Of a DNA stretch of 64,000 nucleotides, positions 1 through 64,000 are shown one piece after another; within the stretch, counting starts at the first letter, position 1; the number at the start of each line of letters is the position of its first letter. This DNA comes from Oxalobacteraceae bacterium OTU3CAMAD1 (GTDB taxonomy: Bacteria; Pseudomonadota; Gammaproteobacteria; Burkholderiales; Burkholderiaceae_D): the NCBI GenBank assembly GCA_024123915.1, contig CP099650.1:3348001-3412000 (forward strand), written 5' to 3'. The position numbers and the translations under genes are program-made. The notes beneath the pieces were generated by a model. That model was not told where the DNA came from and ran no database searches. It saw only the letters and a list, made by a program, of their open reading frames with translations.

Positions 1-2
1 GC

Positions 3-743
3 CAGCAGTTCGAGCTGCATTACCAGCCCATCGTTAACCTGCGCAGCGGCCAGATCGAGCGGGCCGAGGCGCTGCTGCGCTGGCGCCATCCGCAGCGCGG
101 CCTGCTGGCGCCGGCCGAGTTCCTGCCGTTCGCCGAATCGGGCGGGCTGATGATGGAAATCGGCGACTGGGTGTTCCGCCAAGCAGCCAGGCAGGCGCGG
201 CTATGGCAGGACGAGCTCGGCTCGGGCTTCCAGGTGGGCATCAACCAGTCGACGGCGCAGTTCCGCGGCGACACGGCGCTGTATGTGGGCTGGCTCAACT
301 ACGCGGCCGAGCTGGGCCTGTCGCCGCGCAGCCTGATCATCGAGATCACCGAGGGCGTGCTGCTCGACGGCGCCGCCCAGGTCGGCGACCGCCTGCGCGA
401 GCTGCGCGAGATGGGCTTGCAGGTGGCGCTGGACAACTTCGGCACCGGTTACTCGTCGCTGGCCCATCTGAAGCATTTCGGTATCGACCTGCTCAAGCTC
501 GACCACAGTTTCATCCAGCACCTGGCCAACGACAGCGGCGACCTGGCCATGTGCGAGGCGCTGATCCTGATGGCCCACAAACTGGGGCTGAGGGTGGTGG
601 CGGAGGGCGTCGAGACGGTGGCGCAGAGCAATCTGCTGGAGCTGGCCGGCTGCGATTTCGCGCAGGGCTATGTTTATGCGCAGCCGATGCCGGCCGAGGC
701 GTTCAGCACGCTGGCGCGGCAGGGACTGCCGAGGCTGAATTGA
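3..743 (+). CDS. EAL-domain protein, C-terminal part (c-di-GMP phosphodiesterase type)
   Basis: The frame is open from the left edge to a TGA at 741-743, so the start and any upstream sensory or GGDEF domain lie outside the window. The visible part is an EAL domain: the signature reads EALLRW near the beginning, followed by a conserved N-Q region (VGINQS), EITEG, a DNFGTGYSS segment, KLDHSFI and a late EGVET motif. These are the metal-binding and catalytic elements of cyclic-di-GMP phosphodiesterases, so the domain is probably active. It lies 120 bp from the flagellar block on the opposite strand. c-di-GMP turnover often controls motility, but a specific link here is only inference. Confidence 0.9.
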   Translation, partial: QQFELHYQPIVNLRSGQIERAEALLRWRHPQRGLLAPAEFLPFAESGGLMMEIGDWVFRQAARQARLWQDELGSGFQVGINQSTAQFRGDTALYVGWLNYAAELGLSPRSLIIEITEGVLLDGAAQVGDRLRELREMGLQVALDNFGTGYSSLAHLKHFGIDLLKLDHSFIQHLANDSGDLAMCEALILMAHKLGLRVVAEGVETVAQSNLLELAGCDFAQGYVYAQPMPAEAFSTLARQGLPRLN

Positions 744-746
744 TTT

Positions 747-836
747 CGTAGGGCGGATTAGGCGGAACGCCGTAATCGGCCAAGCTCCGTCGGCGACTCA
801 TGCATGGCGGATTACGCTGCGCTAATCCGCCCTACG
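747..836. repeat. Palindromic REP-like repeat, copy 1
   Basis: The 15-nt arms CGTAGGGCGGATTAG (747-761) and its reverse complement (822-836) enclose a loop that contains GCTCCGTCGGCG (784-795). A second copy lies at 35215-35312 with the same outer arms in the same orientation but with this loop 12-mer inverted. It sits directly after the EAL gene stop and next to the 3' end of the last gene of the flgB-L run. It may act as a bidirectional transcript end or as a REP-type element; function is inferred. Confidence 0.85.
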
Positions 837-865
837 TGTTTTAGAGGGGATCTGGGGGCGCTGGA

Positions 866-1903
866 CTAGCGCAGGCTCAGCAGCGAAACCACGCGTTCGC
901 GGCTGATGCCCGCCAGCGCCGACGTGATCGACAGCAGCGACTGGTAGCCGGGCTGTTTGGCGGTCGTGACGAAATTCTGCGCGACCTGCTCCATGCCGTC
1001 GGTGGTGTCGGCCGGCACCGCGTTCTTGACCCGCGCGGCGGCCTGGTTGAGCGCCGTTTGCACCGAGGCGATCGAGCGTTCCACCTGCGACAGCGCCTGC
1101 AACACTTGCTGCAAGGTGGTGCGGATCGATTCGACGTCGGCCGTCTGCCAGTTGTCCGGATCGACCACCGGCGCCTGCGCCTCGGCCTTGACGCGGTTGA
1201 GCTGCCCGGTGGGGAAGCGCTGGCCGCCGCCCTGCACGGCGATGGTGTCGCGGAGATTGCCCCACTGCGATTCGGCGACGCTGAATTCCAGCTGGCCGTC
1301 CTCGCCCAGCGTGGTGCGCACGCCGCTTGGCGCCAGCGCGGTGTCGAAGCGCTGGGTGATCTGCTGGTCGGTCAGGCCAGGCTCAAGCACGACCGAACTG
1401 AGGTTTTGCCCGCCCAGCGAAATGGCCAGCACCTCGCGCCCGCCGGGACGCAGGTTGGTCAGGTTCATGCCGCGCACGTTGAAGCGCGTGTTGGTGGCCT
1501 GGTTGCTGAAATTGAGCTGGGAATCCAGGGTGCCGCCGGACGCCTGCGAGCGGTTGCGCCAGCTGTTGCTGAACTGGCGCACGCGCGCCTCCAGGGTGCC
1601 GTCGGCGCGCTGGCGGTTGGCCAGGCGGGCGCTCAGGTCGGCCTTCAGGTTGCGCAGCTGGGCCGCGCTCTGTTCGAGGAAGTCGAGGGCTTGCTGGGCG
1701 CCGGAAATGTCGCCCTGCAGCGGCTGGTCCATATGGGTCAGGCCGCGGCGCAACGGCGCCGCCGAGGTCGGCGTCGGGTTGACCGGGGTGGCCGTGGCCG
1801 CGTTCTCGCCATTCAGCCCGAGCGCGGTGCCGTCCACCGCGCTGGCATTGCCGGCGCCGCCGGGGACAATGACGGTGGGGGTGGGTTGGGGCGAGATTTG
1901 CAT
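866..1903 (-). CDS. Flagellin/hook-associated-like protein, LafW-type candidate
   Basis: A 345-aa protein 18 bp downstream of flgL. The C-terminal 45 residues look like a flagellin D0 helix (ending LAGISRERVVSLLSL). The central part has a heptad-like helical region (about 65-130) and a beta-rich segment (about 140-235). The first 60 residues are low-complexity (Ala/Pro/Thr-rich), and the canonical flagellin N-terminal helix is not obvious. In lateral flagellar loci a hook-associated-like gene, lafW, follows flgL, so position and C-terminus suggest that role. It could also be a minor filament or junction protein. The function is not established; the flagellar association is firm from context. 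Confidence 0.65.
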   Translation of the reverse strand: MQISPQPTPTVIVPGGAGNASAVDGTALGLNGENAATATPVNPTPTSAAPLRRGLTHMDQPLQGDISGAQQALDFLEQSAAQLRNLKADLSARLANRQRADGTLEARVRQFSNSWRNRSQASGGTLDSQLNFSNQATNTRFNVRGMNLTNLRPGGREVLAISLGGQNLSSVVLEPGLTDQQITQRFDTALAPSGVRTTLGEDGQLEFSVAESQWGNLRDTIAVQGGGQRFPTGQLNRVKAEAQAPVVDPDNWQTADVESIRTTLQQVLQALSQVERSIASVQTALNQAAARVKNAVPADTTDGMEQVAQNFVTTAKQPGYQSLLSITSALAGISRERVVSLLSLR

Positions 1904-1921
1904 ACGCTAGGGTAATAACGG

Positions 1922-2827
1922 TTACAGGACGTTGAACAACGACAGGTCGCTCACCTTGGCATAGGCTTTGTACGACGCTTCCAGCGACAAATTATACCCG
2001 GACAGCTCGGTGGCGGCCTCGGCGTAATCGAGTTGACCCAGATCCAGGATGGCGGCCTTGTTCGAGAGGCTGACGTTGGCGTGGTTGTCGTCGAGCGTCT
2101 TCATCACGTTCTGGGCGCCGCCCAGTTGGGCGATCTTGCCGGCAATCAGCTCAAGCGTGGCAGTGGCGCCGTCCATATTGTCCTTCAGCGTCGCTTGCAA
2201 GGTGGGGCTGCCGATGACGAGGGCGGGATCGGAGAGGGCGGCGATGGTGGCGTCTATCTTCGTCAGCAAGCTCTCCAGACCGCCGACGTCGACATTGACG
2301 GTCTGCGTGATGCCGTTGCCGATGACGGTTTTTTGCTGGTCCGCGTTGCCCATGTAGGTGTAGGTATCGGGCGGACCGGCGGTGACCTGGATGGGCTGGG
2401 TGCTGGTCAGCGTGCCCGAAAAGATGTAGCGGCCTTCCTGGTCCTTCTGGTTGGCGGTGTAGAGCAGGCTGTCGCGCAGCGCCGTCATGGTGCTGACCAT
2501 CGACCGGAGGTCGGCCGGCGTGTTGCTGCCGTCGGCCGCCCACACCAGCTGGTCGCTGACCGACGTGATGTCGCGCGTCATGCTGCTCAGGTATTCTTCG
2601 TTGCTGGTCAGGCGGATCTTGGTGGCCGCGATGTTTTCGCGGTACTGGCCGACGATGGCTTCTTCGCGCGTCAGGCGCGAGATGCGCACCGCGCCGATCG
2701 GGTCGTCCGACGGCACCTGGATGCGGCTGCCCGATGCCAGTTGCTCGGTAAGCTTGGAGACCCAGCTTTGGTTTTCCTGCAGGCCACGGTTCATGGTGGC
2801 CTGGAATTGACTGGAGGCGATACGCAT
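1922..2827 (-). CDS. flgL: Flagellar hook-filament junction protein FlgL (HAP3)
   Basis: A 301-aa protein with the FlgL/flagellin N-terminus (begins MRIASSQFQATMNRGL, then LTEQLASGSRI and PSDDPIGAVRI) and a C-terminal helix ending in AYAKVSDLSLFNVL. These two helices form the D0/D1 coiled core that joins the hook cap FlgK to the filament. Length is usual for the family. It starts at ATG 2827, 9 bp after flgK, in the same late transcript, which is probably driven from the sigma28-like element upstream of flgK. Confidence 0.93.
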   Translation of the reverse strand: MRIASSQFQATMNRGLQENQSWVSKLTEQLASGSRIQVPSDDPIGAVRISRLTREEAIVGQYRENIAATKIRLTSNEEYLSSMTRDITSVSDQLVWAADGSNTPADLRSMVSTMTALRDSLLYTANQKDQEGRYIFSGTLTSTQPIQVTAGPPDTYTYMGNADQQKTVIGNGITQTVNVDVGGLESLLTKIDATIAALSDPALVIGSPTLQATLKDNMDGATATLELIAGKIAQLGGAQNVMKTLDDNHANVSLSNKAAILDLGQLDYAEAATELSGYNLSLEASYKAYAKVSDLSLFNVL

Positions 2828-2836
2828 GACGTTCCC

Positions 2837-4207
2837 TTAATTAAACATTTGCAAGGTAGCGTCGAACAGGCTGTTCGCCACGGAAATAACCTTCATATTG
2901 GCCTGGTACATGTTCTGGTACTCGATCAGGTTGATCGCCTCCTCGTCGCGGTTGACCGCGCTGGTCGACTTCCAGTCGTCCTCGGACTGCTGGCGGATGG
3001 TGGTGGCGGTCTTGAGCAGCGACTGGTTCTGTTGGCTGTCGACGGCCAGCTTGCCCACCACCTGGGTGTCGGCGTCGTTGAGCAGCACGCTGCCCAGGCT
3101 GGTCAACACGATCGGCTGGCTTTTGATATCGATCAGTACCTGCAAATTGCCGCTGTTGCCGGGGGTGCCGTCGCTGGAGAAGGCCAGGTCGGCCGCCTTG
3201 AAGGCCGGATCGATGCCCAGCAGGCCGGTGGCGCTGGTCGGATTGAACACGAACAGGTCCGCGCCGTTCACGCCGGGCGCGGTAAAGCCGGCGTTGAGCT
3301 GGTCGTTGACCATGGTCGACATCTGCTCGGCGATCTCGGAGATCGACACTTGCAGCGGCTTGAGCGTGTTTTCCAGGAAATCGCCCAGGCCGCCCAGCTG
3401 GCCGCCGACCTTGGTCTCGTCGAGCTTGAACGTGGTCCCCGCGAACGCGAGGTTCAGGGTTTGCGTGCCGGCCACCGTGTCGAAGCTGAGCTTGGCCGCC
3501 ATGTCGGTCACCACCAGCGGCTGGCCGGTTTTAAGCGAGACGCTGATGCTGCCGTCAGGATTGTTGAGCACTTCCACCGCCACCTGCGCCGAGACGGCGT
3601 CGATCAGCAGTTCGCGCTGGTCGATCAGGCCCGAGGTGCTGGTGCCGGCGGCGCCGACCTGGATGATTTGCTTGTTCAACGCGGCGATGCTGGCCAGCGA
3701 TTCGTTGAGCGAAGGCAGCATGGTGGTGCGCTGCTGGTTGACCGACACCATCTGGGTCGCCGTCAAATTGTAAATACTGTTGATCTGCTGCGACATCGAG
3801 TCGGCCATTGTGATGACCTGCTGGCGCAGCGGGGTCGAGGTCGGATCGACGGCGGCGGCGTTGAGCGCCTTGAAAAAGTTGTCGACGCCGTAGCTGATGC
3901 TCGAGGTCTTGTCGGCCATCACCTTTTCCAGCTGCGTCAGGTAGGGCTGCACTTGCGAGCGTTGGCCCAGGTCGGAATTGGCGCGCCACATCTGCTGCGA
4001 CTTGTAGGAATCGCTAAAGCGCAGCAACGCGCCGACCTGCACGCCGTTGCCGGGGCTGTTGAGACCCGGATCGGAGGCGATCGACTGCAACAGCACGCCC
4101 TGGCGGGTGTAGCCCTTGGTCTGGAGGTTGGCGACGTTCTGGCTGACGGTGTTGATGGCGGCTTGGGCGGCCAGGGCGCCGGACAGTGCGTTGTAAGAGA
4201 TGCTCAT
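2837..4207 (-). CDS. flgK: Flagellar hook-associated protein FlgK (HAP1)
   Basis: A 456-aa hook-filament junction protein. The N-terminus has the rod/hook motif (SGALAAQAAINTVSQNVANLQTKGYTR), and the C-terminus carries the paired motif IEYQNMYQANMKVISVANSLFDA. At 456 aa it is shorter than many FlgK proteins (about 550), which implies a reduced exposed middle domain. A run AGGAAAG sits about 10 nt before ATG 4207. It is separated from flgJ by 152 bp that contain a bipartite promoter-like motif, so flgK-flgL-(lafW-like) may form its own late transcript. Confidence 0.93.
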   Translation of the reverse strand: MSISYNALSGALAAQAAINTVSQNVANLQTKGYTRQGVLLQSIASDPGLNSPGNGVQVGALLRFSDSYKSQQMWRANSDLGQRSQVQPYLTQLEKVMADKTSSISYGVDNFFKALNAAAVDPTSTPLRQQVITMADSMSQQINSIYNLTATQMVSVNQQRTTMLPSLNESLASIAALNKQIIQVGAAGTSTSGLIDQRELLIDAVSAQVAVEVLNNPDGSISVSLKTGQPLVVTDMAAKLSFDTVAGTQTLNLAFAGTTFKLDETKVGGQLGGLGDFLENTLKPLQVSISEIAEQMSTMVNDQLNAGFTAPGVNGADLFVFNPTSATGLLGIDPAFKAADLAFSSDGTPGNSGNLQVLIDIKSQPIVLTSLGSVLLNDADTQVVGKLAVDSQQNQSLLKTATTIRQQSEDDWKSTSAVNRDEEAINLIEYQNMYQANMKVISVANSLFDATLQMFN

Positions 4208-4285
4208 GGTGCGGGTCTTTCCTGGTGAAGGCCGAAGGAGCGGTCGCTGGCAGCGCCAAAGCTGGCACGAGCGCTCCGTTATCAG

Positions 4286-4316
4286 TACAAGGCGACAGCT
4301 AAGCGGACAGGATTAA
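4286..4316 (-). promoter_or_regulatory. Candidate sigma28-type promoter for flgKL
   Basis: On the minus strand TTAAT (4316-4312) is followed, 20 nt from its first base, by GTCGCCTTGTA (4296-4286). The same spacing and nearly the same boxes occur upstream of fliD and of flagellin, the other late filament genes here. The spacing equals that of the FliA consensus (TTAAAGTTT-N11-GCCGATAA), although the -10 box differs. Promoter activity is inferred. Confidence 0.55.
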
Positions 4317-4359
4317 GCGATGCACGCATAAAATTTCCATCCGGGAAGTTTTTCCCGGC

Positions 4360-4791
4360 TCAGGCCGCTGGTGCGGCGCCTTCCAACGGAGGCGGGGAGG
4401 CCGTGGCGGCCGCCGTTTTCGGCGGCGCCGCCACTGGTGCCGCAGCCGGCAACAGCTGGCGCAGGATGACGTCGGCCACGCCGAAGGCGCGGCGGCCGGC
4501 CATCTGGTCGGCGACCAGGTTGTCGGCCATGTCCAGCATGTCCTGGTTGACCTTGTTTTTGAAGACGCTGTCCTCGGAGGACAGCTCGCGCGTGCCCGAG
4601 CGCATCTGGTGCAGCATGTGGCTGATAAAGAAACTTTCGAACTTGACGGCGGCCTCGGTCACCTTGGCGCGGTAGGCAGGGTCCACCGTGTCGCCCGGCT
4701 GGGCTGCCACCGGCGTCACGTGCACGTCGCTGAGCTTGTCGGCGACGCCAAGCCGCAGCTTGCTGGGATCGAAGGGGGCTTGGATGCTCAT
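4360..4791 (-). CDS. flgJ: FlgJ rod-cap domain protein (no hydrolase domain)
   Basis: A 143-aa protein that corresponds only to the N-terminal rod-binding half of FlgJ: KVTEAAVKFESFFISHMLHQMRS, then SEDSVFKNKVNQDMLDMADNLV and a membrane-proximal helix. The tail (about 110-143) is Ala/Pro-rich low complexity. Two-domain FlgJ proteins carry a C-terminal peptidoglycan hydrolase; here that domain is absent and a separate glucosaminidase-type gene lies at 13791-14585 in the same flagellar region. It starts at ATG 4791, 11 bp after flgI. Its expected role is to cap the growing rod in the periplasm. Confidence 0.88.
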   Translation of the reverse strand: MSIQAPFDPSKLRLGVADKLSDVHVTPVAAQPGDTVDPAYRAKVTEAAVKFESFFISHMLHQMRSGTRELSSEDSVFKNKVNQDMLDMADNLVADQMAGRRAFGVADVILRQLLPAAAPVAAPPKTAAATASPPPLEGAAPAA

Positions 4792-4802
4792 GGGAATTCC
4801 TG

Positions 4803-5924
4803 TTAGATGACGACCAGTTCGCCTTCGATGGCGCCGGCGTGGTCCAGCGCCTGCAGGATCGCCATGATGTCGTCGGGCGAGGCGCCCAGGCTGTTGATGA
4901 CGTCGATGATGCCTTGCAGCTTGGCGCCGGCCGGCCAGTTGAACATCTGGCCCGAGCCCTGGTCCACGCTGACCTGCGATTGCGGCGTGGCCACGGTGTT
5001 GCCGGCGGCCAGGGCGTTCGGTTGGCTGACCTTGGTGCTCTCGGAAATCACCACCTTGAGCGAGCCATGGGTGACGGCGGCCGCGCGCACGCGCAGGCCC
5101 TCGGCGATGACCACGGTGCCGGTGCGCGAATTGAACACCACTTTCGGGGAATCGTCGCCAACGTCGATCGACAGCGCCTCGAGCTTGGCCATGAAGGCGA
5201 TGCGCTGGGTCGGGTTGGCCGGGGCCACCACGTCGACGCTGGTGGCGTCGCTGGCGGTGGCGATGTCGCCGAAGCGCTTGTTGATCGAATCGACAATATT
5301 AATCGCGGTCTGGAAGTGCGGATGGCGCAGCGACAGGCGCACGCTCGGCTTGGTGGCGAAATCGCTGGCGATCTCGCGCTCGATGGCCGCGCCGCTGGGG
5401 ATGCGGCCGGAGGTCGGGGTGTTGACGGTCACCGACGAGCCGCTCTTGCCCTGGGCGCTGAAGCCGCCGACGACCACGTTGCCCTGGGCCAGCGCATAGA
5501 CTTCGTTGTCGGCCGCGCGCAGCGGGGTCAGCAGCAGGGCGCCGCCGCGCAGGCTCTTGGCGTCGCCCATCGAGGAGACCACCACGTCGATATTCTGGCC
5601 CTTGCGGTAGCCGGGCGGGAACACCGCCGACACCATCACGGTGGCGACGTTTTTCGACTTGGCGTCGGTGCCGTCGGGCACCTTGACGCCGAACTGCTTG
5701 AGCATGTTGATGACGGACTGGCTGGCGAACTTGACCTGGGTCGAGTCGCCGCTGCCGTTCAGGCCCACCACCAGGCCGTAGCCGACCAGCGGATTGTCAC
5801 GCATGCCTTCGACGGCGACCAGGTTGCGCAGCACTTGCGCGGCTTGGGCCGGCAGCGTCGCGGTCAACGTCAGGCACAGCGCCAAAGGCAGGGCGAGAAT
5901 GCGGTGCAGCTTGCGGAAGTTCAT
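4803..5924 (-). CDS. flgI: Flagellar P-ring protein FlgI
   Basis: A 373-aa periplasmic protein that forms the P-ring bushing around the rod in the peptidoglycan layer. The N-terminus is a Sec signal peptide (hydrophobic [16 protein letters not shown], Ala-X-Ala-like end), followed by [29 protein letters not shown], a hallmark of FlgI. The end, [23 protein letters not shown], is also typical. ATG 5924 is chosen over the in-frame TTG at 5933 because it begins directly with the basic signal-peptide region. It is followed by flgJ after 11 bp. Confidence 0.95.
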
Positions 5925-5972
5925 GATGTTCAATCCAAATAGTGTACTGGTGACAACTTAAAACGGCCACTG

Positions 5973-6647
5973 TTAAAACGGCATGTACGGACCGGTGAAG
6001 AAGCGCGACAGCCAGCCGGCCGATTGCGTATCGGCCAGGGTGCCCTGCGCCGAGTAGGCGATGCGGGCGTTGGCGATGCGCAGCGACGAGACCTGGTTGT
6101 TGGCGTCGATGTCGGCCGCGCGCAGGTAGCCGCGCAGGCGGACGAATTCCTCGCCCTGGTTCAGCGTCAGCGTTTTTTCGCCGGACACGCGCAGCAGCCC
6201 GTTCGGCAGCACTTCCTGCACGATCACGGTGATGGCGCCGGTCAAAGCGTTCTGTTGGGTGCTGGTGGCGTCGCCGGCGAAGTTGCTCGACGAACCCAGG
6301 CCGATGGAGGCCTTGGGGAACACCTTGCCCAGCAGGCTGGGCGCGTTGATGTTGTTGTCCGAATCCTTGGAATAGCTGGTGCCGGCGCGTTTGCTGGCCT
6401 GCGTGGTTTCCTGCAGGCTCACGGTGACGACGTCGCCGACGCGGAAGGCGCGGCTGTCGGAGGTCAGCGACAGGCCCAGGTCGGCGCTGTAGACGCCGCC
6501 CGAGCTGCCCTTCGGTCCCATCACGCGCGAGATCGTCGGCGCCTCGTCGGACGGGCCGGGGCGCACCGGCGGCGGTTGGATCGCGGCACACCCGGCCAGC
6601 AGCGAGGCCGCGACCACCAGTGCCAGGGTGTGCAATGCGGCTTTCAT
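5973..6647 (-). CDS. flgH: Flagellar L-ring lipoprotein FlgH
   Basis: A 224-aa outer-membrane lipoprotein that forms the L-ring. The signal peptide ends in the lipobox LLAGC, giving a predicted acylated cysteine near residue 20. The mature part shows the FlgH pattern: RVGDVVTVSLQETTQA, a conserved LLG(K)VFP stretch, ITVIVQEVLPNGLLRVSGEK and LRGYLRAADI. The ATG at 6647 overlaps the flgG stop (ATGA), so translation is probably coupled. A longer frame runs upstream, but the lipobox position fixes this start. Confidence 0.95.
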   Translation of the reverse strand: MKAALHTLALVVAASLLAGCAAIQPPPVRPGPSDEAPTISRVMGPKGSSGGVYSADLGLSLTSDSRAFRVGDVVTVSLQETTQASKRAGTSYSKDSDNNINAPSLLGKVFPKASIGLGSSSNFAGDATSTQQNALTGAITVIVQEVLPNGLLRVSGEKTLTLNQGEEFVRLRGYLRAADIDANNQVSSLRIANARIAYSAQGTLADTQSAGWLSRFFTGPYMPF

Positions 6648-7438
6648 CAGCGTGCCGCCTGCGCCAGGTATTGCAGCATATTGTCGGCGGCCGACAGCAC
6701 CTTGGTGTTCATCTCGTAGGTGCGCTGGGCGGCGATCATGTCGACCATTTCCTCGACCACTTGCACGTTCGAGCCTTCCAGCGTGCCTTGCTTGAGCTTG
6801 CCCCACTGGGCGGTGCCCGGCGCGCCTTCGGTCGGCGTGCCGCTAGAGGCGGTCTCGGCGAACAGGTTCTCGCCCAGCGCCATCAGGCCGGTCGGGTTGA
6901 TGAAGCTGGTCAGGGTCAACTGGCCCAGCTGGCTCGGGGTGGCGGTGCCGGCGATCGTGGCCGAGACGGTGCCGTCCTCGCCGATGGTCAGCGCGGTGGC
7001 GTTGGGTGGCACGGTGATCTGTGGAATCAGCGGCAGGCCGTGGGCGTTGACCAGGATGCCGTTGGCGTCGACCTGCAACTGGCCGGCGCGGGTGTAGGCG
7101 GTCTCGCCGTTAGGCTGGCGCACGGCCATGAAACCGTTGCCCATGACGGCGACGTCGAGGTCGCGGCCGGTGGTTTGCAGGCTGCCGTTGGTGAACACTT
7201 TTTGCGTGCCGACCATGTGCACGCCGTTACCGAGCTGCACGCCCGACGGCGCCAGCGTGTTGTTGTCGGCCACTTGCGCGCCCGGCTGCTGTTCGATCGA
7301 GTAGAACAGATCCTCGAACACCACGCGGTCGCGCTTGAAGCCGACGGTGTTGGCGTTGGCGAGGTTGTTGGCGATCGCTTGCAGTTTCTGGTCTTGCGCT
7401 TGCACGCCGGTCTTGCTGATCCACATTGCTGGGTTCAT
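6647..7438 (-). CDS. flgG: Flagellar distal rod protein FlgG
   Basis: A 263-aa distal rod subunit. The N-terminus (WISKTGVQAQDQKLQAIANNLANANTVGFK) carries the rod/hook ANNLAN motif, the next segment has the FlgG-specific DLFY region, and the C-terminus has LEGSNVQVVEEMVDMIAAQRTYEMNTKVL. The length of about 260 aa is standard. FlgG builds the straight distal rod through the P- and L-rings. It begins 30 bp after flgF and its stop overlaps the flgH start. Confidence 0.96.
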   Translation of the reverse strand: MNPAMWISKTGVQAQDQKLQAIANNLANANTVGFKRDRVVFEDLFYSIEQQPGAQVADNNTLAPSGVQLGNGVHMVGTQKVFTNGSLQTTGRDLDVAVMGNGFMAVRQPNGETAYTRAGQLQVDANGILVNAHGLPLIPQITVPPNATALTIGEDGTVSATIAGTATPSQLGQLTLTSFINPTGLMALGENLFAETASSGTPTEGAPGTAQWGKLKQGTLEGSNVQVVEEMVDMIAAQRTYEMNTKVLSAADNMLQYLAQAAR

Positions 7439-7468
7439 GTATTGCTCCTGTTGGGTCTTTGGATCAGC

Positions 7469-8194
7469 TTAGCCGCTGATCAGGCGGTTACCGGTTTCGG
7501 CCATCGAATCGCTGGCCTTGAATAATTTCATCTGGATTTCGAACGTGCGGTTCAGGCTCATGGTGGCGACCATTTCCTCCACCGCCGAGACGTTGCTGCC
7601 CTCGAGGTGGCCGGCGCGGATCACGACGGTCGGATCGGTGGCCAGCGGCACGCCGTCGCGGGCGATCAGCAGGCCCGCTTCGTTCTTGGTCAGCTCGGAC
7701 GCCTCGGCCTTGACCAGGCGCAGCTTGTCGACCGTTTGCATGGTCGTCGTGCCCGGGTTCTGGATCGAAATGGTGCCGTCGGCGCCGATGTCGATCTTGC
7801 TGTATTCGGGCAGGGTGATCGGACCGCCTTCGCCCAGCACCACGTTGCCGTTGATGCGCAAGGTGCCGTTCTCGTCGAGCGCCATGTTGCCGGCGCGGGT
7901 GTAGGCCTCGCCGGTCGGACCGTCGACGGCCAGGAAGCCGGCGCCGGAGACGGCCACGTCGAGCTCGCGGCCGGTGGCCTTGAGCGTGCCCTGTTTGGTC
8001 GACACCGAGTTCGCCTGCAACTGCGACATGTGGCGGTCGTCGTAGCCGTAGCCTTGCACGGTTTGCGCCGTCGCCAGCTCCATATTGGCGCGGAAGCCGC
8101 CCGTGTCGATGTTGGCCAGGTTGTTGGCCCGCACCTGTTGTCCGCGCAGGGCCCGTTCGGCCCCGCTTACCGCTGTATAAAGCAACGCGTCCAT
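7469..8194 (-). CDS. flgF: Flagellar proximal rod protein FlgF
   Basis: A 241-aa proximal rod protein: MDALLYTAVSGAERALRGQQV, then RANNLANIDTGGFRANM, and the C-terminal LEGSNVSAVEEMVATMSLNRTFEIQMK. Similarity to FlgG is strong in both terminal helices, but the N-terminus and shorter length fit FlgF. It follows flgE after 14 bp in the same leftward operon. The role is structural, between the MS-ring-proximal rod (FliE, FlgB, FlgC) and FlgG. Confidence 0.94.
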   Translation of the reverse strand: MDALLYTAVSGAERALRGQQVRANNLANIDTGGFRANMELATAQTVQGYGYDDRHMSQLQANSVSTKQGTLKATGRELDVAVSGAGFLAVDGPTGEAYTRAGNMALDENGTLRINGNVVLGEGGPITLPEYSKIDIGADGTISIQNPGTTTMQTVDKLRLVKAEASELTKNEAGLLIARDGVPLATDPTVVIRAGHLEGSNVSAVEEMVATMSLNRTFEIQMKLFKASDSMAETGNRLISG

Positions 8195-8208
8195 GGCTTA
8201 GTCGTTCC

Positions 8209-9447
8209 TTAGATCGCTTGCATCAGCGATTGCAGCATCGTGCTCTCGGTCTGGATGACCTTCGAGTTCGCCTGGTAGTTGCGCTGCGAAGTCATCAGGC
8301 CGACCAGTTCGGACGTGATGTCGACGTTGGACTGCTCCAGCGACGAGGTGTTGATGTTGCCGCCCATGCCCACGCCCGGGGCGTTGACCAATGGCGTGCC
8401 GGAGTTGATCGACTCGATCCAGCTGGTGCCGTCGATGGCTTGCAGCGAGCCTTCGTCCGGGAAGGTGGCGATCGCCAGGCGGCCGACGGCTTGCTTCTGG
8501 CCGTTGTTGTAACTGGCGATGACGGAACCGTCGGTGCCCAGCGCGATGCCGGTGAAGGTGCCGGCCGCGTAGCCGTCGGCGGCGTTGGCGGTGGTGGTCG
8601 CTTCGCCGGCGAAGCCGGTGGTGCCGGTGTAGTCGATGTCGACCGCGCTGAGCGTCGCGCCGTTGGAAACGGTGATCGGTGCCAGGTTCACTTGGAACTT
8701 GCCGGTGGCGGGAGCAGTCAGCTGTCCGGTGGTGGGGTTGAACGTCAGCTGGGTGGTCCCGGTGACGCCCTGAACCTCAGTCCCGTCGAGCACGAAGTGG
8801 ACATTGACGGTGTTGGCGGCGCCTTGTGCGAAATACTGGGTCAAGGTGTGTTTGCCACCCAGGCTGTCGTACACGACCGAGGCCTTGGACATGTTGAAAG
8901 TCGCAGGGTCGGCCGGGGCGGCAGGAGTGACGCCGGGCGCAACCGGCCAAGCGCCGGTCGGCGTCGTCCAGTCGGCCGACATATTGCCGACGTAATCGAC
9001 GTTCTTCGAGACCACGGCCGGGATCGAGCCGGTCGGGATCGGCACGTCGCCCAAGGCGCCCAAGGTCGTCGTGCCTTGTTTGATCGGATAGCCCTGCACC
9101 TTGCGGCCGGTGGCGTCGACCAGGAAACCGTCCTTGGAGGCGTCGAAGATGCCAACGCGGGTGTATTCGGTCTGGCCGGTGTTCTGGTCCTTCGTGACGA
9201 AGAAACCGCGGCCGTTGATCGAGGCGTCGAGCGCGCGGCCGGTGTTCAGCACGCCGCCCTGTTTGCCGATGCTCTGCGTGGTCGAACCGATCATGACGCC
9301 GGTCTGGACGTCGCCCGAGACCAGCGACGAGAAGTTGGCGCGCGACGACTTGTAGCCGTAGGTGCCGGCGTTGGCGATGTTCTGGCTGGTGCTGTTCAGC
9401 GATTCGTTGATGGCCTGGATGCCAGACAATGCGATATCGAAACTCAT
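8209..9447 (-). CDS. flgE: Flagellar hook protein FlgE
   Basis: A 412-aa hook subunit with N-terminal FDIALSGIQAINESLNSTSQNIANAGTYGYK and C-terminal SLEQSNVDITSELVGLMTSQRNYQANSKVI, the two halves of the D0 coiled core. The central part (about 90-370) forms the exposed hook domains and is rich in Thr/Gly/Ala. The length is near that of enterobacterial FlgE. Length control is expected from the FliK encoded at 18661-20121. flgD is 24 bp upstream. Confidence 0.95.
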   Translation of the reverse strand: MSFDIALSGIQAINESLNSTSQNIANAGTYGYKSSRANFSSLVSGDVQTGVMIGSTTQSIGKQGGVLNTGRALDASINGRGFFVTKDQNTGQTEYTRVGIFDASKDGFLVDATGRKVQGYPIKQGTTTLGALGDVPIPTGSIPAVVSKNVDYVGNMSADWTTPTGAWPVAPGVTPAAPADPATFNMSKASVVYDSLGGKHTLTQYFAQGAANTVNVHFVLDGTEVQGVTGTTQLTFNPTTGQLTAPATGKFQVNLAPITVSNGATLSAVDIDYTGTTGFAGEATTTANAADGYAAGTFTGIALGTDGSVIASYNNGQKQAVGRLAIATFPDEGSLQAIDGTSWIESINSGTPLVNAPGVGMGGNINTSSLEQSNVDITSELVGLMTSQRNYQANSKVIQTESTMLQSLMQAI

Positions 9448-9471
9448 GATGGAGTCCTTCCTAAGTAAAGA

Positions 9472-10143
9472 TTATTGAATGGCAGAGGCGGATTTGCCGT
9501 TGAAGGCGGTAATCGAGGTCGGCGCGATCTCGCCGATGTTGCTGACGTTGAGCACCACGCCGCCGTTGGCCGACAGGCGCACGCTGTTGAGGCGGCCCTG
9601 GACGTCGACCGGCGGGGCTTCCTTGGAACTGGTCTCGACCGACAGCTTGTAGGTGCCGGCGGGAATCTTCATGCCGGCCGTATCGATCGTGAACGGCACC
9701 GTGCCGGCCGCCTGCGTGCCCAGCTTGACCGTGTATTTCGTGCCGTCGTCGCCGGTCAGCACGACGCTGGTCGCGCTGCTGGAGGCGGCGAGGGTGGTCT
9801 GGCCGCTGATGGCCGTTTTGCCATCGATTTTGACGGTGCCGGATTCGGCCATGACGTCCGAGCCGACCTGGGCGCCCAGCGAGATCACTTGCATGCTTTG
9901 CAGTACGCTGGAGTTGGCGCTGGTGAGCTGCGACAGGTTCTGCAAGGCCTCGGTCTGCGACAGCTGCGTCAGCTGTTGCACGAACTGCGACGGATCGGTC
10001 GGCGACAGCGGGTCCTGGTTCTGGATCTGCGCCACCAGCAATTTGGTGAACATGTCCGACGAGGCGCTGGCGGCGTTGCCGGTGACGCTGGTGCCGCCGT
10101 TGCCGGCGCTGGCGCTGCTGTTGTTGAGTAGACTGACTGCCAT
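9472..10143 (-). CDS. flgD: Flagellar hook cap/scaffold protein FlgD
   Basis: A 223-aa hook-capping protein. The N-terminal region has the conserved DMFTKLLVAQIQNQDPLSPTDPSQFVQQLTQLSQTEAL segment, which is diagnostic for FlgD. The C-terminal half is beta-rich (FLG-Tudor/Ig-like fold, about 110-220). FlgD is placed at the hook tip and supports FlgE polymerisation. The start ATG 10143 lies 3 bp after the flgC stop, so the genes are tightly linked. Confidence 0.94.
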   Translation of the reverse strand: MAVSLLNNSSASAGNGGTSVTGNAASASSDMFTKLLVAQIQNQDPLSPTDPSQFVQQLTQLSQTEALQNLSQLTSANSSVLQSMQVISLGAQVGSDVMAESGTVKIDGKTAISGQTTLAASSSATSVVLTGDDGTKYTVKLGTQAAGTVPFTIDTAGMKIPAGTYKLSVETSSKEAPPVDVQGRLNSVRLSANGGVVLNVSNIGEIAPTSITAFNGKSASAIQ

Positions 10144-10146
10144 GGC

Positions 10147-10569
10147 TTAACCTTCAGCGAGTTTGAGGAGGGATTGCTGCATGCCGCGGATACGGCCCAG
10201 GACTTCGACATTGGTTTCGAAGGCGCGCGAGGCCGACATCATGTCGGCCATCTCCGCCACTTCGTTGACGTTGGGGTAGAACACCATGCCTTCGGCGTTG
10301 GCCATCGGATGGCCCGGCTCGTAGACCTTGCGCAGCGGCTCGGCCGACTCGACCACGTCGAGCACCTGCACCTTGCCGCCGGCCTGCATGTCGCCGTCGA
10401 AGCTGTCGCTCATGACGGCCGAGAACACGGGCTTGCGGGCGCGGTAGGTGTCGGCCTCGTTGCCGTTGACCGAATCGGCGTTGGCCAGGTTGCTGGCGAT
10501 GGTATTGAGGCGCACGCTCTGGGCCGACATGGCCGATCCTGCGATCTCGGAAATATTTTTAAAGGACAT
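10147..10569 (-). CDS. flgC: Flagellar proximal rod protein FlgC
   Basis: A 140-aa rod protein with the N-terminal motif (QSVRLNTIASNLANADSVNGNEADTYRARKPVF) and the C-terminal EVAEMADMMSASRAFETNVEVLGRIRGM. Size and both motifs match FlgC, one of the proximal rod proteins assembled directly on the MS ring and export gate. It lies 71 bp downstream of flgB in the same operon. Confidence 0.94.
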   Translation of the reverse strand: MSFKNISEIAGSAMSAQSVRLNTIASNLANADSVNGNEADTYRARKPVFSAVMSDSFDGDMQAGGKVQVLDVVESAEPLRKVYEPGHPMANAEGMVFYPNVNEVAEMADMMSASRAFETNVEVLGRIRGMQQSLLKLAEG

Positions 10570-10640
10570 CGGTTACTCCGTGGTTGATGCGGGCGATGGT
10601 GCGGTCCACTGCGGCGGCCGGGATCATGGCGACGGCGTGC

Positions 10641-11003
10641 TCACTGGCCATTGATGGCCTTGGCGAGACCGCGCAGACGCATCGTCACGAACGTCAGGCT
10701 GGTCTGGAAATCGGAGGCGTTCTGCGAAAACGCGGCCTGCTCGACGCCGATCTCGACGGTGTTGCCGTCGCGGGTCGGGTGGAAGGGCACGCGGTACATC
10801 GAGGCGGCATCCTCGTCGCCGCCGATGTCGCCGGCCGCCTCGGCCTGGGTGTTGGCCAGGGTGGCGGCGAAATCCATGTCGCGCGCCTGAAAGCCCGGCG
10901 TGTTCTCGTTGGCCAGGTTGGTGGCCAGGATGCGGGTGCGTTCGGCGCGCAGCTGGAGCGCGTCAGCGTGGACCCCTGCCGCTTCTTTGAAGTTGATGCC
11001 CAT
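10641..11003 (-). CDS. flgB: Flagellar proximal rod protein FlgB
   Basis: A 120-aa rod protein, first gene of the leftward flgB-L operon. The N-terminal region (ALQLRAERTRILATNLANENTPGF) and C-terminal FVTMRLRGLAKAI fit FlgB. The ATG at 11003 is preceded by GGGGAAG 6 nt upstream, and it is preferred to an in-frame codon 17 residues upstream. It is divergent from flgA; the 137-bp gap holds two inverted repeats and probably both promoters. Confidence 0.93.
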   Translation of the reverse strand: MGINFKEAAGVHADALQLRAERTRILATNLANENTPGFQARDMDFAATLANTQAEAAGDIGGDEDAASMYRVPFHPTRDGNTVEIGVEQAAFSQNASDFQTSLTFVTMRLRGLAKAINGQ

Positions 11004-11048
11004 AGTCTTCCCCTGTCCAAATTCAGGCTGCGTTGCTAAAAAACGGTG

Positions 11049-11089
11049 TTGCATGAGTGCAAAACGTTACCGTCAATGTAAAATGACGG
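11049..11089. promoter_or_regulatory. Two inverted repeats between flgB and flgA
   Basis: TTGCA-N4-TGCAA (11049-11062) and CCGTCA-N8-TGACGG (11070-11089) lie in the divergent control region of the flgB operon and flgA. They could be operators or RNA hairpins. No clear sigma70, sigma54 or sigma28 promoter could be assigned with confidence here. Confidence 0.4.
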
Positions 11090-11140
11090 CACAGCGGTTT
11101 AACTACCATCGCTCTCCGCATCATAGTAGAGGTATTGCCC

Positions 11141-11890
11141 ATGTTCAACAAAAGGATTGTAACCGGTTTAGGTGGAATGTTGCTGCTTAGCACAACATTT
11201 TTTAACACTTTGGCCGCCGCTAGCCCCACAAACGCCGAACAGGTGCCGGTTTTGGTCGAGGCTGCGGCGCGTCAATATGTGTTGCGCTGGGCAGACAGTA
11301 GCGGTTTGATAGAGCCTAAATTCGAGTTGAATGTGTTGCGCGGCAGCCGTCCGCTGGCCGCCTGCGGTCAGGCCGTGACGGTCGAGGCGGTCGACACCCG
11401 CACGCCGGGCCGCATGAAGTTCGCGGCCTCGTGCACGGCCGGCGCGGGCGCGCCCGGCTGGCGCTACGAGTTCGTGGTGCGGGCGCAGGTGTCGGCGCGC
11501 ATCGCCATCGCGGCCAATGACGTGCCGGCCGGAAAAGTCATCGCAGATGAAGACGTGTTGCTTGAACGCCATGATATCTCCAACATCGCCGATCCAGTCT
11601 CCGATCCGCAGGACGTGGTCGGCATGAGTGGCAAGCGGGCCTTGCGCAGTGGCGAGGTGCTGCGCATGGCGCTGCTGGCCTCGCCGACCCTGGTCAAGCG
11701 GGGGGAGGCGGTGCGCATCGTCGCTCGCAACGAGCAGGTGGAGGTGAGCATGGCCGGCGAGGCGCTCGACGCCGGCGCGCGCGGTTCGCTGGTGCGGGTG
11801 CGCAACGCCAGCGGCACCATTATCCGCGCGAAGGTGACCGGCGCCGGCACGGTGCAACCGGCCGACATGCCGGTGACGATCAAGCCCTAG
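11141..11890 (+). CDS. flgA: Flagellar P-ring assembly chaperone FlgA
   Basis: A 249-aa periplasmic protein with a signal peptide (KRIVTGLGGMLLLSTTFF) and an SAF-type domain in the second half: IAANDVPAGKVIADEDVLLERHDIS, then KRALRSGEVLRMALLASPTLVKRGEAVRIVA, typical of FlgA. It assists P-ring (FlgI) polymerisation. ATG 11141 with AGAGG 8 nt upstream is preferred to the in-frame TTG two codons earlier. It is divergent from flgB, the usual arrangement. It ends at TAG 11888-11890. Confidence 0.94.
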   Translation: MFNKRIVTGLGGMLLLSTTFFNTLAAASPTNAEQVPVLVEAAARQYVLRWADSSGLIEPKFELNVLRGSRPLAACGQAVTVEAVDTRTPGRMKFAASCTAGAGAPGWRYEFVVRAQVSARIAIAANDVPAGKVIADEDVLLERHDISNIADPVSDPQDVVGMSGKRALRSGEVLRMALLASPTLVKRGEAVRIVARNEQVEVSMAGEALDAGARGSLVRVRNASGTIIRAKVTGAGTVQPADMPVTIKP

Positions 11891-11996
11891 GCGAGGTCCT
11901 GAACAGCTTGCTTACGCACGTTACAAAGGGTAACAGCTTCATTCCTGGGCGATTGTTAATCTAGTTCCATACTTTTAGCATGGAAGGATGTCAATC

Positions 11997-13721
11997 ATGG
12001 GTGCGCCGACGAAAAACATGAGGACCGTGGTGGCCTCGACTCTGATACTGAGTCTGCTGGCTCTGGCAGGGTGTAACAAGCCTTCCGAACCTGTGCAGCC
12101 GAAGACGGCGGACGCGCCGCCCAGCGCCCAAGCCGCTCCCTACACGCCGCCGACGGCGGACCAACTGTCACAGATGGTCGCGCCGATCGCGCTGTTCCCG
12201 GACAAGCTGGTCGGCCAGGTGCTGGCCGGCGCCACCTACCCGGAGCAGATTTCGGCCGCCAACCAGTGGCTGGCGCAAAATCCGTCCTTGAAGGGCGACG
12301 CGCTGCAGAGCGCCGAAGCCGCCCAGCCATGGGACGTCAGCGTCAAAGCGCTGACCACCTTCCCAAGCGTGCTGAACCAGATGGCGGGCAACATCCAGTG
12401 GACCACGGCGCTGGGCGAGGCCTATGTGAACGACCCCAACGATGTGATGAACGCGATCCAGGCCATGCGCTTGCGCGCGCAGCAGGCCGGCAACCTGAAA
12501 AGCTCACCGCATCTGCGGGTATCGACCACCGTGCGCGCGGCGCCGCCGCCGAATTACATCGAGCAATCGCCTTCGGAACCGATGGTGTACTCGGGGCCGG
12601 CGGTGATACCTGCGCCGCCACAAACCATCGTCATCGAGCCAGCGGAACCCGACGTCGTGTATGTCCCGCGTTATGACCCCACGATCGTCTATGGCGCACC
12701 GGTGCCGGTCTACCGGACTTACCGAGAACCGGCCTATACGGGCGAAAACCTGGTCGCCACCGGCGTCATCTCCTTCGGCGTGGGCGTGCTGGTGGGCGCG
12801 GCCATCAGCCATCACCACGACTGGGGATGGAACGCGTGGGACGTCAACTGGGGCGCGCCGCGCCCCGGCTACGACGGCGGCTGGCACCGGCCAGCCGTGG
12901 TGTACAACAACTCGACCTATGTCTCGAAATCGGTCACGGTCGTCAACCATGTCAATAACGTCAATGTGGTGAACAACAACTACAGCAACTACGTTAACAA
13001 TAACTACCGAACCAGCAATAACGTCGTCAATCACACCCAGAACTTCGCGATTCACAACGCTGCGCAGCCGCCTGCCGTGACTTCCAGCGCGGCCCGGTCC
13101 CAGCCGAATTTTGCACCGATGGGCGCGGCGCTGGCGGCCCATCCGGCACAGCGGCCGGTCGGGCCGATGACCGTGCCGCATTTCACCGCCCACGACGCGG
13201 TGCCGGGCGCGCGTCCGTCGTTCGCCCCGCCGGCGATGCACGCTGCGGTGGCGCCCCACGTGAACTCGTTCGCGCCACCGCCGCCGCCGCCGCACGTCGC
13301 ACCGGTCGCGCCGGCCGCGCCGATGGCGCAGCACGAGCATGCCGAACCCGGGCGTGAAAGGGCGGTGCCGATGCAGGAACGCGGCGGCGCCGATGTGCAC
13401 ATGCCGCCCGCCCAACATGCCGACGCGGCCGTGCCGCCGGTCCGGCACGCCGAGGCGGCCATGCCGCCGGTCCAGCACGCCGAGGGCCCTACACGGCCCG
13501 CCCAGCGCGCTGAGGCCTTCATGCCGCACGGGACGATGGCTAACCACGACGTCAACGGTCTTGACCGGTCGCATGCCCATGCCGCGCGCCAGGATCTGCT
13601 CGCCATGCACAACGAACGTCCCCATGCGGCCCCGCCGGCGCCGGTCAAGCACGCGGCGGTCAAGCACGAGGAAACCAGCCACCACCACGACAAGCACGAC
13701 GGGCAGGAACGTCACGGCTAG
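11997..13721 (+). CDS. DUF3300 lipoprotein with Asn-rich and Pro/His-rich tail
   Basis: A 574-aa predicted lipoprotein: lipobox ALAGC near residue 25, then the DUF3300 domain (LSQMVAPIALFPDKLVGQVLAGATYPEQI, about 45-165). The middle contains a short hydrophobic stretch and a Trp/Gly-rich segment, then an Asn/Val-rich run (about 315-350) and a Pro/Ala/His-rich tail with 10-residue repeats (13401-13520). ATG 11997 is chosen because GGAAGG lies 9 nt upstream; an earlier ATG at 11988 abuts that box. DUF3300 has no settled function. It interrupts the flagellar genes and has no evident motility role. Confidence 0.8.
   Translation: MGAPTKNMRTVVASTLILSLLALAGCNKPSEPVQPKTADAPPSAQAAPYTPPTADQLSQMVAPIALFPDKLVGQVLAGATYPEQISAANQWLAQNPSLKGDALQSAEAAQPWDVSVKALTTFPSVLNQMAGNIQWTTALGEAYVNDPNDVMNAIQAMRLRAQQAGNLKSSPHLRVSTTVRAAPPPNYIEQSPSEPMVYSGPAVIPAPPQTIVIEPAEPDVVYVPRYDPTIVYGAPVPVYRTYREPAYTGENLVATGVISFGVGVLVGAAISHHHDWGWNAWDVNWGAPRPGYDGGWHRPAVVYNNSTYVSKSVTVVNHVNNVNVVNNNYSNYVNNNYRTSNNVVNHTQNFAIHNAAQPPAVTSSAARSQPNFAPMGAALAAHPAQRPVGPMTVPHFTAHDAVPGARPSFAPPAMHAAVAPHVNSFAPPPPPPHVAPVAPAAPMAQHEHAEPGRERAVPMQERGGADVHMPPAQHADAAVPPVRHAEAAMPPVQHAEGPTRPAQRAEAFMPHGTMANHDVNGLDRSHAHAARQDLLAMHNERPHAAPPAPVKHAAVKHEETSHHHDKHDGQERHG
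13401..13520 (+). repeat. Four 30-bp in-frame repeats in the DUF3300 lipoprotein
   Basis: Four consecutive 10-codon units read MPPAQHADAA, VPPVRHAEAA, MPPVQHAEGP and TRPAQRAEAF. They are imperfect at DNA level and keep the reading frame, so copy number could vary between strains. Confidence 0.75.
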
Positions 13722-13737
13722 CGCGACCTGGAATGCG

Positions 13738-13768
13738 AAAAAGCCAACCCCGTGGGGTTGGCTTTTTG
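13738..13768. terminator. Rho-independent terminator between convergent genes
   Basis: The stem AGCCAACCCC/GGGGTTGGCT has a GT-containing loop, with an A-run on the left and a T-run on the right. It can therefore stop the DUF3300 transcript and also the leftward transcript ending at 13791. Confidence 0.9.
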
Positions 13769-13790
13769 TTGTGCGGAGTGGCGACGCGGC

Positions 13791-14585
13791 TTAGGGCTTG
13801 GAATCGAGCGCCGCGCTGGCGCCGCGCTGGACCTGGGCCGCCAGCTTGCTCAGCTTGTCGGCATAGGCGGGGTCGGTGGCGTAGCCGCCGCGCGCCAGGC
13901 CGGTGGCGAAGGCGCGGGCGTCGTTGCCGGTGTTGAGCGCGGCCTGGTAGCGCGGATTGTTCGACAGCATATCGGCATAGTCGCGGAAGGCGCTGGCGGC
14001 ATCCGGATAGCTGCGGAAGCGCTCGGTCTTCTTGACCATTGCGCCTTGTTCGTATTCGGTGGTGGTGGCTGCCGCCACCGCGCCTTGCCAGTTACCGCCG
14101 GCCTTGATGCCGAACAGGTTGTTGGTGTCGGCGCCGCCCTTGCGCAGCGGTTGCTGGCCCCAGCCCGATTCGAGCGCGGCGTGGGCCGCCACCACGTCCG
14201 GCGAGACGCCCAGCTTGTTGCCGGTCTCTTCGGCCCATGGCTTGATGGAGGCCAGGAATTGTTTTTGAAGGTCGCTGTCGATGCCGCCGCCGTTGGCGCC
14301 GGCGTTTGTTCCCTCGATAGCCCCGGTCGAGCGCTGCAACGCCATCGCCTGCAGGCTCATCGCCTGGGACGCGGACGGCGAGGGCGCCGCATCGCCGAAA
14401 CCGCCGCCGCCGTGGCTGATGAAAGTGGCGACATCCTGCTGCACCTGGCGGAAGGTCGAGGCGAAGTTGCCCGACGACGAAGAGGACGCAAAAGCGCCAA
14501 CAGCCGCGACGGGGCGGCTGGAGGTCATGTTCGATACGGTGGCGGCGGTCGGCGCCGTCGCGGGCATATTGTTAAGCTGGCGCAT
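13791..14585 (-). CDS. Flagellum-associated peptidoglycan hydrolase (GH73, FlgJ C-terminal type)
   Basis: A protein of about 264 aa. The C-terminal part (about 105-230) is a glucosaminidase-type domain like that of FlgJ: FLASIKPWAEETGNKLGV, VVAAHAALESGWGQQP with the catalytic Glu, NNLFGIKAGGNW, and FRSYPDAASAFRDYADML. The first 100 residues are low-complexity and not like the FlgJ rod domain, which is a separate gene at 4360-4791. It overlaps the end of flgN. ATG 14585 is preferred because AGGA lies 8 nt upstream; ATG 14603 is an alternative. It probably opens the cell wall for the rod. Confidence 0.85.
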   Translation of the reverse strand: MRQLNNMPATAPTAATVSNMTSSRPVAAVGAFASSSSSGNFASTFRQVQQDVATFISHGGGGFGDAAPSPSASQAMSLQAMALQRSTGAIEGTNAGANGGGIDSDLQKQFLASIKPWAEETGNKLGVSPDVVAAHAALESGWGQQPLRKGGADTNNLFGIKAGGNWQGAVAAATTTEYEQGAMVKKTERFRSYPDAASAFRDYADMLSNNPRYQAALNTGNDARAFATGLARGGYATDPAYADKLSKLAAQVQRGASAALDSKP

Positions 14586-15045
14586 AAAGTTGGTCCTCGC
14601 CATGCAGCACGCGCTGCATGATGCTGTGCTGTTCTAACAGCAAGTCGCTATTGCGCTTGCTGAGACGCTTGCATTCAACCACCATGGTTTCCAGCGTCTT
14701 CCAGTCGGACTCTATTTTCTCCCGGGCAGCATTTTTCAGCAAGGCAAATGCCTGGGCCATGTTGGCAGTTGGACCAAGTAAACGTTGCGCGAGCGCAACG
14801 CGTTGCGCGCGGCGCGCCTGCAAGGTGTCGACCAGGGCCGAAATGGCCTCCGCCACCTGTCCCAATTGGGCGGCCTGGTGGCGCAGGGCGGCCTGGAATT
14901 GCTGCTCCAGCAAATCCTGCAACGCGGGGTAGGCCCGCAAATCGTCGGCGATGCCGGCCAGCAGCGCGCGCATGGCGTCCTGGCGCGTCATGGCGGCGAT
15001 TTTACGCTCGCCATCGCCCGCCGCCGTGGTTACCACATTCGTCAC
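14572..15045 (-). CDS. flgN: FlgN-like flagellar export chaperone
   Basis: A 157-aa, highly helical protein without membrane segments. The motifs LLEQQFQAALRHQ and ERLLGPTANMAQAFALLK-like helices, the size and the position directly after flgM support FlgN, the chaperone for the hook-associated proteins FlgK and FlgL. It starts at GTG 15045, which overlaps the flgM TGA (GTGA), indicating coupled translation. FlgN is poorly conserved in sequence, so the call depends largely on context. Confidence 0.8.
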   Translation of the reverse strand: MTNVVTTAAGDGERKIAAMTRQDAMRALLAGIADDLRAYPALQDLLEQQFQAALRHQAAQLGQVAEAISALVDTLQARRAQRVALAQRLLGPTANMAQAFALLKNAAREKIESDWKTLETMVVECKRLSKRNSDLLLEQHSIMQRVLHGEDQLYAPA

Positions 15046-15317
15046 TTCTCGCTCCCGTGGAAGCGCTGGATCAGGCCGGCGAGCTTGGCAGGATCGAACG
15101 GCAGTTCGCCCTTGGCCAGCGCGTCGCGCAGCATGTCGACCTTTTCCTGGTCGATTTCGGGCATGTCGCGCATCGCCTGCAGCGCCGGCTGCATGACGGC
15201 CGACTGCAACGGCGCGGCGGCGGGCGCCGGCGCTGCGGCCTCGCCGGCGTCGACCGGCGCGGCGTCGGCGACCCGTTGGACGGTCATGCCGTCCGGGGTG
15301 GAGGTTGTGATTCTCAT
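15042..15317 (-). CDS. flgM: Anti-sigma28 factor FlgM
   Basis: A 91-aa protein with a disordered Ala/Pro-rich N-terminal half and a C-terminal helix region (IDQEKVDMLRDALAKGELPFDPAKLAGLIQRF) that matches the sigma-binding part of FlgM. It inhibits FliA until the hook is complete and it is exported. ATG 15317 has AGAGG 7 nt upstream and is preferred to a codon ten residues earlier. Its neighbours flgN and the fliA/motAB block fit this role. No copy of the late-gene promoter motif was found upstream. Confidence 0.88.
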   Translation of the reverse strand: MRITTSTPDGMTVQRVADAAPVDAGEAAAPAPAAAPLQSAVMQPALQAMRDMPEIDQEKVDMLRDALAKGELPFDPAKLAGLIQRFHGSEK

Positions 15318-15369
15318 ACGTGTGCCTCTGCTTGGCTTGGTTTCCATACGATATCTTTAATGTTACCGC

Positions 15370-16443
15370 TTAATTGTTACCGGCGTTGTTACCGTTGCGG
15401 CGCGGATCGGGCTGCGCCGCTGGTTGGCGTGGTGCGGCTGCGCCGCCGCCCAGCGAGTTGCGCAATTTTTCCAGCAGGCTGCGGTCGGGCAGGGCGGTGT
15501 CGATGTCCTCGGTCAGCGGCATCGAGTTGTCCGGCATGCCGAACATGGCGGCGATGGTCTTGGCCTGCGCGGTCGTTAAAATCAGCAGTTCGATGCGGCG
15601 GTTCACGCCGGCGTCGGCGCGCTTGGTGTCGAGCGGCGCGCGGTCGGCCATGCCGACCACCTGCAGCACCGATTCCGGATTCATGGTGCCGGCCAGCAGC
15701 TGCGAGCGGGCCGACATGGCGCGGTTCGACGACAAGGTCCAGTTCGAGAAGGCGGCGTAGCTGGTGTCGGCGTATTGCAGCGAATCGGTGTGGCCGACGA
15801 TCAGCATCTGGTTTTCCATCTTCTTGAACAGCGGCCCCATCTTGCGCAACAGCGCGCGGAACTTGTCGGTCGGCACGGCGCTGCCGCGCACGAACATGCC
15901 CTGGCGGTCGGTGTCGTGCAACATCACGCGCAGCCCGTAGGGCGTGATGATGGCCTCCAGATTGGACGTCAGGCCGAACTCGGCGCTCATCTTGGTCAGC
16001 GCCTTCGACAGCGCGGCCAGGTCGGCCGGCGATTCGTACTTGACCTTGGCCGGGGTGATGACCGGCTCCGGGTCCGGCTCGCCCTGGGCGTTTTTCTTCT
16101 CGCCGGGGTCGTCGCTGGTGCCGAAGTGCGGCATCGGATAGCGGTCGATCAGGCTGCCGCGCGGGCCGCCCACCTGCTGCGGCATGACGCCCTTGCCCTG
16201 GTCGGTTTTGGCGCCGTCGGCCTCGGTCAGGATTTGTTCGAGCGACTCGGTGTTGCGGGCGGCCATCAGCCACAGCACCAGGAACAGGCACATCAACGCC
16301 AGACAGAAGTCGGCGAACGCTACCTTCCAGGCGCCGCCGTGGTCGTCGTGTTTGTGCTTGCCGCCACCGCGCTTGACGATGGTCTGGTCATGCCCTTTGT
16401 CATGCGGCTTTAGCACCACGGCCTCCACGACGTGAGCTGTCAT
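15370..16443 (-). CDS. motB: Flagellar stator protein MotB (LafU-type)
   Basis: A 357-aa stator subunit with a single N-terminal membrane helix, AWKVAFADFCLALMCLFLVLWLM, with the proton-path Asp at about residue 45. A periplasmic linker and an OmpA-like peptidoglycan-binding domain follow (about 170-315: MLIVGHTDSLQYAD, NWTLSSNRAMSA, VVGMADRAPL, NRRIELLI). The tail is Gly/Pro-rich. The start overlaps motA by 44 nt. The ADF context is the common proton-driven type; ion choice is inferred only. Confidence 0.93.
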   Translation of the reverse strand: MTAHVVEAVVLKPHDKGHDQTIVKRGGGKHKHDDHGGAWKVAFADFCLALMCLFLVLWLMAARNTESLEQILTEADGAKTDQGKGVMPQQVGGPRGSLIDRYPMPHFGTSDDPGEKKNAQGEPDPEPVITPAKVKYESPADLAALSKALTKMSAEFGLTSNLEAIITPYGLRVMLHDTDRQGMFVRGSAVPTDKFRALLRKMGPLFKKMENQMLIVGHTDSLQYADTSYAAFSNWTLSSNRAMSARSQLLAGTMNPESVLQVVGMADRAPLDTKRADAGVNRRIELLILTTAQAKTIAAMFGMPDNSMPLTEDIDTALPDRSLLEKLRNSLGGGAAAPRQPAAQPDPRRNGNNAGNN

Positions 16444-17320
16444 CGGCTGGTTCGCTGTCGCGGCCTTCCAGGTCGTTGATCCAGCGTTCGAGCTGGGCGA
16501 AGCTCGGCTTGATGTTGAGCGGCACCAGGCGGCGGCCCGAGTCGATCGCCAGCAGGGCCGGCTTGCCGGCCACGTGGGTCACCAGCACCACCTTGACGGT
16601 TTCCTTGTTGGACGCTTCCTGGTTGACCAGCTGTTTCATCATGTTGCACAGCGGGTCGATCAGGCCGTAGCACAGGAAAATACCGATGAAGGTACCGACC
16701 ATCGCGGCGCCGACGTTCTCGGCGATCTCGCCCGAGGTGGCGCCCTGGCTGACGGTGCTCATGGTGATCACGATGCCCAGAACGGCCGCCAGAATGCCGA
16801 AGCCCGGCATTGCCTCGCCGATCTTGCCGAGCGACTTGGCTGGCTGCTCGAGTTCGGTGTGCAGCGCTTCCAGTTCCTGGTCCAGCACGCCCTCGAGTTC
16901 GTGGGCGTTGATCTTGCCCATGGCCATCAGGCGGAAGTTGTCGACGATGAAGGCCAGCAGTTTCGGTTCTTCCAGCACGCGCGGGTAGCGCTGGAACAGC
17001 GGGCTGTCCTTGGGCGCCTCGACGTGGGCGTCGAGCGCTTTCAGGCCGCCGGCGGCCAGTTGCAGCAGTTCGTACATCAGCAGCAGCAGCTGGCGCTGGA
17101 ACTCCGAGTCGTACTTCTTGCGGATCAGGATCTTCTTGATCTGCGTGCCCAGTTCCTTGAGCACGTGGGTCGGATTGCCCAGCACCAGCGCGCCGAAGCC
17201 GGCGCCGCCGATGACGACCAGCTCGATCGGGTGCCAGATCTGGTGGAACGTTCCGCCCATCAGGGCAAAGCCGCCGAAGACGCTGCCTAAAACGATGAGG
17301 ATGCCGACTATTTGCTGCAT
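16400..17320 (-). CDS. motA: Flagellar stator protein MotA (LafT-type)
   Basis: A 306-aa protein with four predicted membrane helices: two near the N-terminus (IVGILIVLGSVFGGFAL, IELVVIGGAGFGALVLG) and two after the cytoplasmic domain (MPGFGILAAVLGIVITM, VGTFIGIFLCYGLI). The region EAMPGFGILAAVLG contains the conserved Pro of TM3. The cytoplasmic loop carries charged residues that contact FliG. The gene is 55 bp downstream of fliA and overlaps motB; the stator pair is dedicated to this flagellar locus. Confidence 0.94.
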   Translation of the reverse strand: MQQIVGILIVLGSVFGGFALMGGTFHQIWHPIELVVIGGAGFGALVLGNPTHVLKELGTQIKKILIRKKYDSEFQRQLLLLMYELLQLAAGGLKALDAHVEAPKDSPLFQRYPRVLEEPKLLAFIVDNFRLMAMGKINAHELEGVLDQELEALHTELEQPAKSLGKIGEAMPGFGILAAVLGIVITMSTVSQGATSGEIAENVGAAMVGTFIGIFLCYGLIDPLCNMMKQLVNQEASNKETVKVVLVTHVAGKPALLAIDSGRRLVPLNIKPSFAQLERWINDLEGRDSEPADDSSRRGGRGAKAA

Positions 17321-17375
17321 GATGATTCGCCTTTCCGCGTCATTGACTTGTTTCTTGCCGTCCGTCCTGAAATGT

Positions 17376-18131
17376 TCAGACTTGCAGTACGGCTTTCATT
17401 TTGCCCAGCGCCGCCTTGTTGAGTTGACAGACGCGGGCGTCGGTCAGGTCCAGCACGGCGGCGATTTCCTTGTAGCTGAGCTCAAATTCGTAATACATTT
17501 GCACCACCCGCTGCTCGCGCTCGTCGAGCCCGCGCAGCGCCTGCTCCAGGCTGCGGCGCACCATCAGCTGGTCCTCCGGGCTGGGCGCGCTCTCGTTGCT
17601 GACGCTGTCTTGCAGGATCTCGTCGAAACTGGCGATCAGCTCGGCGTTCTCGTCGAGCTGATAGGCCTGGTAGGCCTCGGCCGTCAGGCCCAGGCCGGTG
17701 GTGATCTCCTGCTCGCTGGGCTCGCGGCCGAGCTTGCGGGTCAATGCGCGCACGGCGTCGCGCAGCTTGTGGCTTTGCTGGCGCACCGCGCGCGGGCGCC
17801 AGTCCTGGCGTCGCAGTTCATCGAGGATGGCGCCGCGGATGCGCAGGCTGGCGTAGCTGCCGAACCCGCCGTCGGGCTCGCCGTAACGGCGCAGCGCCTC
17901 CAGCAGGCCCATCAGGCCGATCTGTTCCATGTCGTCGCGGTCGATGGCGCCGGCGACCTGCGAATTGAGCTGGCGCACGATGCGCTTGACCAGCGGCGCA
18001 TAGGCGAGCAGATACTTTTGCTCGTCGGCCGCACTGTGCATGACCGGCGCCTTGCCGTCTTCACTGTAGCCTTCGGCATAAGTTTCCGCGTACTGCTCTG
18101 TGTAGGCCATGCCCGCTCCACTCGTGTTCAT
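17376..18131 (-). CDS. fliA: RNA polymerase sigma factor FliA (sigma28; LafS-type)
   Basis: A 251-aa sigma-70-family protein. Region 2 is visible (LLAYAPLVKRIVRQL, DDMEQIGLMGLLEALRRY, FGSYASLRIRGAILDELRRQDWRPRAVR), as are region 3 (ALTRKLGREPSEQEI) and the region 4 helix-turn-helix (YKEIAAVLDLTDARVCQLNKAAL). The region 4.2 helix differs from the common SESRVSQLHSQA-like form. It is predicted to drive late genes and to be held by FlgM. ATG 18110 with GGAG 5 nt upstream is an alternative start. It lies between fliL and motA. Confidence 0.93.
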   Translation of the reverse strand: MNTSGAGMAYTEQYAETYAEGYSEDGKAPVMHSAADEQKYLLAYAPLVKRIVRQLNSQVAGAIDRDDMEQIGLMGLLEALRRYGEPDGGFGSYASLRIRGAILDELRRQDWRPRAVRQQSHKLRDAVRALTRKLGREPSEQEITTGLGLTAEAYQAYQLDENAELIASFDEILQDSVSNESAPSPEDQLMVRRSLEQALRGLDEREQRVVQMYYEFELSYKEIAAVLDLTDARVCQLNKAALGKMKAVLQV

Positions 18132-18143
18132 GCCCGGTCCGGC

Positions 18144-18653
18144 TTACTCGATGATGAGCTTGCCGATCATGACCTCGGAAAATGGTTTCTCCCGGCCTTC
18201 CTGCTCGTACGTGTCGTCGAACGCCTTGTTCAACTCGGCCGCGAACTGATCGATCGTCATCACCTGCGCGGTCGCCATCGGCAAATTCGACAGCGTGCGC
18301 ACGGCAACGCTGCGCAGCATCGGCAAGTGCTCCTTGGCTTCCTTCTCCTGCTTGATGTTGGTGGTGATCACCAGGTCGGCCGACATGTAGTGGGCCGAGG
18401 TGTCGGTGGGCACCCGCTTGAGCATGATGATGACCTTGTCGACCGTCAGGTACTTCGGCGGCGTTTCATCCTTTTTCTCTTCCTTCTTGGCCTTCTTGGC
18501 CTTGGCTTCCTTGGCGTCCTTGCCGCCTTTGGCGTCGTGTTCCTCGGCCGCGGCCGCGTCGCCCTTGGACATGTACCACACCGCGCCGCCGGCGACGGCG
18601 GCGCCGACCACCGCCACCAGGGCGAACGCGACAATCATTTTCATGTTCTTCAT
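18144..18653 (-). CDS. fliL: Flagellar basal body-associated protein FliL
   Basis: A 169-aa protein with a single N-terminal membrane helix (MIVAFALVAVVGAAVAGGAVW), a Lys/Ala/Glu-rich linker, and a periplasmic FliL domain (about 75-169: PPKYLTVDKVIIMLKRV and LPMLRSVAVRTLSNLP). FliL surrounds the stator units and supports torque. It lies between fliK and fliA as in lateral loci (lafF next to lafS). Confidence 0.9.
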   Translation of the reverse strand: MKNMKMIVAFALVAVVGAAVAGGAVWYMSKGDAAAAEEHDAKGGKDAKEAKAKKAKKEEKKDETPPKYLTVDKVIIMLKRVPTDTSAHYMSADLVITTNIKQEKEAKEHLPMLRSVAVRTLSNLPMATAQVMTIDQFAAELNKAFDDTYEQEGREKPFSEVMIGKLIIE

Positions 18654-18660
18654 CTACTGA

Positions 18661-20121
18661 TTACTCCTGCTCGGACGTCATGGCAAAGAGGGAGGCGGCG
18701 CCGTCCTCGGACAGCGCGCGGCCCGGCGTGCGGGCATCGTCCTGGTCGCGTTGCTGGCCGTTGCGCCCGCCGCTGTCGGCCTGGGCCTGCGATTGCGCGC
18801 GGCTCGACGACACCGTCACGGCGACGTCGCTGAACTGGCGGGTCGACAAATCCTGGCGCACGCTGTCGCCGATGCTGTTGAGCTGGCGCAGCACTTCGCT
18901 GTTGTTGGCCGACAGGTTCACCTGCAGCGACCCGGCGCTGTGGCGGATCGAGATCTCGATGCTGCCCATATTGGGCGGTTCCAAGCGGATCACCGCGTGG
19001 TCGTTGTTGCGCTGGAGGTTGAGCTGCAGGCGGTCGCCCAGCGCCTGGCGCAGCGGCTGTTGCCACTGCTCCGGCGTACCGGCGAGCTTGACGGTGGCGC
19101 CCGGTGCGGCCGGCGCGGCGGGCGCGCCCGCCGTCAAACCGGCGCTGGCGCTGGTGGCGGCCGGCACGGCGGCGGTGGCGCGGCTCTCGTCCTTGGCCAC
19201 GGTGGCGGTGGCTGGCGGCGCGGCGCCGGTGTTGGCGGGCTGGCCGGCGGCCGCTTCGGCGCCACGCGGCAGGGCGCGCGGCGCCGGGGCGGCGGCGTTG
19301 GCCATTTGCGGTAAGGCGGCGTCGGTCGCCGGCACGGGCACCGTGGCGTCGGCGGCGGGCGCGTCGGCCTTGGCTTGCTGGGCGACGGCGCCCTGGACGG
19401 CGGCGCCGGCCGGCGTGCTGACGACCTGGGCGGTGGCGGCCGTCGCGGCTTGCAATTGGGCGGCGGCGCGCGCGGCGGCGGCATCGGCGGCCGGCTGCGG
19501 CGCGACGACGTTGACGGCCACGCTGGCGGCGGCCAGGTTCAGGCGGGTGGCCGAGTTGCTCAGCGTCGAAACGGCGCTGACCGTCTCGCCACGGGCGTCG
19601 GCGGCCAGGGCCAAGGTGCCGCCGGGGGCGGCGCCGGCGTTGAGCATTGAGGTGATCATCGCCGGCAGGGCATCCGTGCCGGCGGCGGTGTTGGTGTCGC
19701 CGGCGGCGTCGGCGACCGGCGCGGCGGCGGCGTTGTCTTCCGTGCCGGCGGCGGGCAGGTCCACCGGTTGGAGCATGTGGGCGAACGGCGCCGCCACCGG
19801 CGTGTCGGCGCTAGCCTCGTCGACGTGTTCGGCGGCCGGGGCGGTCTTGCCGGACTGCGTGGCTTTGGCGGTTTGCGCGCCCGCGCCCGATTGGGCGCTT
19901 CTGGTCGGGGCCGGGCCGGCAGGCGATTTGGCCGGTGCGGCCTGGCTCGTGTGCGCGTTCGCGGCCGCCGCGTTGCGGTGGGCCGGCTGCCTGGCGGGGG
20001 CGGCGGTGTTGCCGGCGCGCTCCTGTTGGCCGCGATTGGCCGCGACCGGCGCGGTGAAATCGGCTTTGGCCGCTTGGGCGGCCTTGTCGGCGTGGTTGAC
20101 GCGGTTCATTGTGATGCTCAT
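18661..20121 (-). CDS. fliK: Flagellar hook-length control protein FliK
   Basis: A 486-aa protein, extremely Ala-rich and low-complexity over the first 370 residues, as FliK proteins usually are. The C-terminal substrate-switch domain is clear: WQQPLRQALGDRLQLNLQ, AVIRLEPPNMGSIEISI, LQVNLSANNSEVLRQL and LSTRQFSDVAVTV. The ATG 20121 overlaps the fliT stop (ATGA). A longer open frame runs upstream but covers fliT in another frame. FliK measures the hook and switches the FlhB export gate to late substrates. Confidence 0.92.
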   Translation of the reverse strand: MSITMNRVNHADKAAQAAKADFTAPVAANRGQQERAGNTAAPARQPAHRNAAAANAHTSQAAPAKSPAGPAPTRSAQSGAGAQTAKATQSGKTAPAAEHVDEASADTPVAAPFAHMLQPVDLPAAGTEDNAAAAPVADAAGDTNTAAGTDALPAMITSMLNAGAAPGGTLALAADARGETVSAVSTLSNSATRLNLAAASVAVNVVAPQPAADAAAARAAAQLQAATAATAQVVSTPAGAAVQGAVAQQAKADAPAADATVPVPATDAALPQMANAAAPAPRALPRGAEAAAGQPANTGAAPPATATVAKDESRATAAVPAATSASAGLTAGAPAAPAAPGATVKLAGTPEQWQQPLRQALGDRLQLNLQRNNDHAVIRLEPPNMGSIEISIRHSAGSLQVNLSANNSEVLRQLNSIGDSVRQDLSTRQFSDVAVTVSSSRAQSQAQADSGGRNGQQRDQDDARTPGRALSEDGAASLFAMTSEQE

Positions 20122-20435
20122 GCTTGAATTCCGTTTTCTGCTTGTTCGCTGTCGAGGGAGTAGGCCAGCCACCCCTCCTTGTTTGCCTGCATTTCGTTCA
20201 GACGACGCCCCAGGTCTTCGGTGGCGAGGTCGCAACGGCGTACCGCTTCCTGATGCATTTGATGCAAGGCCGACAGGGCGGCCCGTTCGGCGCCGCTCCA
20301 TTTTCCCTGGGCCGCCATTTGCGGCAAGGTCGCCGCCACCAGCGTGTCGATCGCCCCCAGCAATTTCCAATCCTCGGCGGCGATGGCGGCGTTCATCTTC
20401 TTCGCCATCTGCAGCAACGTCGCCTGCCTATCCAT
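20118..20435 (-). CDS. fliT: FliT-like flagellar chaperone
   Basis: A 105-aa, all-helical small protein between fliS and fliK. It has the FliT-like pattern (LLQMAKKMNAAIAAEDWKLLGAID, ALHQMHQEAVRRCD, RLNEMQANKEGWLAYSLD). FliT is the chaperone of the filament cap protein FliD, whose gene is two genes upstream. Sequence conservation is low, so part of the confidence comes from position; it overlaps fliS by 8 nt and fliK by 4 nt. Confidence 0.8.
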   Translation of the reverse strand: MDRQATLLQMAKKMNAAIAAEDWKLLGAIDTLVAATLPQMAAQGKWSGAERAALSALHQMHQEAVRRCDLATEDLGRRLNEMQANKEGWLAYSLDSEQAENGIQA

Positions 20436-20817
20436 TTTTGGCCTGTACGCCCAGCCAGCCTTTTTTGATGGTCGTCAGCAAGGTGGTCACCTCGTCGATG
20501 ATGGCCGGATCGAGGCTGACGCCGGCGGTGTAGAGGCGCCCGGCGCAGTAGTCGTACAGGCGGCCCAGGTTTTCCACCACTTCGCCGCCGTTGTCGAAGT
20601 CCAGCGAGCTCGACAGGCCGTTGATGATGTCGGTGCACTTGTTCAGGCTGACGGCCTTGAGCTCGTACCGCTTGCCGATGATGTGGCCGCGCGCGCGCGC
20701 CAGCTCCTCGAGCAGGCCGTCGGTCAGCACCAGCACCAGTTCGATCGGCGACGCCCGCGCCACCTGGGCGTCCAGGTTGGTGGAGTGGTAACTGCTATAA
20801 GCTTCGTGGTTCAACAT
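20428..20817 (-). CDS. fliS: Flagellin export chaperone FliS
   Basis: A 129-aa helical protein with the FliS hallmarks: an N-terminal YSSYHSTNLDAQVARASPIELVLVLTDGLLEELARA, then GKRYELKAVSLNKCTDIINGLSSSLDFDNGGEVVENLGRLYDYC. FliS binds the C-terminal helix of flagellin in the cytoplasm. ATG 20817 is used; an in-frame GTG at 20826 is possible. It is 57 bp downstream of fliD. Confidence 0.93.
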   Translation of the reverse strand: MLNHEAYSSYHSTNLDAQVARASPIELVLVLTDGLLEELARARGHIIGKRYELKAVSLNKCTDIINGLSSSLDFDNGGEVVENLGRLYDYCAGRLYTAGVSLDPAIIDEVTTLLTTIKKGWLGVQAKNG

Positions 20818-20874
20818 GGGGTTCACCGTACTGGGAAGAACTCCGCGGCCCGATTGCCGCGGAGGGGGATAGTG

Positions 20875-22290
20875 TTAATTGTCGCTGTCCGAGGAGAACA
20901 GCGCCGTGAACAGGTTCGAGGTGCCGGTCATCTTCTGTTGCAATTGTTGCAGCGCGGTGAATTGCGTCAGATAGCGCTTGTAGGCGTTGTTGAACTGGTC
21001 CTCCACCGTCGCCAGGCGCTCGGTGATGTCGCGTTGCAGCTTGGTGGTCGATTCCTTGCGGCTGCCGAGCAAACCGTTGGCGGCGTTGGTCCAGCTGCCC
21101 ACCAGCTTGTTCATCGTGCCCAGCACGCCGGTGCCCGCGCCGACCGCGCTGGCTTGCCCGAACAGCGCGTCGAGCGCGGCCGGATCGGTGGCGATGGTCT
21201 TGTCGAGGCGGCCGGTGTCGAGCGAGAGCGTGCCGTCGCGCTGCGCCGAGATGCCGAAGTTGATCAGCGAGCGGCCGCCGGTGACCGAGCGCAGCGAAGC
21301 GTTGAGGCGGTCGCGCAGCGAGCCCAGGCCGGCGTCGCCGTACAACGCGGCGTCGGCACTGGTCGAGGTCGTGTCGGTGTTCGATTTGGGCGTGTGGTCG
21401 CCGGCGGCGGTCAGCGTGTTGATCACGCCGAGCAGGGTGTTGTACGCGGTCACGAAGGTTTGGACGTTGGCGGCGGTGCCGCTCTTGTCGGCGGCCACGG
21501 TCAGGGTCACCGGCGCGGCGTTGGCGGCCTGCGCCTGGGTGACGGTGAAGCTGACGTCGTCGATGGCGGTGACGGTGTTGGAGGCTTGCTCGATCTTGGT
21601 GCCGTTTTGGCCGCCGATCCAGACGATGGCGTTGCTTGCCGCGCTGAGCACGGTCTTGGCCGACAGGTCGGCCTGCAGCGCCGGGTCGCCCAGGCCGGCG
21701 ACGTCGATCGACGCCACGGCGTTGTCGGCGCCGGTCTTGGTCGACGTCAGCACCAGCTTGGACACGCCGTTGACCGTCATGGTCGAGGCGGTCACGCGCG
21801 AATTGTTGGTGGCGGCGACGTTGACGGCGGCGGCGATTTCCTTGGCCGTCAGCTTGCCGTCCAGGTCGCTGTCGGCGTTGGTCAGCGCGACCTGGAAGGT
21901 CGAGCCGTCGGCCAGCGCGATGTTGAGCGAGCCGGCGTTGGTGGCGACGCTGTCGGCGACGTTATAGGACACCTGGCCGGCCGTGGCCAGTTGTTCGACA
22001 TAGAAGGAGTACGTGCCGGCCACCGCTTTCGACGTGGCGGTGGCGGTGGCGACCGCCGTGTTGCTCATCGTGGCCGAGTTGGCCGTCACCGTCTTCGAGC
22101 CGCTGGTCAGTCCCTGCAGCGCGCTCTGGAAGGCGCTCAACGCCGAGCCGAGCGTGGTCAATGCGCCCGCAGTCGCCTTGGCGCCGGCCGCCTGCGTGTC
22201 CAGCCGCAGCTTGGACGCCGCGACGTAGGTGTTGGCCAGATTGGTGGCGGTGGTGATCGGGTCGTAGGTGGGACTGCTGATGACTGCCAT
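20875..22290 (-). CDS. fliD: Flagellar filament cap protein FliD (HAP2)
   Basis: A 471-aa protein with N- and C-terminal FliD domains: the start SSPTYDPITTATNLANTYVAASKLRLD, and the C-terminal GTLSLDTGRLDKTIATDPAALDALFG and a final coiled-coil region (ERLATVEDQFNNAYKRYLTQFTALQQLQQKM). It folds flagellin at the filament tip. It heads the fliD-S-T-K-L-A-motA-motB run and has a bipartite promoter-like motif 40 nt upstream of ATG 22290. Confidence 0.94.
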   Translation of the reverse strand: MAVISSPTYDPITTATNLANTYVAASKLRLDTQAAGAKATAGALTTLGSALSAFQSALQGLTSGSKTVTANSATMSNTAVATATATSKAVAGTYSFYVEQLATAGQVSYNVADSVATNAGSLNIALADGSTFQVALTNADSDLDGKLTAKEIAAAVNVAATNNSRVTASTMTVNGVSKLVLTSTKTGADNAVASIDVAGLGDPALQADLSAKTVLSAASNAIVWIGGQNGTKIEQASNTVTAIDDVSFTVTQAQAANAAPVTLTVAADKSGTAANVQTFVTAYNTLLGVINTLTAAGDHTPKSNTDTTSTSADAALYGDAGLGSLRDRLNASLRSVTGGRSLINFGISAQRDGTLSLDTGRLDKTIATDPAALDALFGQASAVGAGTGVLGTMNKLVGSWTNAANGLLGSRKESTTKLQRDITERLATVEDQFNNAYKRYLTQFTALQQLQQKMTGTSNLFTALFSSDSDN

Positions 22291-22329
22291 GATCTTGCTC
22301 CTGGAAAGGATAAATGAAGTGTACCTTGA

Positions 22330-22360
22330 TACAAGGCGACCCTAATCGTTTCCGTATGAA
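22330..22360 (-). promoter_or_regulatory. Candidate sigma28-type promoter for fliD
   Basis: On the minus strand TTCAT (22360-22356) is 20 nt from GTCGCCTTGTA (22340-22330). Boxes and spacing match the elements upstream of flgK and flagellin. Promoter activity is inferred. Confidence 0.5.
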
Positions 22361-22469
22361 AATATTTCTAACTTTTTTTTTGGTGTTGCAAATGTGTCGT
22401 GCCGGGGCGGGAATGTGTCCTAAAGCCCATCAATGACGCCGCGACAACTGATGTGACAAGGCGTTAAGA

Positions 22470-22910
22470 TTACACGGGCGCTTTCTGTCCCCGCAGCCAG
22501 GCCTGGGTTGCCAGGTCGTCATGCTGCTTGCGTTCCTTGGCGTCCTTTTCCTTGAGCACCACCTTCTGCTGCGTGACCAGCACCTTGCCCAGCACCTCGC
22601 GCTTGGCCCAGGCGGCGTTGAGCGCCTTTTGCGACACCGCCATGTCGGCCTCGTGCATGTGCAGGTCGAGCCGGTGGCTGTCGGCCATCTGCATCACGGC
22701 CTGCTTGTAGTCGCCGCAGTTGCCGGCCAGGGCCGGGTGCAGGTTGCCGCTGGCGCCGCTGTTGGTGTACAGCCCGGTCAGGCGGTCCAGGTTTTTCTGG
22801 TAGCGGTCGCGCAAGTTTTGCTTTTCAGCCATCTCGGTCTGCAGGCGCTCGACCTCGGTGTTGCGCAGGGCGACCAGGGTGGTCAGGTTGCGGATATTCT
22901 GGTGGCTCAT
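22470..22910 (-). CDS. fliJ: Flagellar export chaperone/stalk protein FliJ
   Basis: A 146-aa coiled-coil protein rich in charged residues (LVALRNTEVERLQTEMAEKQNLRDRYQKNLDRL and KREVLGKVLVTQQKVVLKEKDAKERKQHDDLA). It fits the antiparallel coiled coil of FliJ, which sits in the FliI hexamer and contacts FlhA. The ATG overlaps the fliI stop (ATGA). It is the last gene of fliEFGHIJ; 179 bp to fliD contain a separate promoter-like element. Confidence 0.87.
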   Translation of the reverse strand: MSHQNIRNLTTLVALRNTEVERLQTEMAEKQNLRDRYQKNLDRLTGLYTNSGASGNLHPALAGNCGDYKQAVMQMADSHRLDLHMHEADMAVSQKALNAAWAKREVLGKVLVTQQKVVLKEKDAKERKQHDDLATQAWLRGQKAPV

Positions 22911-24217
22911 GTCATCAGCCTTTCAAGTTCATTTACGCACGGCGCGAACGGCGCTTCTTCCTTGGTGCCCTGGCACAGAAAATCTTCCACTTTCGGGTGC
23001 AGCATGACCGCCTTGTCGGTGATCGGATCGGCGCCGGGCACATAGGCGCCCAGCGGGATCAGGTCGCGCACGCGGTTGTGGCGCGCCATGCTCGACTTGA
23101 GCGCGCGCGCGGCCAGCATGTGTTCCTGCGTGATGACCTGGCTCATGCAGCGGCTGATGGAGGCGCCGATGTCGATCGCCGGATAGTGGCCGCGTTCGGC
23201 CAGCTCGCGGGTCAGCACGATGTGGCCGTCGAGCACGGCGCGGGCGGTGTCGACCACCGGGTCCTGCTGGTCGTCGCCCTCGGCCAGCACGGTGTAGATC
23301 GCGCTCATCGAGCCGGTCTGGTTTTCGCCGTTGCCGGCCGACTCGACCAGCTGCGGCAGCGCCGAGAACACCGACGGCGGATAGCCCTTGGTGGCCGGCG
23401 GCTCGCCCAGCGCCAGCGCCACTTCGCGCATTGCCATCGCGTAGCGGGTCAGCGAGTCGACCAGCAGCAGCACGTTCTTGCCCTGGTCGCGGTAGTGGGC
23501 GGCGATCGAATGGCACAGCTCGGTTGCCATGATGCGCATCAGCGGGCTTTCGTCGGCCGGGGCGATCACCAGCACCGCCTTGGCCAGGCCGTCCTTGCCC
23601 AGCGACATGTCGACAAATTCGCGCACCTCGCGCGAGCGCTCGCCGATCAGGCCCACCACCACCACGTCGGCCACGGTCTGGCGGGTCATCAGGCCCAGCA
23701 GCACGGACTTGCCGACGCCGGAACCGGCCATCAGGCCGACCCGCTGGCCCTTGCCCAGGGTCAGCATGGAATTGATGGCGCGCACGCCGACGTCGAGCGG
23801 TTCGGTGACCGGTTTTTTCTTCAATGGGTGCACGCGCGGCGGCTGCGGGTCGAGCGGAAAGTCGCCGCTGAGCTTGCCCAGGCCGTCGATCGGTTCGCCC
23901 AGGCCGTTGACCATGCGGCCGAGCCAGCTCGAGCCGATCTGCAGGCTGATTTTTTCAGGGGAGGGCAGCACGCGCGCGCCCGTGGTCAGGCCGACCGCTT
24001 TTTTGAACGGCATCAAAAAGGAAAGCTTGTCGCGGAAGCCAACGACTTGGGCGTCGAGCCACTCGCCGCCGACTGTCTCGATTTGGCAACGCTGGCCGGT
24101 GTGCAGCGGGCACCCGGCGGCCTCGAGCAGCAAACCGGACGCGCCGACCAGGCGGCCCGTCGGGGTCGCCATGGGCACGGAGCCCAGCTCGAGATTGCGT
24201 AACGCGTCAGCGATCAC
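22907..24217 (-). CDS. fliI: Flagellum-specific ATPase FliI
   Basis: A 436-aa F1-beta-like ATPase of the type III export apparatus. Walker A is AGSGVGKS at about 164-171, Walker B is NVLLLVDSLTRYA, and the catalytic Glu lies in the VVGLIGERSREV segment. The length is standard. It starts at GTG 24217, which overlaps the fliH stop (GTGA). FliI works with FliH and FliJ to deliver substrates to the FlhA/FlhB gate. Confidence 0.95.
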   Translation of the reverse strand: MIADALRNLELGSVPMATPTGRLVGASGLLLEAAGCPLHTGQRCQIETVGGEWLDAQVVGFRDKLSFLMPFKKAVGLTTGARVLPSPEKISLQIGSSWLGRMVNGLGEPIDGLGKLSGDFPLDPQPPRVHPLKKKPVTEPLDVGVRAINSMLTLGKGQRVGLMAGSGVGKSVLLGLMTRQTVADVVVVGLIGERSREVREFVDMSLGKDGLAKAVLVIAPADESPLMRIMATELCHSIAAHYRDQGKNVLLLVDSLTRYAMAMREVALALGEPPATKGYPPSVFSALPQLVESAGNGENQTGSMSAIYTVLAEGDDQQDPVVDTARAVLDGHIVLTRELAERGHYPAIDIGASISRCMSQVITQEHMLAARALKSSMARHNRVRDLIPLGAYVPGADPITDKAVMLHPKVEDFLCQGTKEEAPFAPCVNELERLMT

Positions 24218-24924
24218 TCTTCGGTCTCCGTTTCGTCGCCGCCATCGGCCGCCTGCAATTGATTATCGACCTGTTCCATGACAGCGGCAAGACGTTGATG
24301 ACATCCGGCATCGACTTCATTATCGCCAGCCTTGATGCGGCACTCGCCCACTTCCAGGCGGGCGTCGGGAATCAGGTTCCAGCGCTTGGAACGTTTCGGA
24401 TCGAGCTCGGCTATGCGTTTCAATTCCTCGGGGTTGAGGAAGACGTCGATCTCTTCGCGCGTCGGTGGCATCGATGCCAACGTTTCCTCGACCAGGGCCA
24501 TCAGCTGCACCGGCTGCAAGGCCAGCTCGGCGCGGATCACCTGGCGCGCCACCTTGGCCACCAGGTCGACCACTTCCTTGCGCTGGGCCGCGCGGTAGTC
24601 CGAGCGCAGCTTCTTCAGGCTCTTGAGCATGGCGTCGACCGGGCGCGCCATCTGGTCGTAGGCGACCAGCGTTTCGTGGCGGCCTTCCTCGCGGCCCTGT
24701 TCCTGGCCGGCGGTGCGGCCGGCCTCGAAGCCGTCCTCCTGGCCGCGCGCCAGGCCGATCTCGTAACCGTCGCGCTGGCCTTGTTCGAAGCCTTCGCTGA
24801 CCGACGCCGCCCACTGGGCGCCGCCGTCGCCGCCCTGGCCGTGGCTTTGCGCCACGGCGCGCTGGTGCGCGAGGTTGGTGAACTGGGCCAGCGGCGGAAA
24901 GCGGTAGGCGCGGAATTGCTTCAT
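24214..24924 (-). CDS. fliH: Flagellar assembly protein FliH
   Basis: A 236-aa protein with the Gly-X3-Gly repeat region typical of FliH (FEQGQRDGYEIGLARGQEDGFEAGRTAGQEQGREEGR, about 45-83) and a C-terminal V-ATPase-E-like domain (VVDLVAKVARQVIRAEL onward). It binds and regulates FliI. The ATG 24924 overlaps the fliG stop (ATGA); a longer open frame upstream lies over fliG and is rejected. Confidence 0.92.
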   Translation of the reverse strand: MKQFRAYRFPPLAQFTNLAHQRAVAQSHGQGGDGGAQWAASVSEGFEQGQRDGYEIGLARGQEDGFEAGRTAGQEQGREEGRHETLVAYDQMARPVDAMLKSLKKLRSDYRAAQRKEVVDLVAKVARQVIRAELALQPVQLMALVEETLASMPPTREEIDVFLNPEELKRIAELDPKRSKRWNLIPDARLEVGECRIKAGDNEVDAGCHQRLAAVMEQVDNQLQAADGGDETETEE

Positions 24925-25964
24925 TCGACCACCTGTTCTGCGAACAATTGGATCTCGATCTCGCCGCCGTCGGCCAGGGCCTTGACGGTGGCCATGATCT
25001 CCTGGCGGGTCTGCTCGATGCGCGACATCGGCATCGGGCCGGCGCGGCGCATCATGTCCTCGAAGGCCTGGGCCTGGCGTTTCGGCATCGTCTTGAGCAC
25101 GGCGTCGCGGATCGACACTTCGGCGCCCTTGAGCGCGATCGCCCATTGCTCCAGCGGCACTTCCTCGATGATGCGGGTGATGGCCACCTCGGACTGGTTG
25201 CCGAGGATGAAGAAGTCGTACATCGACAGCTCGATCTGGGCCACCACTTCGGGATCATGGGCGCGCAGCAGCTCGACCATCTGGGCGCGGTTGCCCGGCA
25301 GGCGGTTGAGGATCTCGGCGGCCTGGCGGATGCCCTCGACGCTGGTGCTTTGCGAGTCGAACGAGCTCAGGCAGCGCACCACCAGTTCGTCGAGTTCCTG
25401 CAGCAGGTCGCGGTCGATCTCGTCGAGGCGCGCCAGGTTCAGCAGCACCAGGTCGCGGCCCTCCTGCGGCAGCGCGTCGATGATCTGGCCGGCCAGCGCC
25501 GGCGGCAGGAAGGCCAGGAACACCGACTGCATCTGCACGTGTTCGTTGGAGATGTACTCGGCCAGCCACTTCGGCGAGGCCCACTGCAGGCGCGCCATTT
25601 TCGGGCGCAGCTCGTCGCCGTAGATGTTGTTGAGGACGGTGTTGGCGAGGTCGCCGCCGAGCGCCAGGTCCAGCGAGCGCTTGAGGTAGCTGCGCGAGGC
25701 GCCGTGCACGCCGGACTGCTGGCGGTAGTCGTCGAAGAAGGTTTGCATCGCCGTCTTGACGGACTCGACCTTGATGCCGCTCATGCGCGACATCACCTGC
25801 GTCACCTCCAGCAATTCCTCGCGGCTCAGGCAGCGCAGCACGGCGGCGGCCGGCTCCTCGCCAATGCTCAGCAGGACGATCGCGGCCTGCTCGACCGGCG
25901 ACAGCTTGGCGGCGTGGGCGTATTCGGAATCGTCCGGGTCCTGCGGTTTATTGAGTTCGGCCAT
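24921..25964 (-). CDS. fliG: Flagellar motor switch protein FliG, with a variant EHPQ motif
   Basis: A 347-aa rotor protein. The N-domain contacts FliF (SPVEQAAIVLLSIGEE), the middle domain carries NEHVQM at residues 140-145 where most FliG proteins have EHPQ, and the C-domain has the torque region (ALKGAEVSIRDAVLKTMPKRQAQAFEDMMRR) with the conserved Lys, Arg and acidic residues that meet MotA. EHPQ is the contact for FliM. The start overlaps fliF by 17 nt. The protein appears intact and functional. Confidence 0.93.
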   Translation of the reverse strand: MAELNKPQDPDDSEYAHAAKLSPVEQAAIVLLSIGEEPAAAVLRCLSREELLEVTQVMSRMSGIKVESVKTAMQTFFDDYRQQSGVHGASRSYLKRSLDLALGGDLANTVLNNIYGDELRPKMARLQWASPKWLAEYISNEHVQMQSVFLAFLPPALAGQIIDALPQEGRDLVLLNLARLDEIDRDLLQELDELVVRCLSSFDSQSTSVEGIRQAAEILNRLPGNRAQMVELLRAHDPEVVAQIELSMYDFFILGNQSEVAITRIIEEVPLEQWAIALKGAEVSIRDAVLKTMPKRQAQAFEDMMRRAGPMPMSRIEQTRQEIMATVKALADGGEIEIQLFAEQVVE

Positions 25965-27708
25965 TTTTCTGCATCCATTGTTTAACGACTTCGGCTACGC
26001 GTTCCGGTTCCTTGGCGGCCAGCACCTTGAGGTGGTCGACCATGACGTCGACCGCCGAGCCCGGTGGCGGCAGATCGTAGTTCTCCAGCAGCGGCACCAC
26101 CGGCATGCCCGGCTGCGCCGAACCCGGCAGGGCGGGGGCGGCGCCCGGCGTGCCTGGCGCGGCGGCGCCCGCCAGCGCCGGCAGCACGCCGTCCTTGGCG
26201 TCCTTGGCTTCCTTGGCGGCGGCCACGGCAGCGGCCTCGGCGGCGCGGCGCTCGGCGGCCACGCGCTGCAATTCCTTCGGATCGGGCGTGAAGCGCACCG
26301 TCACCAGGCGCATCAGCGGACGCAGGATCAACAGGTAGCCCAGCAGCAGGCCGACGCCGTAGATCACGTAGGAGCTGATGTCGACGATGTTGTCGCGCTC
26401 TTCCCACCATGGCGTGACGGCCGCCTTCGGCGGGAAGTTCATGGCCGACACCACCAGCTGGTCGCCGCGTTCGGCGTCGATGCCCAGGCCGTTGCGCAGG
26501 ATTTTGTCGATGTTGGCGATCTCGGCGGCGCTCCAGCCGGTCTTCGGCGTCGGCGCGGCGGCCTGCGCCAGCACCACGGCCACGCTGAGCTTTTGCAGGC
26601 GGCCACGGCTGCGTTTGGTCTGGGTGATGCTGCGGTCGTAGGCGTACTGGCGCGTGGTGGCGTTCTTGCGCGCCGTGCCGTCGCCCATGCCGGCCGGGTC
26701 GGTGGCCGGCTTGGCGGCGTCGGCCGGATTCGGGTTGGCCGGCGGCGGCCGGTTCGACAGGGTGCCCGGCACGCCCATGGCCATGCGGTTGCGGTCCTGC
26801 TCCTCGCGCATCGCTTCGCTGGTCACCTTCGGATCGGCGCCGAATTTCTCCACCGTTTCCTCGATCTTGTCGTTGTCGACGGCGGCCATCACGCTCAGGC
26901 GGAAGTTGTCGTCGCCGATGACCGGGCCCAGCAGATTCTTGACGTTGGCCTTGACCTCGTCCTGGATGCGCTTGCCGTTTTCGTTGCTGGCGCTGCCGGC
27001 GTCGAAGCCTTCGGTCAGGTCGATGTGCGACGACAGCAGGTTGCCGGTCTGGTCGACCAGGCTCACGCGCTGCGGGCTGAGGCTGGCCACGCTGCCGGCC
27101 ACCATGTTGACAACGGCGGCGATCGCTTCGGGCTGCAGGGTGCGGCCCGGCTTGAGCGCGACCACCACCGAGGCCGACGACTTGTCGCCGTCGGACGATA
27201 CGAACGAGGTCGACTTGGCGATCGACAGGTGCACGCGGGCGTGCGCGATGGCGTCCATGGTCATGATCGACTGCGCCAGTTCGCCTTCCAGGCCGCGGCG
27301 GAAGCGCACGTCCTGGACGAACTGCGACACGCCCAGCGGGTCGTTCTTGTCCATCAGTTCGAGGCCGGCGGGCAGCTGGGCGGTCACGCCCTTGGCCGCC
27401 AGCAGCATGCGCACCTTGCCCAGCATCGACGCCGGCACCAGCACCTGGCCGCTCTCCGGATGCAGGCGGTAGGGGATGTGGTCGGTGTCGAGCACGGTCA
27501 TCATGTCGGACGCCGAGACTTTCTCGCGCGCGCCGAAGACCGGCTTGTAGCCGGACTGGTCGTTCCAAAGATACATCAGCACCAGCGCCGTCACGCCGAT
27601 CGCCAGCAGCAGCAGCGGATACAGGTTCTTGAGCAGGTTCGGTGGCAGCGACATGGCGGCCGGGCTGGTGCGCCAGCGACCAAAGGCGGTCTTGATGGTG
27701 TTGATCAC
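25948..27708 (-). CDS. fliF: Flagellar MS-ring protein FliF
   Basis: A 586-aa MS-ring protein. TM1 is at about 28-47 (LYPLLLLAIGVTALVLMYL), followed by ring-building motifs, with YKPVF and an RLHPESGQVLVPAS segment. RVHLSIAKS and VVVALKPGRTL are typical. TM2 lies at about 450-472 (YVIYGVGLLLGYLLILRPL), and the C-terminal end (AKEPERVAEVVKQWM) binds FliG. It starts at GTG 27708 without a strong Shine-Dalgarno sequence. It is 75 bp downstream of fliE. Confidence 0.95.
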   Translation of the reverse strand: MINTIKTAFGRWRTSPAAMSLPPNLLKNLYPLLLLAIGVTALVLMYLWNDQSGYKPVFGAREKVSASDMMTVLDTDHIPYRLHPESGQVLVPASMLGKVRMLLAAKGVTAQLPAGLELMDKNDPLGVSQFVQDVRFRRGLEGELAQSIMTMDAIAHARVHLSIAKSTSFVSSDGDKSSASVVVALKPGRTLQPEAIAAVVNMVAGSVASLSPQRVSLVDQTGNLLSSHIDLTEGFDAGSASNENGKRIQDEVKANVKNLLGPVIGDDNFRLSVMAAVDNDKIEETVEKFGADPKVTSEAMREEQDRNRMAMGVPGTLSNRPPPANPNPADAAKPATDPAGMGDGTARKNATTRQYAYDRSITQTKRSRGRLQKLSVAVVLAQAAAPTPKTGWSAAEIANIDKILRNGLGIDAERGDQLVVSAMNFPPKAAVTPWWEERDNIVDISSYVIYGVGLLLGYLLILRPLMRLVTVRFTPDPKELQRVAAERRAAEAAAVAAAKEAKDAKDGVLPALAGAAAPGTPGAAPALPGSAQPGMPVVPLLENYDLPPPGSAVDVMVDHLKVLAAKEPERVAEVVKQWMQKNGRTQ

Positions 27709-27783
27709 GTTGATTGCTTTCGCGTTGTGGGTGCGCGGTGGTGTGGCGACAGGTGGTGTTGGCTAATGCCGGGTTAACGGCGC

Positions 27784-28149
27784 TTACAGCGGCAACTTGA
27801 TGAGCTCGTCGACGGCGCCCATCACCTTGTTGCGCACTTGCATCAGCATCGAGAACGACAGGCTCGCTTCCTGGCTGGCCAGCATGGCGCCGACCAGGTC
27901 GTCGCTCTTGCCGGAGTCGACATCGGCCATCTTCTGGCCGGCGGCGGTGTCGCCGTCGTTGACCTTGCCGATCGCGTCCTTCATCGACTGGGCGAACGAA
28001 AAGCCGGCGTTGGCGTCGGCCGCACCGAACTTGCCGGCCTGGCCGGCGAACTGGGCGGCCGGGGCGATGGCGCTGTTGCCCAGCGTTTGCGCGGCGTTGG
28101 TCAACGACGCCAGGTCGGCCTGAATCAGGCTGGAGAATCCGTTACTCAT
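27784..28149 (-). CDS. fliE: Flagellar hook-basal body protein FliE
   Basis: A 121-aa protein that links the MS ring to the rod. The C-terminal region (LVGAMLASQEASLSFSMLMQVRNKVMGAVDELIKLPL) is the FliE signature. ATG 28149 has AGGAGGT about 8 nt upstream, an excellent ribosome site; a longer upstream frame is rejected. It heads the fliEFGHIJ operon and is divergent from fliM, with a 670-bp spacer between. Confidence 0.93.
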   Translation of the reverse strand: MSNGFSSLIQADLASLTNAAQTLGNSAIAPAAQFAGQAGKFGAADANAGFSFAQSMKDAIGKVNDGDTAAGQKMADVDSGKSDDLVGAMLASQEASLSFSMLMQVRNKVMGAVDELIKLPL

Positions 28150-28819
28150 GCTTGTTACCTCCTGTTGCGTGCAACGTGTGCGGCTTGCATGCCGCGCCGG
28201 TCCCACGTGTCTACCATATCCAGATTGCCGGTATGCGGCAAGCCCGGCGTCCATTGCCGGGCTCTGCCGCGTTATCTCTATCTCATTCGTGCTACACATC
28301 CATCTTGCATGTCACACTCTTGTAAGAAAGAAAGTGATGGCGCTGTCGGACTAACCCTGGTGAATTGCTTGAAAGCAATTGTGTCGGGTGGTATTGTGCG
28401 GCGGGAAAATGTCACGTTTTGAGCGTACCCTGGTTAAATGTTTGCGCTGCCAATTCCGGATCTCTTTGGGAGTGTTTTCCTAGAGCAAATACCGTTATAA
28501 ATCATTCACTAAGGGTCGTTTGTTAAGGTTTCTTGCCATGCGTCGTCCTCTCTATGAGGCTGCGTTTAGCTTACCGGCTGGCAATATTCTTGTAAAGGTT
28601 TATTTGCCCACCGTAAACATCCTGCGACAAAACTTGTCCCATAGCAATAATGTGAATTTTCCTGTAGACTCCGACTAGCGATCCGGGCCTACTTTGCCTT
28701 ATGCTGTTGCACGGAGCCAAATTTTGCGCTGGAAGTAACCAGTTTTTAGCTGGATAGTGCGATGATGGAGCGTATGAAGAATTATCCGACCCGGCCCTAA
28801 CACCCGACCTGGCCCTAAC
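28150..28819. other. Long divergent spacer between fliE and fliM
   Basis: The 670-bp region has no convincing coding sequence and is less GC-rich than its surroundings. In lateral loci a sigma54-dependent regulator gene (lafK) usually lies in this position; no trace of a coding remnant was seen. It contains a perfect dyad (28363-28380), a mini-frame (28762-28800, 12 codons) and an 18-bp tandem duplication against the fliM start. It probably holds the promoters of both operons; no sigma54 -24/-12 pair was found. Confidence 0.6.
28363..28380. promoter_or_regulatory. Perfect dyad AATTGCTT-GA-AAGCAATT
   Basis: Eight-bp arms with a 2-nt centre in the fliE-fliM control region give an operator-like symmetry. 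The binding protein is unknown; the role is inferred. Confidence 0.4.
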
Positions 28820-28820
28820 A
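28786..28820 (+). repeat. 18-bp tandem duplication abutting the fliM start
   Basis: CCGACCCGGCCCTAACA (28786-28802) and CCGACCTGGCCCTAACA (28804-28820) are 17-nt copies with one mismatch, offset by 18 nt. The second copy ends in the A of the fliM ATG. No Shine-Dalgarno sequence is visible within 20 nt of this start. Confidence 0.75.
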
Positions 28821-29701
28821 TGACAACCACAAAACAGACCGCGCATCATCAGGTTCTGGACCCTTGCTTGCTGGGGCGTCCCGTGCACCTGCTGCACATC
28901 TTCGCGGCCCAGTTGCGCGACGACCTGACGCAGGCCATGCGTTTGAACATGAACCGCCGCTACTGGGGCGCGTTCCGGGTCGAGGACGTGCAGTTCACCC
29001 GTTTCGACGGCGAACAGCGCGGCCGTTGGTTGAGTTTTGCGGCCCCGGCCGGCCACATCTCGTTCTCGCTCGAGCGCAAGGTGTTGCTCAGCGTACTCAA
29101 CTTCCGCTACGGCAGCAGTGGCAAGTCAGACAATAGTGCCGCCCAGGTCGATGAAAACACGGTGCGCGTGACCGCCACCGAGGAGCGCCTCGCTGTGGTT
29201 TTGGGGCAACAGTTGGCCGGCACCCTTGCCGGCCGCATCGAGCTCAACCTGCCGGTGATCGACAAGGCGCCGTCCGTCGAAGGCGGCGACGATGGCGACG
29301 CGGAATTCAAGCCGGCGCCCGGCGCGCCGCCGCCCAAGGGCAACTGGACCATCACCGTCACCCTGGCCGACAACGCCAGCGGCGCCACCGGCCAGTTCTG
29401 GTTCGCGCTCGACAAGGCCCTGATGGCCAGCGTGCTGCGCGGCCTGTTGCGCGACCGCGACGGCGCCAAGAAACCCCAGACCCCCAGTCCGCTGGCGCAG
29501 CGCCTGCAGGTGGGCCTGACGGGCCGCCTGGCCAGCAAGGAAGTGATGCTGGGCACCCTCTACGATTTGCAGGTGGGCGATGTCATCCCCATCAGCCTGA
29601 GCAGAGCCGACGTCCTGCTCGAGGATTCCCGGCTGTTCACCGCGGCCGTGACCGAGCACAAGGGCAAACTCTGTCTAACCTCCTTTGAAGATGTCGAATA
29701 A
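28820..29701 (+). CDS. fliM: Divergent flagellar motor switch protein FliM
   Basis: A 293-aa protein with a C-terminal SpoA domain (about 222-290: PLAQRLQVGLTGRLASKEVMLGTLYDLQVGDVIPI) and an upstream FliM-like middle domain (HIFAAQLRDDLTQAM; RVTATEERLAVVLGQQL resembles FTPTEQR...). The usual N-terminal CheY-binding peptide (LSQDEIDALL) is missing, and the GGXG motif that meets FliG appears as GSSG at about 98-101. It is some 40 aa shorter than typical FliM. Type III secretion SctQ-like proteins are an alternative family, but fliN, fliP-R, flhB and flhA follow directly. Confidence 0.85.
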   Translation: MTTTKQTAHHQVLDPCLLGRPVHLLHIFAAQLRDDLTQAMRLNMNRRYWGAFRVEDVQFTRFDGEQRGRWLSFAAPAGHISFSLERKVLLSVLNFRYGSSGKSDNSAAQVDENTVRVTATEERLAVVLGQQLAGTLAGRIELNLPVIDKAPSVEGGDDGDAEFKPAPGAPPPKGNWTITVTLADNASGATGQFWFALDKALMASVLRGLLRDRDGAKKPQTPSPLAQRLQVGLTGRLASKEVMLGTLYDLQVGDVIPISLSRADVLLEDSRLFTAAVTEHKGKLCLTSFEDVE

Positions 29702-30077
29702 CATGATGAACATGAACGTAGCCAACCCCACCGACGCCTTGCTGGAAGACCTGTCCGAGGAAATGATCATCGACCAGGTCGGCACCGAGCTGGCCGACGT
29801 GCCGGCCGTCGCGCCGCGCCGCGATTTGCCGGCGATGATGCGCAAGATCCCGGTGACGTTGACCCTGGAGGTCGGCTCGGCGCGCATCTCGCTGCAGGAG
29901 TTGATGGCGATCGGCCCGGACAGCGTCGTCGAGCTCGACGTGCTGGCCGGCGAACCGCTGGTCATCAAGGTCAACGGCACCGCCATCGGCCGCGCCGAGG
30001 TGGTGGTGGCCGGTGAAAACTACGGCCTCAAAGTCATCGACCTGGACGGCCTCAATCTCGACATGATGACTCCATGA
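29691..30077 (+). CDS. fliN: Flagellar motor switch protein FliN
   Basis: A protein of about 128 aa with a single SpoA domain at the C-terminus: IPVTLTLEVGSARISLQELMAIGPDSVVELDVLAGEPLVIKVNG then GRAEVVVAGENYGLKV. It completes the C-ring below FliM. The exact start is uncertain: ATG 29691 overlaps the end of fliM, and ATG 29703 follows its stop directly; neither has a strong ribosome site. The stop overlaps the fliP ATG. Confidence 0.92.
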   Translation: MSNNMMNMNVANPTDALLEDLSEEMIIDQVGTELADVPAVAPRRDLPAMMRKIPVTLTLEVGSARISLQELMAIGPDSVVELDVLAGEPLVIKVNGTAIGRAEVVVAGENYGLKVIDLDGLNLDMMTP

Positions 30078-30850
30078 CCTGGAGTGTGACGACGCGGTGG
30101 CGCCGGCCCGGCCTCGCCGCCGCCGCCGTGGTGGCGACCGGGCTGACCCTGGCCCTGGCGCCGGGCGCCGCCCAGGCGGTCGACCTGCTGGCCAACGTGG
30201 TGCCGGGAGCGCGCACCGAGTTGACGGTCAAGATGCAAATCCTGATCATCATGACGTTGCTGGGCTTGCTCCCAGTGATGGTCATGATGATGACCAGCTT
30301 TACCCGCTTCGTCATCGTCTTGTCGCTGCTGCGCCAGGCGCTGGGCCTGCAACAGGGCCTGCCCAACCGGGTGATCACCGGCGTCGCCCTGATCCTGACG
30401 CTGCTGGTGATGCGCCCGATCGGCGACCAGATCTGGACAGACGCCTTCGTGCCCTACGACCAGGACAAGATCAGCCTGGAGACGGCGCTGCAAATCGCCG
30501 AAAAACCCATTTCCCGCTTCATGCTGGCGCAAACGAGCAAGGCCGCGCTGCAGCAGATCGCCCACCTGGCCGGCGAGGGCAAGGTCGCCACGCCGGCAGA
30601 GCACGCGTTCACGGTCAAGCTGGCCGCGTTCGTGCTGTCGGAGTTGAAGACCGCGTTCCAGATCGGCTGCATGCTGTTCATCCCGTTTTTGGTGATCGAC
30701 CTGGTGGTGTCGTCGGTGCTGATGGCGATGGGTATGATGATGCTGTCGCCGCTGGTCATCTCGCTGCCGTTCAAGCTGCTGCTGTTCGTGCTGGTCGACG
30801 GCTGGACCCTGACCGTCAACACGCTCGTCACCAGCGTGCAGGCGTATTAG
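30074..30850 (+). CDS. fliP: Flagellar export gate protein FliP
   Basis: A 258-aa protein with a cleavable signal peptide (LAAAAVVATGLTLALAPGAAQA) followed by the FliP core: MTLLGLLPVMVMMMTSFTRFVIVLSLLRQALGLQQGLPNRV and, near the end, FQIGCMLFIPFLVIDLVVSSVLMAMGMMML. It forms the export channel with FliQ and FliR. fliO normally sits between fliN and fliP; here fliP begins inside the fliN stop codon, so there is no room for it. Confidence 0.96.
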   Translation: MTWSVTTRWRRPGLAAAAVVATGLTLALAPGAAQAVDLLANVVPGARTELTVKMQILIIMTLLGLLPVMVMMMTSFTRFVIVLSLLRQALGLQQGLPNRVITGVALILTLLVMRPIGDQIWTDAFVPYDQDKISLETALQIAEKPISRFMLAQTSKAALQQIAHLAGEGKVATPAEHAFTVKLAAFVLSELKTAFQIGCMLFIPFLVIDLVVSSVLMAMGMMMLSPLVISLPFKLLLFVLVDGWTLTVNTLVTSVQAY

Positions 30851-30874
30851 ATAGTGTATTGAGATAGGCAAACC

Positions 30875-31147
30875 ATGCTGACTCCCGAAGTTGCCGTCGA
30901 CCTGGTGGTCGAATCGCTGCATATCGTCATGCTGCTGGTGATCCTGCTGGTGGTGCCCGGCCTGATCATGGGCTTGCTGGTGGCGCTGGTGCAGGCGGCC
31001 ACGCAAATCAACGAACAGACGCTCAGTTTCCTGCCCAGGTTGCTGGTCACCCTGCTGGCCATCATTTTGATGGGCCGCTGGATGGCCGGCTACCTGATGG
31101 ACTTCTGCGTCTCCATTTTCACCCGCGCCGCCACCCTGGTCGGCTAG
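30875..31147 (+). CDS. fliQ: Flagellar export gate protein FliQ
   Basis: A 90-aa protein with two membrane helices (IVMLLVILLVVPGLIMGLLVALVQA and LLVTLLAIILMGRWMAGYLM) around the conserved QAATQINEQTLSFLPRL loop. The size and sequence are standard for FliQ. It lies 24 bp after fliP. Confidence 0.95.
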   Translation: MLTPEVAVDLVVESLHIVMLLVILLVVPGLIMGLLVALVQAATQINEQTLSFLPRLLVTLLAIILMGRWMAGYLMDFCVSIFTRAATLVG

Positions 31148-31169
31148 CGGCGTCCGCCCACCACCCGAC

Positions 31170-31958
31170 ATGGAACCGGTCCTGGCCCAGCTGCTGCCGA
31201 TGCTCACCGCCATCTGGTGGCCGTTCTGCCGCATCCTGGCGATGTTCATCGGCGCCCCGGTGCTGGGCGAGGCCGTCACGCCGGTGACGGTGCGCATCCT
31301 GATCGCGCTGGTGCTGGCGGTGCTGATGCTGCCGGCCACAGGCGGCGTGGGCGGCTATAACATCGACCCGTTTTCGATGCACGGCGTGGTCGCCACCATC
31401 GAGCAGGCGCTGATCGGCTTCGTGCTGGGGCTGGCGTTCCACTTCGCCATGTCGGTCATCGGCGTGCTCGGCTTCATGGTGTCGTCGCAGATGGGCTTTT
31501 CGATGGCGGTGATGAACGACCCGATGAACGGCCAGTCGTCGGACGTGGTCTCGGCGCTGCTGTCGGTGCTGTCGATCATCGTGTTCTTCGCCATCGACGG
31601 CCACCTGGTGATCTCCAACATCATCGGCCAGAGTTTCCGCGCCTGGCCGCTGGGGCAGGGCTACACGCCGATGCTGCTCAACGCCGTGGCCTACAACGTC
31701 GCCTGGATCTTCTCGGCGGCGATGCTGCTGGCGATCCCCATCGTGTTTTCCACCCTGGTGGTGCAGCTCGGCTTCGGCTTCCTCAACCGCGTCGCGCCCA
31801 GCCTGAATTTGTTCGCGCTGGGCTTCTCGGTGATCACCATCTTCGGCTTGCTGATGCTGGCCGAGGTGGTGCGCTTCATTCCCGAGCACTACGTGCGCAT
31901 GACCAACCAGGTGCTGGAGCTGATCCGCCAGCAGATGCAGGTGGCCGCCAATGGCTGA
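31170..31958 (+). CDS. fliR: Flagellar export gate protein FliR
   Basis: A 262-aa integral membrane protein with about six to eight helices. Typical FliR segments are FCRILAMFIGAPVLGEAVTPVTVRILIALVLAVLML, FVLGLAFHFAMSVIGVLGFMVSSQMGFSMA and LGFGFLNRVAPSLNLFALGF. The end overlaps the flhB start by 8 nt, as is common, and implies coupled translation. Confidence 0.95.
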   Translation: MEPVLAQLLPMLTAIWWPFCRILAMFIGAPVLGEAVTPVTVRILIALVLAVLMLPATGGVGGYNIDPFSMHGVVATIEQALIGFVLGLAFHFAMSVIGVLGFMVSSQMGFSMAVMNDPMNGQSSDVVSALLSVLSIIVFFAIDGHLVISNIIGQSFRAWPLGQGYTPMLLNAVAYNVAWIFSAAMLLAIPIVFSTLVVQLGFGFLNRVAPSLNLFALGFSVITIFGLLMLAEVVRFIPEHYVRMTNQVLELIRQQMQVAANG

Positions 31959-33090
31959 CGACAGCACCGGCGATAAAACAGAAAAGGCTTCACAACAGAA
32001 GCTCAAGAAGTCGCGCGACGAAGGGCAGGTGGTCCGCTCGCGCGACCTGTCGACGGCCATCGGCATCCTCGTTAGCTTGAAACTCTTTGTCTACCTGCTG
32101 CCGAACTACATGGCCGACTTCAACGAGATTTTCCACCAGAGCTTCGCGCCGTTCGACAGCGTCGGCTCGATCGACAACGCCATGTCCACCGTGTTCGGCA
32201 GCGCCATGCTGCTGTTCATCAAGATGGTGCTGCCGCTGTTTGTGGTGCCGCTGTTCATCGTGCTGGGGGCGATGGTGCCGGGCGGCTGGGTGATGACCAC
32301 GAAGCACTGGGCGCCCAAGTTGAGCCGCATGAGCCCGGCCGCCAACCTGGGCCGGCTGTTCGGCGCCAAGCACGCTTTCGAGCTGCTGGTGTCGATCGCC
32401 AAGGCCGGCGTGCTGATCTCCGTGCTCATCCACGTGGCGCGCTCGACGGTGAAGGATTACACGCAGCTGCAGCATATGCCGATGGGGCAGGCGATGATGA
32501 ACGGCTCGAACCTGATGCTCGACGGCCTGATGGCGCTCATCGCCGTGTTCGTCATCTTTGCGCTGATCGACGTGCCGGCGCAGGCCTTCTTCTTCGCCAA
32601 GCAGCAGCGCATGAGCAAGCAGGACCAGAAGGAGGAGCACAAGTCGACCGAGGGCCGGCCAGAGGTGAAAGGGCGGATCCGCCAGCTGCAGCGCGCGCTG
32701 GCGCGCAACAGCGCCCGCAAGACCGTGCCCAGCGCCGACGTCGTCATCGTCAACCCGGAGCACTACGCGGTCGCGCTCAAATACGACCACGACCGCGCCG
32801 AGGCGCCGTACGTGGTGGCCAAGGGCGTCGACGAGATGGCGCTCTACATCCGCCAGATCGCCACCGAACACAAGATCGAAGTGATGGAGCTGGCGCCGCT
32901 GGCGCGCGCCATCTACAACACCAGCCAGGTCAACCAGCAGATCCCCGTGCAGCTGTACCAGGCGGTCTCGCAGGTGCTGAACTATGTGCTGCAATTGAAA
33001 GCATTCCGTACCGGGCGGCGCGCCGCGCAGCCGGCGTATCCAAGTGAAGTCGTCGTACCAACATCCATGAGCGAGGTTAAGCAGTCATGA
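31951..33090 (+). CDS. flhB: Flagellar export switch protein FlhB, with NPEH instead of NPTH
   Basis: A 379-aa protein with an N-terminal membrane domain of four helices (about 30-215) and a cytoplasmic autocleavage domain. The N-terminus KTEKASQQKLKKSRDEGQVVRSRDL is typical. The cleavage site reads VNPEHYAVALKYD, with Asn268-Pro269-Glu270-His271; almost all FlhB proteins have NPTH. The Asn and Pro required for cleavage are present. FlhB switches export from hook to filament substrates together with FliK. It overlaps flhA by 4 nt (ATGA). Confidence 0.95.
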   Translation: MADDSTGDKTEKASQQKLKKSRDEGQVVRSRDLSTAIGILVSLKLFVYLLPNYMADFNEIFHQSFAPFDSVGSIDNAMSTVFGSAMLLFIKMVLPLFVVPLFIVLGAMVPGGWVMTTKHWAPKLSRMSPAANLGRLFGAKHAFELLVSIAKAGVLISVLIHVARSTVKDYTQLQHMPMGQAMMNGSNLMLDGLMALIAVFVIFALIDVPAQAFFFAKQQRMSKQDQKEEHKSTEGRPEVKGRIRQLQRALARNSARKTVPSADVVIVNPEHYAVALKYDHDRAEAPYVVAKGVDEMALYIRQIATEHKIEVMELAPLARAIYNTSQVNQQIPVQLYQAVSQVLNYVLQLKAFRTGRRAAQPAYPSEVVVPTSMSEVKQS

Positions 33091-35174
33091 ATTTTTTCCA
33101 GCGGTTGATCGCCGAAGCGCGTCGCCACAAGTTCGCCACACCAATCTTCCTGTTGGTGATCCTGGCGATGATCATCCTGCCGTTGCCGCCGATACTGCTG
33201 GACGTGATGTTCACGTTCAACATCGTGCTGGCCCTGATCGTCATCATGGTGGCGGTCTCGGCCAAGCGGCCGCTGGACTTCTCGGTGTTCCCGACGGTGA
33301 TCCTGGCCACCACCATGCTCAGGCTGACGTTGAACGTGGCCTCGACCCGGGTGGTGCTGCTGCACGGCCATGAAGGCACGGCCGCGGCCGGCGAGGTGAT
33401 CGAAGCCTTTGGCGAGGTCGTCATCGGCGGCAACTACGTGGTCGGTATCGTGGTGTTCGTGATCCTGATGATCATCAACTTCATGGTGGTAACCAAGGGC
33501 GCCGAGCGCATCTCCGAGGTGTCCGCGCGCTTCACCTTGGACGCCTTGCCGGGCAAGCAGATGGCGATCGACGCCGACCTCAACGCCGGCCTGATCAACC
33601 AGGAGAAGGCCCAGGCGCGGCGCAAGGACGTCGCCGCCGAGGCCGACTTCTACGGCGCCATGGACGGCGCCTCCAAGTTCGTGCGCGGCGACGCCGTCGC
33701 CAGTATCCTGATTCTGATCATCAACATGGTCGGCGGCGTGGCGATCGGCTCGATCATGCAGGACATGTCGTTCGGCGACGCCTTCAAGCAATACGCGCTG
33801 CTGACCATCGGTGACGGCCTGGTGGCGCAGATCCCGGCGCTGCTGCTGTCGGCCGCCTCGGCCATCCTGGTGACGCGCATCTCCGACTCGGGCGACTTCG
33901 AGAAGCAGGTCGGCGACCAGGTGCTGACGTCGCCGCAGGTGATGTTCAGCGCCGCCGGCATGATGCTCATCCTGGCCGTGGTGCCGGGCATGCCGTGGCA
34001 GATGTTCACCCCGTTCGCGCTGGTGCTGGCCTATGTCGGCTGGAAGCTGGGGCAGGTGGTCAAGGCGCCGGACACCTCCGGCATCGATGCCATCGAGGCG
34101 GCGCTGCGCGACGACCGCGCGCCCGAGCTCGACTGGCACAGCCTGCCGGCGGTGCAGCAGTTGCAGGTCGCGCTGGGTTACAAGCTGGTCAGCCTGATCG
34201 ACAAGACCCACGGCGAGCCGCTGACCAAGCGGGTGCGCGGCGTGCGCCAGAGCCTGTCCGAATCGATGGGCCTGCTGCTGCCGCCGATCGTCGTGCGCGA
34301 CGACCTCGGCCTCAAGCCGTCGCAGTATTCGGTGATGCTCTCGGGCAGCGTGGTGGCCCAGGCCGAGGTGTTCGCCGACCGCCTGATGGCGATCCCGTCG
34401 CCGAATGTGTACGGCCAGATCGACGGCATCCCCGGCATCGAGCCGGCCTACGGCATGCCGGTGACGTGGATCGAAACGAGCGAGAAGGCCAACGCGCTGG
34501 GGCTGGGCTACCAGGTGGTGGAGGCGCCGAGCGCGATCGCCACCCACCTGTCCAAGCTGATCCGCGAATACCTGCCCGAGCTGTTCCGCCACGAGGACGT
34601 GCCGGCGCTGATGGACCGGTTAACGGCCCTGTCGCCCAAGCTGTCGGCCTCGCTGGACAAGGCGCTGACGCACACGCAGATGCTGCGCGTATTCCGCGTG
34701 CTGCTGGCCGAGAACGTGTCGCTGAAGGATATCGTGCCGATCGCCACCACGCTGGTCGACAGCTCGGAGACCACCAAGGACCCGATCCTGCTGGCGGCCG
34801 AGGTGCGCTGCGCGCTGCGGCGTCAGATCGTCACCGGCCTGTTCGGGCAAAAGACCGAGATGCTGGCGTTCAACCTCGGCGGCGACCTGGAGAACATGTT
34901 GCTGGGCTCGTTGAACCAGGCGCGCCAGAGCGGCAAGGTGGTGCTGGACAACTACCCGATCGACCCGCACCTGCTGGCGCAGCTGCAGATGAACATGCCG
35001 GTGGCGCGCGAGCAGATGAAGCAGCAGGCCACGCCGCCGCTGCTGCTGGTGCTGCCGCAGATCCGGCCGCTGCTGGCGCGCTACGCGCGCCTGTTCGCGC
35101 CGGGCCTGCACGTGCTGTCGTACAACGAGATCCCGGAGAACCGCGAAGTGAGCATCATCGGCACGGTCGGCTGA
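33087..35174 (+). CDS. flhA: Flagellar export gate protein FlhA
   Basis: A 695-aa protein: eight membrane helices in the first 330 residues, with the conserved FHIPEP-family loop (AKRPLDFSVFPTVILATTMLRLTLNVASTR and RFTLDALPGKQMAIDADLNAGLI), and a cytoplasmic C-domain (about 350-690) that receives chaperone-substrate complexes. The length is normal. It is the last gene of the rightward fliM-flhA run; the next feature is the palindromic repeat at 35215. flhF and flhG, often next in polar systems, are absent. Confidence 0.96.
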   Translation: MNFFQRLIAEARRHKFATPIFLLVILAMIILPLPPILLDVMFTFNIVLALIVIMVAVSAKRPLDFSVFPTVILATTMLRLTLNVASTRVVLLHGHEGTAAAGEVIEAFGEVVIGGNYVVGIVVFVILMIINFMVVTKGAERISEVSARFTLDALPGKQMAIDADLNAGLINQEKAQARRKDVAAEADFYGAMDGASKFVRGDAVASILILIINMVGGVAIGSIMQDMSFGDAFKQYALLTIGDGLVAQIPALLLSAASAILVTRISDSGDFEKQVGDQVLTSPQVMFSAAGMMLILAVVPGMPWQMFTPFALVLAYVGWKLGQVVKAPDTSGIDAIEAALRDDRAPELDWHSLPAVQQLQVALGYKLVSLIDKTHGEPLTKRVRGVRQSLSESMGLLLPPIVVRDDLGLKPSQYSVMLSGSVVAQAEVFADRLMAIPSPNVYGQIDGIPGIEPAYGMPVTWIETSEKANALGLGYQVVEAPSAIATHLSKLIREYLPELFRHEDVPALMDRLTALSPKLSASLDKALTHTQMLRVFRVLLAENVSLKDIVPIATTLVDSSETTKDPILLAAEVRCALRRQIVTGLFGQKTEMLAFNLGGDLENMLLGSLNQARQSGKVVLDNYPIDPHLLAQLQMNMPVAREQMKQQATPPLLLVLPQIRPLLARYARLFAPGLHVLSYNEIPENREVSIIGTVG

Positions 35175-35214
35175 CCCGGGGTCGTAGTCGGGATGGAGCG
35201 CATGACCACGGATC

Positions 35215-35312
35215 CACGTAGGGCGGATTAGGCGGAACGCCGTAATCGGCCATCGATGCGCCGCCGACGGAGCATGCATGGCCGATTACGCTGCGCTAAT
35301 CCGCCCTACGTG
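35215..35312. repeat. Palindromic REP-like repeat, copy 2
   Basis: The arms CACGTAGGGCGGATTAG (35215-35231) and its reverse complement (35296-35312) match the repeat at 747-836. The outer 36-37 nt on each side are nearly identical and in the same orientation, but the loop 12-mer is inverted (CGCCGACGGAGC at 35262-35273). It lies 40 bp after the flhA stop. Confidence 0.85.
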
Positions 35313-35373
35313 TTTCCGTGGTGTTGCGGTGCCTATCCGGCATTCGCGATGACGTCATTTCGCGGCGATCACG

Positions 35374-35804
35374 TCACGTGGCGCTGCAGGCGCCCGCGCG
35401 GTAAAAATAGAAATTGCCCAGCGCGATAAATGGCGTCGCCGTCCCGACCTTGTAGGTCAGCTCGCGCCGCTGTTCGTTGTATGCGGCCAGCGCGCCGATC
35501 TTGCTGCGCAGCTGCACCTTGGCGATGTCGGACGGGAAGTCGGCGTTGCCGCCCAGGGTCACCGTCAGCATCCCGGTGGCCGCATCCTGCCGCCATTTGC
35601 CCGGCTGGTAGAACTGGAAACCGCCCTTGAACGCGAGCGAGCCGTCCGATTGCATCACCATGCAGATGGCCGGATACTCGGCCGCCGGGCTTTCCCAAAC
35701 CTGCACCGGCGCCGGCGCCGGTGTTCGCAGGGCGCAGCCGCCAAGCGCGGCCAGCAGCAGCGCGGGATAAATGTATGCGGGGTAAATGTAAGCTCTCATA
35801 GTCC

Positions 35805-35808
<4 letters not shown>
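35374..35808 (-). CDS. Small predicted lipoprotein coupled to chrA
   Basis: A 144-aa protein with a signal peptide (YIYPALLLAALGGC) and a lipobox cysteine at about residue 25. The rest is a beta-rich domain without a recognised family (SDGSLAFKGGFQFYQPGKW, GMLTVTLGGNADFPSDI). The start ATG 35808 overlaps the chrA stop (ATGA), so it is probably translated with the transporter. A second ATG at 35799 is possible. Function unknown. Confidence 0.75.
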
Positions 35809-37166
<1,358 letters not shown>

Positions 37167-37190
37167 GCGCGCGAGTTTATCATGCCGCTA

Positions 37191-38141
37191 TCATGCGGTT
37201 TCCGCAAAAACATCGTCCGGCGGCAGCGGCTGCGACAGCATGACCGCCATCTCGGCCATGGCTTTGAAGACGGCCGGCGTCAGCGCCGCCGTGTGGGCGC
37301 GGGTGGGGTAGGGGTGCTCGCTGCTGGTCGGCGGCAGTTCGCGCCGCAGGCGGCAGCGCAATATCGTCAGGCCGCAGCGGCCCACCATCGCCGCCAGATG
37401 CGGCAGGATTTCCCGCATGTGCTGCATGGCCGAGGTGTGCGCCGCGCCCACTTCCATGATGACGCCGTTGCCGGCCGCCGGTTCCATCTGGATGACGACC
37501 CGGCCCAGGCCGGGCAGCATCAGTTCGAGCCGCAGCGCCACGCGCGAGCGCTTGCGGCGCTGGCGCGCCGGTTCCTCGTCGTCGTTGACGACCACGCGCA
37601 GCACCAGCCGTTCGGCGCCCCAGGCGAACACGGCGAAGCGCCACGGTTCCATTTCCGTCACCAGCGGCAGGCCGGGACGGCCCTCGCGCAGCGCCGACGG
37701 CGTGTGGTCGGCCATGAACAGGCTCGACGGGACGTGCTGGCCGCTGGCCTGTTCCAGCCAAGCGGCGCGCTGCTCGCCGTAGGCGCGCACCATGGTTTGC
37801 CACGAGCCGGCCATCATGGCCGTGTCCGGCGGTTGCCAGACCAGCTGGCGCGACATGAAGACCTGGTTGGGCCGCATCGCCGACGGCTCGGCCATGTCGG
37901 CAAGATTGTTGAGCGCGGCGGCCAGGGCGTCGAGTCCGGACTGCGGCAGCGGTTGGGCGTCGGGGCCGTCGAACAGCGCGCCGACGCGGCCCGGGCCGGC
38001 GGGCGCCAGCGGCGTGACCGGGTACGGGGCGTTGCTGTCGCGCGCGTCGATCGGTCCGCGCACGGACGGGCCTGGCTGTCCGGCTTGCCGATCTGGGATG
38101 CTCAGGGGGCGCAAGGTGGCGCCGACGCGGTCTACGGCCAT
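37191..38141 (-). CDS. Protein with FliK-like C-terminal domain
   Basis: A 316-aa soluble protein between chrA and flagellin. The C-terminal third resembles the FliK switch domain (LRLELMLPGLGRVVIQMEP, then GVIMEVGAAHTSAMQHMREILPHLAAMV and GLTILRCRLRREL): a beta-alpha-alpha-beta pattern like that of the FliK encoded at 18661. The N-terminal half (about 1-110) is Pro/Ala-rich, and a DDEEPARQRRKRSR basic patch precedes the domain. It could be a second hook-length or filament-related regulator. The assignment rests on the visible pattern and location and needs structural comparison. Confidence 0.55.
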   Translation of the reverse strand: MAVDRVGATLRPLSIPDRQAGQPGPSVRGPIDARDSNAPYPVTPLAPAGPGRVGALFDGPDAQPLPQSGLDALAAALNNLADMAEPSAMRPNQVFMSRQLVWQPPDTAMMAGSWQTMVRAYGEQRAAWLEQASGQHVPSSLFMADHTPSALREGRPGLPLVTEMEPWRFAVFAWGAERLVLRVVVNDDEEPARQRRKRSRVALRLELMLPGLGRVVIQMEPAAGNGVIMEVGAAHTSAMQHMREILPHLAAMVGRCGLTILRCRLRRELPPTSSEHPYPTRAHTAALTPAVFKAMAEMAVMLSQPLPPDDVFAETA

Positions 38142-38178
38142 CAGGCTCGCTCTTTAATGTGGCTGATTCGATTCGGTG

Positions 38179-38210
38179 AAAAAAAAGCCAACCGAAAACT
38201 CCGGTTGGCT
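38179..38210 (-). terminator. Rho-independent terminator of the flagellin gene
   Basis: On the minus strand the stem AGCCAACCG/CGGTTGGCT with a 7-nt loop is followed by eight U residues, 42 nt after the flagellin stop. It separates flagellin from the FliK-like gene. Confidence 0.9.
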
Positions 38211-38251
38211 CCTTGTTTTCCCGTCCCGCGCGCGGAACGGAAAGGCTACGA

Positions 38252-39157
38252 TTATTGCAGCAAGGACATAACCAGGGACGACGTGCTGTTCGACTGCTTC
38301 AGCATCGCGGTACCGGCTTGCAGCAGCATCTGGCTGGAAGTCATGTTCGACGATTCGGTCGCGAAGTCGGTGTCCATGATACGGCCAGTTGCCGCTTTCG
38401 TGTTGCTCGAAATGTTGGACAGGTTGTTGTAGATGTGATCCAGACGGTTCGAGGCAGCGCCCAGCGACGAACGGATGCCGCCGACCTGGTCGATTGCGGT
38501 GCTGATGGTGTCGATGGTGTTGTTGGCCGCGGTTTGACCGGCTGCATTGCTGGCCGAGGCGGTACCGTCGGTGCCGTCCGAGATTTCGGTGCCGACAGCG
38601 GCGCCGCCGGCGGCGTAGCGTGCGGAGACGGCGGTCAGGGCGGTGCCGGTCAGGGCGGTCATGGCGGTCGACAGGTCGATCGTCATTTGCTCGGACTTGG
38701 TGGCGCCGATCTGGAACGTCATCGACGCTGCAATGGTGCCGCCGTCCATCAGCTTGGCGCCGCCGAAGGTGCTGTTTTTCATTACGTTGTTCAATTCGCT
38801 ACCCAGCGCGTCGAACTCCGACTGCAGTGCAGCCTGGTCTTTTGCGGTCGACGAGGCGTCGGCTGCCTGGGTGGCCAGGTCTTTCATGCGGATCAGCATG
38901 TTGGTGACTTCGTCAAACGCGCCTTCGGCCGTTTGCAGCATCGAGATCGAATTCTGGGTGTTGCGCATGGCCATGGCCATACCGCTCGATTGTGCTTTCA
39001 GGCGGGTTGCAATCTGCAGGCCGGCAGCATCGTCCATCGCCGAGTTGACACGGAAGCCGGTGCTCAGGCGGGTCTGCGAGGTCGACAGCGACGACTGGGT
39101 GCGCGAGATCGAGTTTTGTGCCGAAAGGGCGGAAGAGTTGGTGTGAAGGCTCAGCAT
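38252..39157 (-). CDS. fliC: Flagellin (lateral type)
   Basis: A 301-aa flagellin with complete N- and C-terminal D0/D1 helices: LHTNSSALSAQNSISRTQSSLSTSQTRLSTGFRVNSAMDDAAGLQIATRL and, at the end, RLDHIYNNLSNISSNTKAATGRIMDTDFATESSNMTSSQMLLQAGTAML. The central variable part is short (about 150-225). ATG 39157 has CAGGAG 8 nt upstream. The gene stands alone, with its own terminator and a late-promoter-like motif 60 nt upstream. FliS (20428) and FliD (20875) are its expected partners. It is the only flagellin in the window. Confidence 0.95.
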   Translation of the reverse strand: MLSLHTNSSALSAQNSISRTQSSLSTSQTRLSTGFRVNSAMDDAAGLQIATRLKAQSSGMAMAMRNTQNSISMLQTAEGAFDEVTNMLIRMKDLATQAADASSTAKDQAALQSEFDALGSELNNVMKNSTFGGAKLMDGGTIAASMTFQIGATKSEQMTIDLSTAMTALTGTALTAVSARYAAGGAAVGTEISDGTDGTASASNAAGQTAANNTIDTISTAIDQVGGIRSSLGAASNRLDHIYNNLSNISSNTKAATGRIMDTDFATESSNMTSSQMLLQAGTAMLKQSNSTSSLVMSLLQ

Positions 39158-39216
39158 GGAAATACTCCTGGTAGGTGGATTCAGTTCGGAGCGTCGGTAT
39201 TTTGCGCTCTCCCAAG

Positions 39217-39247
39217 TACAAGACGACCGTACCGGGAAGGACATTAA
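39217..39247 (-). promoter_or_regulatory. Candidate sigma28-type promoter for flagellin
   Basis: On the minus strand TTAAT (39247-39243) is 20 nt from GTCGTCTTGTA (39227-39217). It matches the elements before flgK (4286) and fliD (22330). Promoter activity is inferred from this conservation and from the class of genes. Confidence 0.6.
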
Positions 39248-39393
39248 ATGCTTTGTGGAAATTTCTTAAAAAAAATATGTAACAGGAGCTTTGCCCGAGC
39301 GGAACCGCCGCGTTGGTGCTTCCTATCCGCTATTTTCCACCAGTCAATTATCTTCCGTTTCCTGCCAGCAGTCGCGCTAAATCGCACCCCGCA

Positions 39394-39425
39394 TAAAAAA
39401 ACAGCACGGTCCGAAGGCCGTGCTG
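39394..39425 (-). terminator. Rho-independent terminator after the ETF-QO gene
   Basis: The stem CAGCACGG/CCGTGCTG is followed on the minus strand by seven U residues, 20 nt beyond the stop of the gene at 39445-41121. Confidence 0.88.
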
Positions 39426-39444
39426 CGTGGATATTGTTGCTTTT

Positions 39445-41121
39445 TTACATATTCGGATAGTTCGGCCCGCCGCCGCCCTCGGGCGTCACCCAGACAATGT
39501 TCTGGGTCGGGTCCTTGATATCGCAGGTTTTACAGTGGACACAGTTTTGCGCGTTGATCTGCAGGCGGTCGGCGCCGGCGTCGGTCTTGACGAACTCGTA
39601 CACCCCGGCCGGACAGTAGCGCGCCTCCGGCCCGGCGTACTGGGCCAGGTTGACGTCGACCGGCACGCTCGCGTTCTTCAACGTCAGGTGGACCGGCTGG
39701 TCTTCGGCGTGGTTGGTGTTGGAGATGAATACCGACGACAGGCGGTCGAAGGTCAGCTTGCCGTCCGGCTTGGGATACACAATCGGCGAGAACTGCGAGG
39801 CCGGTTTCAGGCATTCGTGGTCGGCGTGGGTGTGGTGCAGGGTCCAGGGCGCCTTGCCGCGGAAGACGATCTGGTCGATGCCCGTCATCAGCGAGCCCAG
39901 CACCAGGCCCTTGTTGAGCCATGGCTTGACGTTGCGCGCCACGTGCAGCTCCTCGTGCAGCCACGATTGTTCGAACGCGGCCGGGAAGGCGGCCAGCTCG
40001 TCGTGCTGGCGGCCCGCGCCCAGCGCCTCGAACGCGGCCTCGGCGGCCAGCATGCCGGTCTTGATGGCCGCGTGGCTGCCTTTGATGCGGCTCATGTTCA
40101 GGAAGCCGGCGTCGCAGCCGATCAGCGCGCCGCCCGGGAACACCAGCTTCGGCAAGGATTGCAACCCCCCGGCGGTAATTGCGCGGGCGCCGTAGGAGAT
40201 GCGCTTGGCGCCCTCGAAGAACGGCTTGATGGCCGGGTGGGTCTTGTAGCGCTGGAATTCCTCGTACGGCGACAAGTAGGGATTTTCATAATTGAGCCCG
40301 ACCACATAGCCGACCACGACCTGATTGTTCTCCATGTGGTACAGGAAGGAGCCGCCGTAGGTCTTGTTGTCCAGCGGCCAGCCGGTGGTGTGGACCACCA
40401 GGCCGGGCTGGTGTTTGGCCGGATCGATTTCCCACAGTTCCTTGATGCCGATGCCGTACGATTGCGGGTCCTTGCCCTTGTTCAGGTCGTACTTGGCCAT
40501 CAACTGCTTGCCCAGGTGGCCGCGCGAGCCTTCGGCGAACAAGGTGTATTTGCCGTGCAGCTCCATGCCCAGCTGGAAGTCCGAGCCGGCTTCGCCGTCG
40601 CGCTTGACGCCCATGTTGCCGGTGGCGACGCCCTTGACGGAACCGTCGTCGTTGTACAGGATCTCTGCGGCGGGGAAGCCGGGGAAGATCTCGACGCCCA
40701 GCGCCTCGGCCTGCTGGCCCAGCCAGCGCACCACGTTGCCCAGCGAGATGACGTAATTGCCATGGTTTTCAAAGCAGGCCGGCAGCGCGAAGCCCGGCGT
40801 CTTGAAGGACTTGGTTTCGGTCAGGAACAGCACGCGATCCTCGGTGACGGCGGTGTTGAGCGGCGCGCCTTTTTCCTTCCAGTCGGGGATCAGCTCGGTC
40901 AGCGCCTTCGGGTCCATGACGGCGCCCGACAGGATGTGGGCGCCCAGCTCGCCGCCTTTTTCCAGCACGACGACCGAGACTTCCTGGCCTTTGTCGGCCG
41001 CCAGCTGCTTGATGCGGATCGCCGCCGACAAACCGGCGGGGCCGCCGCCGACGATGACGACGTCGTACTCCATCGCGTCGCGCGGGCCGTACTGTTCTAC
41101 GAGATTTTGAGGCTGTGTCAT
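39445..41121 (-). CDS. Electron transfer flavoprotein-ubiquinone oxidoreductase
   Basis: A 558-aa membrane-associated flavo-iron-sulfur enzyme that passes electrons from ETF to ubiquinone. The N-terminal FAD-binding motif VIVGGGPAGLSAAI is at about 22-35. The C-terminus has a 4Fe-4S cluster region (NAQNCVHCKTCDIKDPTQNI) and the ETF-QO end VTPEGGGGPNYPNM. The length equals the usual 550 aa. It serves fatty-acid and branched-chain amino-acid oxidation. It is a single gene with its own terminator. Confidence 0.95.
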   Translation of the reverse strand: MTQPQNLVEQYGPRDAMEYDVVIVGGGPAGLSAAIRIKQLAADKGQEVSVVVLEKGGELGAHILSGAVMDPKALTELIPDWKEKGAPLNTAVTEDRVLFLTETKSFKTPGFALPACFENHGNYVISLGNVVRWLGQQAEALGVEIFPGFPAAEILYNDDGSVKGVATGNMGVKRDGEAGSDFQLGMELHGKYTLFAEGSRGHLGKQLMAKYDLNKGKDPQSYGIGIKELWEIDPAKHQPGLVVHTTGWPLDNKTYGGSFLYHMENNQVVVGYVVGLNYENPYLSPYEEFQRYKTHPAIKPFFEGAKRISYGARAITAGGLQSLPKLVFPGGALIGCDAGFLNMSRIKGSHAAIKTGMLAAEAAFEALGAGRQHDELAAFPAAFEQSWLHEELHVARNVKPWLNKGLVLGSLMTGIDQIVFRGKAPWTLHHTHADHECLKPASQFSPIVYPKPDGKLTFDRLSSVFISNTNHAEDQPVHLTLKNASVPVDVNLAQYAGPEARYCPAGVYEFVKTDAGADRLQINAQNCVHCKTCDIKDPTQNIVWVTPEGGGGPNYPNM

Positions 41122-41365
41122 GGTCTTTTTATAGTGGTTATGATGTTTTTAATAGGGGACGGTTACGTGATGAAGAAAATTTTAGCACGAGTGTGCTTCT
41201 TTTTCCGTCCGAATGCAACTTTGGCGCCATTTTGAGGGACATTATTAGACACCGCAATCTAATACTGGCGATTTGTGTAATGATTACGTTTCGACAGCCG
41301 GGGCGTACACCTGGGGTTAGACCCGGCCATCACGAATTCGTCACCAATAAATCTAGGAGTAGCTC

Positions 41366-42142
41366 GTGGGCATAGAAGTCAACTTTGAGGGAAAAATCGC
41401 GCTGATCACCGGCGCCTCCAGCGGTCTGGGAGCCCGGTTCGCCAAAGTGCTGGCCCAGGCCGGCGCCCAGGTGGTGCTGGCCTCGCGCCGCACCGAGCGG
41501 CTCAAGGAGCTGCGCGCCGAGATCGAGGCCGACGGCGGCGCCGCGCACGTGGTCAGCCTGGACGTGACCGACTTCGCCAGCATCAAGTCGGCCATCGCCC
41601 ATGCCGAGACCGAGGCCGGGCCGATCGACATCCTGGTCAACAACTCCGGCGTGTCGACCACGCAGCGGCTGGTCGATGTCACGCCCGAGGACTATGCCTT
41701 CGTGATGGACACCAACCTGCGCGGCGCGTTTTTTGTCGCGCAGCAGACCGCCAAGCGCATGATCGCGCGCGCCAAGGGCGACCCGAGCAAGAAGCACCGC
41801 ATCATCAACATCGCCTCGGTGGCGGGCTTGCGCGTGCTGCCGCAGATCGGCGTCTATTGCATGAGCAAGGCCGGCGTGGTGCAGATGACCAAGGCGATGG
41901 CGGTGGAGTGGGGCAAGTACGGAATCAACACCAACGCCATTTGTCCCGGCTACATCTCGACCGAGATCAACGAGGATTATTTCGCCAGCGAGCAGGGGCA
42001 AAAGCTGATCAACATGCTGCCGCGCAAGCGTCCCGGCACGCCGGAGGATCTGGATGGTTTGCTGTTGCTGCTGGCGGGTGAGGATTCGAACTTCATCAAC
42101 GGCGCGATCATCTCCGCCGACGATGGGATGACGGCTATGTAG
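41366..42142 (+). CDS. SDR-family oxidoreductase
   Basis: A 258-aa classical short-chain dehydrogenase: TGASSGLGARF nucleotide motif at about 16-26, NNSG, IASVAG with the active-site Ser, and YCMSK with the catalytic Tyr and Lys. GTG 41366 has TAGGAG 6 nt upstream. It resembles 3-oxoacyl-ACP/CoA reductases and 3-hydroxyacyl-CoA-type dehydrogenases, but the substrate cannot be fixed. It is convergent with, and overlaps by 8 nt, the regulator gene at 42135. Confidence 0.9.
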   Translation: MGIEVNFEGKIALITGASSGLGARFAKVLAQAGAQVVLASRRTERLKELRAEIEADGGAAHVVSLDVTDFASIKSAIAHAETEAGPIDILVNNSGVSTTQRLVDVTPEDYAFVMDTNLRGAFFVAQQTAKRMIARAKGDPSKKHRIINIASVAGLRVLPQIGVYCMSKAGVVQMTKAMAVEWGKYGINTNAICPGYISTEINEDYFASEQGQKLINMLPRKRPGTPEDLDGLLLLLAGEDSNFINGAIISADDGMTAM

Positions 42143-42701
42143 TGAGCTGGATGCCCACCAGTTTATGCACCAACTCGGAGGAAGTGGAGGCCGAGAATTT
42201 ACGCATCAGCTTGGCACGGTGCATTTCCACCGTGCGCGGGCTGAGGTCGATCTGGCGGGCGATGCTTTTGCTGGTCTTGCCCTCGACCAGCAGGGCGGCG
42301 ATCTCCCGTTCGCGCGGGGTCAGCTCGGCGGTGACGGGACGCTTTTCGCTGACGTCCTCGAAGGTCCAGATGCCGGGGCCCAGCGGTTCCTGGGCCTTCA
42401 TCGAATGGCCGGTGACGTGGCACCAGAACAGTTCGCCATTGGCGCGGCGCATGATGCGCTCGTCCGAGTAGCGGCCCTTGGCGTTCATGATCGGAATGAT
42501 GCGGTCGCCGGTGCGCAGGAACTCGTCCATCGTCGGATACAGCGCCAGGAAGGACAAGCCTTCGAGCTGGACGCGCGTATAGCCAAACATCAACGCCAGC
42601 GCGTCGTTGCAGCGCTGGATGACGCGATTTTCCGAGATGCACATGCCAACCGGCGCGTGCAGGAAAATGGATTCGTAGTCGATGGCGGGAGCGGCGTTCA
42701 T
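42135..42701 (-). CDS. PAS-LuxR transcriptional regulator
   Basis: A 188-aa protein: an N-terminal PAS fold (about 8-115: FLHAPVGMCISENRVIQRCNDALALMFGYTRVQLEG) and a C-terminal LuxR helix-turn-helix (about 127-180: LTPREREIAALLVEGKTSKSIARQIDLSPRTVEMHRAKLMRK). No receiver domain is present, so a small molecule or redox state may be sensed by the PAS domain. It is divergent from scoA with a 176-bp spacer, which suggests that it may regulate the CoA-transferase genes. Confidence 0.9.
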   Translation of the reverse strand: MNAAPAIDYESIFLHAPVGMCISENRVIQRCNDALALMFGYTRVQLEGLSFLALYPTMDEFLRTGDRIIPIMNAKGRYSDERIMRRANGELFWCHVTGHSMKAQEPLGPGIWTFEDVSEKRPVTAELTPREREIAALLVEGKTSKSIARQIDLSPRTVEMHRAKLMRKFSASTSSELVHKLVGIQLTT

Positions 42702-42877
42702 TATGAAAGTGGCAGGTAGTTCTACGGTATTGTGCTTTTAGAGAGCGTATTCTATGCTGAGACGCCGCATCAGTAGCGCAGTTAACAACGTTATCAACTG
42801 ATTTAGCAACAAAGCACGAACAATCGACTTCGATACATAAGACCAGCACCACTTAAATACAAGAGTTAAGGGACAAC

Positions 42878-43576
42878 ATGAACAAAATCTATCCGGATGC
42901 CGCCGCAGCCTTGGCGGGCGTCGTTCAAAACGGTCAAACGATCGCCGTGGGCGGCTTCGGTTTGTGCGGCATACCCGAAGCGCTGATCGGCGCGTTGCGC
43001 GATTCCGGCGTGACCGGCTTGACCGCCATCTCCAACAACGCCGGCGTCGACGGCTTCGGCCTGGGCCAGCTGCTTGAAACGCGCCAGATCAAGAAGATGA
43101 TCGCATCCTACGTCGGGGAAAACAAGGAGTTCGCGCGCCAGTACCTGGCCGGCGAGCTGGAACTGGAATTCACGCCGCAAGGCACCCTGGCCGAGAAGCT
43201 GCGCGCCGGCGGCGCCGGCATTCCCGCCTTCTTCACCAAGACCGGCGTCGGCACCATCGTCGCCGACGGCAAGGAAATCCGCGAATTCGACGGCGAACAA
43301 TATGTGATGGAACGCAGCCTGGTGGCCGACGTGGCGCTGGTCAAGGCATGGAAGGCCGACAAGGCCGGCAACCTGGTGTTCCGCAAGACCGCCCGCAACT
43401 TCAACCCGAACGCGGCGATGGCCGGCAAGATCACCATCGTCGAAGTGGAGCACCTGGTCGAGATCGGCGAGATCGATCCGGACGCCGTGCACCTGCCGAG
43501 CATTTTCGTGCACCGCATCGTCGTCAACGCGACGCCGGAAAAACGCATCGAGCAGCGCACCGTGCGCGCCAACTAA
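42878..43576 (+). CDS. scoA: 3-oxoacid CoA-transferase, subunit A
   Basis: A 232-aa subunit with the family I CoA-transferase alpha signature ([46 protein letters not shown]) and [16 protein letters not shown]. It transfers CoA between succinyl-CoA and acetoacetate or a related 3-oxoacid. AAGGGA lies before ATG 42878. It is followed after 20 bp by the B subunit. Substrate preference is inferred from similarity to succinyl-CoA:3-ketoacid transferases. Confidence 0.93.
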
Positions 43577-43596
43577 GAACATCGGAGACAACTATC

Positions 43597-44247
43597 ATGG
43601 CATGGACACGTGACGAAATGGCCGCGCGCGCGGCAAAGGAATTGCAGGACGGTTTTTACGTCAACCTGGGCATCGGTTTGCCGACCCTGGTGGCCAACTA
43701 TGTGCCGCCCGGTATGGACGTGTATTTGCAGTCGGAAAACGGCCTGCTGGGCATCGGCCCGTTCCCGACCGAGGCTGAGATCGACGCCGACCTGATCAAC
43801 GCCGGCAAGCAGACCGTGACGGCGCTGCCGGGCGCGGCCTACTTCAGCTCGGCCGATTCGTTCGGCATGATCCGGGGCGGCAAGATCAACCTGGCGATCC
43901 TGGGCGCGATGCAGGTGTCGGAGCATGGCGACCTGGCCAACTGGATGATTCCCGGCAAAATGGTCAAGGGCATGGGCGGCGCGATGGACCTTGTGGCGGG
44001 CGTCAAGCGGGTGGTGGTGCTGATGGAGCACGTCGCCACCGCCAAGGACGGCACGACGTCGCACAAGCTGCTGCCGAAATGCGACCTGCCGCTGACCGGC
44101 GTGGGCGTGGTCGACCTGATCGTCACCGATTTGGGCGTTATGGAAGTGACCGAGACCGGCCTGAAGGTGACCGAGTTGGCGCCGGGCGTGAGCAGGGAGC
44201 AGATCCAGGCCGCCACCGGCGTCGAACTGGACTTGTCGGCGCTTTAA
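43597..44247 (+). CDS. scoB: 3-oxoacid CoA-transferase, subunit B
   Basis: A 216-aa subunit with the catalytic Glu in the motif [11 protein letters not shown] (about residue 45-55) and [16 protein letters not shown]. It forms a heteromer with ScoA. A longer frame exists upstream, but ATG 43597 with GGAGA upstream gives the expected N-terminus. A terminator follows at 44311. Together with the hydroxybutyrate dehydrogenase at 47017 it points to ketone-body or PHB breakdown. Confidence 0.93.
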
Positions 44248-44310
44248 CAAGCGGAGTGGATCGGGGAGTCGTTTGAAAGACGCGAGACCTCAATCTGGGC
44301 ATCTGTATCG

Positions 44311-44346
44311 AAAACGGCAAACGCTGCAGGGGTTTGCCGTTTTTTG
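44311..44346 (+). terminator. Rho-independent terminator after scoAB
   Basis: The stem ACGGCAAAC/GTTTGCCGT with a 9-nt loop is followed by seven T residues. Confidence 0.9.
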
Positions 44347-44451
44347 TTTTGAGCCAGCTTTTATCGCTAAATCCTCGCCCTGAGTCGATCCAATCATTGC
44401 GTTACTTTCGATCTTCACTAAAATAAAACGAACATCCAGGGAGCGATCTCC

Positions 44452-44811
44452 ATGAGCGACGGAGTCAGAAAGCCACGCAACACGCCGAGCATTGTGCCGG
44501 AGGTCTCCGGGCAGCAAAGCCGTCCTAGAGGCAAACCGAGCGAGGTGATGTTGACTGTCGAGGCTGCGGCCGAGCTGATGCGGTGCAGCCGTCCCTATGT
44601 CGTCATGCTGATCGACAACAAGAAGTTCGCGGGCGCTTCGGTAACTGAGGAAGGGCACCGACTAGTGCCTGAGTCCTCTGTGCGCACTTGGATCAAAGAG
44701 CGCGAAGCAGGGAGCCAAGAACCCGACTATCACGCGGTTGCCGAGGCGAACGGGATGTATGACATTCCGGAGGCTGCATTCATCCAAGCAAATAAACCTG
44801 GCCGTTCCTAA
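44452..44811 (+). CDS. Probable antitoxin with excisionase-like helix-turn-helix
   Basis: A 119-aa protein with an N-terminal disordered region and a MerR/excisionase-type helix-turn-helix in the middle (about 35-80: LTVEAAAELMRCSRPYVVMLIDNKKFAGASVTEEGHRLVPESSVRTWI). The gene ends 2 bp before a PIN-domain gene. This order and size fit a DNA-binding antitoxin. Codon use is less GC-biased than in the neighbours, which may indicate transfer. Function is inferred from the pair. Confidence 0.75.
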   Translation: MSDGVRKPRNTPSIVPEVSGQQSRPRGKPSEVMLTVEAAAELMRCSRPYVVMLIDNKKFAGASVTEEGHRLVPESSVRTWIKEREAGSQEPDYHAVAEANGMYDIPEAAFIQANKPGRS

Positions 44812-44813
44812 AA

Positions 44814-45485
44814 ATGGCGGTCGGCCATCCACTGTCTCCTGGCGGTGCGACGCACGTGCTGCTCGACGCAAATGTCTTATTACCGCCGCGCCTTTCCGAT
44901 ATTTTGTTCGACTTGTGTCTGGAAGGCTTGTTCTGGGCGCGTTGGAGTGCCGAAATCGAAACCGAATTCTTGCGCAACTGGCCAAAAGTTGCTATCGGTG
45001 CGAGCGGCGCGAGGTCGGCCCAACAATTCGCCGCCGAGGCAGTCAAGGCCGGCAAGCGCTTGCAAAGTTACAAACGCGCCGTTCCGGGCCATGAAGTTAT
45101 AGGTCACCAAGCGCAGCGGGTTCTTGCCAGGGTTCCCACTGCGGTGAATGTTGGAGACCGGCATGTTGCTGCGGCTGCATTGGTCTTGTTGGATTTAGCG
45201 CTACAAGACAATGCTAATGATAAGGTCATCATCGTCTCCAGCAATCTTAAAGATCTTGCAGTATCCGACATGAGACGGCTGGATATTCACGTCGTCGCAC
45301 CAGGAAAATTTATCGACAGCCTCACGCGGGTTGCCAGCGCGCGCGTTGGTTCGGCTCTTGAGAGATGCGTCAACAGTTTGACTAATCCGCGTTACACCCG
45401 TGCCCGTCTGCTGCAGGCGCTACAAGTCCACGGGGCTCGAGCTACCGCGCGGCATTTCGCTACCGTTTGGGGTGGAAAGGTTTGA
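44814..45485 (+). CDS. PIN-domain protein, probable toxin
   Basis: A 223-aa protein starting with a PIN-type core: HVLLDANVLLPPRLSDILFDLC contains the first acidic residue (D-A-N), WSAEIETEFLRNW follows, and later segments (AVNVGDRHVAAAAL and VIIVSSNLKDL) fit the further acidic positions. PIN toxins are Mg-dependent RNases. The protein is longer than VapC (about 130 aa), with an extra C-terminal region. It is preceded by an HTH antitoxin-like gene at 2-bp distance. Toxicity is inferred. Confidence 0.78.
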   Translation: MAVGHPLSPGGATHVLLDANVLLPPRLSDILFDLCLEGLFWARWSAEIETEFLRNWPKVAIGASGARSAQQFAAEAVKAGKRLQSYKRAVPGHEVIGHQAQRVLARVPTAVNVGDRHVAAAALVLLDLALQDNANDKVIIVSSNLKDLAVSDMRRLDIHVVAPGKFIDSLTRVASARVGSALERCVNSLTNPRYTRARLLQALQVHGARATARHFATVWGGKV

Positions 45486-45523
45486 AGCAGATATTGGTGC
45501 TGCCCTGAACACCCTGGCCAAAG

Positions 45524-45558
45524 AAAAAAGCCCCGGGCATCGCTGCGCGGGGCTTTTT
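45524..45558. terminator. Bidirectional terminator between PIN gene and dctA
   Basis: The stem AGCCCCG/CGGGGCT is flanked by an A-run on the left and a T-run on the right. It lies between the convergent genes ending at 45485 and 45576. Confidence 0.9.
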
Positions 45559-45575
45559 GCTAGCGGGGTGTCAGC

Positions 45576-46886
45576 TTAGTGCGCCGGCACGATGATCGCT
45601 GGTTTGACTTCGGTGTCCACGGCGACCACGGTCGAACCCGGGTTGTTCAGTTCCGCGTTCATCTTGTCGCGGTCCAGTTCCTTTTCCCAGGCCGAGACCA
45701 CCACCGTCGCCACGCCGTTGCCGACGAAGTTGGTCAGCGCGCGGCATTCGCTCATGAAGCGGTCGATACCCAGGATCAGCGCCATGCCGGCCACAGGAAT
45801 CGTCGGCACCACGGCCAGGGTCGCGGCCAGGGTGATGAAGCCGGCGCCGGTGATGCCGGAAGCGCCCTTGGAGGTCAGCATTGCCACGCCCAGGATGGTC
45901 AGCTCTTGCATCAGGGTCAGCTCGGTGTTGGTTGCCTGGGCAACGAACAGCGCGGCCATCGTCATGTAGATGTTAGTGCCGTCCAGGTTGAACGAGTAGC
46001 CAGTTGGAACAACCAGGCCGACCACCGGTTTGGCGCAGCCGAGGCGTTCCAGTTTGGTCATCAGCGAAGGCAGCGCGCTTTCCGAAGAACTGGTGCCCAG
46101 CACGATCAGTAGTTCTTCCTTGATGTACTTGATGAACTTGAAGATCGAGAAGCCGGTGTAGCGGGCGATCAGGCCCAGCACGACGAACACGAACAGGCCG
46201 CAGGTCAGGTAGAACGAACCCATCAGTTTTGCCAGCGGGATCAGCGAGGCCAGGCCGTATTTACCGATGGTGAAAGCCATCGCGCCGAACGCGCCGATCG
46301 GGGCGACCTTCATGATGATGTTGACGACGCCGAAGATGGCGTGCGACAGCTCGTCGATCAGCTTGGTGATCGGACGGCCGCGCTCACCCAGCAGCGACAG
46401 CGAGAAGCCGAACAGGATGGCGATCAGCAGCACTTGCAGGATGTCGCCCTTGGCGAACGCGTCCACGAACGTCTTCGGAATGATGTTCATCAGGAAGTCG
46501 GTCGTGGTCAGGCCTTCGGCGTGCGTGTATTGCGCGATCGACTTGGCGTCCAGGTGGGCCGGATCGGCGTTGAAGCCGGCGCCCGGTTTGAGCACGTTGG
46601 CTACGACCAGGCCGATGGCCAAGGCGAAGGTGGAGACCACTTCGAAGTAGATCAGGGCCTTGCCGCCGACGCGGCCGATTTTCTTGACGTCTTGCATGCC
46701 GGCGATGCCGGAGACCACCGTACAGAAGATCACCGGGGCGATGATCATCTTGATCAGCTTGATGAAGCCGTCGCCCAGGGGTTTCATGGCGACCGCATCG
46801 GCAGGCAGGAAGATGCCGAGCAGGATACCGCAGGCGATGGCGAACAACACCTGGATATATAGGATTTTATAGAAGGGCTTTTTCAC
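45576..46886 (-). CDS. dctA: C4-dicarboxylate transporter DctA
   Basis: A 436-aa membrane carrier of the dicarboxylate/amino-acid:cation symporter family. Typical segments are [56 protein letters not shown] (serine-rich hairpin), [25 protein letters not shown] and the late [22 protein letters not shown]. It imports succinate, fumarate and malate. GTG 46886 follows GAGGAGA and gives the usual N-terminus (KKPFYKILY). A 13-bp inverted repeat lies upstream at 46931-46984. Confidence 0.95.
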
Positions 46887-46930
46887 GGGGTCTCCTCGCG
46901 TTCGTTTGAGGAGTTCATGATGTCCCAACT

Positions 46931-46984
46931 GGAGAGTTATCACTATTGTGGAAACCCGCAAATCACTGGCTGTGATAACTCTCC
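46931..46984. repeat. 13-bp perfect inverted repeat upstream of dctA
   Basis: GGAGAGTTATCAC (46931-46943) and its exact reverse complement (46972-46984) enclose 28 nt. It lies 45 bp upstream of the dctA start and 33 bp after the 3-hydroxybutyrate dehydrogenase stop on the same strand. It could be an operator, a transcript-end hairpin or a small mobile repeat. Confidence 0.6.
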
Positions 46985-47016
46985 CATATGAGGGATAACA
47001 CGTACCCGGAATTAAT

Positions 47017-47811
47017 TTATTGCGCGACCCAGCCGCCGTCCATATTCCACGCCACGCCGCGTACCTGCTTGGCGGCGTCGCCGCACAGGAACACGGCCAG
47101 CGCGCCCAGTTCCTCCGGCGTAACGAATTCGCCGGACGGCTGCTTGTCGGCCAGCAGCGCCTTCTTCGCCTCGTCGTTGCTGATGCCGTCCTTGGCGGCG
47201 CGGGCGTCGACCTGCTTTTGCACCAGCGGCGTGAGCACGAAGCCGGGGCAGATGGCGTTGACGGTGACGCCGGTGCTGGCCGTCTCGAGCGCGCCGGCCT
47301 TGGTCAGGCCGATCAGGCCGTGCTTGGCCGCCACATAGGCCGACTTGCCGGCCGAGGCCACCAGGCCGTGGACCGAGGCCAGGTTGATGATGCGGCCCCA
47401 GTTGTTGGCGCGCATGCGCGGCAGCACCAGGCGCGACGTGTGGAACGCCGAGCTCAGGTTGATGGCGATGATGGCGTCCCACTTTTCGACCGGGAAATCC
47501 TCGACGTTGGCCACGTGCTGGATGCCGGCGTTATTTACCAGAACGTCGACGCCGCCGAACTTTTCGCCGGCGAAGGCGATCATGTTTTCGATCTCGGCCG
47601 GCTTGGACATGTCGGCGTTGTGATAGGCGACCTGGACGCCGAATTCCTTGGCCAAGTCCTGCTGCAATGTGTCGATCTCGGCGGCGTCGCCGAAACCGTT
47701 CAGCAGCACGTTGGCGCCCTCGGCCGCCAGGGTGCGCGCGATGCCCAATCCGATGCCGGATGTGGAGCCGGTGACCAATGCTGTTTTACCGCTCAAAGTC
47801 TTGTTTGTCAT
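47017..47811 (-). CDS. D-3-hydroxybutyrate dehydrogenase
   Basis: A 264-aa SDR protein: [71 protein letters not shown] (active-site Ser, Tyr, Lys) and GGWVAQ at the end. The IQHVA and HGLVAS segments are characteristic of 3-hydroxybutyrate dehydrogenases. It converts 3-hydroxybutyrate to acetoacetate, which could be activated by the CoA-transferase at 42878-44247. Single gene, divergent from the alpha/beta hydrolase. Confidence 0.92.
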
Positions 47812-47935
47812 GGTGTCCTCTGCGGGGTTGGAGATAAAAGGCTGGCTGCGCTACACTTCGGTAGGATTTTAAGCGCAACGCCCGGTAAAATGGTATTTCA
47901 GAACATCATTACATAAAAACCATCAAGGAAGCCGC

Positions 47936-48814
47936 ATGCTCGAAGCGAAAATAAAGTCTGTTCAGTGCCTGTCGTTGGCTGGCTTGCACCGGATGGCATA
48001 TAAGGAATGGGGCGACGAGGCAAACCCTAACGTGCTGGTCTGCGTGCACGGCGTGACCCGCGTCTCCGACGATTTCGACAACATGGCGCGCGCGCTGGCG
48101 TCCGACTACCGCGTGATCTGCCCGGACGTTGTCGGCCGGGGCCGCTCCGATTGGCTCAGGAATCCGCAGCTGTACCGCATTCCCCAGTATGTCAGCGACA
48201 TGGTGACGTTGCTGGCACGTGTGTTGGACCAGGGTCCGGAACAAAAGATCGATTGGTTCGGCACCTCGATGGGCGGCCTGATCGGCCTGGGCCTTGCCTC
48301 GCTGCCGGACAATCCGATCCGCAAGCTGGTGCTCAACGACATCGGCCCGGTGCTGGCGCCGGCCGCCTTGCAACGCATCGGCGACTACATCGGCCAGGAC
48401 CTGCGTTTCGAGACGTTCGACGATGGCGCCAAGTTCGTCCGCGACGTCTCGGCGTCCTTTGGCCAGCACACCGAGCAGGAATGGCATAAACTGGCCACCG
48501 ATGTCTTGCGTCAGGATAAGGACGGCAAGTGGGTGCGTCATTACGATATGGGCCTGTCCCTGCCGTTCCGTTCGGCCACACCAGAGTCGGCAGCCGCCGA
48601 CGAGGCGATGCTGTGGGCCGCTTACGACGCCATCACTTGCCCGACCCTGCTGGTGCGCGGCGCCGACTCCGACCTGCTCACGCGCGAGACGGCGGCCATG
48701 ATGGCGCAGCGCGGCCCGAAAGCGACCCTGGTGGAAATCCCCAACGTCGGCCACGCGCCGACCTTCACGCATGACGATCAGATTGCGATCGCCCGGAAAT
48801 TCCTGCTCGGCTGA
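47936..48814 (+). CDS. Alpha/beta-fold hydrolase
   Basis: A 292-aa protein with the alpha/beta hydrolase fold: HGVTR oxyanion region, nucleophile elbow GTSMGG (about residue 105-110), acidic residue in the LVRGADSDLLT segment and the catalytic His in NVGHAPTF. The sequence is of the general esterase/peptidase type; the substrate is unknown. It is followed by ridA and relA on the same strand with short gaps. Confidence 0.88.
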   Translation: MLEAKIKSVQCLSLAGLHRMAYKEWGDEANPNVLVCVHGVTRVSDDFDNMARALASDYRVICPDVVGRGRSDWLRNPQLYRIPQYVSDMVTLLARVLDQGPEQKIDWFGTSMGGLIGLGLASLPDNPIRKLVLNDIGPVLAPAALQRIGDYIGQDLRFETFDDGAKFVRDVSASFGQHTEQEWHKLATDVLRQDKDGKWVRHYDMGLSLPFRSATPESAAADEAMLWAAYDAITCPTLLVRGADSDLLTRETAAMMAQRGPKATLVEIPNVGHAPTFTHDDQIAIARKFLLG

Positions 48815-48867
48815 CAACGCGGGCGAGTTTGGACTAGTCAACAGAATAAAGTTAAAGAAGAAAAAGT

Positions 48868-49218
48868 ATGGAAATCAAACGACTGCACGTAGGCAAACGA
48901 TTGTCCGAAGTGGCAATTCACAATGGCACCGTCTATCTGGCGGGCCAGATCGCCGAAGAAACCAGTCTCGATATCAAGGGTCAAACCCGTGAAGTGCTCG
49001 GTCACGTCGACCGCCTGCTGGCCGAATCGGGCAGCGACAAGACCTGCATCCTCAGCTGCCAGATCTATATCGCCGACATGGCCGATTTCGAGGGCATGAA
49101 CGAAGAATACGACGCCTGGGTGCCAAGCGGCCACACGCCGCCGCGCGCCACGGTGGAAGCCAAGCTGGCCAATCCGGAAGTCCTGGTCGAGATCGTCATC
49201 GTCGCCGCGCAGCGTTAG
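48868..49218 (+). CDS. RidA family protein (reactive imine/enamine deaminase type)
   Basis: A 116-aa RidA/YjgF fold protein: NGTVYLAGQIAEE, LGHVDRLLAESGSDKTCILSCQIYIADMADFEGMNEEYDAWVPSG and a PPRATVEAKLANPEVLVEI end with the active-site Arg. RidA proteins hydrolyse reactive enamines/imines. It is a shorter, RutC-like form. It lies 7 bp upstream of relA, likely the same transcript. Confidence 0.9.
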   Translation: MEIKRLHVGKRLSEVAIHNGTVYLAGQIAEETSLDIKGQTREVLGHVDRLLAESGSDKTCILSCQIYIADMADFEGMNEEYDAWVPSGHTPPRATVEAKLANPEVLVEIVIVAAQR

Positions 49219-49225
49219 GAACATC

Positions 49226-51493
49226 ATGGTTTCAATCACCGCGCTTACCAGCGCCACGTCGGAACAACTGGTGCAGGGACTCACGCCCGACGACAGCGCG
49301 CGCATGTTGTCGGCGCTGGACTTCGCCAGCACCGCGTATGGCGACCTGGTCAGCACCAGCGGCCAGTCGGCGCTGGACTTCTCGATCGGCGTGGCCGGCA
49401 CCTTGTCGTTCATGCGCACCGACGTCGAGACCCGCATCGCCGGCCTGATGTTCGAGCTGACCTTGCTCGACACCACACAGGCGGCGGTGATCGAACCGCG
49501 TTTCGGCCAGGAGGTCGGCGACCTGGTGGCCGGCGTTCGCCAACTGATACGCCTGCGTGAATTGACGCAGGCGCCGGGCGGCCACGGCGGCGTGGCGCCG
49601 GTGGCGGTGGGGCGCGGCCGCAATGCCGCGCAGATGGCGGTGGCGCAGGTCGAAACCTTGCGCAAGATGCTGCTGGCGATGGCCTCGGACATGCGCGTGG
49701 TGCTGGTGCGCCTCGCCTCGTGCGTGACGACCTTGCGCTACTTCGCCGACATCAAGCTGTTCAACGACATGACGTGCGCCTACGGCCGCGAAACCCTGGA
49801 CCTGTACGCGCCGCTGGCCAACCGGCTGGGGATCTGGCAACTGAAATGGGAGCTGGAGGATTTGTCGTTCCGCTTCATCGAGCCGGAGGCGTACAAGCGC
49901 ATCGCCAAGATGCTCGAAGAAAAGCGCATGATGCGCGAAGGCTTCGTCACCAACGCCATCGCGCGGCTGCAGTCGGAAATGGCGGCCGCCGGCATCCAGG
50001 CCGAGGTGTTCGGCCGTCCCAAGCACATCTACTCCATCTGGAGCAAGATGAAGGGCAAGGAGCTCGACTTCACCGACTTGTACGACGTGCGCGCCTTCCG
50101 CGTGATCGTCGCCGACGTCAAGACCTGCTACACGGTGCTGGGCGTGGTGCACAACATCTGGACGCCGATTCCCAAGGAATTCGACGATTATATTTCCCGT
50201 CCGAAACCGAACGGCTACCAGTCGCTGCACACGGTGGTCACGGCCGAGGACGGGCGCCCGCTGGAGGTGCAGATCCGCACGCAAGAGATGCACAGCTTCG
50301 CCGAGTACGGCGTGGCCGCGCACTGGCGCTACAAGGAGGAGGGCGGCTCCAACTTCGCCGGGCAAAAGTACGACGAGAAGATCGCCTGGCTGCGCCAGCT
50401 GCTGGCATGGAAGACCGACGTCGCCGACGCGGTCGTCGGCCAGGAGGAGCAGCAGCGCGAATGGGTGGAGAAGCTCAAGTCGGCCGCGCTGGACGACCGC
50501 ATCTTCGTGCTCACGCCGCAGGCGCGGGTGCTGGAGTTGCCGGTCGGCGCCACGCCGGTCGACTTCGCCTATCACCTGCACAGCGACGTGGGCCACCGCT
50601 GCCGTGGCGCCCGCGTCGACGGCGTCATGGTGCCGCTGAATACGCCGCTCAAAAACGGCCAGACCTGCGAAATCATCACCGCCAAGGGCGCGCCCGGCAC
50701 GGCCGGCCCGTCGCGCGACTGGCTCAGCGACGAATACACGGTCGCCACGCGCACGCGCTCGAAGATCCGCGCCTGGTTCCACGCCATCGACATGCAGGAA
50801 ACCTTGTCGCACGGGCGCGCGATGGTGGAAAAATCGTTGCAGCGCGAAGGCAAGACGGCGGTCAACCTGGAAGCGCTGGCCAACAAGCTGGGCTTTGCCA
50901 AGGTCGACGATTTGTTCCTGTCGGTGGGCAAGGATGAATTCAGCCTGCGCCATGTCGAGCACGCGCTGCACGACACCGGCGAGCCGGTCGAGCCGGAGGA
51001 CGCGGTCGTCCTGGGCAAGAGCAAGGCGTCGAGCGTGGACCAGGGCGCCAAGTCGGGCGTGTTGGTGGTCGGCACCGACGGCTTGATGACGCAGCTGGCC
51101 AAATGCTGCAAGCCGGCGCCGCCGGACGGCATCGTCGGCTTCGTCACGCGCGGCAAGGGTGTTTCGATCCACCGCGCCACGTGCAAGAACTTCGCCGAAA
51201 TGCGCGCCAAGGCGCCGGAGCGGGTGATCGTCACGGAATGGGGGCGTGCCGTCTCGGACACGGTCTATCCGGTCGACATCTTCATCCTCGCGGGCGACCG
51301 CCAGGGCCTGCTGCGGGATATTTCGGAGATCTTCTCGCGTGAAAAGATCAATGTCGTCGGCGTCAACACACAAAGCGCCAAAGGCTACGCGCGCATGACC
51401 TTCACGGCCGAAATCGGCGCCACCGCGCAACTACAAAAAGCGCTCAACGCCATCGCCGAAGTCACCGGCGTGCAAGAAGCCCGCCGCGCCTAA
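49226..51493 (+). CDS. relA: RelA-type (p)ppGpp synthetase with degenerate hydrolase domain
   Basis: A 755-aa long RSH protein. The N-terminal HD hydrolase region is present but lacks the His-Asp motif (MFELTLLD in its place). The synthetase domain is intact (FGRPKHIYSIWSKM, LYDVRAFRVIV, YQSLHTVV) and has the EFDD motif typical of synthetase-only RelA. A TGS domain (about 425-485) and a C-terminal ACT domain (about 680-750) follow. It makes (p)ppGpp on stalled ribosomes. It is preceded by ridA and ends 100 bp before the IS3 insertion. Confidence 0.93.
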   Translation: MVSITALTSATSEQLVQGLTPDDSARMLSALDFASTAYGDLVSTSGQSALDFSIGVAGTLSFMRTDVETRIAGLMFELTLLDTTQAAVIEPRFGQEVGDLVAGVRQLIRLRELTQAPGGHGGVAPVAVGRGRNAAQMAVAQVETLRKMLLAMASDMRVVLVRLASCVTTLRYFADIKLFNDMTCAYGRETLDLYAPLANRLGIWQLKWELEDLSFRFIEPEAYKRIAKMLEEKRMMREGFVTNAIARLQSEMAAAGIQAEVFGRPKHIYSIWSKMKGKELDFTDLYDVRAFRVIVADVKTCYTVLGVVHNIWTPIPKEFDDYISRPKPNGYQSLHTVVTAEDGRPLEVQIRTQEMHSFAEYGVAAHWRYKEEGGSNFAGQKYDEKIAWLRQLLAWKTDVADAVVGQEEQQREWVEKLKSAALDDRIFVLTPQARVLELPVGATPVDFAYHLHSDVGHRCRGARVDGVMVPLNTPLKNGQTCEIITAKGAPGTAGPSRDWLSDEYTVATRTRSKIRAWFHAIDMQETLSHGRAMVEKSLQREGKTAVNLEALANKLGFAKVDDLFLSVGKDEFSLRHVEHALHDTGEPVEPEDAVVLGKSKASSVDQGAKSGVLVVGTDGLMTQLAKCCKPAPPDGIVGFVTRGKGVSIHRATCKNFAEMRAKAPERVIVTEWGRAVSDTVYPVDIFILAGDRQGLLRDISEIFSREKINVVGVNTQSAKGYARMTFTAEIGATAQLQKALNAIAEVTGVQEARRA

Positions 51494-51522
51494 AACCTCG
51501 GGGTCAAAAAACCTCGGGGTCA
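51494..51522 (+). repeat. Direct repeat AACCTCGGGGTCA, two copies
   Basis: Identical 13-mers at 51494-51506 and 51510-51522, immediately after the relA stop. The second copy runs into the left arm of the interrupted palindrome. Confidence 0.8.
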
Positions 51523-51592
51523 GTCTGACAATCGGACACGGACGCAGCCGTGCCAGCACATTACTGCTGGCTTCGTGTCCGAATGTCGGACC

Positions 51593-51617
51593 TGAGGTGT
51601 TCCGGGTTTCGCGGACA
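51593..51617 (+). repeat. IS3 element left terminal inverted repeat
   Basis: Begins TGAGGTGTTCCGGGTTTC; pairs with 52878-52902, with the shared core CCGGGTTTC-N2-GGACA. Confidence 0.85.
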
Positions 51618-51618
51618 G

Positions 51619-52485
51619 TTAATGAAGCACACGAAACTGCGCTTCAAAGGATGCAGGCGTTTGATAGCCCAAGGTCTGATGCAAGCGCATCCGATTGTAG
51701 TACACCTCGATGTAATCGCGAACCACGCCCAGGGCCTCGGCTCTCGTTGAAAAGAGTTGCCTATGCATGGTTTCGTTTTTCAGGTTTGAAAAGAAGCTTT
51801 CCGCCACGGCATTGTCCCAACAATTGCCTTTGCGACTCATGCTCGGCAGCGCCCCGTGTTTGGCTAGCAGGTTGCGGTAGTCGGCGCAGCCGTACACGGA
51901 GCCTTGGTCGCTGTGGAAGATGATCCCGGGCGCAGGTCGCCGGTGTTCCATCGCCATGGACAACGCCGCCATCGGTAACGTGGCCGCCTGCCTGGTGTCC
52001 GTCGACCAGCCCACCACCCGGCGTGCGAACAAGTCCAGTACCACGGCCAGATGCAAGAATCCCTCTTTAGTGCGCAGCACTGTCATATCGCCGACCCACA
52101 CCTGGTTCGGAGCGCCGACCTGAAAGGCGCGCTTGACCAAGTCCGGCGCTGGTGGCAGCACCCGTTCTTTCGCCTTGCTGGCGCGAAAACGCTTGGCGCG
52201 GGTAGTTTGTATGCCCTCCAGCTTTCTCAGCCTGGCCACGCGGTGTTTTCCACAACAGATGCCTGCGCTATTGAGCAGGCGCCACGTTTTCAATATCCCG
52301 GGTGCCGAGCGGTGGCGCATATGGATCTTGACGATCTCTTGGCGCATGGCCAGATCTTCCCGGCTTCGCAGGCTCGGCGGTGCCGTCTTGAAGGCGTAGT
52401 AGCCGCTGCGGCCCACGTCGAGCGCCAGACACAGCGCTTTGACTGAAAACTCGCTTCGATGCTCGTCGATGACGGCGTACTTCAC
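51619..52485 (-). CDS. IS3-family transposase OrfB (DDE integrase domain)
   Basis: A 288-aa catalytic half of the transposase. An HTH_21-like region precedes the rve core with the DDE triad: Asp in VWVGDMTVLR, Asp in IIFHSDQGSVYG, and Glu in NAVAESFFSNLKNE. It starts at GTG 52485, which overlaps the orfA stop, but the frame is open upstream to an A6G site, so a fused OrfAB product by -1 frameshift is likely the active enzyme. Confidence 0.92.
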   Translation of the reverse strand: MKYAVIDEHRSEFSVKALCLALDVGRSGYYAFKTAPPSLRSREDLAMRQEIVKIHMRHRSAPGILKTWRLLNSAGICCGKHRVARLRKLEGIQTTRAKRFRASKAKERVLPPAPDLVKRAFQVGAPNQVWVGDMTVLRTKEGFLHLAVVLDLFARRVVGWSTDTRQAATLPMAALSMAMEHRRPAPGIIFHSDQGSVYGCADYRNLLAKHGALPSMSRKGNCWDNAVAESFFSNLKNETMHRQLFSTRAEALGVVRDYIEVYYNRMRLHQTLGYQTPASFEAQFRVLH

Positions 52486-52841
52486 TTCTTGAGGCGAGTT
52501 AAGTACGCATCTAACTTTTTTAGGATGGCCAGCTCCTGTTCGGCCTTGGCCAGTTGGCGACGCAGTTGCTCGACCTCGCTCAATTCACTGACCGCAGGAC
52601 GACCTGGCGAGCGCAATTGGCCGCCAGCTGGCTGCTCTTCGAGCTGCTTGGCCCATTTGTAGAGCTGATTACGACGCAAACCAAGCTCCAACGCCAAGGC
52701 CGTCGCGCTCTGCTTGTCATCATGTAGCCGGGAGATCGCAGCGCGCTTGAATTCATCCGTAAACACGGCCCGCTGCTTCGGCACCGGCTCCGCCGATGTC
52801 GGAATGATCTCTCGTTTGGAAGGTGACTGTTTCTTTTCCAT
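52482..52841 (-). CDS. IS3-family transposase OrfA (HTH, leucine zipper)
   Basis: A 119-aa protein with a helix-turn-helix (FTDEFKRAAISRLHDDKQSATALALELGLRRNQLYKWAKQLEE) and a C-terminal coiled coil (VEQLRRQLAKAEQELAILKKL). It binds the terminal repeats and dimerises. AAAAAAG at 52521-52515 on the minus strand is the usual -1 slippage site of this family and leads into the orfB frame. Confidence 0.9.
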   Translation of the reverse strand: MEKKQSPSKREIIPTSAEPVPKQRAVFTDEFKRAAISRLHDDKQSATALALELGLRRNQLYKWAKQLEEQPAGGQLRSPGRPAVSELSEVEQLRRQLAKAEQELAILKKLDAYLTRLKK

Positions 52842-52877
52842 GAATATCCTCTCAGGACGTATTGTCCTCTATTTGGA

Positions 52878-52902
52878 TGTCCATGAAACCCGGGCTATCT
52901 CA
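52878..52902 (-). repeat. IS3 element right terminal inverted repeat
   Basis: On the minus strand it begins TGAGATAGCCCGGGTTTC; it pairs with 51593-51617. The duplicated target ACC follows at 52903-52905. Confidence 0.85.
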
Positions 52903-52922
52903 ACCTGACCCCCGCATTCGGG

Positions 52923-53564
52923 TTATTTCTGGATGATCCTGGCCACGCGGGCGGCGATGGTTTCGGCCAGCAAATGGATGTGGTAGCCGTCGACAAAGCC
53001 ATGGTGCGCCTGCACCGAGAAGGGCACCGTCATGTTGCCACTGTCGGCGTCGCCGAACTTGCCCCAAGCCAGCGAGGGGATGTCGTAGCCGCCGTGCCGG
53101 TAGATCGGGTGCTCGATCGACGTTAATTTGAACCACGGCATGCAGGTGATGTGGACGTTGTTCTTTTGCTCGCGCTCTGACTGTTCCTTGGCGGAGTTGA
53201 TCATCTCGGTGCTGGCCTCGGCGACGGCCTTCGCTTCCAGGCTGCGGGCGACAAATTCCTTCAAATCCGTCGACATGGCGAAACACGCGAAGTTGAGATT
53301 CTTGTCCTTGTTGAGCACGGTGTACGACGCCCAGAACTCTTCAATCTTGATCACTTCGCCGTCGTTGATCCGGTACATGAAATTGTCGATCTCCTTGACC
53401 GAATTCAGTATGCAGTACAGGAAGAAGTGGAACGGCGGCAGCTTGTGCTCCTTGCAGTAGGGCCGGAAGTCGGGCAAGGGCATCTCGAAGCTGACGTTGA
53501 CGAGCGGCTTTTCAAACGCGGCAAACAGGTTGTACCGATCGCGGCGCTTTTCAAAATTGTGCAT
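52923..53564 (-). CDS. CatA-like acetyltransferase (chloramphenicol acetyltransferase fold)
   Basis: A 213-aa protein with the CAT active-site motif HHGFVDGYH near the C-terminus (canonical HHxxxDGxH), the substrate-pocket region WFKLTSIEHP, and an N-terminus (RRDRYNLFAAFEKPLVNVSF) that aligns with CAT proteins. The length matches the family (about 213-219). It could inactivate chloramphenicol or acetylate another hydroxyl compound; the substrate is not proven by sequence. It lies 21 bp from the IS3 element and 18 bp after the CDF gene, so co-transcription with the latter is likely. Confidence 0.85.
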   Translation of the reverse strand: MHNFEKRRDRYNLFAAFEKPLVNVSFEMPLPDFRPYCKEHKLPPFHFFLYCILNSVKEIDNFMYRINDGEVIKIEEFWASYTVLNKDKNLNFACFAMSTDLKEFVARSLEAKAVAEASTEMINSAKEQSEREQKNNVHITCMPWFKLTSIEHPIYRHGGYDIPSLAWGKFGDADSGNMTVPFSVQAHHGFVDGYHIHLLAETIAARVARIIQK

Positions 53565-53582
53565 GGTGTTCCAAGGCTGTTG

Positions 53583-54536
53583 TTAAAGGGATGCTTGCGG
53601 CGCGACTTCGGCCTGCAAGGTGATGTGGTCGATGCCGTGCTTGTCGAGCAGCATGGCCTTGATCGCGTGCAGGATGTCGGGCCAGCGCTCAAGGTCGACG
53701 ATCTCGACGTGGCCGATCAGCGCCGGCTCGCCCGGCGACATGTCCCACACGTGCAGGTCGTGCACCGAGCAGACGCCGTCAATTTTTTCCAGGTCGGCGC
53801 CCACTTTAAGATAGTCGATCGGCTCGGGCACGCCGCCCATCAGGAAGTGGTAGGACTCGCGCAGCACGCCGACGGTCGATTTTAAAATCAGCAGGGCGAC
53901 GAAGATCGATAGCAGCGGGTCGATCATCATCCAGCCGGTGTAATAGATGACGGCGCCGGCGACCAATGCGGCCACCGAGCCCAGCAAGTCGCCCATGACG
54001 TTGACCAGCGCGGCGCGCGTATTCATGTTGCTGTCGCCGCGTGACAACATATAGGCGAGCACGATGTTGATCACAAGGCCGATGGTGGCGACGATGAACA
54101 CTGTCGCGCCGTGCACCTGCTCCGGATGCGAAAAGCGTTGCGCGGCTTCGAACACGATCCAGCCGACCAGCAACAAAAGCACCAGGCTGTTGACGAACGC
54201 GGCCAACGCCTCGGCGCGGCCGAAGCCAAATGAGTGGCGCGCCGACGGCGGCCGTTTGGCGATCAGCTGCGCCAGCAAGGCCAGGCCCAGCGCGGCGGCG
54301 TCCGTGACCATGTGGCCGGCGTCGGAAATCAGTGCCAGCGAGTTGGACATGAAGCCGGTGATCACCTCGACCACGGCGAAGCCCAGGGTCAACGCGAGCG
54401 ACCACGCCAGCACCGATTGGCTGCGCTGCACGGTGAAGTGTGCGTGCTTGGCGTCGCCGTCACGGTGTTCGTGCAGGTGGGCGGAAGGCGAGGGTTGAGC
54501 CTGCGCGCTAGCGTTGATGCGGGTTTCAGCTTGCAT
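53583..54536 (-). CDS. Cation diffusion facilitator (CDF) metal exporter
   Basis: A 317-aa protein with a His-rich N-terminus (HLHEHRDGDAKHAHF), six membrane helices and a cytoplasmic C-domain (about 215-317, VHDLHVWDMSPGEPALIGHVEI). Metal-site residues are in TM2 (SDAGHMVTD, HxxxD) and TM5 (NVMGD), where most zinc CDF proteins have HxxxD. Substrate may be Zn, Co, Cd or another divalent ion. ATG 54536 is used; the open frame continues to a TTG at 54557. Confidence 0.9.
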   Translation of the reverse strand: MQAETRINASAQAQPSPSAHLHEHRDGDAKHAHFTVQRSQSVLAWSLALTLGFAVVEVITGFMSNSLALISDAGHMVTDAAALGLALLAQLIAKRPPSARHSFGFGRAEALAAFVNSLVLLLLVGWIVFEAAQRFSHPEQVHGATVFIVATIGLVINIVLAYMLSRGDSNMNTRAALVNVMGDLLGSVAALVAGAVIYYTGWMMIDPLLSIFVALLILKSTVGVLRESYHFLMGGVPEPIDYLKVGADLEKIDGVCSVHDLHVWDMSPGEPALIGHVEIVDLERWPDILHAIKAMLLDKHGIDHITLQAEVAPQASL

Positions 54537-54637
54537 GGGTTCTATCGGTGATGACAATAAACCACAGTTTAAAGGATGCCGCCCGGCGCGTCTTGCGCAG
54601 TCATAGTGCGTTTTGTAAATGTTTCCTATGAATACCC

Positions 54638-54666
54638 TTGTCTTTCTCCGAATCGCTCTCTATAAT
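54638..54666 (+). promoter_or_regulatory. Sigma70 promoter of the tRNA-Val pair
   Basis: TTGTCT (54638-54643), 17-bp spacer, perfect TATAAT (54661-54666), 10 bp before the first tRNA. Confidence 0.75.
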
Positions 54667-54676
54667 GCTGGTCTTC

Positions 54677-54753
54677 GGGCGGTTAGTTCAGCTGGTTAGA
54701 ATACTTGGTCGACATCCAAGGGGTCGCAGATTCGAATTCTGCACCGCCCACCA
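54677..54753 (+). tRNA. tRNA-Val(GAC), copy 1
   Basis: A 77-nt cloverleaf with encoded CCA. The acceptor GGGCGGT/ACCGCCC, D-stem GTTC/GAAT, anticodon stem CTTGG/CCAAG, loop TCGACAT and T-stem GCAGA/TCTGC with loop TTCGAAT all pair. The anticodon is GAC (Val). Position 33 is C instead of the near-universal U. It is identical to the copy at 54843. Confidence 0.92.
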
Positions 54754-54842
54754 GATTACGTAATACGGTAGTAAATGCGAGCAGTAAGGCGCAGTAAAAA
54801 GCGGTAAAATAGCAGCACAGTAGCAAAGTTAAGAAGTACCTC

Positions 54843-54919
54843 GGGCGGTTAGTTCAGCTGGTTAGAATACTTGGTCGACATCCAAGGGGTCGCAGATTCG
54901 AATTCTGCACCGCCCACCA
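54843..54919 (+). tRNA. tRNA-Val(GAC), copy 2
   Basis: Identical in all 77 nt to the copy at 54677-54753, including C33 and the encoded CCA. The 89-bp spacer is rich in imperfect GTAA/GCAGTAA repeats. Probably cotranscribed from the promoter at 54638. Confidence 0.92.
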
Positions 54920-55026
54920 GAACATATGTAAGAGCGAGAAAGGCAATCCGGTTATGACACCGCGAACTACTACCAAGCTTTGGGAGTGACGCTAGTCGAT
55001 CGGGATTCTTTTGCTCAAAAAAAGAG

Positions 55027-55053
55027 AAAACGCGGCTAGCCCGCGTTTTTTTT
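55027..55053 (+). terminator. Rho-independent terminator after the tRNA pair, ahead of thrS
   Basis: AAAACGCGG/CCGCGTTTT with a 5-nt loop and a T-run. It lies 66 bp before the thrS start and could end the tRNA transcript or act in the thrS leader. Confidence 0.85.
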
Positions 55054-55118
55054 CGTCCGCGTTTTTATTATCAAATTCCGCTGTAACTACACCGGCCTCG
55101 CGCCAACAGGAGATCACT

Positions 55119-57026
55119 ATGCTTTCAGTCCGCCTTCCAGATGGTTCTGCCCGTGAATTCGACGGCCCAGTCACCGTGGCTCAAGTGGCGACCAGCATTG
55201 CCACCAGCCTGGGCAAGGCCGCGCTGGCCGGCAAGGTCGATGGCAAAGTGGTGGATACCTCTTTCCTGATCGAGAAAGATTCCGATCTGGCCATCATCAC
55301 CGACAAAGACCCGGAAGGCCTCGACGTGATCCGTCACTCGACCGCCCACTTGCTGGCCTACGCCGTCAAGGAATTGTTCCCGGACGCGCAAGTGACCATC
55401 GGCCCGGTCATCGAAAACGGCTTCTATTACGACTTCTCGTACAAGCGTCCGTTCACGCCCGACGATCTGGTCGCGATCGAAAAGAAGATGACCGAGCTGG
55501 CCAAGAAGGACGAACCGGTCACCCGCAAGGTGCTGCCGCGTGACGATGCCGTGGCCTATTTCAAATCGATCGGCGAAGACTACAAAGCCGAGATCATCTC
55601 GTCGATTCCGGCCGACCAGGACGTGTCGCTGTACTCGGAAGGCAAGTTCACCGACTTGTGCCGTGGCCCGCACGTGCCGTCGACCGGCAAGCTGAAAGTG
55701 TTCAAGCTGATGAAGCTGGCCGGCGCCTACTGGCGCGGCGACAGCAAGAACGAAATGCTGCAGCGTGTCTACGGCACCGCCTGGACCAAGAAGGAAGACC
55801 AGGAGCAGTACCTGTTCCAGTTGGAAGAGGCGGAAAAGCGCGACCACAGGAAGCTGGGCAAGCAGCTCGACTTCTTCCACTTCCAGGACGAGGCGCCGGG
55901 CCTGGTGTTCTGGCATCCGAAGGGCTGGACCATCTGGCAACAGGTTGAGCAGTACATGCGCAACAAGTACCAGGTTAACGGCTACCAGGAAGTGAAGGCG
56001 CCGCAGATCCTGGACTCCAGCCTGTGGGGCAAGACCGGCCACTGGGACAACTATCGCGAAAACATGTTCGTGACGGAATCGGAAAACCGTTCCTACGCGC
56101 TCAAGCCGATGAACTGCCCGGGCCACGTGCAGATCTTCAACAGCAACATGCGCAGCTACCGCGACCTGCCGCTGCGCTACGGCGAATTTGGCCAATGCCA
56201 CCGCAATGAGCCGTCCGGCGCGCTGCACGGCATCATGCGGGTGCGCGGCTTTACGCAGGATGACGGCCACATCTTCTGTACCGAAGAGCAGATCGAGCCG
56301 GAAGTGGTGTCGTTCCACACGCAGGCGATGGAAGTTTACAAAGACTTCGATTTCCACAACATCGACGTCAAGCTGGCGCTGCGTCCGGATAACCGCATCG
56401 GCACCGACGAAGTCTGGGACGAGGCCGAGGACGCGCTGCGTTCGGGCCTGCGCGCCTGCGGCGTGACCTGGACCGAGTTGCCGGGCGAGGGCGCGTTCTA
56501 CGGTCCGAAGATCGAATACCACCTGAAGGATTCGCTGGGCCGCCCATGGCAGGTCGGCACGATGCAGGTCGATTTCTTCATGCCGGAGCGCCTGGGCGCG
56601 GAATATGTCGCCGCCGACAACACCCGCCAGGTGCCGGTCATGCTGCACCGTGCGATCGTCGGCTCGATGGAGCGTTTCATCGGCATCCTGATCGAGAACT
56701 ACGCCGGCGCCTTGCCGACCTGGCTTGCTCCGGTGCAAGTTTCGGTGCTGAACATCTCCGACGCGCAGGCCGATTATGTGAACCAAGTCACGGAAAAGCT
56801 GCGCCGCAGCGGGTTCCGCGTGCAGAGCGATTTGCGCAACGAGAAAATAACCTATAAAATACGTGAACATTCCGTCCAAAAACTGCCTTACATCATTGTA
56901 ATCGGCGATAAAGAGCGGGATGCCAACACCGTGGCCGTGCGGGCACGGGGCAATGTCGATCTGGGCGTCATGTCCGTCGATGCCCTGATCGAGCGACTCC
57001 AGCAAGACGTCGCCAATAAAGCCTGA
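55119..57026 (+). CDS. thrS: Threonyl-tRNA synthetase
   Basis: A 635-aa class II synthetase. TGS domain at 1-62, editing domain with [11 protein letters not shown] (HxxxH) and a later Cys-His pair, catalytic core with zinc ligand in [10 protein letters not shown] and motif 2 [19 protein letters not shown], motif 3 [19 protein letters not shown], and an anticodon-binding domain at the end. ATG 55119 with AGGAG upstream gives the usual start; a longer open frame upstream is ignored. It begins the thrS-infC-rpmI-rplT-pheST block. Confidence 0.96.
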
Positions 57027-57065
57027 TCGCACTGGCCTTACCATTAGATTTTAAAAGGAATCACC

Positions 57066-57587
57066 ATAGCTACTGACAAGTCGCATCGCATCAACGGCGA
57101 AATCACTGCCCCTGAAATGCGTTTAAGTGGGGTCGAGAACGAGCCGCTCGGTATCGTCACTTTGGCCGAAGCCTTCCGCCTGGCGGAAGAGGCCAATGTC
57201 GACCTGGTCGAGATCGCGCCAACGGCGGTACCGCCGGTTTGCCGTTTGATGGACTACGGCAAATTCAAGTATTCGGAGCAGAAGAAGGCTCACGAAGCTA
57301 AATTGAAACAGAAAATCATCGCCGTGAAGGAAGTCAAATTCCGTCCGGGTACCGATGACGGTGACTACAATATCAAGCTGCGTAACCTCATCAAGTTCCT
57401 TGATGAAGGCGACAAAACCAAGATCACGCTGCGTTTCCGCGGTCGTGAGATGGCGCACCAGGATATTGGCTTCCGCATGCTGGAACGTCTGAAAGCCGAT
57501 CTGGAGCCGTACGGCCAGGTCGAGCAGTTCCCGAAAATGGAAGGCCGCCAGATGATCATGGTGCTGTCTCCTAAGAAGAAAAAGTAA
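57066..57587 (+). CDS. infC: Translation initiation factor IF-3, apparent AUA start
   Basis: A 173-aa IF-3. The conserved N-terminus ([29 protein letters not shown]) extends 17 codons before the first ATG (57117), and the frame begins at an ATA (57066) preceded by AAGGA 7 nt upstream. Non-AUG starts (AUU in E. coli) allow IF-3 to repress its own translation, so this start is probably real and regulatory. C-domain motifs [26 protein letters not shown] and FRGREMAHQ are intact. It lies 39 bp after thrS. Confidence 0.92.
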
Positions 57588-57615
57588 CACCCAGACCCGC
57601 ACTGCGATCAGTCGC

Positions 57616-57643
57616 GGGGTCGTACCCTTTGGGGTACGACCCC
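57616..57643 (+). promoter_or_regulatory. Strong hairpin after infC
   Basis: Perfect 12-bp stem GGGGTCGTACCC/GGGTACGACCCC with a 4-nt loop, 29 nt after the infC stop and 15 nt before a terminator. It may be mRNA-stabilising or part of an attenuator. Confidence 0.6.
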
Positions 57644-57658
57644 TCCGGTCTGTGGGTT

Positions 57659-57689
57659 AAAAAGGGGCGCCGTCAAGGCGCCCTTTTTA
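57659..57689 (+). terminator. Rho-independent terminator between infC and rpmI
   Basis: AAAAAGGGGCGCC and GGCGCCCTTTTT pair around GTCAA, followed by T-rich sequence. It separates infC from rpmI-rplT, which has its own leader and a TATAAT box at 57717-57722. Confidence 0.85.
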
Positions 57690-57788
57690 TTTGGTGCGCA
57701 ATCGCCCCAGATGGTCTATAATTGCCGGCTGTTGTAAATGTAGTGGACTCGCATCTGCTGCAAAAACAAGTGAAAGCAGGCATCTAAG

Positions 57789-57845
57789 TGTGACGTCGTG
57801 TCACCACCTGCAATCCTGTTTGATATGGAGCTACCCTGAGGGTAG
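57789..57845 (+). promoter_or_regulatory. rpmI leader hairpins, candidate L20 operator
   Basis: GTGAC-N5-GTCAC (57789-57803) and CTACCC-N3-GGGTAG (57831-57845) lie within 65 nt of the rpmI start; the second covers the purine-rich ribosome site GAGGGTAG. In several bacteria L20 represses rpmI-rplT by binding the leader; that this happens here is inference. Confidence 0.45.
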
Positions 57846-57851
57846 ATTGCT

Positions 57852-58049
57852 ATGCCAAAAATGAAAACCAAAAGCTCCGCGAAGAAACGTTTTCGCGTGC
57901 GTCCAGGTGGTACTGTTAAGAGTGGTCACGCGTTCAAACGCCACATTCTGACCAAGAAAACCACCAAGTCGAAGCGCCAATTGCGCGGTATCACGAATGT
58001 CGATGCGGCTGACGTGAAATCCGTCCTGCGCATGATGCCATCCGCTTAA
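57852..58049 (+). CDS. rpmI: Ribosomal protein bL35
   Basis: A 65-aa basic protein with the bL35 start [34 protein letters not shown] and a usual end. The large-subunit gene precedes rplT by 26 bp in the conserved order infC-rpmI-rplT. Confidence 0.97.
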
Positions 58050-58075
58050 TCTCACACTCAATTTAAGGAGTTACT

Positions 58076-58435
58076 ATGCCTAGAGTAAAACGTGGGGTTA
58101 CAGCTCGTGCCCGTCATAAAAAAGTCTTAAACCTGGCCAAAGGTTACCGTGGTCGTCGCAGCAAGGTTTACCGTGTTGCCAAGCAAGCAGTTATGCGCGC
58201 TGGCCAATACGCCTACCGCGACCGTCGTAACAAGAAGCGCGTCTTCCGCCGCCTGTGGATCGCTCGTATCAACGCCGCTTCCCGTGAGCATGGCGTGACG
58301 TACAGCGTCTTCATGAACGGTCTGAAAAAAGCTTCGATCGAACTGGACCGTAAGGTTCTGGCCGATATGGCAGTGATGGACAAGCCGGCCTTCGCCGCGA
58401 TTGTCAACGCTGTGAAAGCAAAAATCGCTGCGTAA
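58076..58435 (+). CDS. rplT: Ribosomal protein bL20
   Basis: A 119-aa protein: [62 protein letters not shown]20 is needed for early assembly of the 50S subunit and often represses its own operon. AAGGAG lies before ATG 58076. A terminator follows at 58478. Confidence 0.97.
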
Positions 58436-58477
58436 GCATTGATTGTTGATCGCCTTGCCCTCGGGCAGGGTGGTGAG

Positions 58478-58512
58478 AACGGGGCAAAGGTCTAGACCTG
58501 TGCCCCGTTTTT
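58478..58512 (+). terminator. Rho-independent terminator between rplT and pheS
   Basis: AACGGGGCA/TGCCCCGTT with an inner AGGTCTAGACCT self-complementary loop, followed by TTT. A second smaller hairpin (CCTTGCCC/GGGCAGGG) lies just upstream at 58453-58470. Confidence 0.82.
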
Positions 58513-58533
58513 GATTGAGGATAAGAAAAACGC

Positions 58534-59553
58534 ATGGACTCCCTGGAACAACTCGTCGCCTCAGCAGTGCAGGATTTCACGGTCGCGCAAGATGACGCCG
58601 CCGCGCTGGAAAATGCCAAAGCCAAATATCTGGGCAAGACCGGCCAGATCACCGAATTGATGAAGGGTCTGGGCAAGCTCGACCCCGAGGCACGCAAGGC
58701 GCAGGGCGCCCTGATCAACGCGGCCAAGGGCCAGATCGAAGCGGCCTTGACGGCCCGGCGCGACGCGCTGGCCGACGCCCAGATGCAAACCCGTTTGAAC
58801 GCCGAGGCCATCGATGTCTCGCTGCCTGGCCGCGGACGCGCCGGCGGCGGTTTGCATCCGGTCATGCGCACCTGGGAACGTGTGGAGGAAATCTTCCGCT
58901 CGATCGGTTTCGACGTGGCCGACGGCCCCGAGATCGAAAACGACTGGACCAACTTTACCGCCTTGAACAGCCCGGAGAACCATCCGGCCCGTTCGATGCA
59001 GGATACTTTCTACATCGAAGGCAACGACAGCGAAGGCAAGCCGCTGCTGCTGCGCACGCACACCAGCCCGATGCAGGTGCGTTACGCCCGCAGCCACACG
59101 CCGCCGATCAAGGTGATCGCGCCGGGCCGCACCTACCGCGTCGACAGCGACGCCACGCACTCGCCGATGTTCCACCAGGTCGAGGGCCTGTGGATCGCCG
59201 AGAACATCAGCTTCGCCGACCTCAAGGGCGTGTACCTGAACTTCGTCAAGGCCTTCTTCGAGACCGACGATTTGCAGGTACGCTTCCGTCCGTCGTATTT
59301 CCCGTTCACCGAACCGTCGGCCGAGATCGATATCGCCTTCGGCTCCGGACCGCTGAAGGGCCGCTGGCTGGAAATTTCCGGCTCGGGCCAGGTGCATCCG
59401 TCGGTGGTGCGCAACTTCGGCCTGGACCCGGAAAAGTACATCGGCTTCGCGTTCGGCTCCGGCCTCGAGCGCCTGACGATGCTGCGCTACGGCGTCAGCG
59501 ACTTGCGCCTGTTCTACGAAGGCGACCTGCGCTTCCTGAAGCAGTTCAACTAA
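58534..59553 (+). CDS. pheS: Phenylalanyl-tRNA synthetase alpha subunit
   Basis: A 339-aa class II catalytic subunit: N-terminal coiled coil (about 1-90), then motif 1 ([29 protein letters not shown]), motif 2 ([10 protein letters not shown] ... [25 protein letters not shown]) and motif 3 ([14 protein letters not shown]). Works as an alpha2beta2 tetramer with PheT. The stop is 70 bp before the pheT start. Confidence 0.97.
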
Positions 59554-59623
59554 GAACAAACACGGGCGGTCGAGCGCGGCCATTGGCATGCGCTCCCGCT
59601 GGACACTCTTTGAAGGCTTGATT

Positions 59624-62050
59624 ATGCAATTCTCCGAAAACTGGCTCCGTACCATGGTCGATCCGAAGATGACTTCGGACGAACTGGCCCATCTGCTGAC
59701 GATGTCCGGCCTGGAAGTGGAAGAAGTCGAAGCGGTCGCGCCGCCGTTCTCCAATGTCGTCGTCGGACTGGTGCGCGACATGGCCAAGCATCCGAACGCG
59801 GACCGCCTCAACGTCTGTCAGGTCGATGTCGGCACCGGCACCTTGCTCAACATCGTCTGCGGCGCGCCGAACGTGCGCCCGGGCCTGAAGGTCGTGTGCG
59901 CCATGGCCGGCGCCGTGCTGCCGCCGGGCGCCGACGGCAAGCCGTTTGAAATCAAGGTTGGCCAGCTGCGCGGCGTCGAGTCGCAGGGCATGCTGTGCTC
60001 GGCCAAGGAACTGAAATTGTCGGAAGAGGGCAGCGGCCTGCTGGAACTGCCGGACGATGCGCCGGTCGGCAAGAACTTCCGCGACTACTACGCGCTGAAC
60101 GACCTCAAGTTCACCATCAAGCTGACCCCGAACAAGGCGGACTGCCTGTCGGTGCTGGGCGTGGCGCGCGAAGTGTCGGCGCTGACGGGCGTCGCGCTGC
60201 ACGCGCCGCAGTTCCGCAACGCCGCCGTCAACAGCGACGAAGTGCTGCCGGTGAAAATCTCGGCGCCGGACCTGTGCGGCCGTTTCTCCGGCCGCGTGAT
60301 CCGCAACCTCAACGCCAAGGCCGCCACGCCGGACTGGATGAAGCAGCGCCTCGAGCGCAGCGGCCAGCGCTCGGTGTCGGCGCTGGTGGACATCTCCAAC
60401 TACGTCATGCTGGAACTGGGCCGTCCGAGCCACGTGTTCGACCTGGCCAAGATCCACGGCGGCCTCGACGTCCGCTGGGGCAAGGCCGGCGAAACCCTGA
60501 AGCTGTTGAACGGTAACACCGTCAACATCGACGAATGGGTCGGCGTGATCGCCGACGACAAGGAAATCGAATCGCTGGCCGGCATCATGGGTGGCGACGC
60601 CACCGCCGTCTCGCTGGAGACCGAGTCGATCTACCTGGAAGCGGCGTTCTGGTGGCCGAACGCCATCCAGGGCCGCGCCCGCAAATACAACTTCTCGACC
60701 GACGCGGCGCACCGCTTCGAGCGCGGCGTCGACTACGCGACCACGGTCGAGCACATCGAGCGCATCACCTCGCTGCTGATCGAAATCTGCGGCACGGCGG
60801 CGACCAAGGTCGGTCCGGTCGACGACCAGATCGTCAACATCCCGCAACGCGAACCGGTGAAAATGCGTACCGCCCGCGCGCAAAAAGTCATCGGCGTGGC
60901 GCTGGACGACAAGGTCGTGGCCGATATCTTCACCCGCCTGGCGTTGCCGTTCACCTCGGAGGACGGAGTCTTCGCCGTGACCTCGCCAAGTTACCGCTTC
61001 GACATCGAAATCGAGGAAGATTTGATCGAGGAAGTCGCGCGCGTCTACGGCTTCGAGAACATCCCGACCGTGGCCCCGGTGGCCGCCAACACGATGATCA
61101 TCGCGCCGGAAAACACCCGTTCGCTGTTCGCCGTGCGCCACCAGTTGGCCGACCTGGGCTTCCAGGAAGTGGTCAACATGAGCTTTGTGGAAGCGGCCTG
61201 GGAGCAGGACTTCGGCGGCAACACCAATCCGATCAAGCTGCAGAACCCGATCGCCAGCCAGATGAGCGTGATGCGCTCGACCCTGGTCGGCAGCCTGGTC
61301 GCCAACGTGCGCTACAACCTCAACCGCAAGACCAACCGCGTGCGGGTGTTCGAAGTCGGCGCCATCTACCAGCGCGACGACAGCGTGCCGGACGGTCCGC
61401 TGACGGTGGCCGGCTACAACCAGCCAAAGCGCGTCGCCGCGATCGCCTACGGCACCGTGGCGGACGAGCAATGGGGCCAGGATAGCCGCGCGGTCGACTT
61501 CTTCGACCTGAAGGCGGACCTCGAGCACCTGTTCGCGCCGCTGCAGCTGCGCTTCGTCAAGGCCGAACATCCGGCCTTGCACCCGGGCCGCTCGGCGCAG
61601 GTGCTGCTGGACGGAAAGGTGATCGGCTTCATCGGCGAGCTGCATCCGCGCTGGATGCAGAAGTACGAGCTGCCGCAGGCGCCGGTCGTGTTCGAGGTGG
61701 ATGCAATTGCACTGCAGCAACGATCCGTGCCAGAATATGCCGAGATTTCCAAGTTCCCAGGCGCCACGCGCGATCTGGCCGTCGTCGTCAAGCAAGACGT
61801 GCCGGCGCAGGATTTGTTGGACGCGTTTAATGCTGCCGTGCAAGCAAGTCCACAAGGAAAGATCGTGCAAGCCATTGTTTTGTTTGATGAATATCGTGGA
61901 AAAGGTTTGGAGCAGGACGAGAAATCGCTTGCTTTCCGCTTTAGCTTGCAAGATACTCAAAACACGCTGCAGGACGATGTTGTCGAGGTCATCATGGCTG
62001 CGGCAGGCGATGCGGCCAAGCAAAAACACGGCGCCCGCTTGCGCACGTAA
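59624..62050 (+). CDS. pheT: Phenylalanyl-tRNA synthetase beta subunit
   Basis: An 808-aa subunit: tRNA-binding EMAP-like domain (about 40-150, [25 protein letters not shown]), B3/B4 editing domain, B5 domain, a class II-like core, and the C-terminal ferredoxin-fold anticodon-binding domain ([25 protein letters not shown]). ATG 59624 gives the standard start [11 protein letters not shown]; the open frame extends 12 codons upstream. It is in the same operon as pheS. Confidence 0.96.
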
Positions 62051-62223
62051 TGTGCCGATAAGGCCATCGCCACGCGGTTCCGTTTTCTTTTTTTGATCAT
62101 TCGGGAGTCCGGCAAAAGGCCGGACTCATTCGTTCTTTGATAAGGCAGGGCAGGAAAATTAATAACAACGACGTTGATTCCGCCGTACTCCAATCCGCAT
62201 TGGCTGCCGATTTGCATCGCGCC

Positions 62224-62571
62224 ATGCAGGTCGCCAAGGTACGCCAGGATGCGGAAAAAGATTTGCCCACGCTGACCAAGGCGGAGCTGGCCGAACTGCT
62301 GTTCGAACAGGTCGGTCTGAACAAGCGCGAGGCCAAGGACATGGTGGAGACCTTCTTCGACGAGATCCGCAACGCGCTCGAGCGTGGCGAAGCCGTCAAG
62401 CTGTCCGGGTTCGGCAACTTCCAGTTGCGCGACAAGCCGCAGCGTCCGGGGCGCAATCCCAAGACCGGCGAGGAAATCCCGATCACGGCGCGCCGCGTCG
62501 TGACCTTCCATGCGAGTCAAAAACTCAAGGGCATGGTCGAAGAGACCAATCCGATGGCGCGTGCCGCCTGA
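62224..62571 (+). CDS. ihfA: Integration host factor alpha subunit
   Basis: A 115-aa DNA-bending protein from ATG 62224: [74 protein letters not shown], diagnostic of IHF alpha. Its place after pheT is conserved. No Shine-Dalgarno sequence precedes this ATG. The frame stays open upstream; an ATT at 62158 follows an AGGA box and a TTG at 62137 is also in frame, so the true N-terminus could be longer, as in Burkholderia-type IhfA. Confidence 0.9.
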
Positions 62572-62584
62572 GTGGGAGTGAGTG

Positions 62585-62992
62585 ATGAACGATCGTCTCG
62601 CCAAGTCCGAACTGGTCGTCCTGCCGCCGATACCGGCCAAGCGCTACTTCACCATCGGTGAGGTCAGCGAGCTGTGCGGCGTCAAGCCGCATGTGCTGCG
62701 TTACTGGGAGCAGGAATTCACCCAGCTCAAGCCCGTCAAACGGCGCGGCAACCGCCGCTATTACCAGCACCACGAAGTGCTGTTGATACGCCGCATCCGC
62801 GAGCTGTTGTACGAGCAAGGCTTCACCATCAGCGGGGCGCGCAATAAACTGGACAGCCGTGCTGTCGATGGCGCGGCGGCGGAGTATGATGGCGGTTTCG
62901 GCGAAGAGGCTAAAGCGGTTCCCGCTCCGTTGGACCGGGAACTGATACGCAGCGAACTGCTTTCCATCCTCAGTCTGCTCCAGCAAGACTAG
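62585..62992 (+). CDS. MerR-family regulator downstream of ihfA
   Basis: A 135-aa protein with an N-terminal MerR winged helix (KRYFTIGEVSELCGVKPHVLRYWEQEFTQLKPVKRRGNRRYYQHHEVLLIRRIRELLYEQGFTISGARNKL) and a short helical C-terminus without a metal-binding Cys set. It is the small MerR protein usually found next to ihfA in proteobacteria; its target is unknown. ATG 62585 with GGGAG 6 nt upstream is preferred to the adjacent GTG 62582. Confidence 0.9.
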   Translation: MNDRLAKSELVVLPPIPAKRYFTIGEVSELCGVKPHVLRYWEQEFTQLKPVKRRGNRRYYQHHEVLLIRRIRELLYEQGFTISGARNKLDSRAVDGAAAEYDGGFGEEAKAVPAPLDRELIRSELLSILSLLQQD

Positions 62993-63139
62993 CGCGCACA
63001 CCACTGCGCGGAGCGTGGCAAGAAGCTAATTCCTGATATACTTTCAATATTATTCAATTATCAGCGACGCTGATATACACGGTGGCGTGAAGTCCGACGT
63101 GCCCGAGCGGGCGCGAGCCGGACAAGACGAGGGGAAACA

Positions 63140-63772
63140 ATGATACGCGTTGCCATTTGTGACGACCATCAGATAGTAAGAGCAGGATTTAAACAGATTT
63201 TTTCGGCGTCGGACGATTTCGACGTGGTCGCGGAAGCCGGTACGGGGCGTGAAGCGCTCGATATTGCTCGCCGCGAGATTTGCGACGTGTTGCTGCTCGA
63301 TATCGCCATGCCCGACCAGAGCGGCATCGATACCTTGCGCACGATACGCCAGGGGCAGCCCGATCTGCCGGTGCTGATTCTGTCCGGGTATCCGGCACAG
63401 CAGTACGCACTGAACTTGTTCAAAATGGGCGCCAACGGCTATTTGAACAAGGAATGCGAGGCCGACGAGCTGATCACCGCCGTGCGCACCGTGTATCAGG
63501 GCCGTCGCTATGTCAGCTCGACCGTCGGCGAATTGCTGGCGCAAAGCTTCGACCGCGACCCCAACACGGCGCTGCACACCGAGTTGTCCGACCGCGAGTT
63601 CCAGGTTTTCCTGCGGCTGGCGCGCGGCGCGACGGTGTCCGATATCGGCGTGGCGTTGTCATTAAGCATCAAAACCGTCAGCACCTACCGCACCCGCATC
63701 ATGGAAAAGATGGGGATGCAGTCGAACAGCGATTTAACATATTACGCAATGAAAAATAACTTGCTGGACTGA
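63140..63772 (+). CDS. NarL/FixJ-family response regulator
   Basis: A 210-aa response regulator: receiver domain (about 1-120) with acidic pocket DD at 8-9, phospho-acceptor Asp at about 54 (LLLDIAMPDQSGID), a conserved Ser in LILSGYP and Lys in YLNKE; and a LuxR helix-turn-helix (about 145-205: LSDREFQVFLRLARGATVSDIGVALSLSIKTVSTYRTRIMEKM). The sequence resembles UvrY/GacA-type regulators. No kinase is adjacent in the window. AGGGGAAAC lies upstream of ATG 63140. Confidence 0.9.
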   Translation: MIRVAICDDHQIVRAGFKQIFSASDDFDVVAEAGTGREALDIARREICDVLLLDIAMPDQSGIDTLRTIRQGQPDLPVLILSGYPAQQYALNLFKMGANGYLNKECEADELITAVRTVYQGRRYVSSTVGELLAQSFDRDPNTALHTELSDREFQVFLRLARGATVSDIGVALSLSIKTVSTYRTRIMEKMGMQSNSDLTYYAMKNNLLD

Positions 63773-63924
63773 AATCTTTCAAGCCGGTCTCGTCCTGAGA
63801 CCACTTGCTTAATGGATACAGTTGCGCACTCTTGGGGTGCGCCGCTGCTGCATCTATTTCCCTAACGGACTATAATTAGCTAGCCTGGCGTGTTGCCGGT
63901 CGTTATAACCCGCGAAGGAAGTGG

Positions 63925-64000
63925 ATGTATTTCACCGTCGAAACAGCGCCGCATCACCGCCTGCCGCTGTACAAGACCGTATTGTGCGTGACCTGCGCCC
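63925..64000 (+). CDS. Unidentified gene, first codons only
   Basis: An open frame begins at ATG 63925 (GGAAG box about 7 nt upstream) and runs off the window; the visible peptide starts MYFTVETAPHHRLPLYKTV and has a CVTC pair near residue 21-24. A TATAAT-like box lies at 63872-63877. Too short to identify. Confidence 0.5.
   Translation, partial: MYFTVETAPHHRLPLYKTVLCVTCA

Follow-up and report, generated by a model that had tools for sequence, protein, structure and literature searches.

Organization of the Flagellar Locus

The window, by which we mean the whole 64,000-nucleotide stretch of DNA analysed, belongs to a genome assembled as one 7.48 Mb contig, with Duganella as its nearest named relative. 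Positions 866-39157 carry flgL-K-J-I-H-G-F-E-D-C-B on the reverse strand and flgA on the forward strand, then flgN-flgM-motB-motA-sigma28-fliL-fliK-fliT-fliS-fliD and fliJ-I-H-G-F-E on the reverse strand, followed by fliM-N-P-Q-R-flhB-flhA on the forward strand and fliC on the reverse strand (Table 1). All flagellar genes named there in the original prediction were found as open frames, none of them broken as far as family matches show. The locus has two insertions, a chromate transporter gene and a DUF3300 gene, the latter not detected in the ten syntenic relatives. All ten of these relatives share the order of the detected genes, with seven gene calls missing.

Table 1. Coordinates of the lateral flagellar genes, putative promoter elements and the distant giant gene
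Feature	Position	Strand	Basis or remark
LafW-like hook-associated protein, 345 aa	866..1903	-	hhalign to E. coli Flag-2 LafW
flgL	1922-2827	-	TIGR02550 above cut-off
flgK	2837-4207	-	TIGR02492 above cut-off
-10 box GTCGCCTTGTA upstream of flgK	4286..4296	-	CTTAAT at -35
flgJ (rod domain only), flgI, flgH, flgG, flgF, flgE, flgD, flgC, flgB	4360..11054	-	
flgA	11135..11890	+	ChapFlgA
DUF3300 protein	11988..13721	+	insertion
Glucosaminidase, separate FlgJ-type hydrolase	13791..14603	-	PF01832
flgN, flgM (anti-sigma28)	14572..15347	-	
motB/lafU and motA/lafT	15370..17320	-	motB best NCBIfam match LafU PRK06778, below its cut-off
Lateral sigma28 (lafS)	17376..18131	-	
fliL and fliK	18144..20370	-	fliK start uncertain; ORF overlaps fliT
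fliT/lafD-like chaperone, 105 aa	20118..20435	-	position and weak match
fliS, fliD	20428..22290	-	
-10 box GTCGCCTTGTA upstream of fliD	22330..22340	-	no clear TTTAAT at -35
fliJ, fliI, fliH, fliG, fliF, fliE	22470..28149	-	fliE start moved from 28299 to 28149
Divergent fliE/fliM intergenic region	28150..28819	.	
fliM, fliN, fliP, fliQ, fliR, flhB, flhA	28820..35174	+	
Second protein with FliK-type C-domain	37191..38141	-	directly downstream of fliC
Lateral flagellin fliC/lafA, 301 aa	38252..39157	-	48% to E. coli LafA
fliC promoter TTTAAT-N15-GTCGTCTTGTA	39217..39248	-	lateral sigma28-type, putative
Giant ALTTAQ-repeat protein, 3858 residues	G000:C1:92761-104337		3.2 Mb from lateral cluster

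Several parts were assigned by more distant likeness. The product of the gene after flgL gave no match at E≤0.001 in Pfam/NCBIfam searches, but hhalign matched it to E. coli Flag-2 LafW at 96% (E 2.5e-9) and 97.7% (E 1.5e-12), against <1% for the FlgL/FliD/FliK controls and 1.2% for E. coli FlgL; the match ruled out a non-flagellar protein, and the gene was found in all ten syntenic relatives. FlgJ of the lateral set has the rod domain only, and the glucosaminidase is encoded by a separate gene whose product matches K-12 and own-primary FlgJ at 45% over about half its length. The fliT/lafD-like chaperone gave no match in a Pfam search and only a weak one (25%) to its positional counterpart in E. 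coli Flag-2. For the protein encoded downstream of fliC, Pfam supports a FliK-type C-domain (Flg_hook was detected in 22 of the 23 orthologues aligned, with E values down to 2.2e-8, that of the window protein, 3.3e-4, lying below cut-off), whereas the hhalign comparison with the lateral FliK was not significant. Position 39157 is the likely start of the 301-aa flagellin, the 330-aa ORF being over-extended.

Relationship to the Primary Flagellum

The original prediction had made a second system conditional on a primary set elsewhere in the genome, to be sought as another fliC, fliM and flhA. The search recovered a full primary set at 2.006-2.062 Mb (FlhA 2007325, FliF 2049394, FliC 2061359), with counterparts of 37 of the 39 K-12 flagellar proteins queried, flhC and flhD being the two missing. 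Separately from this set, the window encodes a full complement of parts, from rod, hook, ring and export to cap, filament, stator and sigma28/FlgM. The locus had also been described as self-contained, with a single flagellin; lafS, flgM, motA and motB are indeed all present, and the four Flagellin_N matches genome-wide comprise two flagellins, one per system, and two FlgL. The proposed lateral-type gene order held for the operon fliD-S-T-K-L with its own sigma28 and MotAB but not for the order as a whole, which differs from that of E. coli Flag-2. Thirty-six window proteins have a match in E. coli Flag-2, and every one of them scores higher there than against the own primary set or K-12; for 28 of these a match in the own primary region exists as well, and each time it is the weaker one. 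The lateral sigma28 matches the E. coli Flag-2 sigma factor at 48% and the own primary FliA at 35%. Judged from sequence, the locus at 866-39157 very probably encodes an entire second flagellum, self-contained and of the lateral/Flag-2 type.

If the locus were instead an old duplicate of the betaproteobacterial primary flagellum, passed on vertically and lying outside the lateral family, it could likewise show the conservation of gene order that we observed across several Oxalobacteraceae genera and beyond. The identity of the window FlhA is, however, 58% to E. coli Flag-2 compared with 43% to both the own primary and the K-12 primary protein, and in a tree built from 65 of 174 rows it grouped with E. 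coli Flag-2 FlhA (SH-aLRT 100), apart from primary FlhA and not with the betaproteobacterial primaries. In total, 28 lateral rows joined Flag-2 (support 100) away from 18 betaproteobacterial primaries, and the own-primary, other betaproteobacterial primary, sampled class and K-12 sequences all fell outside the lateral group. The FliF tree, with 24 rows, just two of them primary, and long branches, gave the same split; both trees had been named beforehand as the check on lateral ancestry, and in both the gammaproteobacterial lateral reference consisted of the E. coli Flag-2 genes only, with no named Vibrio or Aeromonas rows. We consider such a duplication highly improbable.

Membership of the lateral family is not rare in this group of bacteria: the system was present in 80 of 294 genomes sampled from the family, where it is ordinary, and the lateral-carrying named genomes checked (42 of the 80 loci) have a primary FlhA in 42 of 42 cases. 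Lateral systems in betaproteobacteria have already been published (PMC5773237, PMC8929069). In draws of 370 genomes from the class and of 201 from the order around genome G512, made to obtain FlhA references, no full-length match exceeded 50% except in G537; fragments at contig ends reached 56% (G785) and 63% (G833).

Putative Promoters of the Late Genes

The regions preceding fliC, fliD and flgK suggest a putative lateral sigma28-type promoter, T/CTTAAT-N15-16-GGTCGYCTTGTA, unlike that of the primary system. The -10 motif emerged from the fliC and fliD regions, and flgK is the confirming case. Exact -10 boxes number eight in the 7.48 Mb genome, three of which lie before these genes; because a reversed control pattern also occurs eight times, only the placement of the exact boxes is unusual, not their number. 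Three others (1463122, 4005288, 5258650) were rejected as regulon members as they lie inside coding sequence, and one (4011212) as intergenic but not flagellin-like. Among fliC upstream regions, 65 of 74 matched within two mismatches and 71 of 74 contained TTAA-N-GYCGYC. Upstream of flgK and fliD, 7 of 22 regions matched within one mismatch and 11 of 22 within two, compared with 0 of 371 and 11 of 371 for other genes of the cluster; no match better than four mismatches was found for fliD in 5 and for flgK in 2 of 11 genomes, the window included. The window contains no canonical sigma28 boxes (TAAA-N-GCCGAWA), and two loose matches to them were rejected as not convincing.

Because the box and its spacing look like those of sigma28 promoters generally, the GGTCGYCTTGTA promoters might be read by the primary FliA, with one late-gene sigma factor shared by both systems. 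Against this, fliC and flgM of the own primary system carry TAAAG-N15-CCGTTA, and GTCGYCTTGTA is absent from the 80 kb primary region. Furthermore, three genomes without the lateral system contain 2, 2 and 3 exact boxes, and none of the six contexts examined (of seven) precedes a flagellin, although one box (L242, in G271) lies between genes and is preceded, 11 bases away, by CTTAAT. We regard a shared sigma factor as unlikely. Less likely still is that the locus is degenerate or silent, as reported for E. coli Flag-2 (PMC4481668), a reading to which the divergent FliG and FliM and the two insertions would lend themselves; the flagellar frames are unbroken by the family matches, relatives belonging to other genera have kept both the promoter elements and the gene order, and deletion of lafA is reported to have changed swimming in Burkholderia dolosa (PMC5773237).

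Proposed Wiring of the Lateral System

For a separately switched lateral flagellum, we propose that the lateral export gate (FlhA/B-FliPQR) would build the hook-basal body and that, once the hook is done, FlgM would leave and lateral sigma28 would switch on the late operons fliC(-fliK2), fliD-S-T-K-L-sigma28-motA-motB-flgM-flgN and flgK-flgL-lafW. These would be read through the private promoter T/CTTAAT-N15-16-GGTCGYCTT, and because lateral and primary promoters differ, the two systems would be insulated at the sigma step.

The early genes would have to answer to a regulator other than LafK because none is encoded in the locus; lafK was seen in none of the 80 loci, fliE and fliM both being seen in 76. 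Searching the genome itself gave 12 sigma54-activator matches at E≤1e-40, the best at 216 bits, with no single candidate picked out, and a sigma54 consensus scan of positions 1-41500 gave just weak matches, of which none within the fliE/fliM gap was convincing. Protons probably drive the motor, as the context of MotB Asp32 is kept. None of 78 FliM orthologues carries what we take to be the CheY-binding motif, which is present in own-primary and K-12 FliM; lacking it, the lateral motor is probably not steered by CheY, as expected for surface motility. A LafK gene in the locus is a typical but not a defining feature of lateral systems, because Plesiomonas without lafK is reported to have a functional one (PMC4481668).

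A Giant Repeat Protein Gene

A lateral-type -10 box also lies upstream of the giant ALTTAQ-repeat protein gene. Type I secretion genes follow directly downstream, one HlyB-type (below the curated cut-off) and one HlyD-type (above). A domain scan of the N-terminal 600 and C-terminal 579 residues found ALTTAQ repeats (PF20080) above cut-off, EF-hand below cut-off and no named adhesin domain. The protein is a candidate surface adhesin. In ten relatives, the region upstream of the giant gene contains a lateral-type and a primary-type sigma28 box, whereas genomes lacking the lateral system have the lateral box in 0 of 7 regions and the primary-type box in 5 of 7, three of these genomes, of the same genus, possibly representing one loss. 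The giant gene does not travel with the lateral system: matches to it were found in 19 of 64 genomes that have the system and in 6 of 16 that lack it. A second giant gene of the family in the same genome (54076, forward strand) has neither promoter type, which speaks against a simple promoter rule covering the whole repeat family.

The reach of the private lateral switch may extend to this giant secreted repeat protein. More specifically, and tentatively, we propose that the Duganella giant repeat gene has tandem sigma28 promoters, distal lateral-type and proximal primary-type, through which either flagellum could call for the probable adhesin, and that lineages without the lateral system would keep only the primary promoter. 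The two systems would then be separately wired for late genes and joined at one surface protein, a proposal that we judge nearly as likely to be right as wrong.

The lateral late-gene promoter, the box at the giant gene and the absence of LafK and the CheY motif are what is new here, as read from sequence. The locus offers a clean case of one cell keeping two flagella apart: the lateral and primary sigma28 factors seem to recognize clearly distinct boxes, which makes insulation testable. The giant-gene promoter region provides a testable claim tying together swimming, surface movement and attachment, for which genomes lacking the lateral system provide a natural control.

Comparison with Known Systems

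The lateral locus resembles E. coli Flag-2 (strain ET350) in having the same parts, lafW included, the operon fliD-S-T-K-L-sigma-motA-motB, a FliM without the CheY motif and a lafA promoter of TTTAA-N15-GTCG form; beyond FlhA (58%), identities are 65% for FliI, 61% for FliP and 54% for MotA. It differs in lacking lafK and lafZ, in the flagellin adjoining flhA and flgMN lying behind motB, and in having a separate glucosaminidase and a second FliK-domain protein. The lateral flagella of Plesiomonas shigelloides, a gammaproteobacterium whose system we likened to this locus by description rather than sequence, are likewise reported to function without lafK; there FliAL controls fliC, flgMN, flgKL and the fliD operon (PMC4481668, PMC11242183), much the operons that are promoter-marked here. 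The putative lateral flagella of Burkholderia dolosa share the betaproteobacterial lateral flagellin family LafA, of which Duganella and Janthinobacterium homologues are named, but have the flagellin by fliM, and fliL and fliT are reported as not found; the available text of that paper holds no description of late-gene promoters (PMC5773237). The giant repeat protein recalls FrhA, a flagellum-regulated large adhesin on the surface of Vibrio cholerae (PMC6890996), both being very large with a type I secretion link. FrhA is a named adhesin, whereas the giant protein consists of ALTTAQ repeats and has a presumed adhesin role; FrhA is tied to one flagellar hierarchy, and the two sigma28-type boxes of the giant gene match two systems.

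A Second Flagellar System of the Lateral Type

The lateral cluster is a second flagellar system, as the original prediction had it: the window is positions 3348001-3412000 of one single contig of 7,481,272 bases, and the genome holds two FlhA genes (FHIPEP) and two FliF genes. Flagellin_N gives four matches, corresponding to two flagellins and two FlgL proteins. In the genome's own primary set, at 2.006-2.062 Mb, 37 of the 39 K-12 flagellar proteins queried have counterparts; flhC and flhD have none in this region. The closest named FlhA to that of the window, among the matches listed, is from Duganella sp. CF517 (99%). Four compared genomes (G667, G679, G686, G687) carry a third FlhA-like frame besides the primary and lateral ones, with 40-43% identity to the own primary FlhA.

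Family searches identified almost all ORFs in 866-39157 as flagellar parts. The most likely start is 39157 for the flagellin (301 aa) and 28149 for fliE, the longer frames being over-extended, and the start of fliK is uncertain because the raw ORFs of FliK and FliT overlap. An EAL ORF at the left edge (window 1-743) is the end of a 743-aa protein (G000:C1:3346512-3348743, on the source contig) adjoining the cluster, and the domain points to a putative role in c-di-GMP turnover. A tandem pair of tRNA-Val (gac) genes lies at window 54677-54919.

Features of the lateral cluster and of the giant repeat gene (G000:C1, source contig)
Feature	Position	Strand	Basis
LafW-like protein, then flgL-K-J-I-H-G-F-E-D-C-B	left end of cluster	-	profile match to LafW (LafW-like protein); family searches (flg genes)
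flgA, then DUF3300 gene	right of flgB	+	family searches
glucosaminidase gene, flgN, flgM, motB, motA, sigma28, fliL, fliK, fliT, fliS, fliD	right of DUF3300	-	
fliJ, I, H, G, F, E	right of fliD	-	
fliM-N-P-Q-R-flhB-flhA	right of fliE	+	
chromate transporter gene	window 35805-37166; between flhA and FliK-domain gene	-	
FliK-domain protein, then flagellin	right end of cluster	-	
giant repeat protein, 3858 residues	G000:C1:92761-104337	-	ALTTAQ repeats, PF20080
exact lateral-type box	G000:C1:104644; 307 bases upstream of giant repeat gene		

Each of 40 window ORFs was compared with the Flag-2 system of E. coli ET350, the K-12 primary flagellum and the own primary region. Flag-2 was matched by 36, eight of them exclusively, while the other 28 also matched the own primary region, with lower bits every time. 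BLAST gave no Flag-2 match for the remaining four, namely the LafW-like, DUF3300, glucosaminidase and FliK-domain proteins; the LafW-like one matches LafW by profile (96% and 97.7% in two comparisons). The expected grouping of FlhA and FliF with Flag-2, apart from primary flagella, was recovered. In the FlhA tree (65 rows used of 174 extracted, without named Vibrio or Aeromonas rows), one branch (SH-aLRT 98) splits off 28 lateral rows, which form a 30-row group with two E. coli Flag-2 rows (SH-aLRT 100); the own primary, other betaproteobacterial primaries and K-12 form a 19-row group (100). The FliF tree agrees, with long branches and two primary rows only.

Conservation and Distribution

The order of detected genes is identical over 40 kb in 10 of 10 relatives, with seven gene calls missing (flgH and flgN in G219, flgB in G106, flgM and fliJ in G263, flgL and fliJ in G280); the DUF3300 gene was not detected in these ten. 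The chromate transporter gene occurs in 5 of 80 loci (L003, L004, L012, L013, L016). Orthologues of the FliK-domain protein were found in 59 loci, with a Flg_hook match in 22 of 23 aligned members; hhalign comparison of the protein with the lateral FliK was not significant. Whereas E. coli Flag-2 has lafK between fliE and fliM, lafK was seen in none of 80 lateral loci, both flanking genes being visible in 76. Elsewhere in the source genome, E. coli LafK matched 12 sigma54 activators whose scores grade from 147 to 216 bits, without one standing out as an orthologue. Plesiomonas is described as having a functional lateral system that lacks lafK (PMC4481668, PMC11242183). Several tandem lateral flagellin genes lie ~2-5 kb downstream of lateral flhA in G203 and G148, with four lateral-type boxes (-10 elements of the putative lateral promoter) in series, spaced ~1.1 kb; such genes also occur at L039, L050 and other Janthinobacterium loci.

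An FlhA 76-100% identical to that of the window is carried by 80 of 294 genomes of the family, the next best match being 49%; by genus code (row counts) these are g1 23/26, g6 26/26, g12 10/17, g19 20/26, plus one g24 genome. Of 370 genomes sampled from the class, G537 (71%) was the sole further carrier. The primary FlhA was found in all 42 lateral-carrying genomes queried, representing 42 of 80 named lateral loci, and is in pieces in two. Named carriers, among 80 of 332 matches listed, include Duganella, Rugamonas, Janthinobacterium, Pseudoduganella, Massilia, Undibacterium, Chromobacterium, Jeongeupia, Ideonella and Aquabacterium.

Motor Components

An LSQxEIDxL-like motif, which we take to be the CheY-binding motif, is present near the N terminus of the own primary and K-12 FliM; it was found in none of 78 lateral FliM orthologues and is likewise absent from E. 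coli Flag-2 FliM. Motor residues were compared in one alignment of four sequences at what we take to be the K-12 positions MotA R90/E98, FliG D289/R297 and MotB D32. R90/E98 are replaced by A/D in lateral MotA (motB-motA, window 15370-17320) and D289/R297 by M/P in lateral FliG (window 24921-25964), while D32 is retained in lateral MotB. The MotA and FliG pairs are altered together in this motor and in E. coli Flag-2, possibly reflecting a re-built stator-rotor contact. The FliM motif absence and the MotA, FliG and MotB residues fit a proton-driven motor without CheY control, in agreement with how PMC8042155 describes lateral motors.

A Putative Late-Gene Promoter

A conspicuous block, TTTAAT-N14-16-GGTCGYCTTGTA, lies upstream of fliC in relatives. 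Its exact -10 box occurs at eight sites genome-wide, as does a reversed control pattern, so the count is ordinary; what is unusual is the placement, the three sites in the window lying upstream of fliC, fliD and flgK. Among 74 fliC upstream regions from 61 loci, 65 contain the box with up to two mismatches and 71 contain TTAA-N-GYCGYC. Upstream of flgK and fliD in 11 genomes the box was found in 7/22 regions (up to one mismatch) or 11/22 (up to two), against 0/371 and 11/371 for the other cluster genes. However, at least four mismatches were counted at fliD of G106, G203, G263, G280 and G537 and at flgK of G048 and G201. The own primary fliC and flgM have TAAAG-N15-CCGTTA upstream, and E. coli Flag-2 lafA has TTTAA-N15-GTCGTTTT. 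From the placement, the counts in relatives, the different own-primary boxes and the lafA form, we infer a private sigma28 promoter for the lateral late genes. The literature searched yielded no published consensus for such a promoter, which does not disprove that one exists.

The Giant ALTTAQ-Repeat Gene

The giant repeat protein has PF20080 in its N-terminal 600 and C-terminal 579 residues, which hold no named adhesin domain, and its gene is followed by type I secretion genes of HlyB and HlyD type. Upstream of it lie two sigma28-type boxes. Its size, repeats and neighbours suggest a putative adhesin. Ten orthologues from ten genomes share two upstream blocks amid drifting DNA: AAGTTTACTTAGTGGAAG-N-GGTCGCCTTGTA, with variants, and, ~70-125 bases downstream, TAAAGTT-N-GACGTTAA, spaced like the primary sigma28 promoter.

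We counted boxes in 30 upstream regions of repeat genes (contig-end-cut regions excluded), 23 from 15 lateral-carrying genomes and seven from four that lack the system. With the system, the lateral-type box was present in 8/23 regions (up to one mismatch) or 13/23 (up to two), two of the 13 (G155, G235) lacking the upstream block and probably due to chance; without it, in 0/7, six of which belong to three congeneric genomes and may reflect one loss. The primary-type box (up to one mismatch) was present in 16/23 and 5/7, a single block in G166 and G254 being counted as both types. Mononucleotide shuffles gave 0.5% (one mismatch) and 7.4% (two) for the lateral box and 2.1% for the primary box. 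In G260 and G271, without the lateral system, the block GTTTACTTAATG is retained, followed by GCCGTTA in place of GTCG. That repeat genes track the lateral system was rejected, as matches occur in 19/64 genomes with it and 6/16 without (80 genomes in all, with 15 of the 26 g6 genomes left out). A second giant protein of the ALTTAQ family is encoded from G000:C1:54076 onward (+; locus L304, open frame ~4544 aa); neither sigma28-type box was found upstream.

Comparison with Known Systems

No paper on ALTTAQ, and no description of the promoter split between lateral and primary systems or of a link to the repeat protein, was found in the literature searched. Lateral flagella in betaproteobacteria are already published: LafA homologues are named in Duganella and Janthinobacterium (PMC5773237), Janthinobacterium has polar and lateral flagella (PMC8929069), strain HH01 has two flagellar clusters (PMC3566124), and transfer of a lateral system to a betaproteobacterium is noted (PMC8042155, citing Liu and Ochman 2007). 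For a large adhesin regulated by the flagellum, FrhA is a precedent (PMC6890996).
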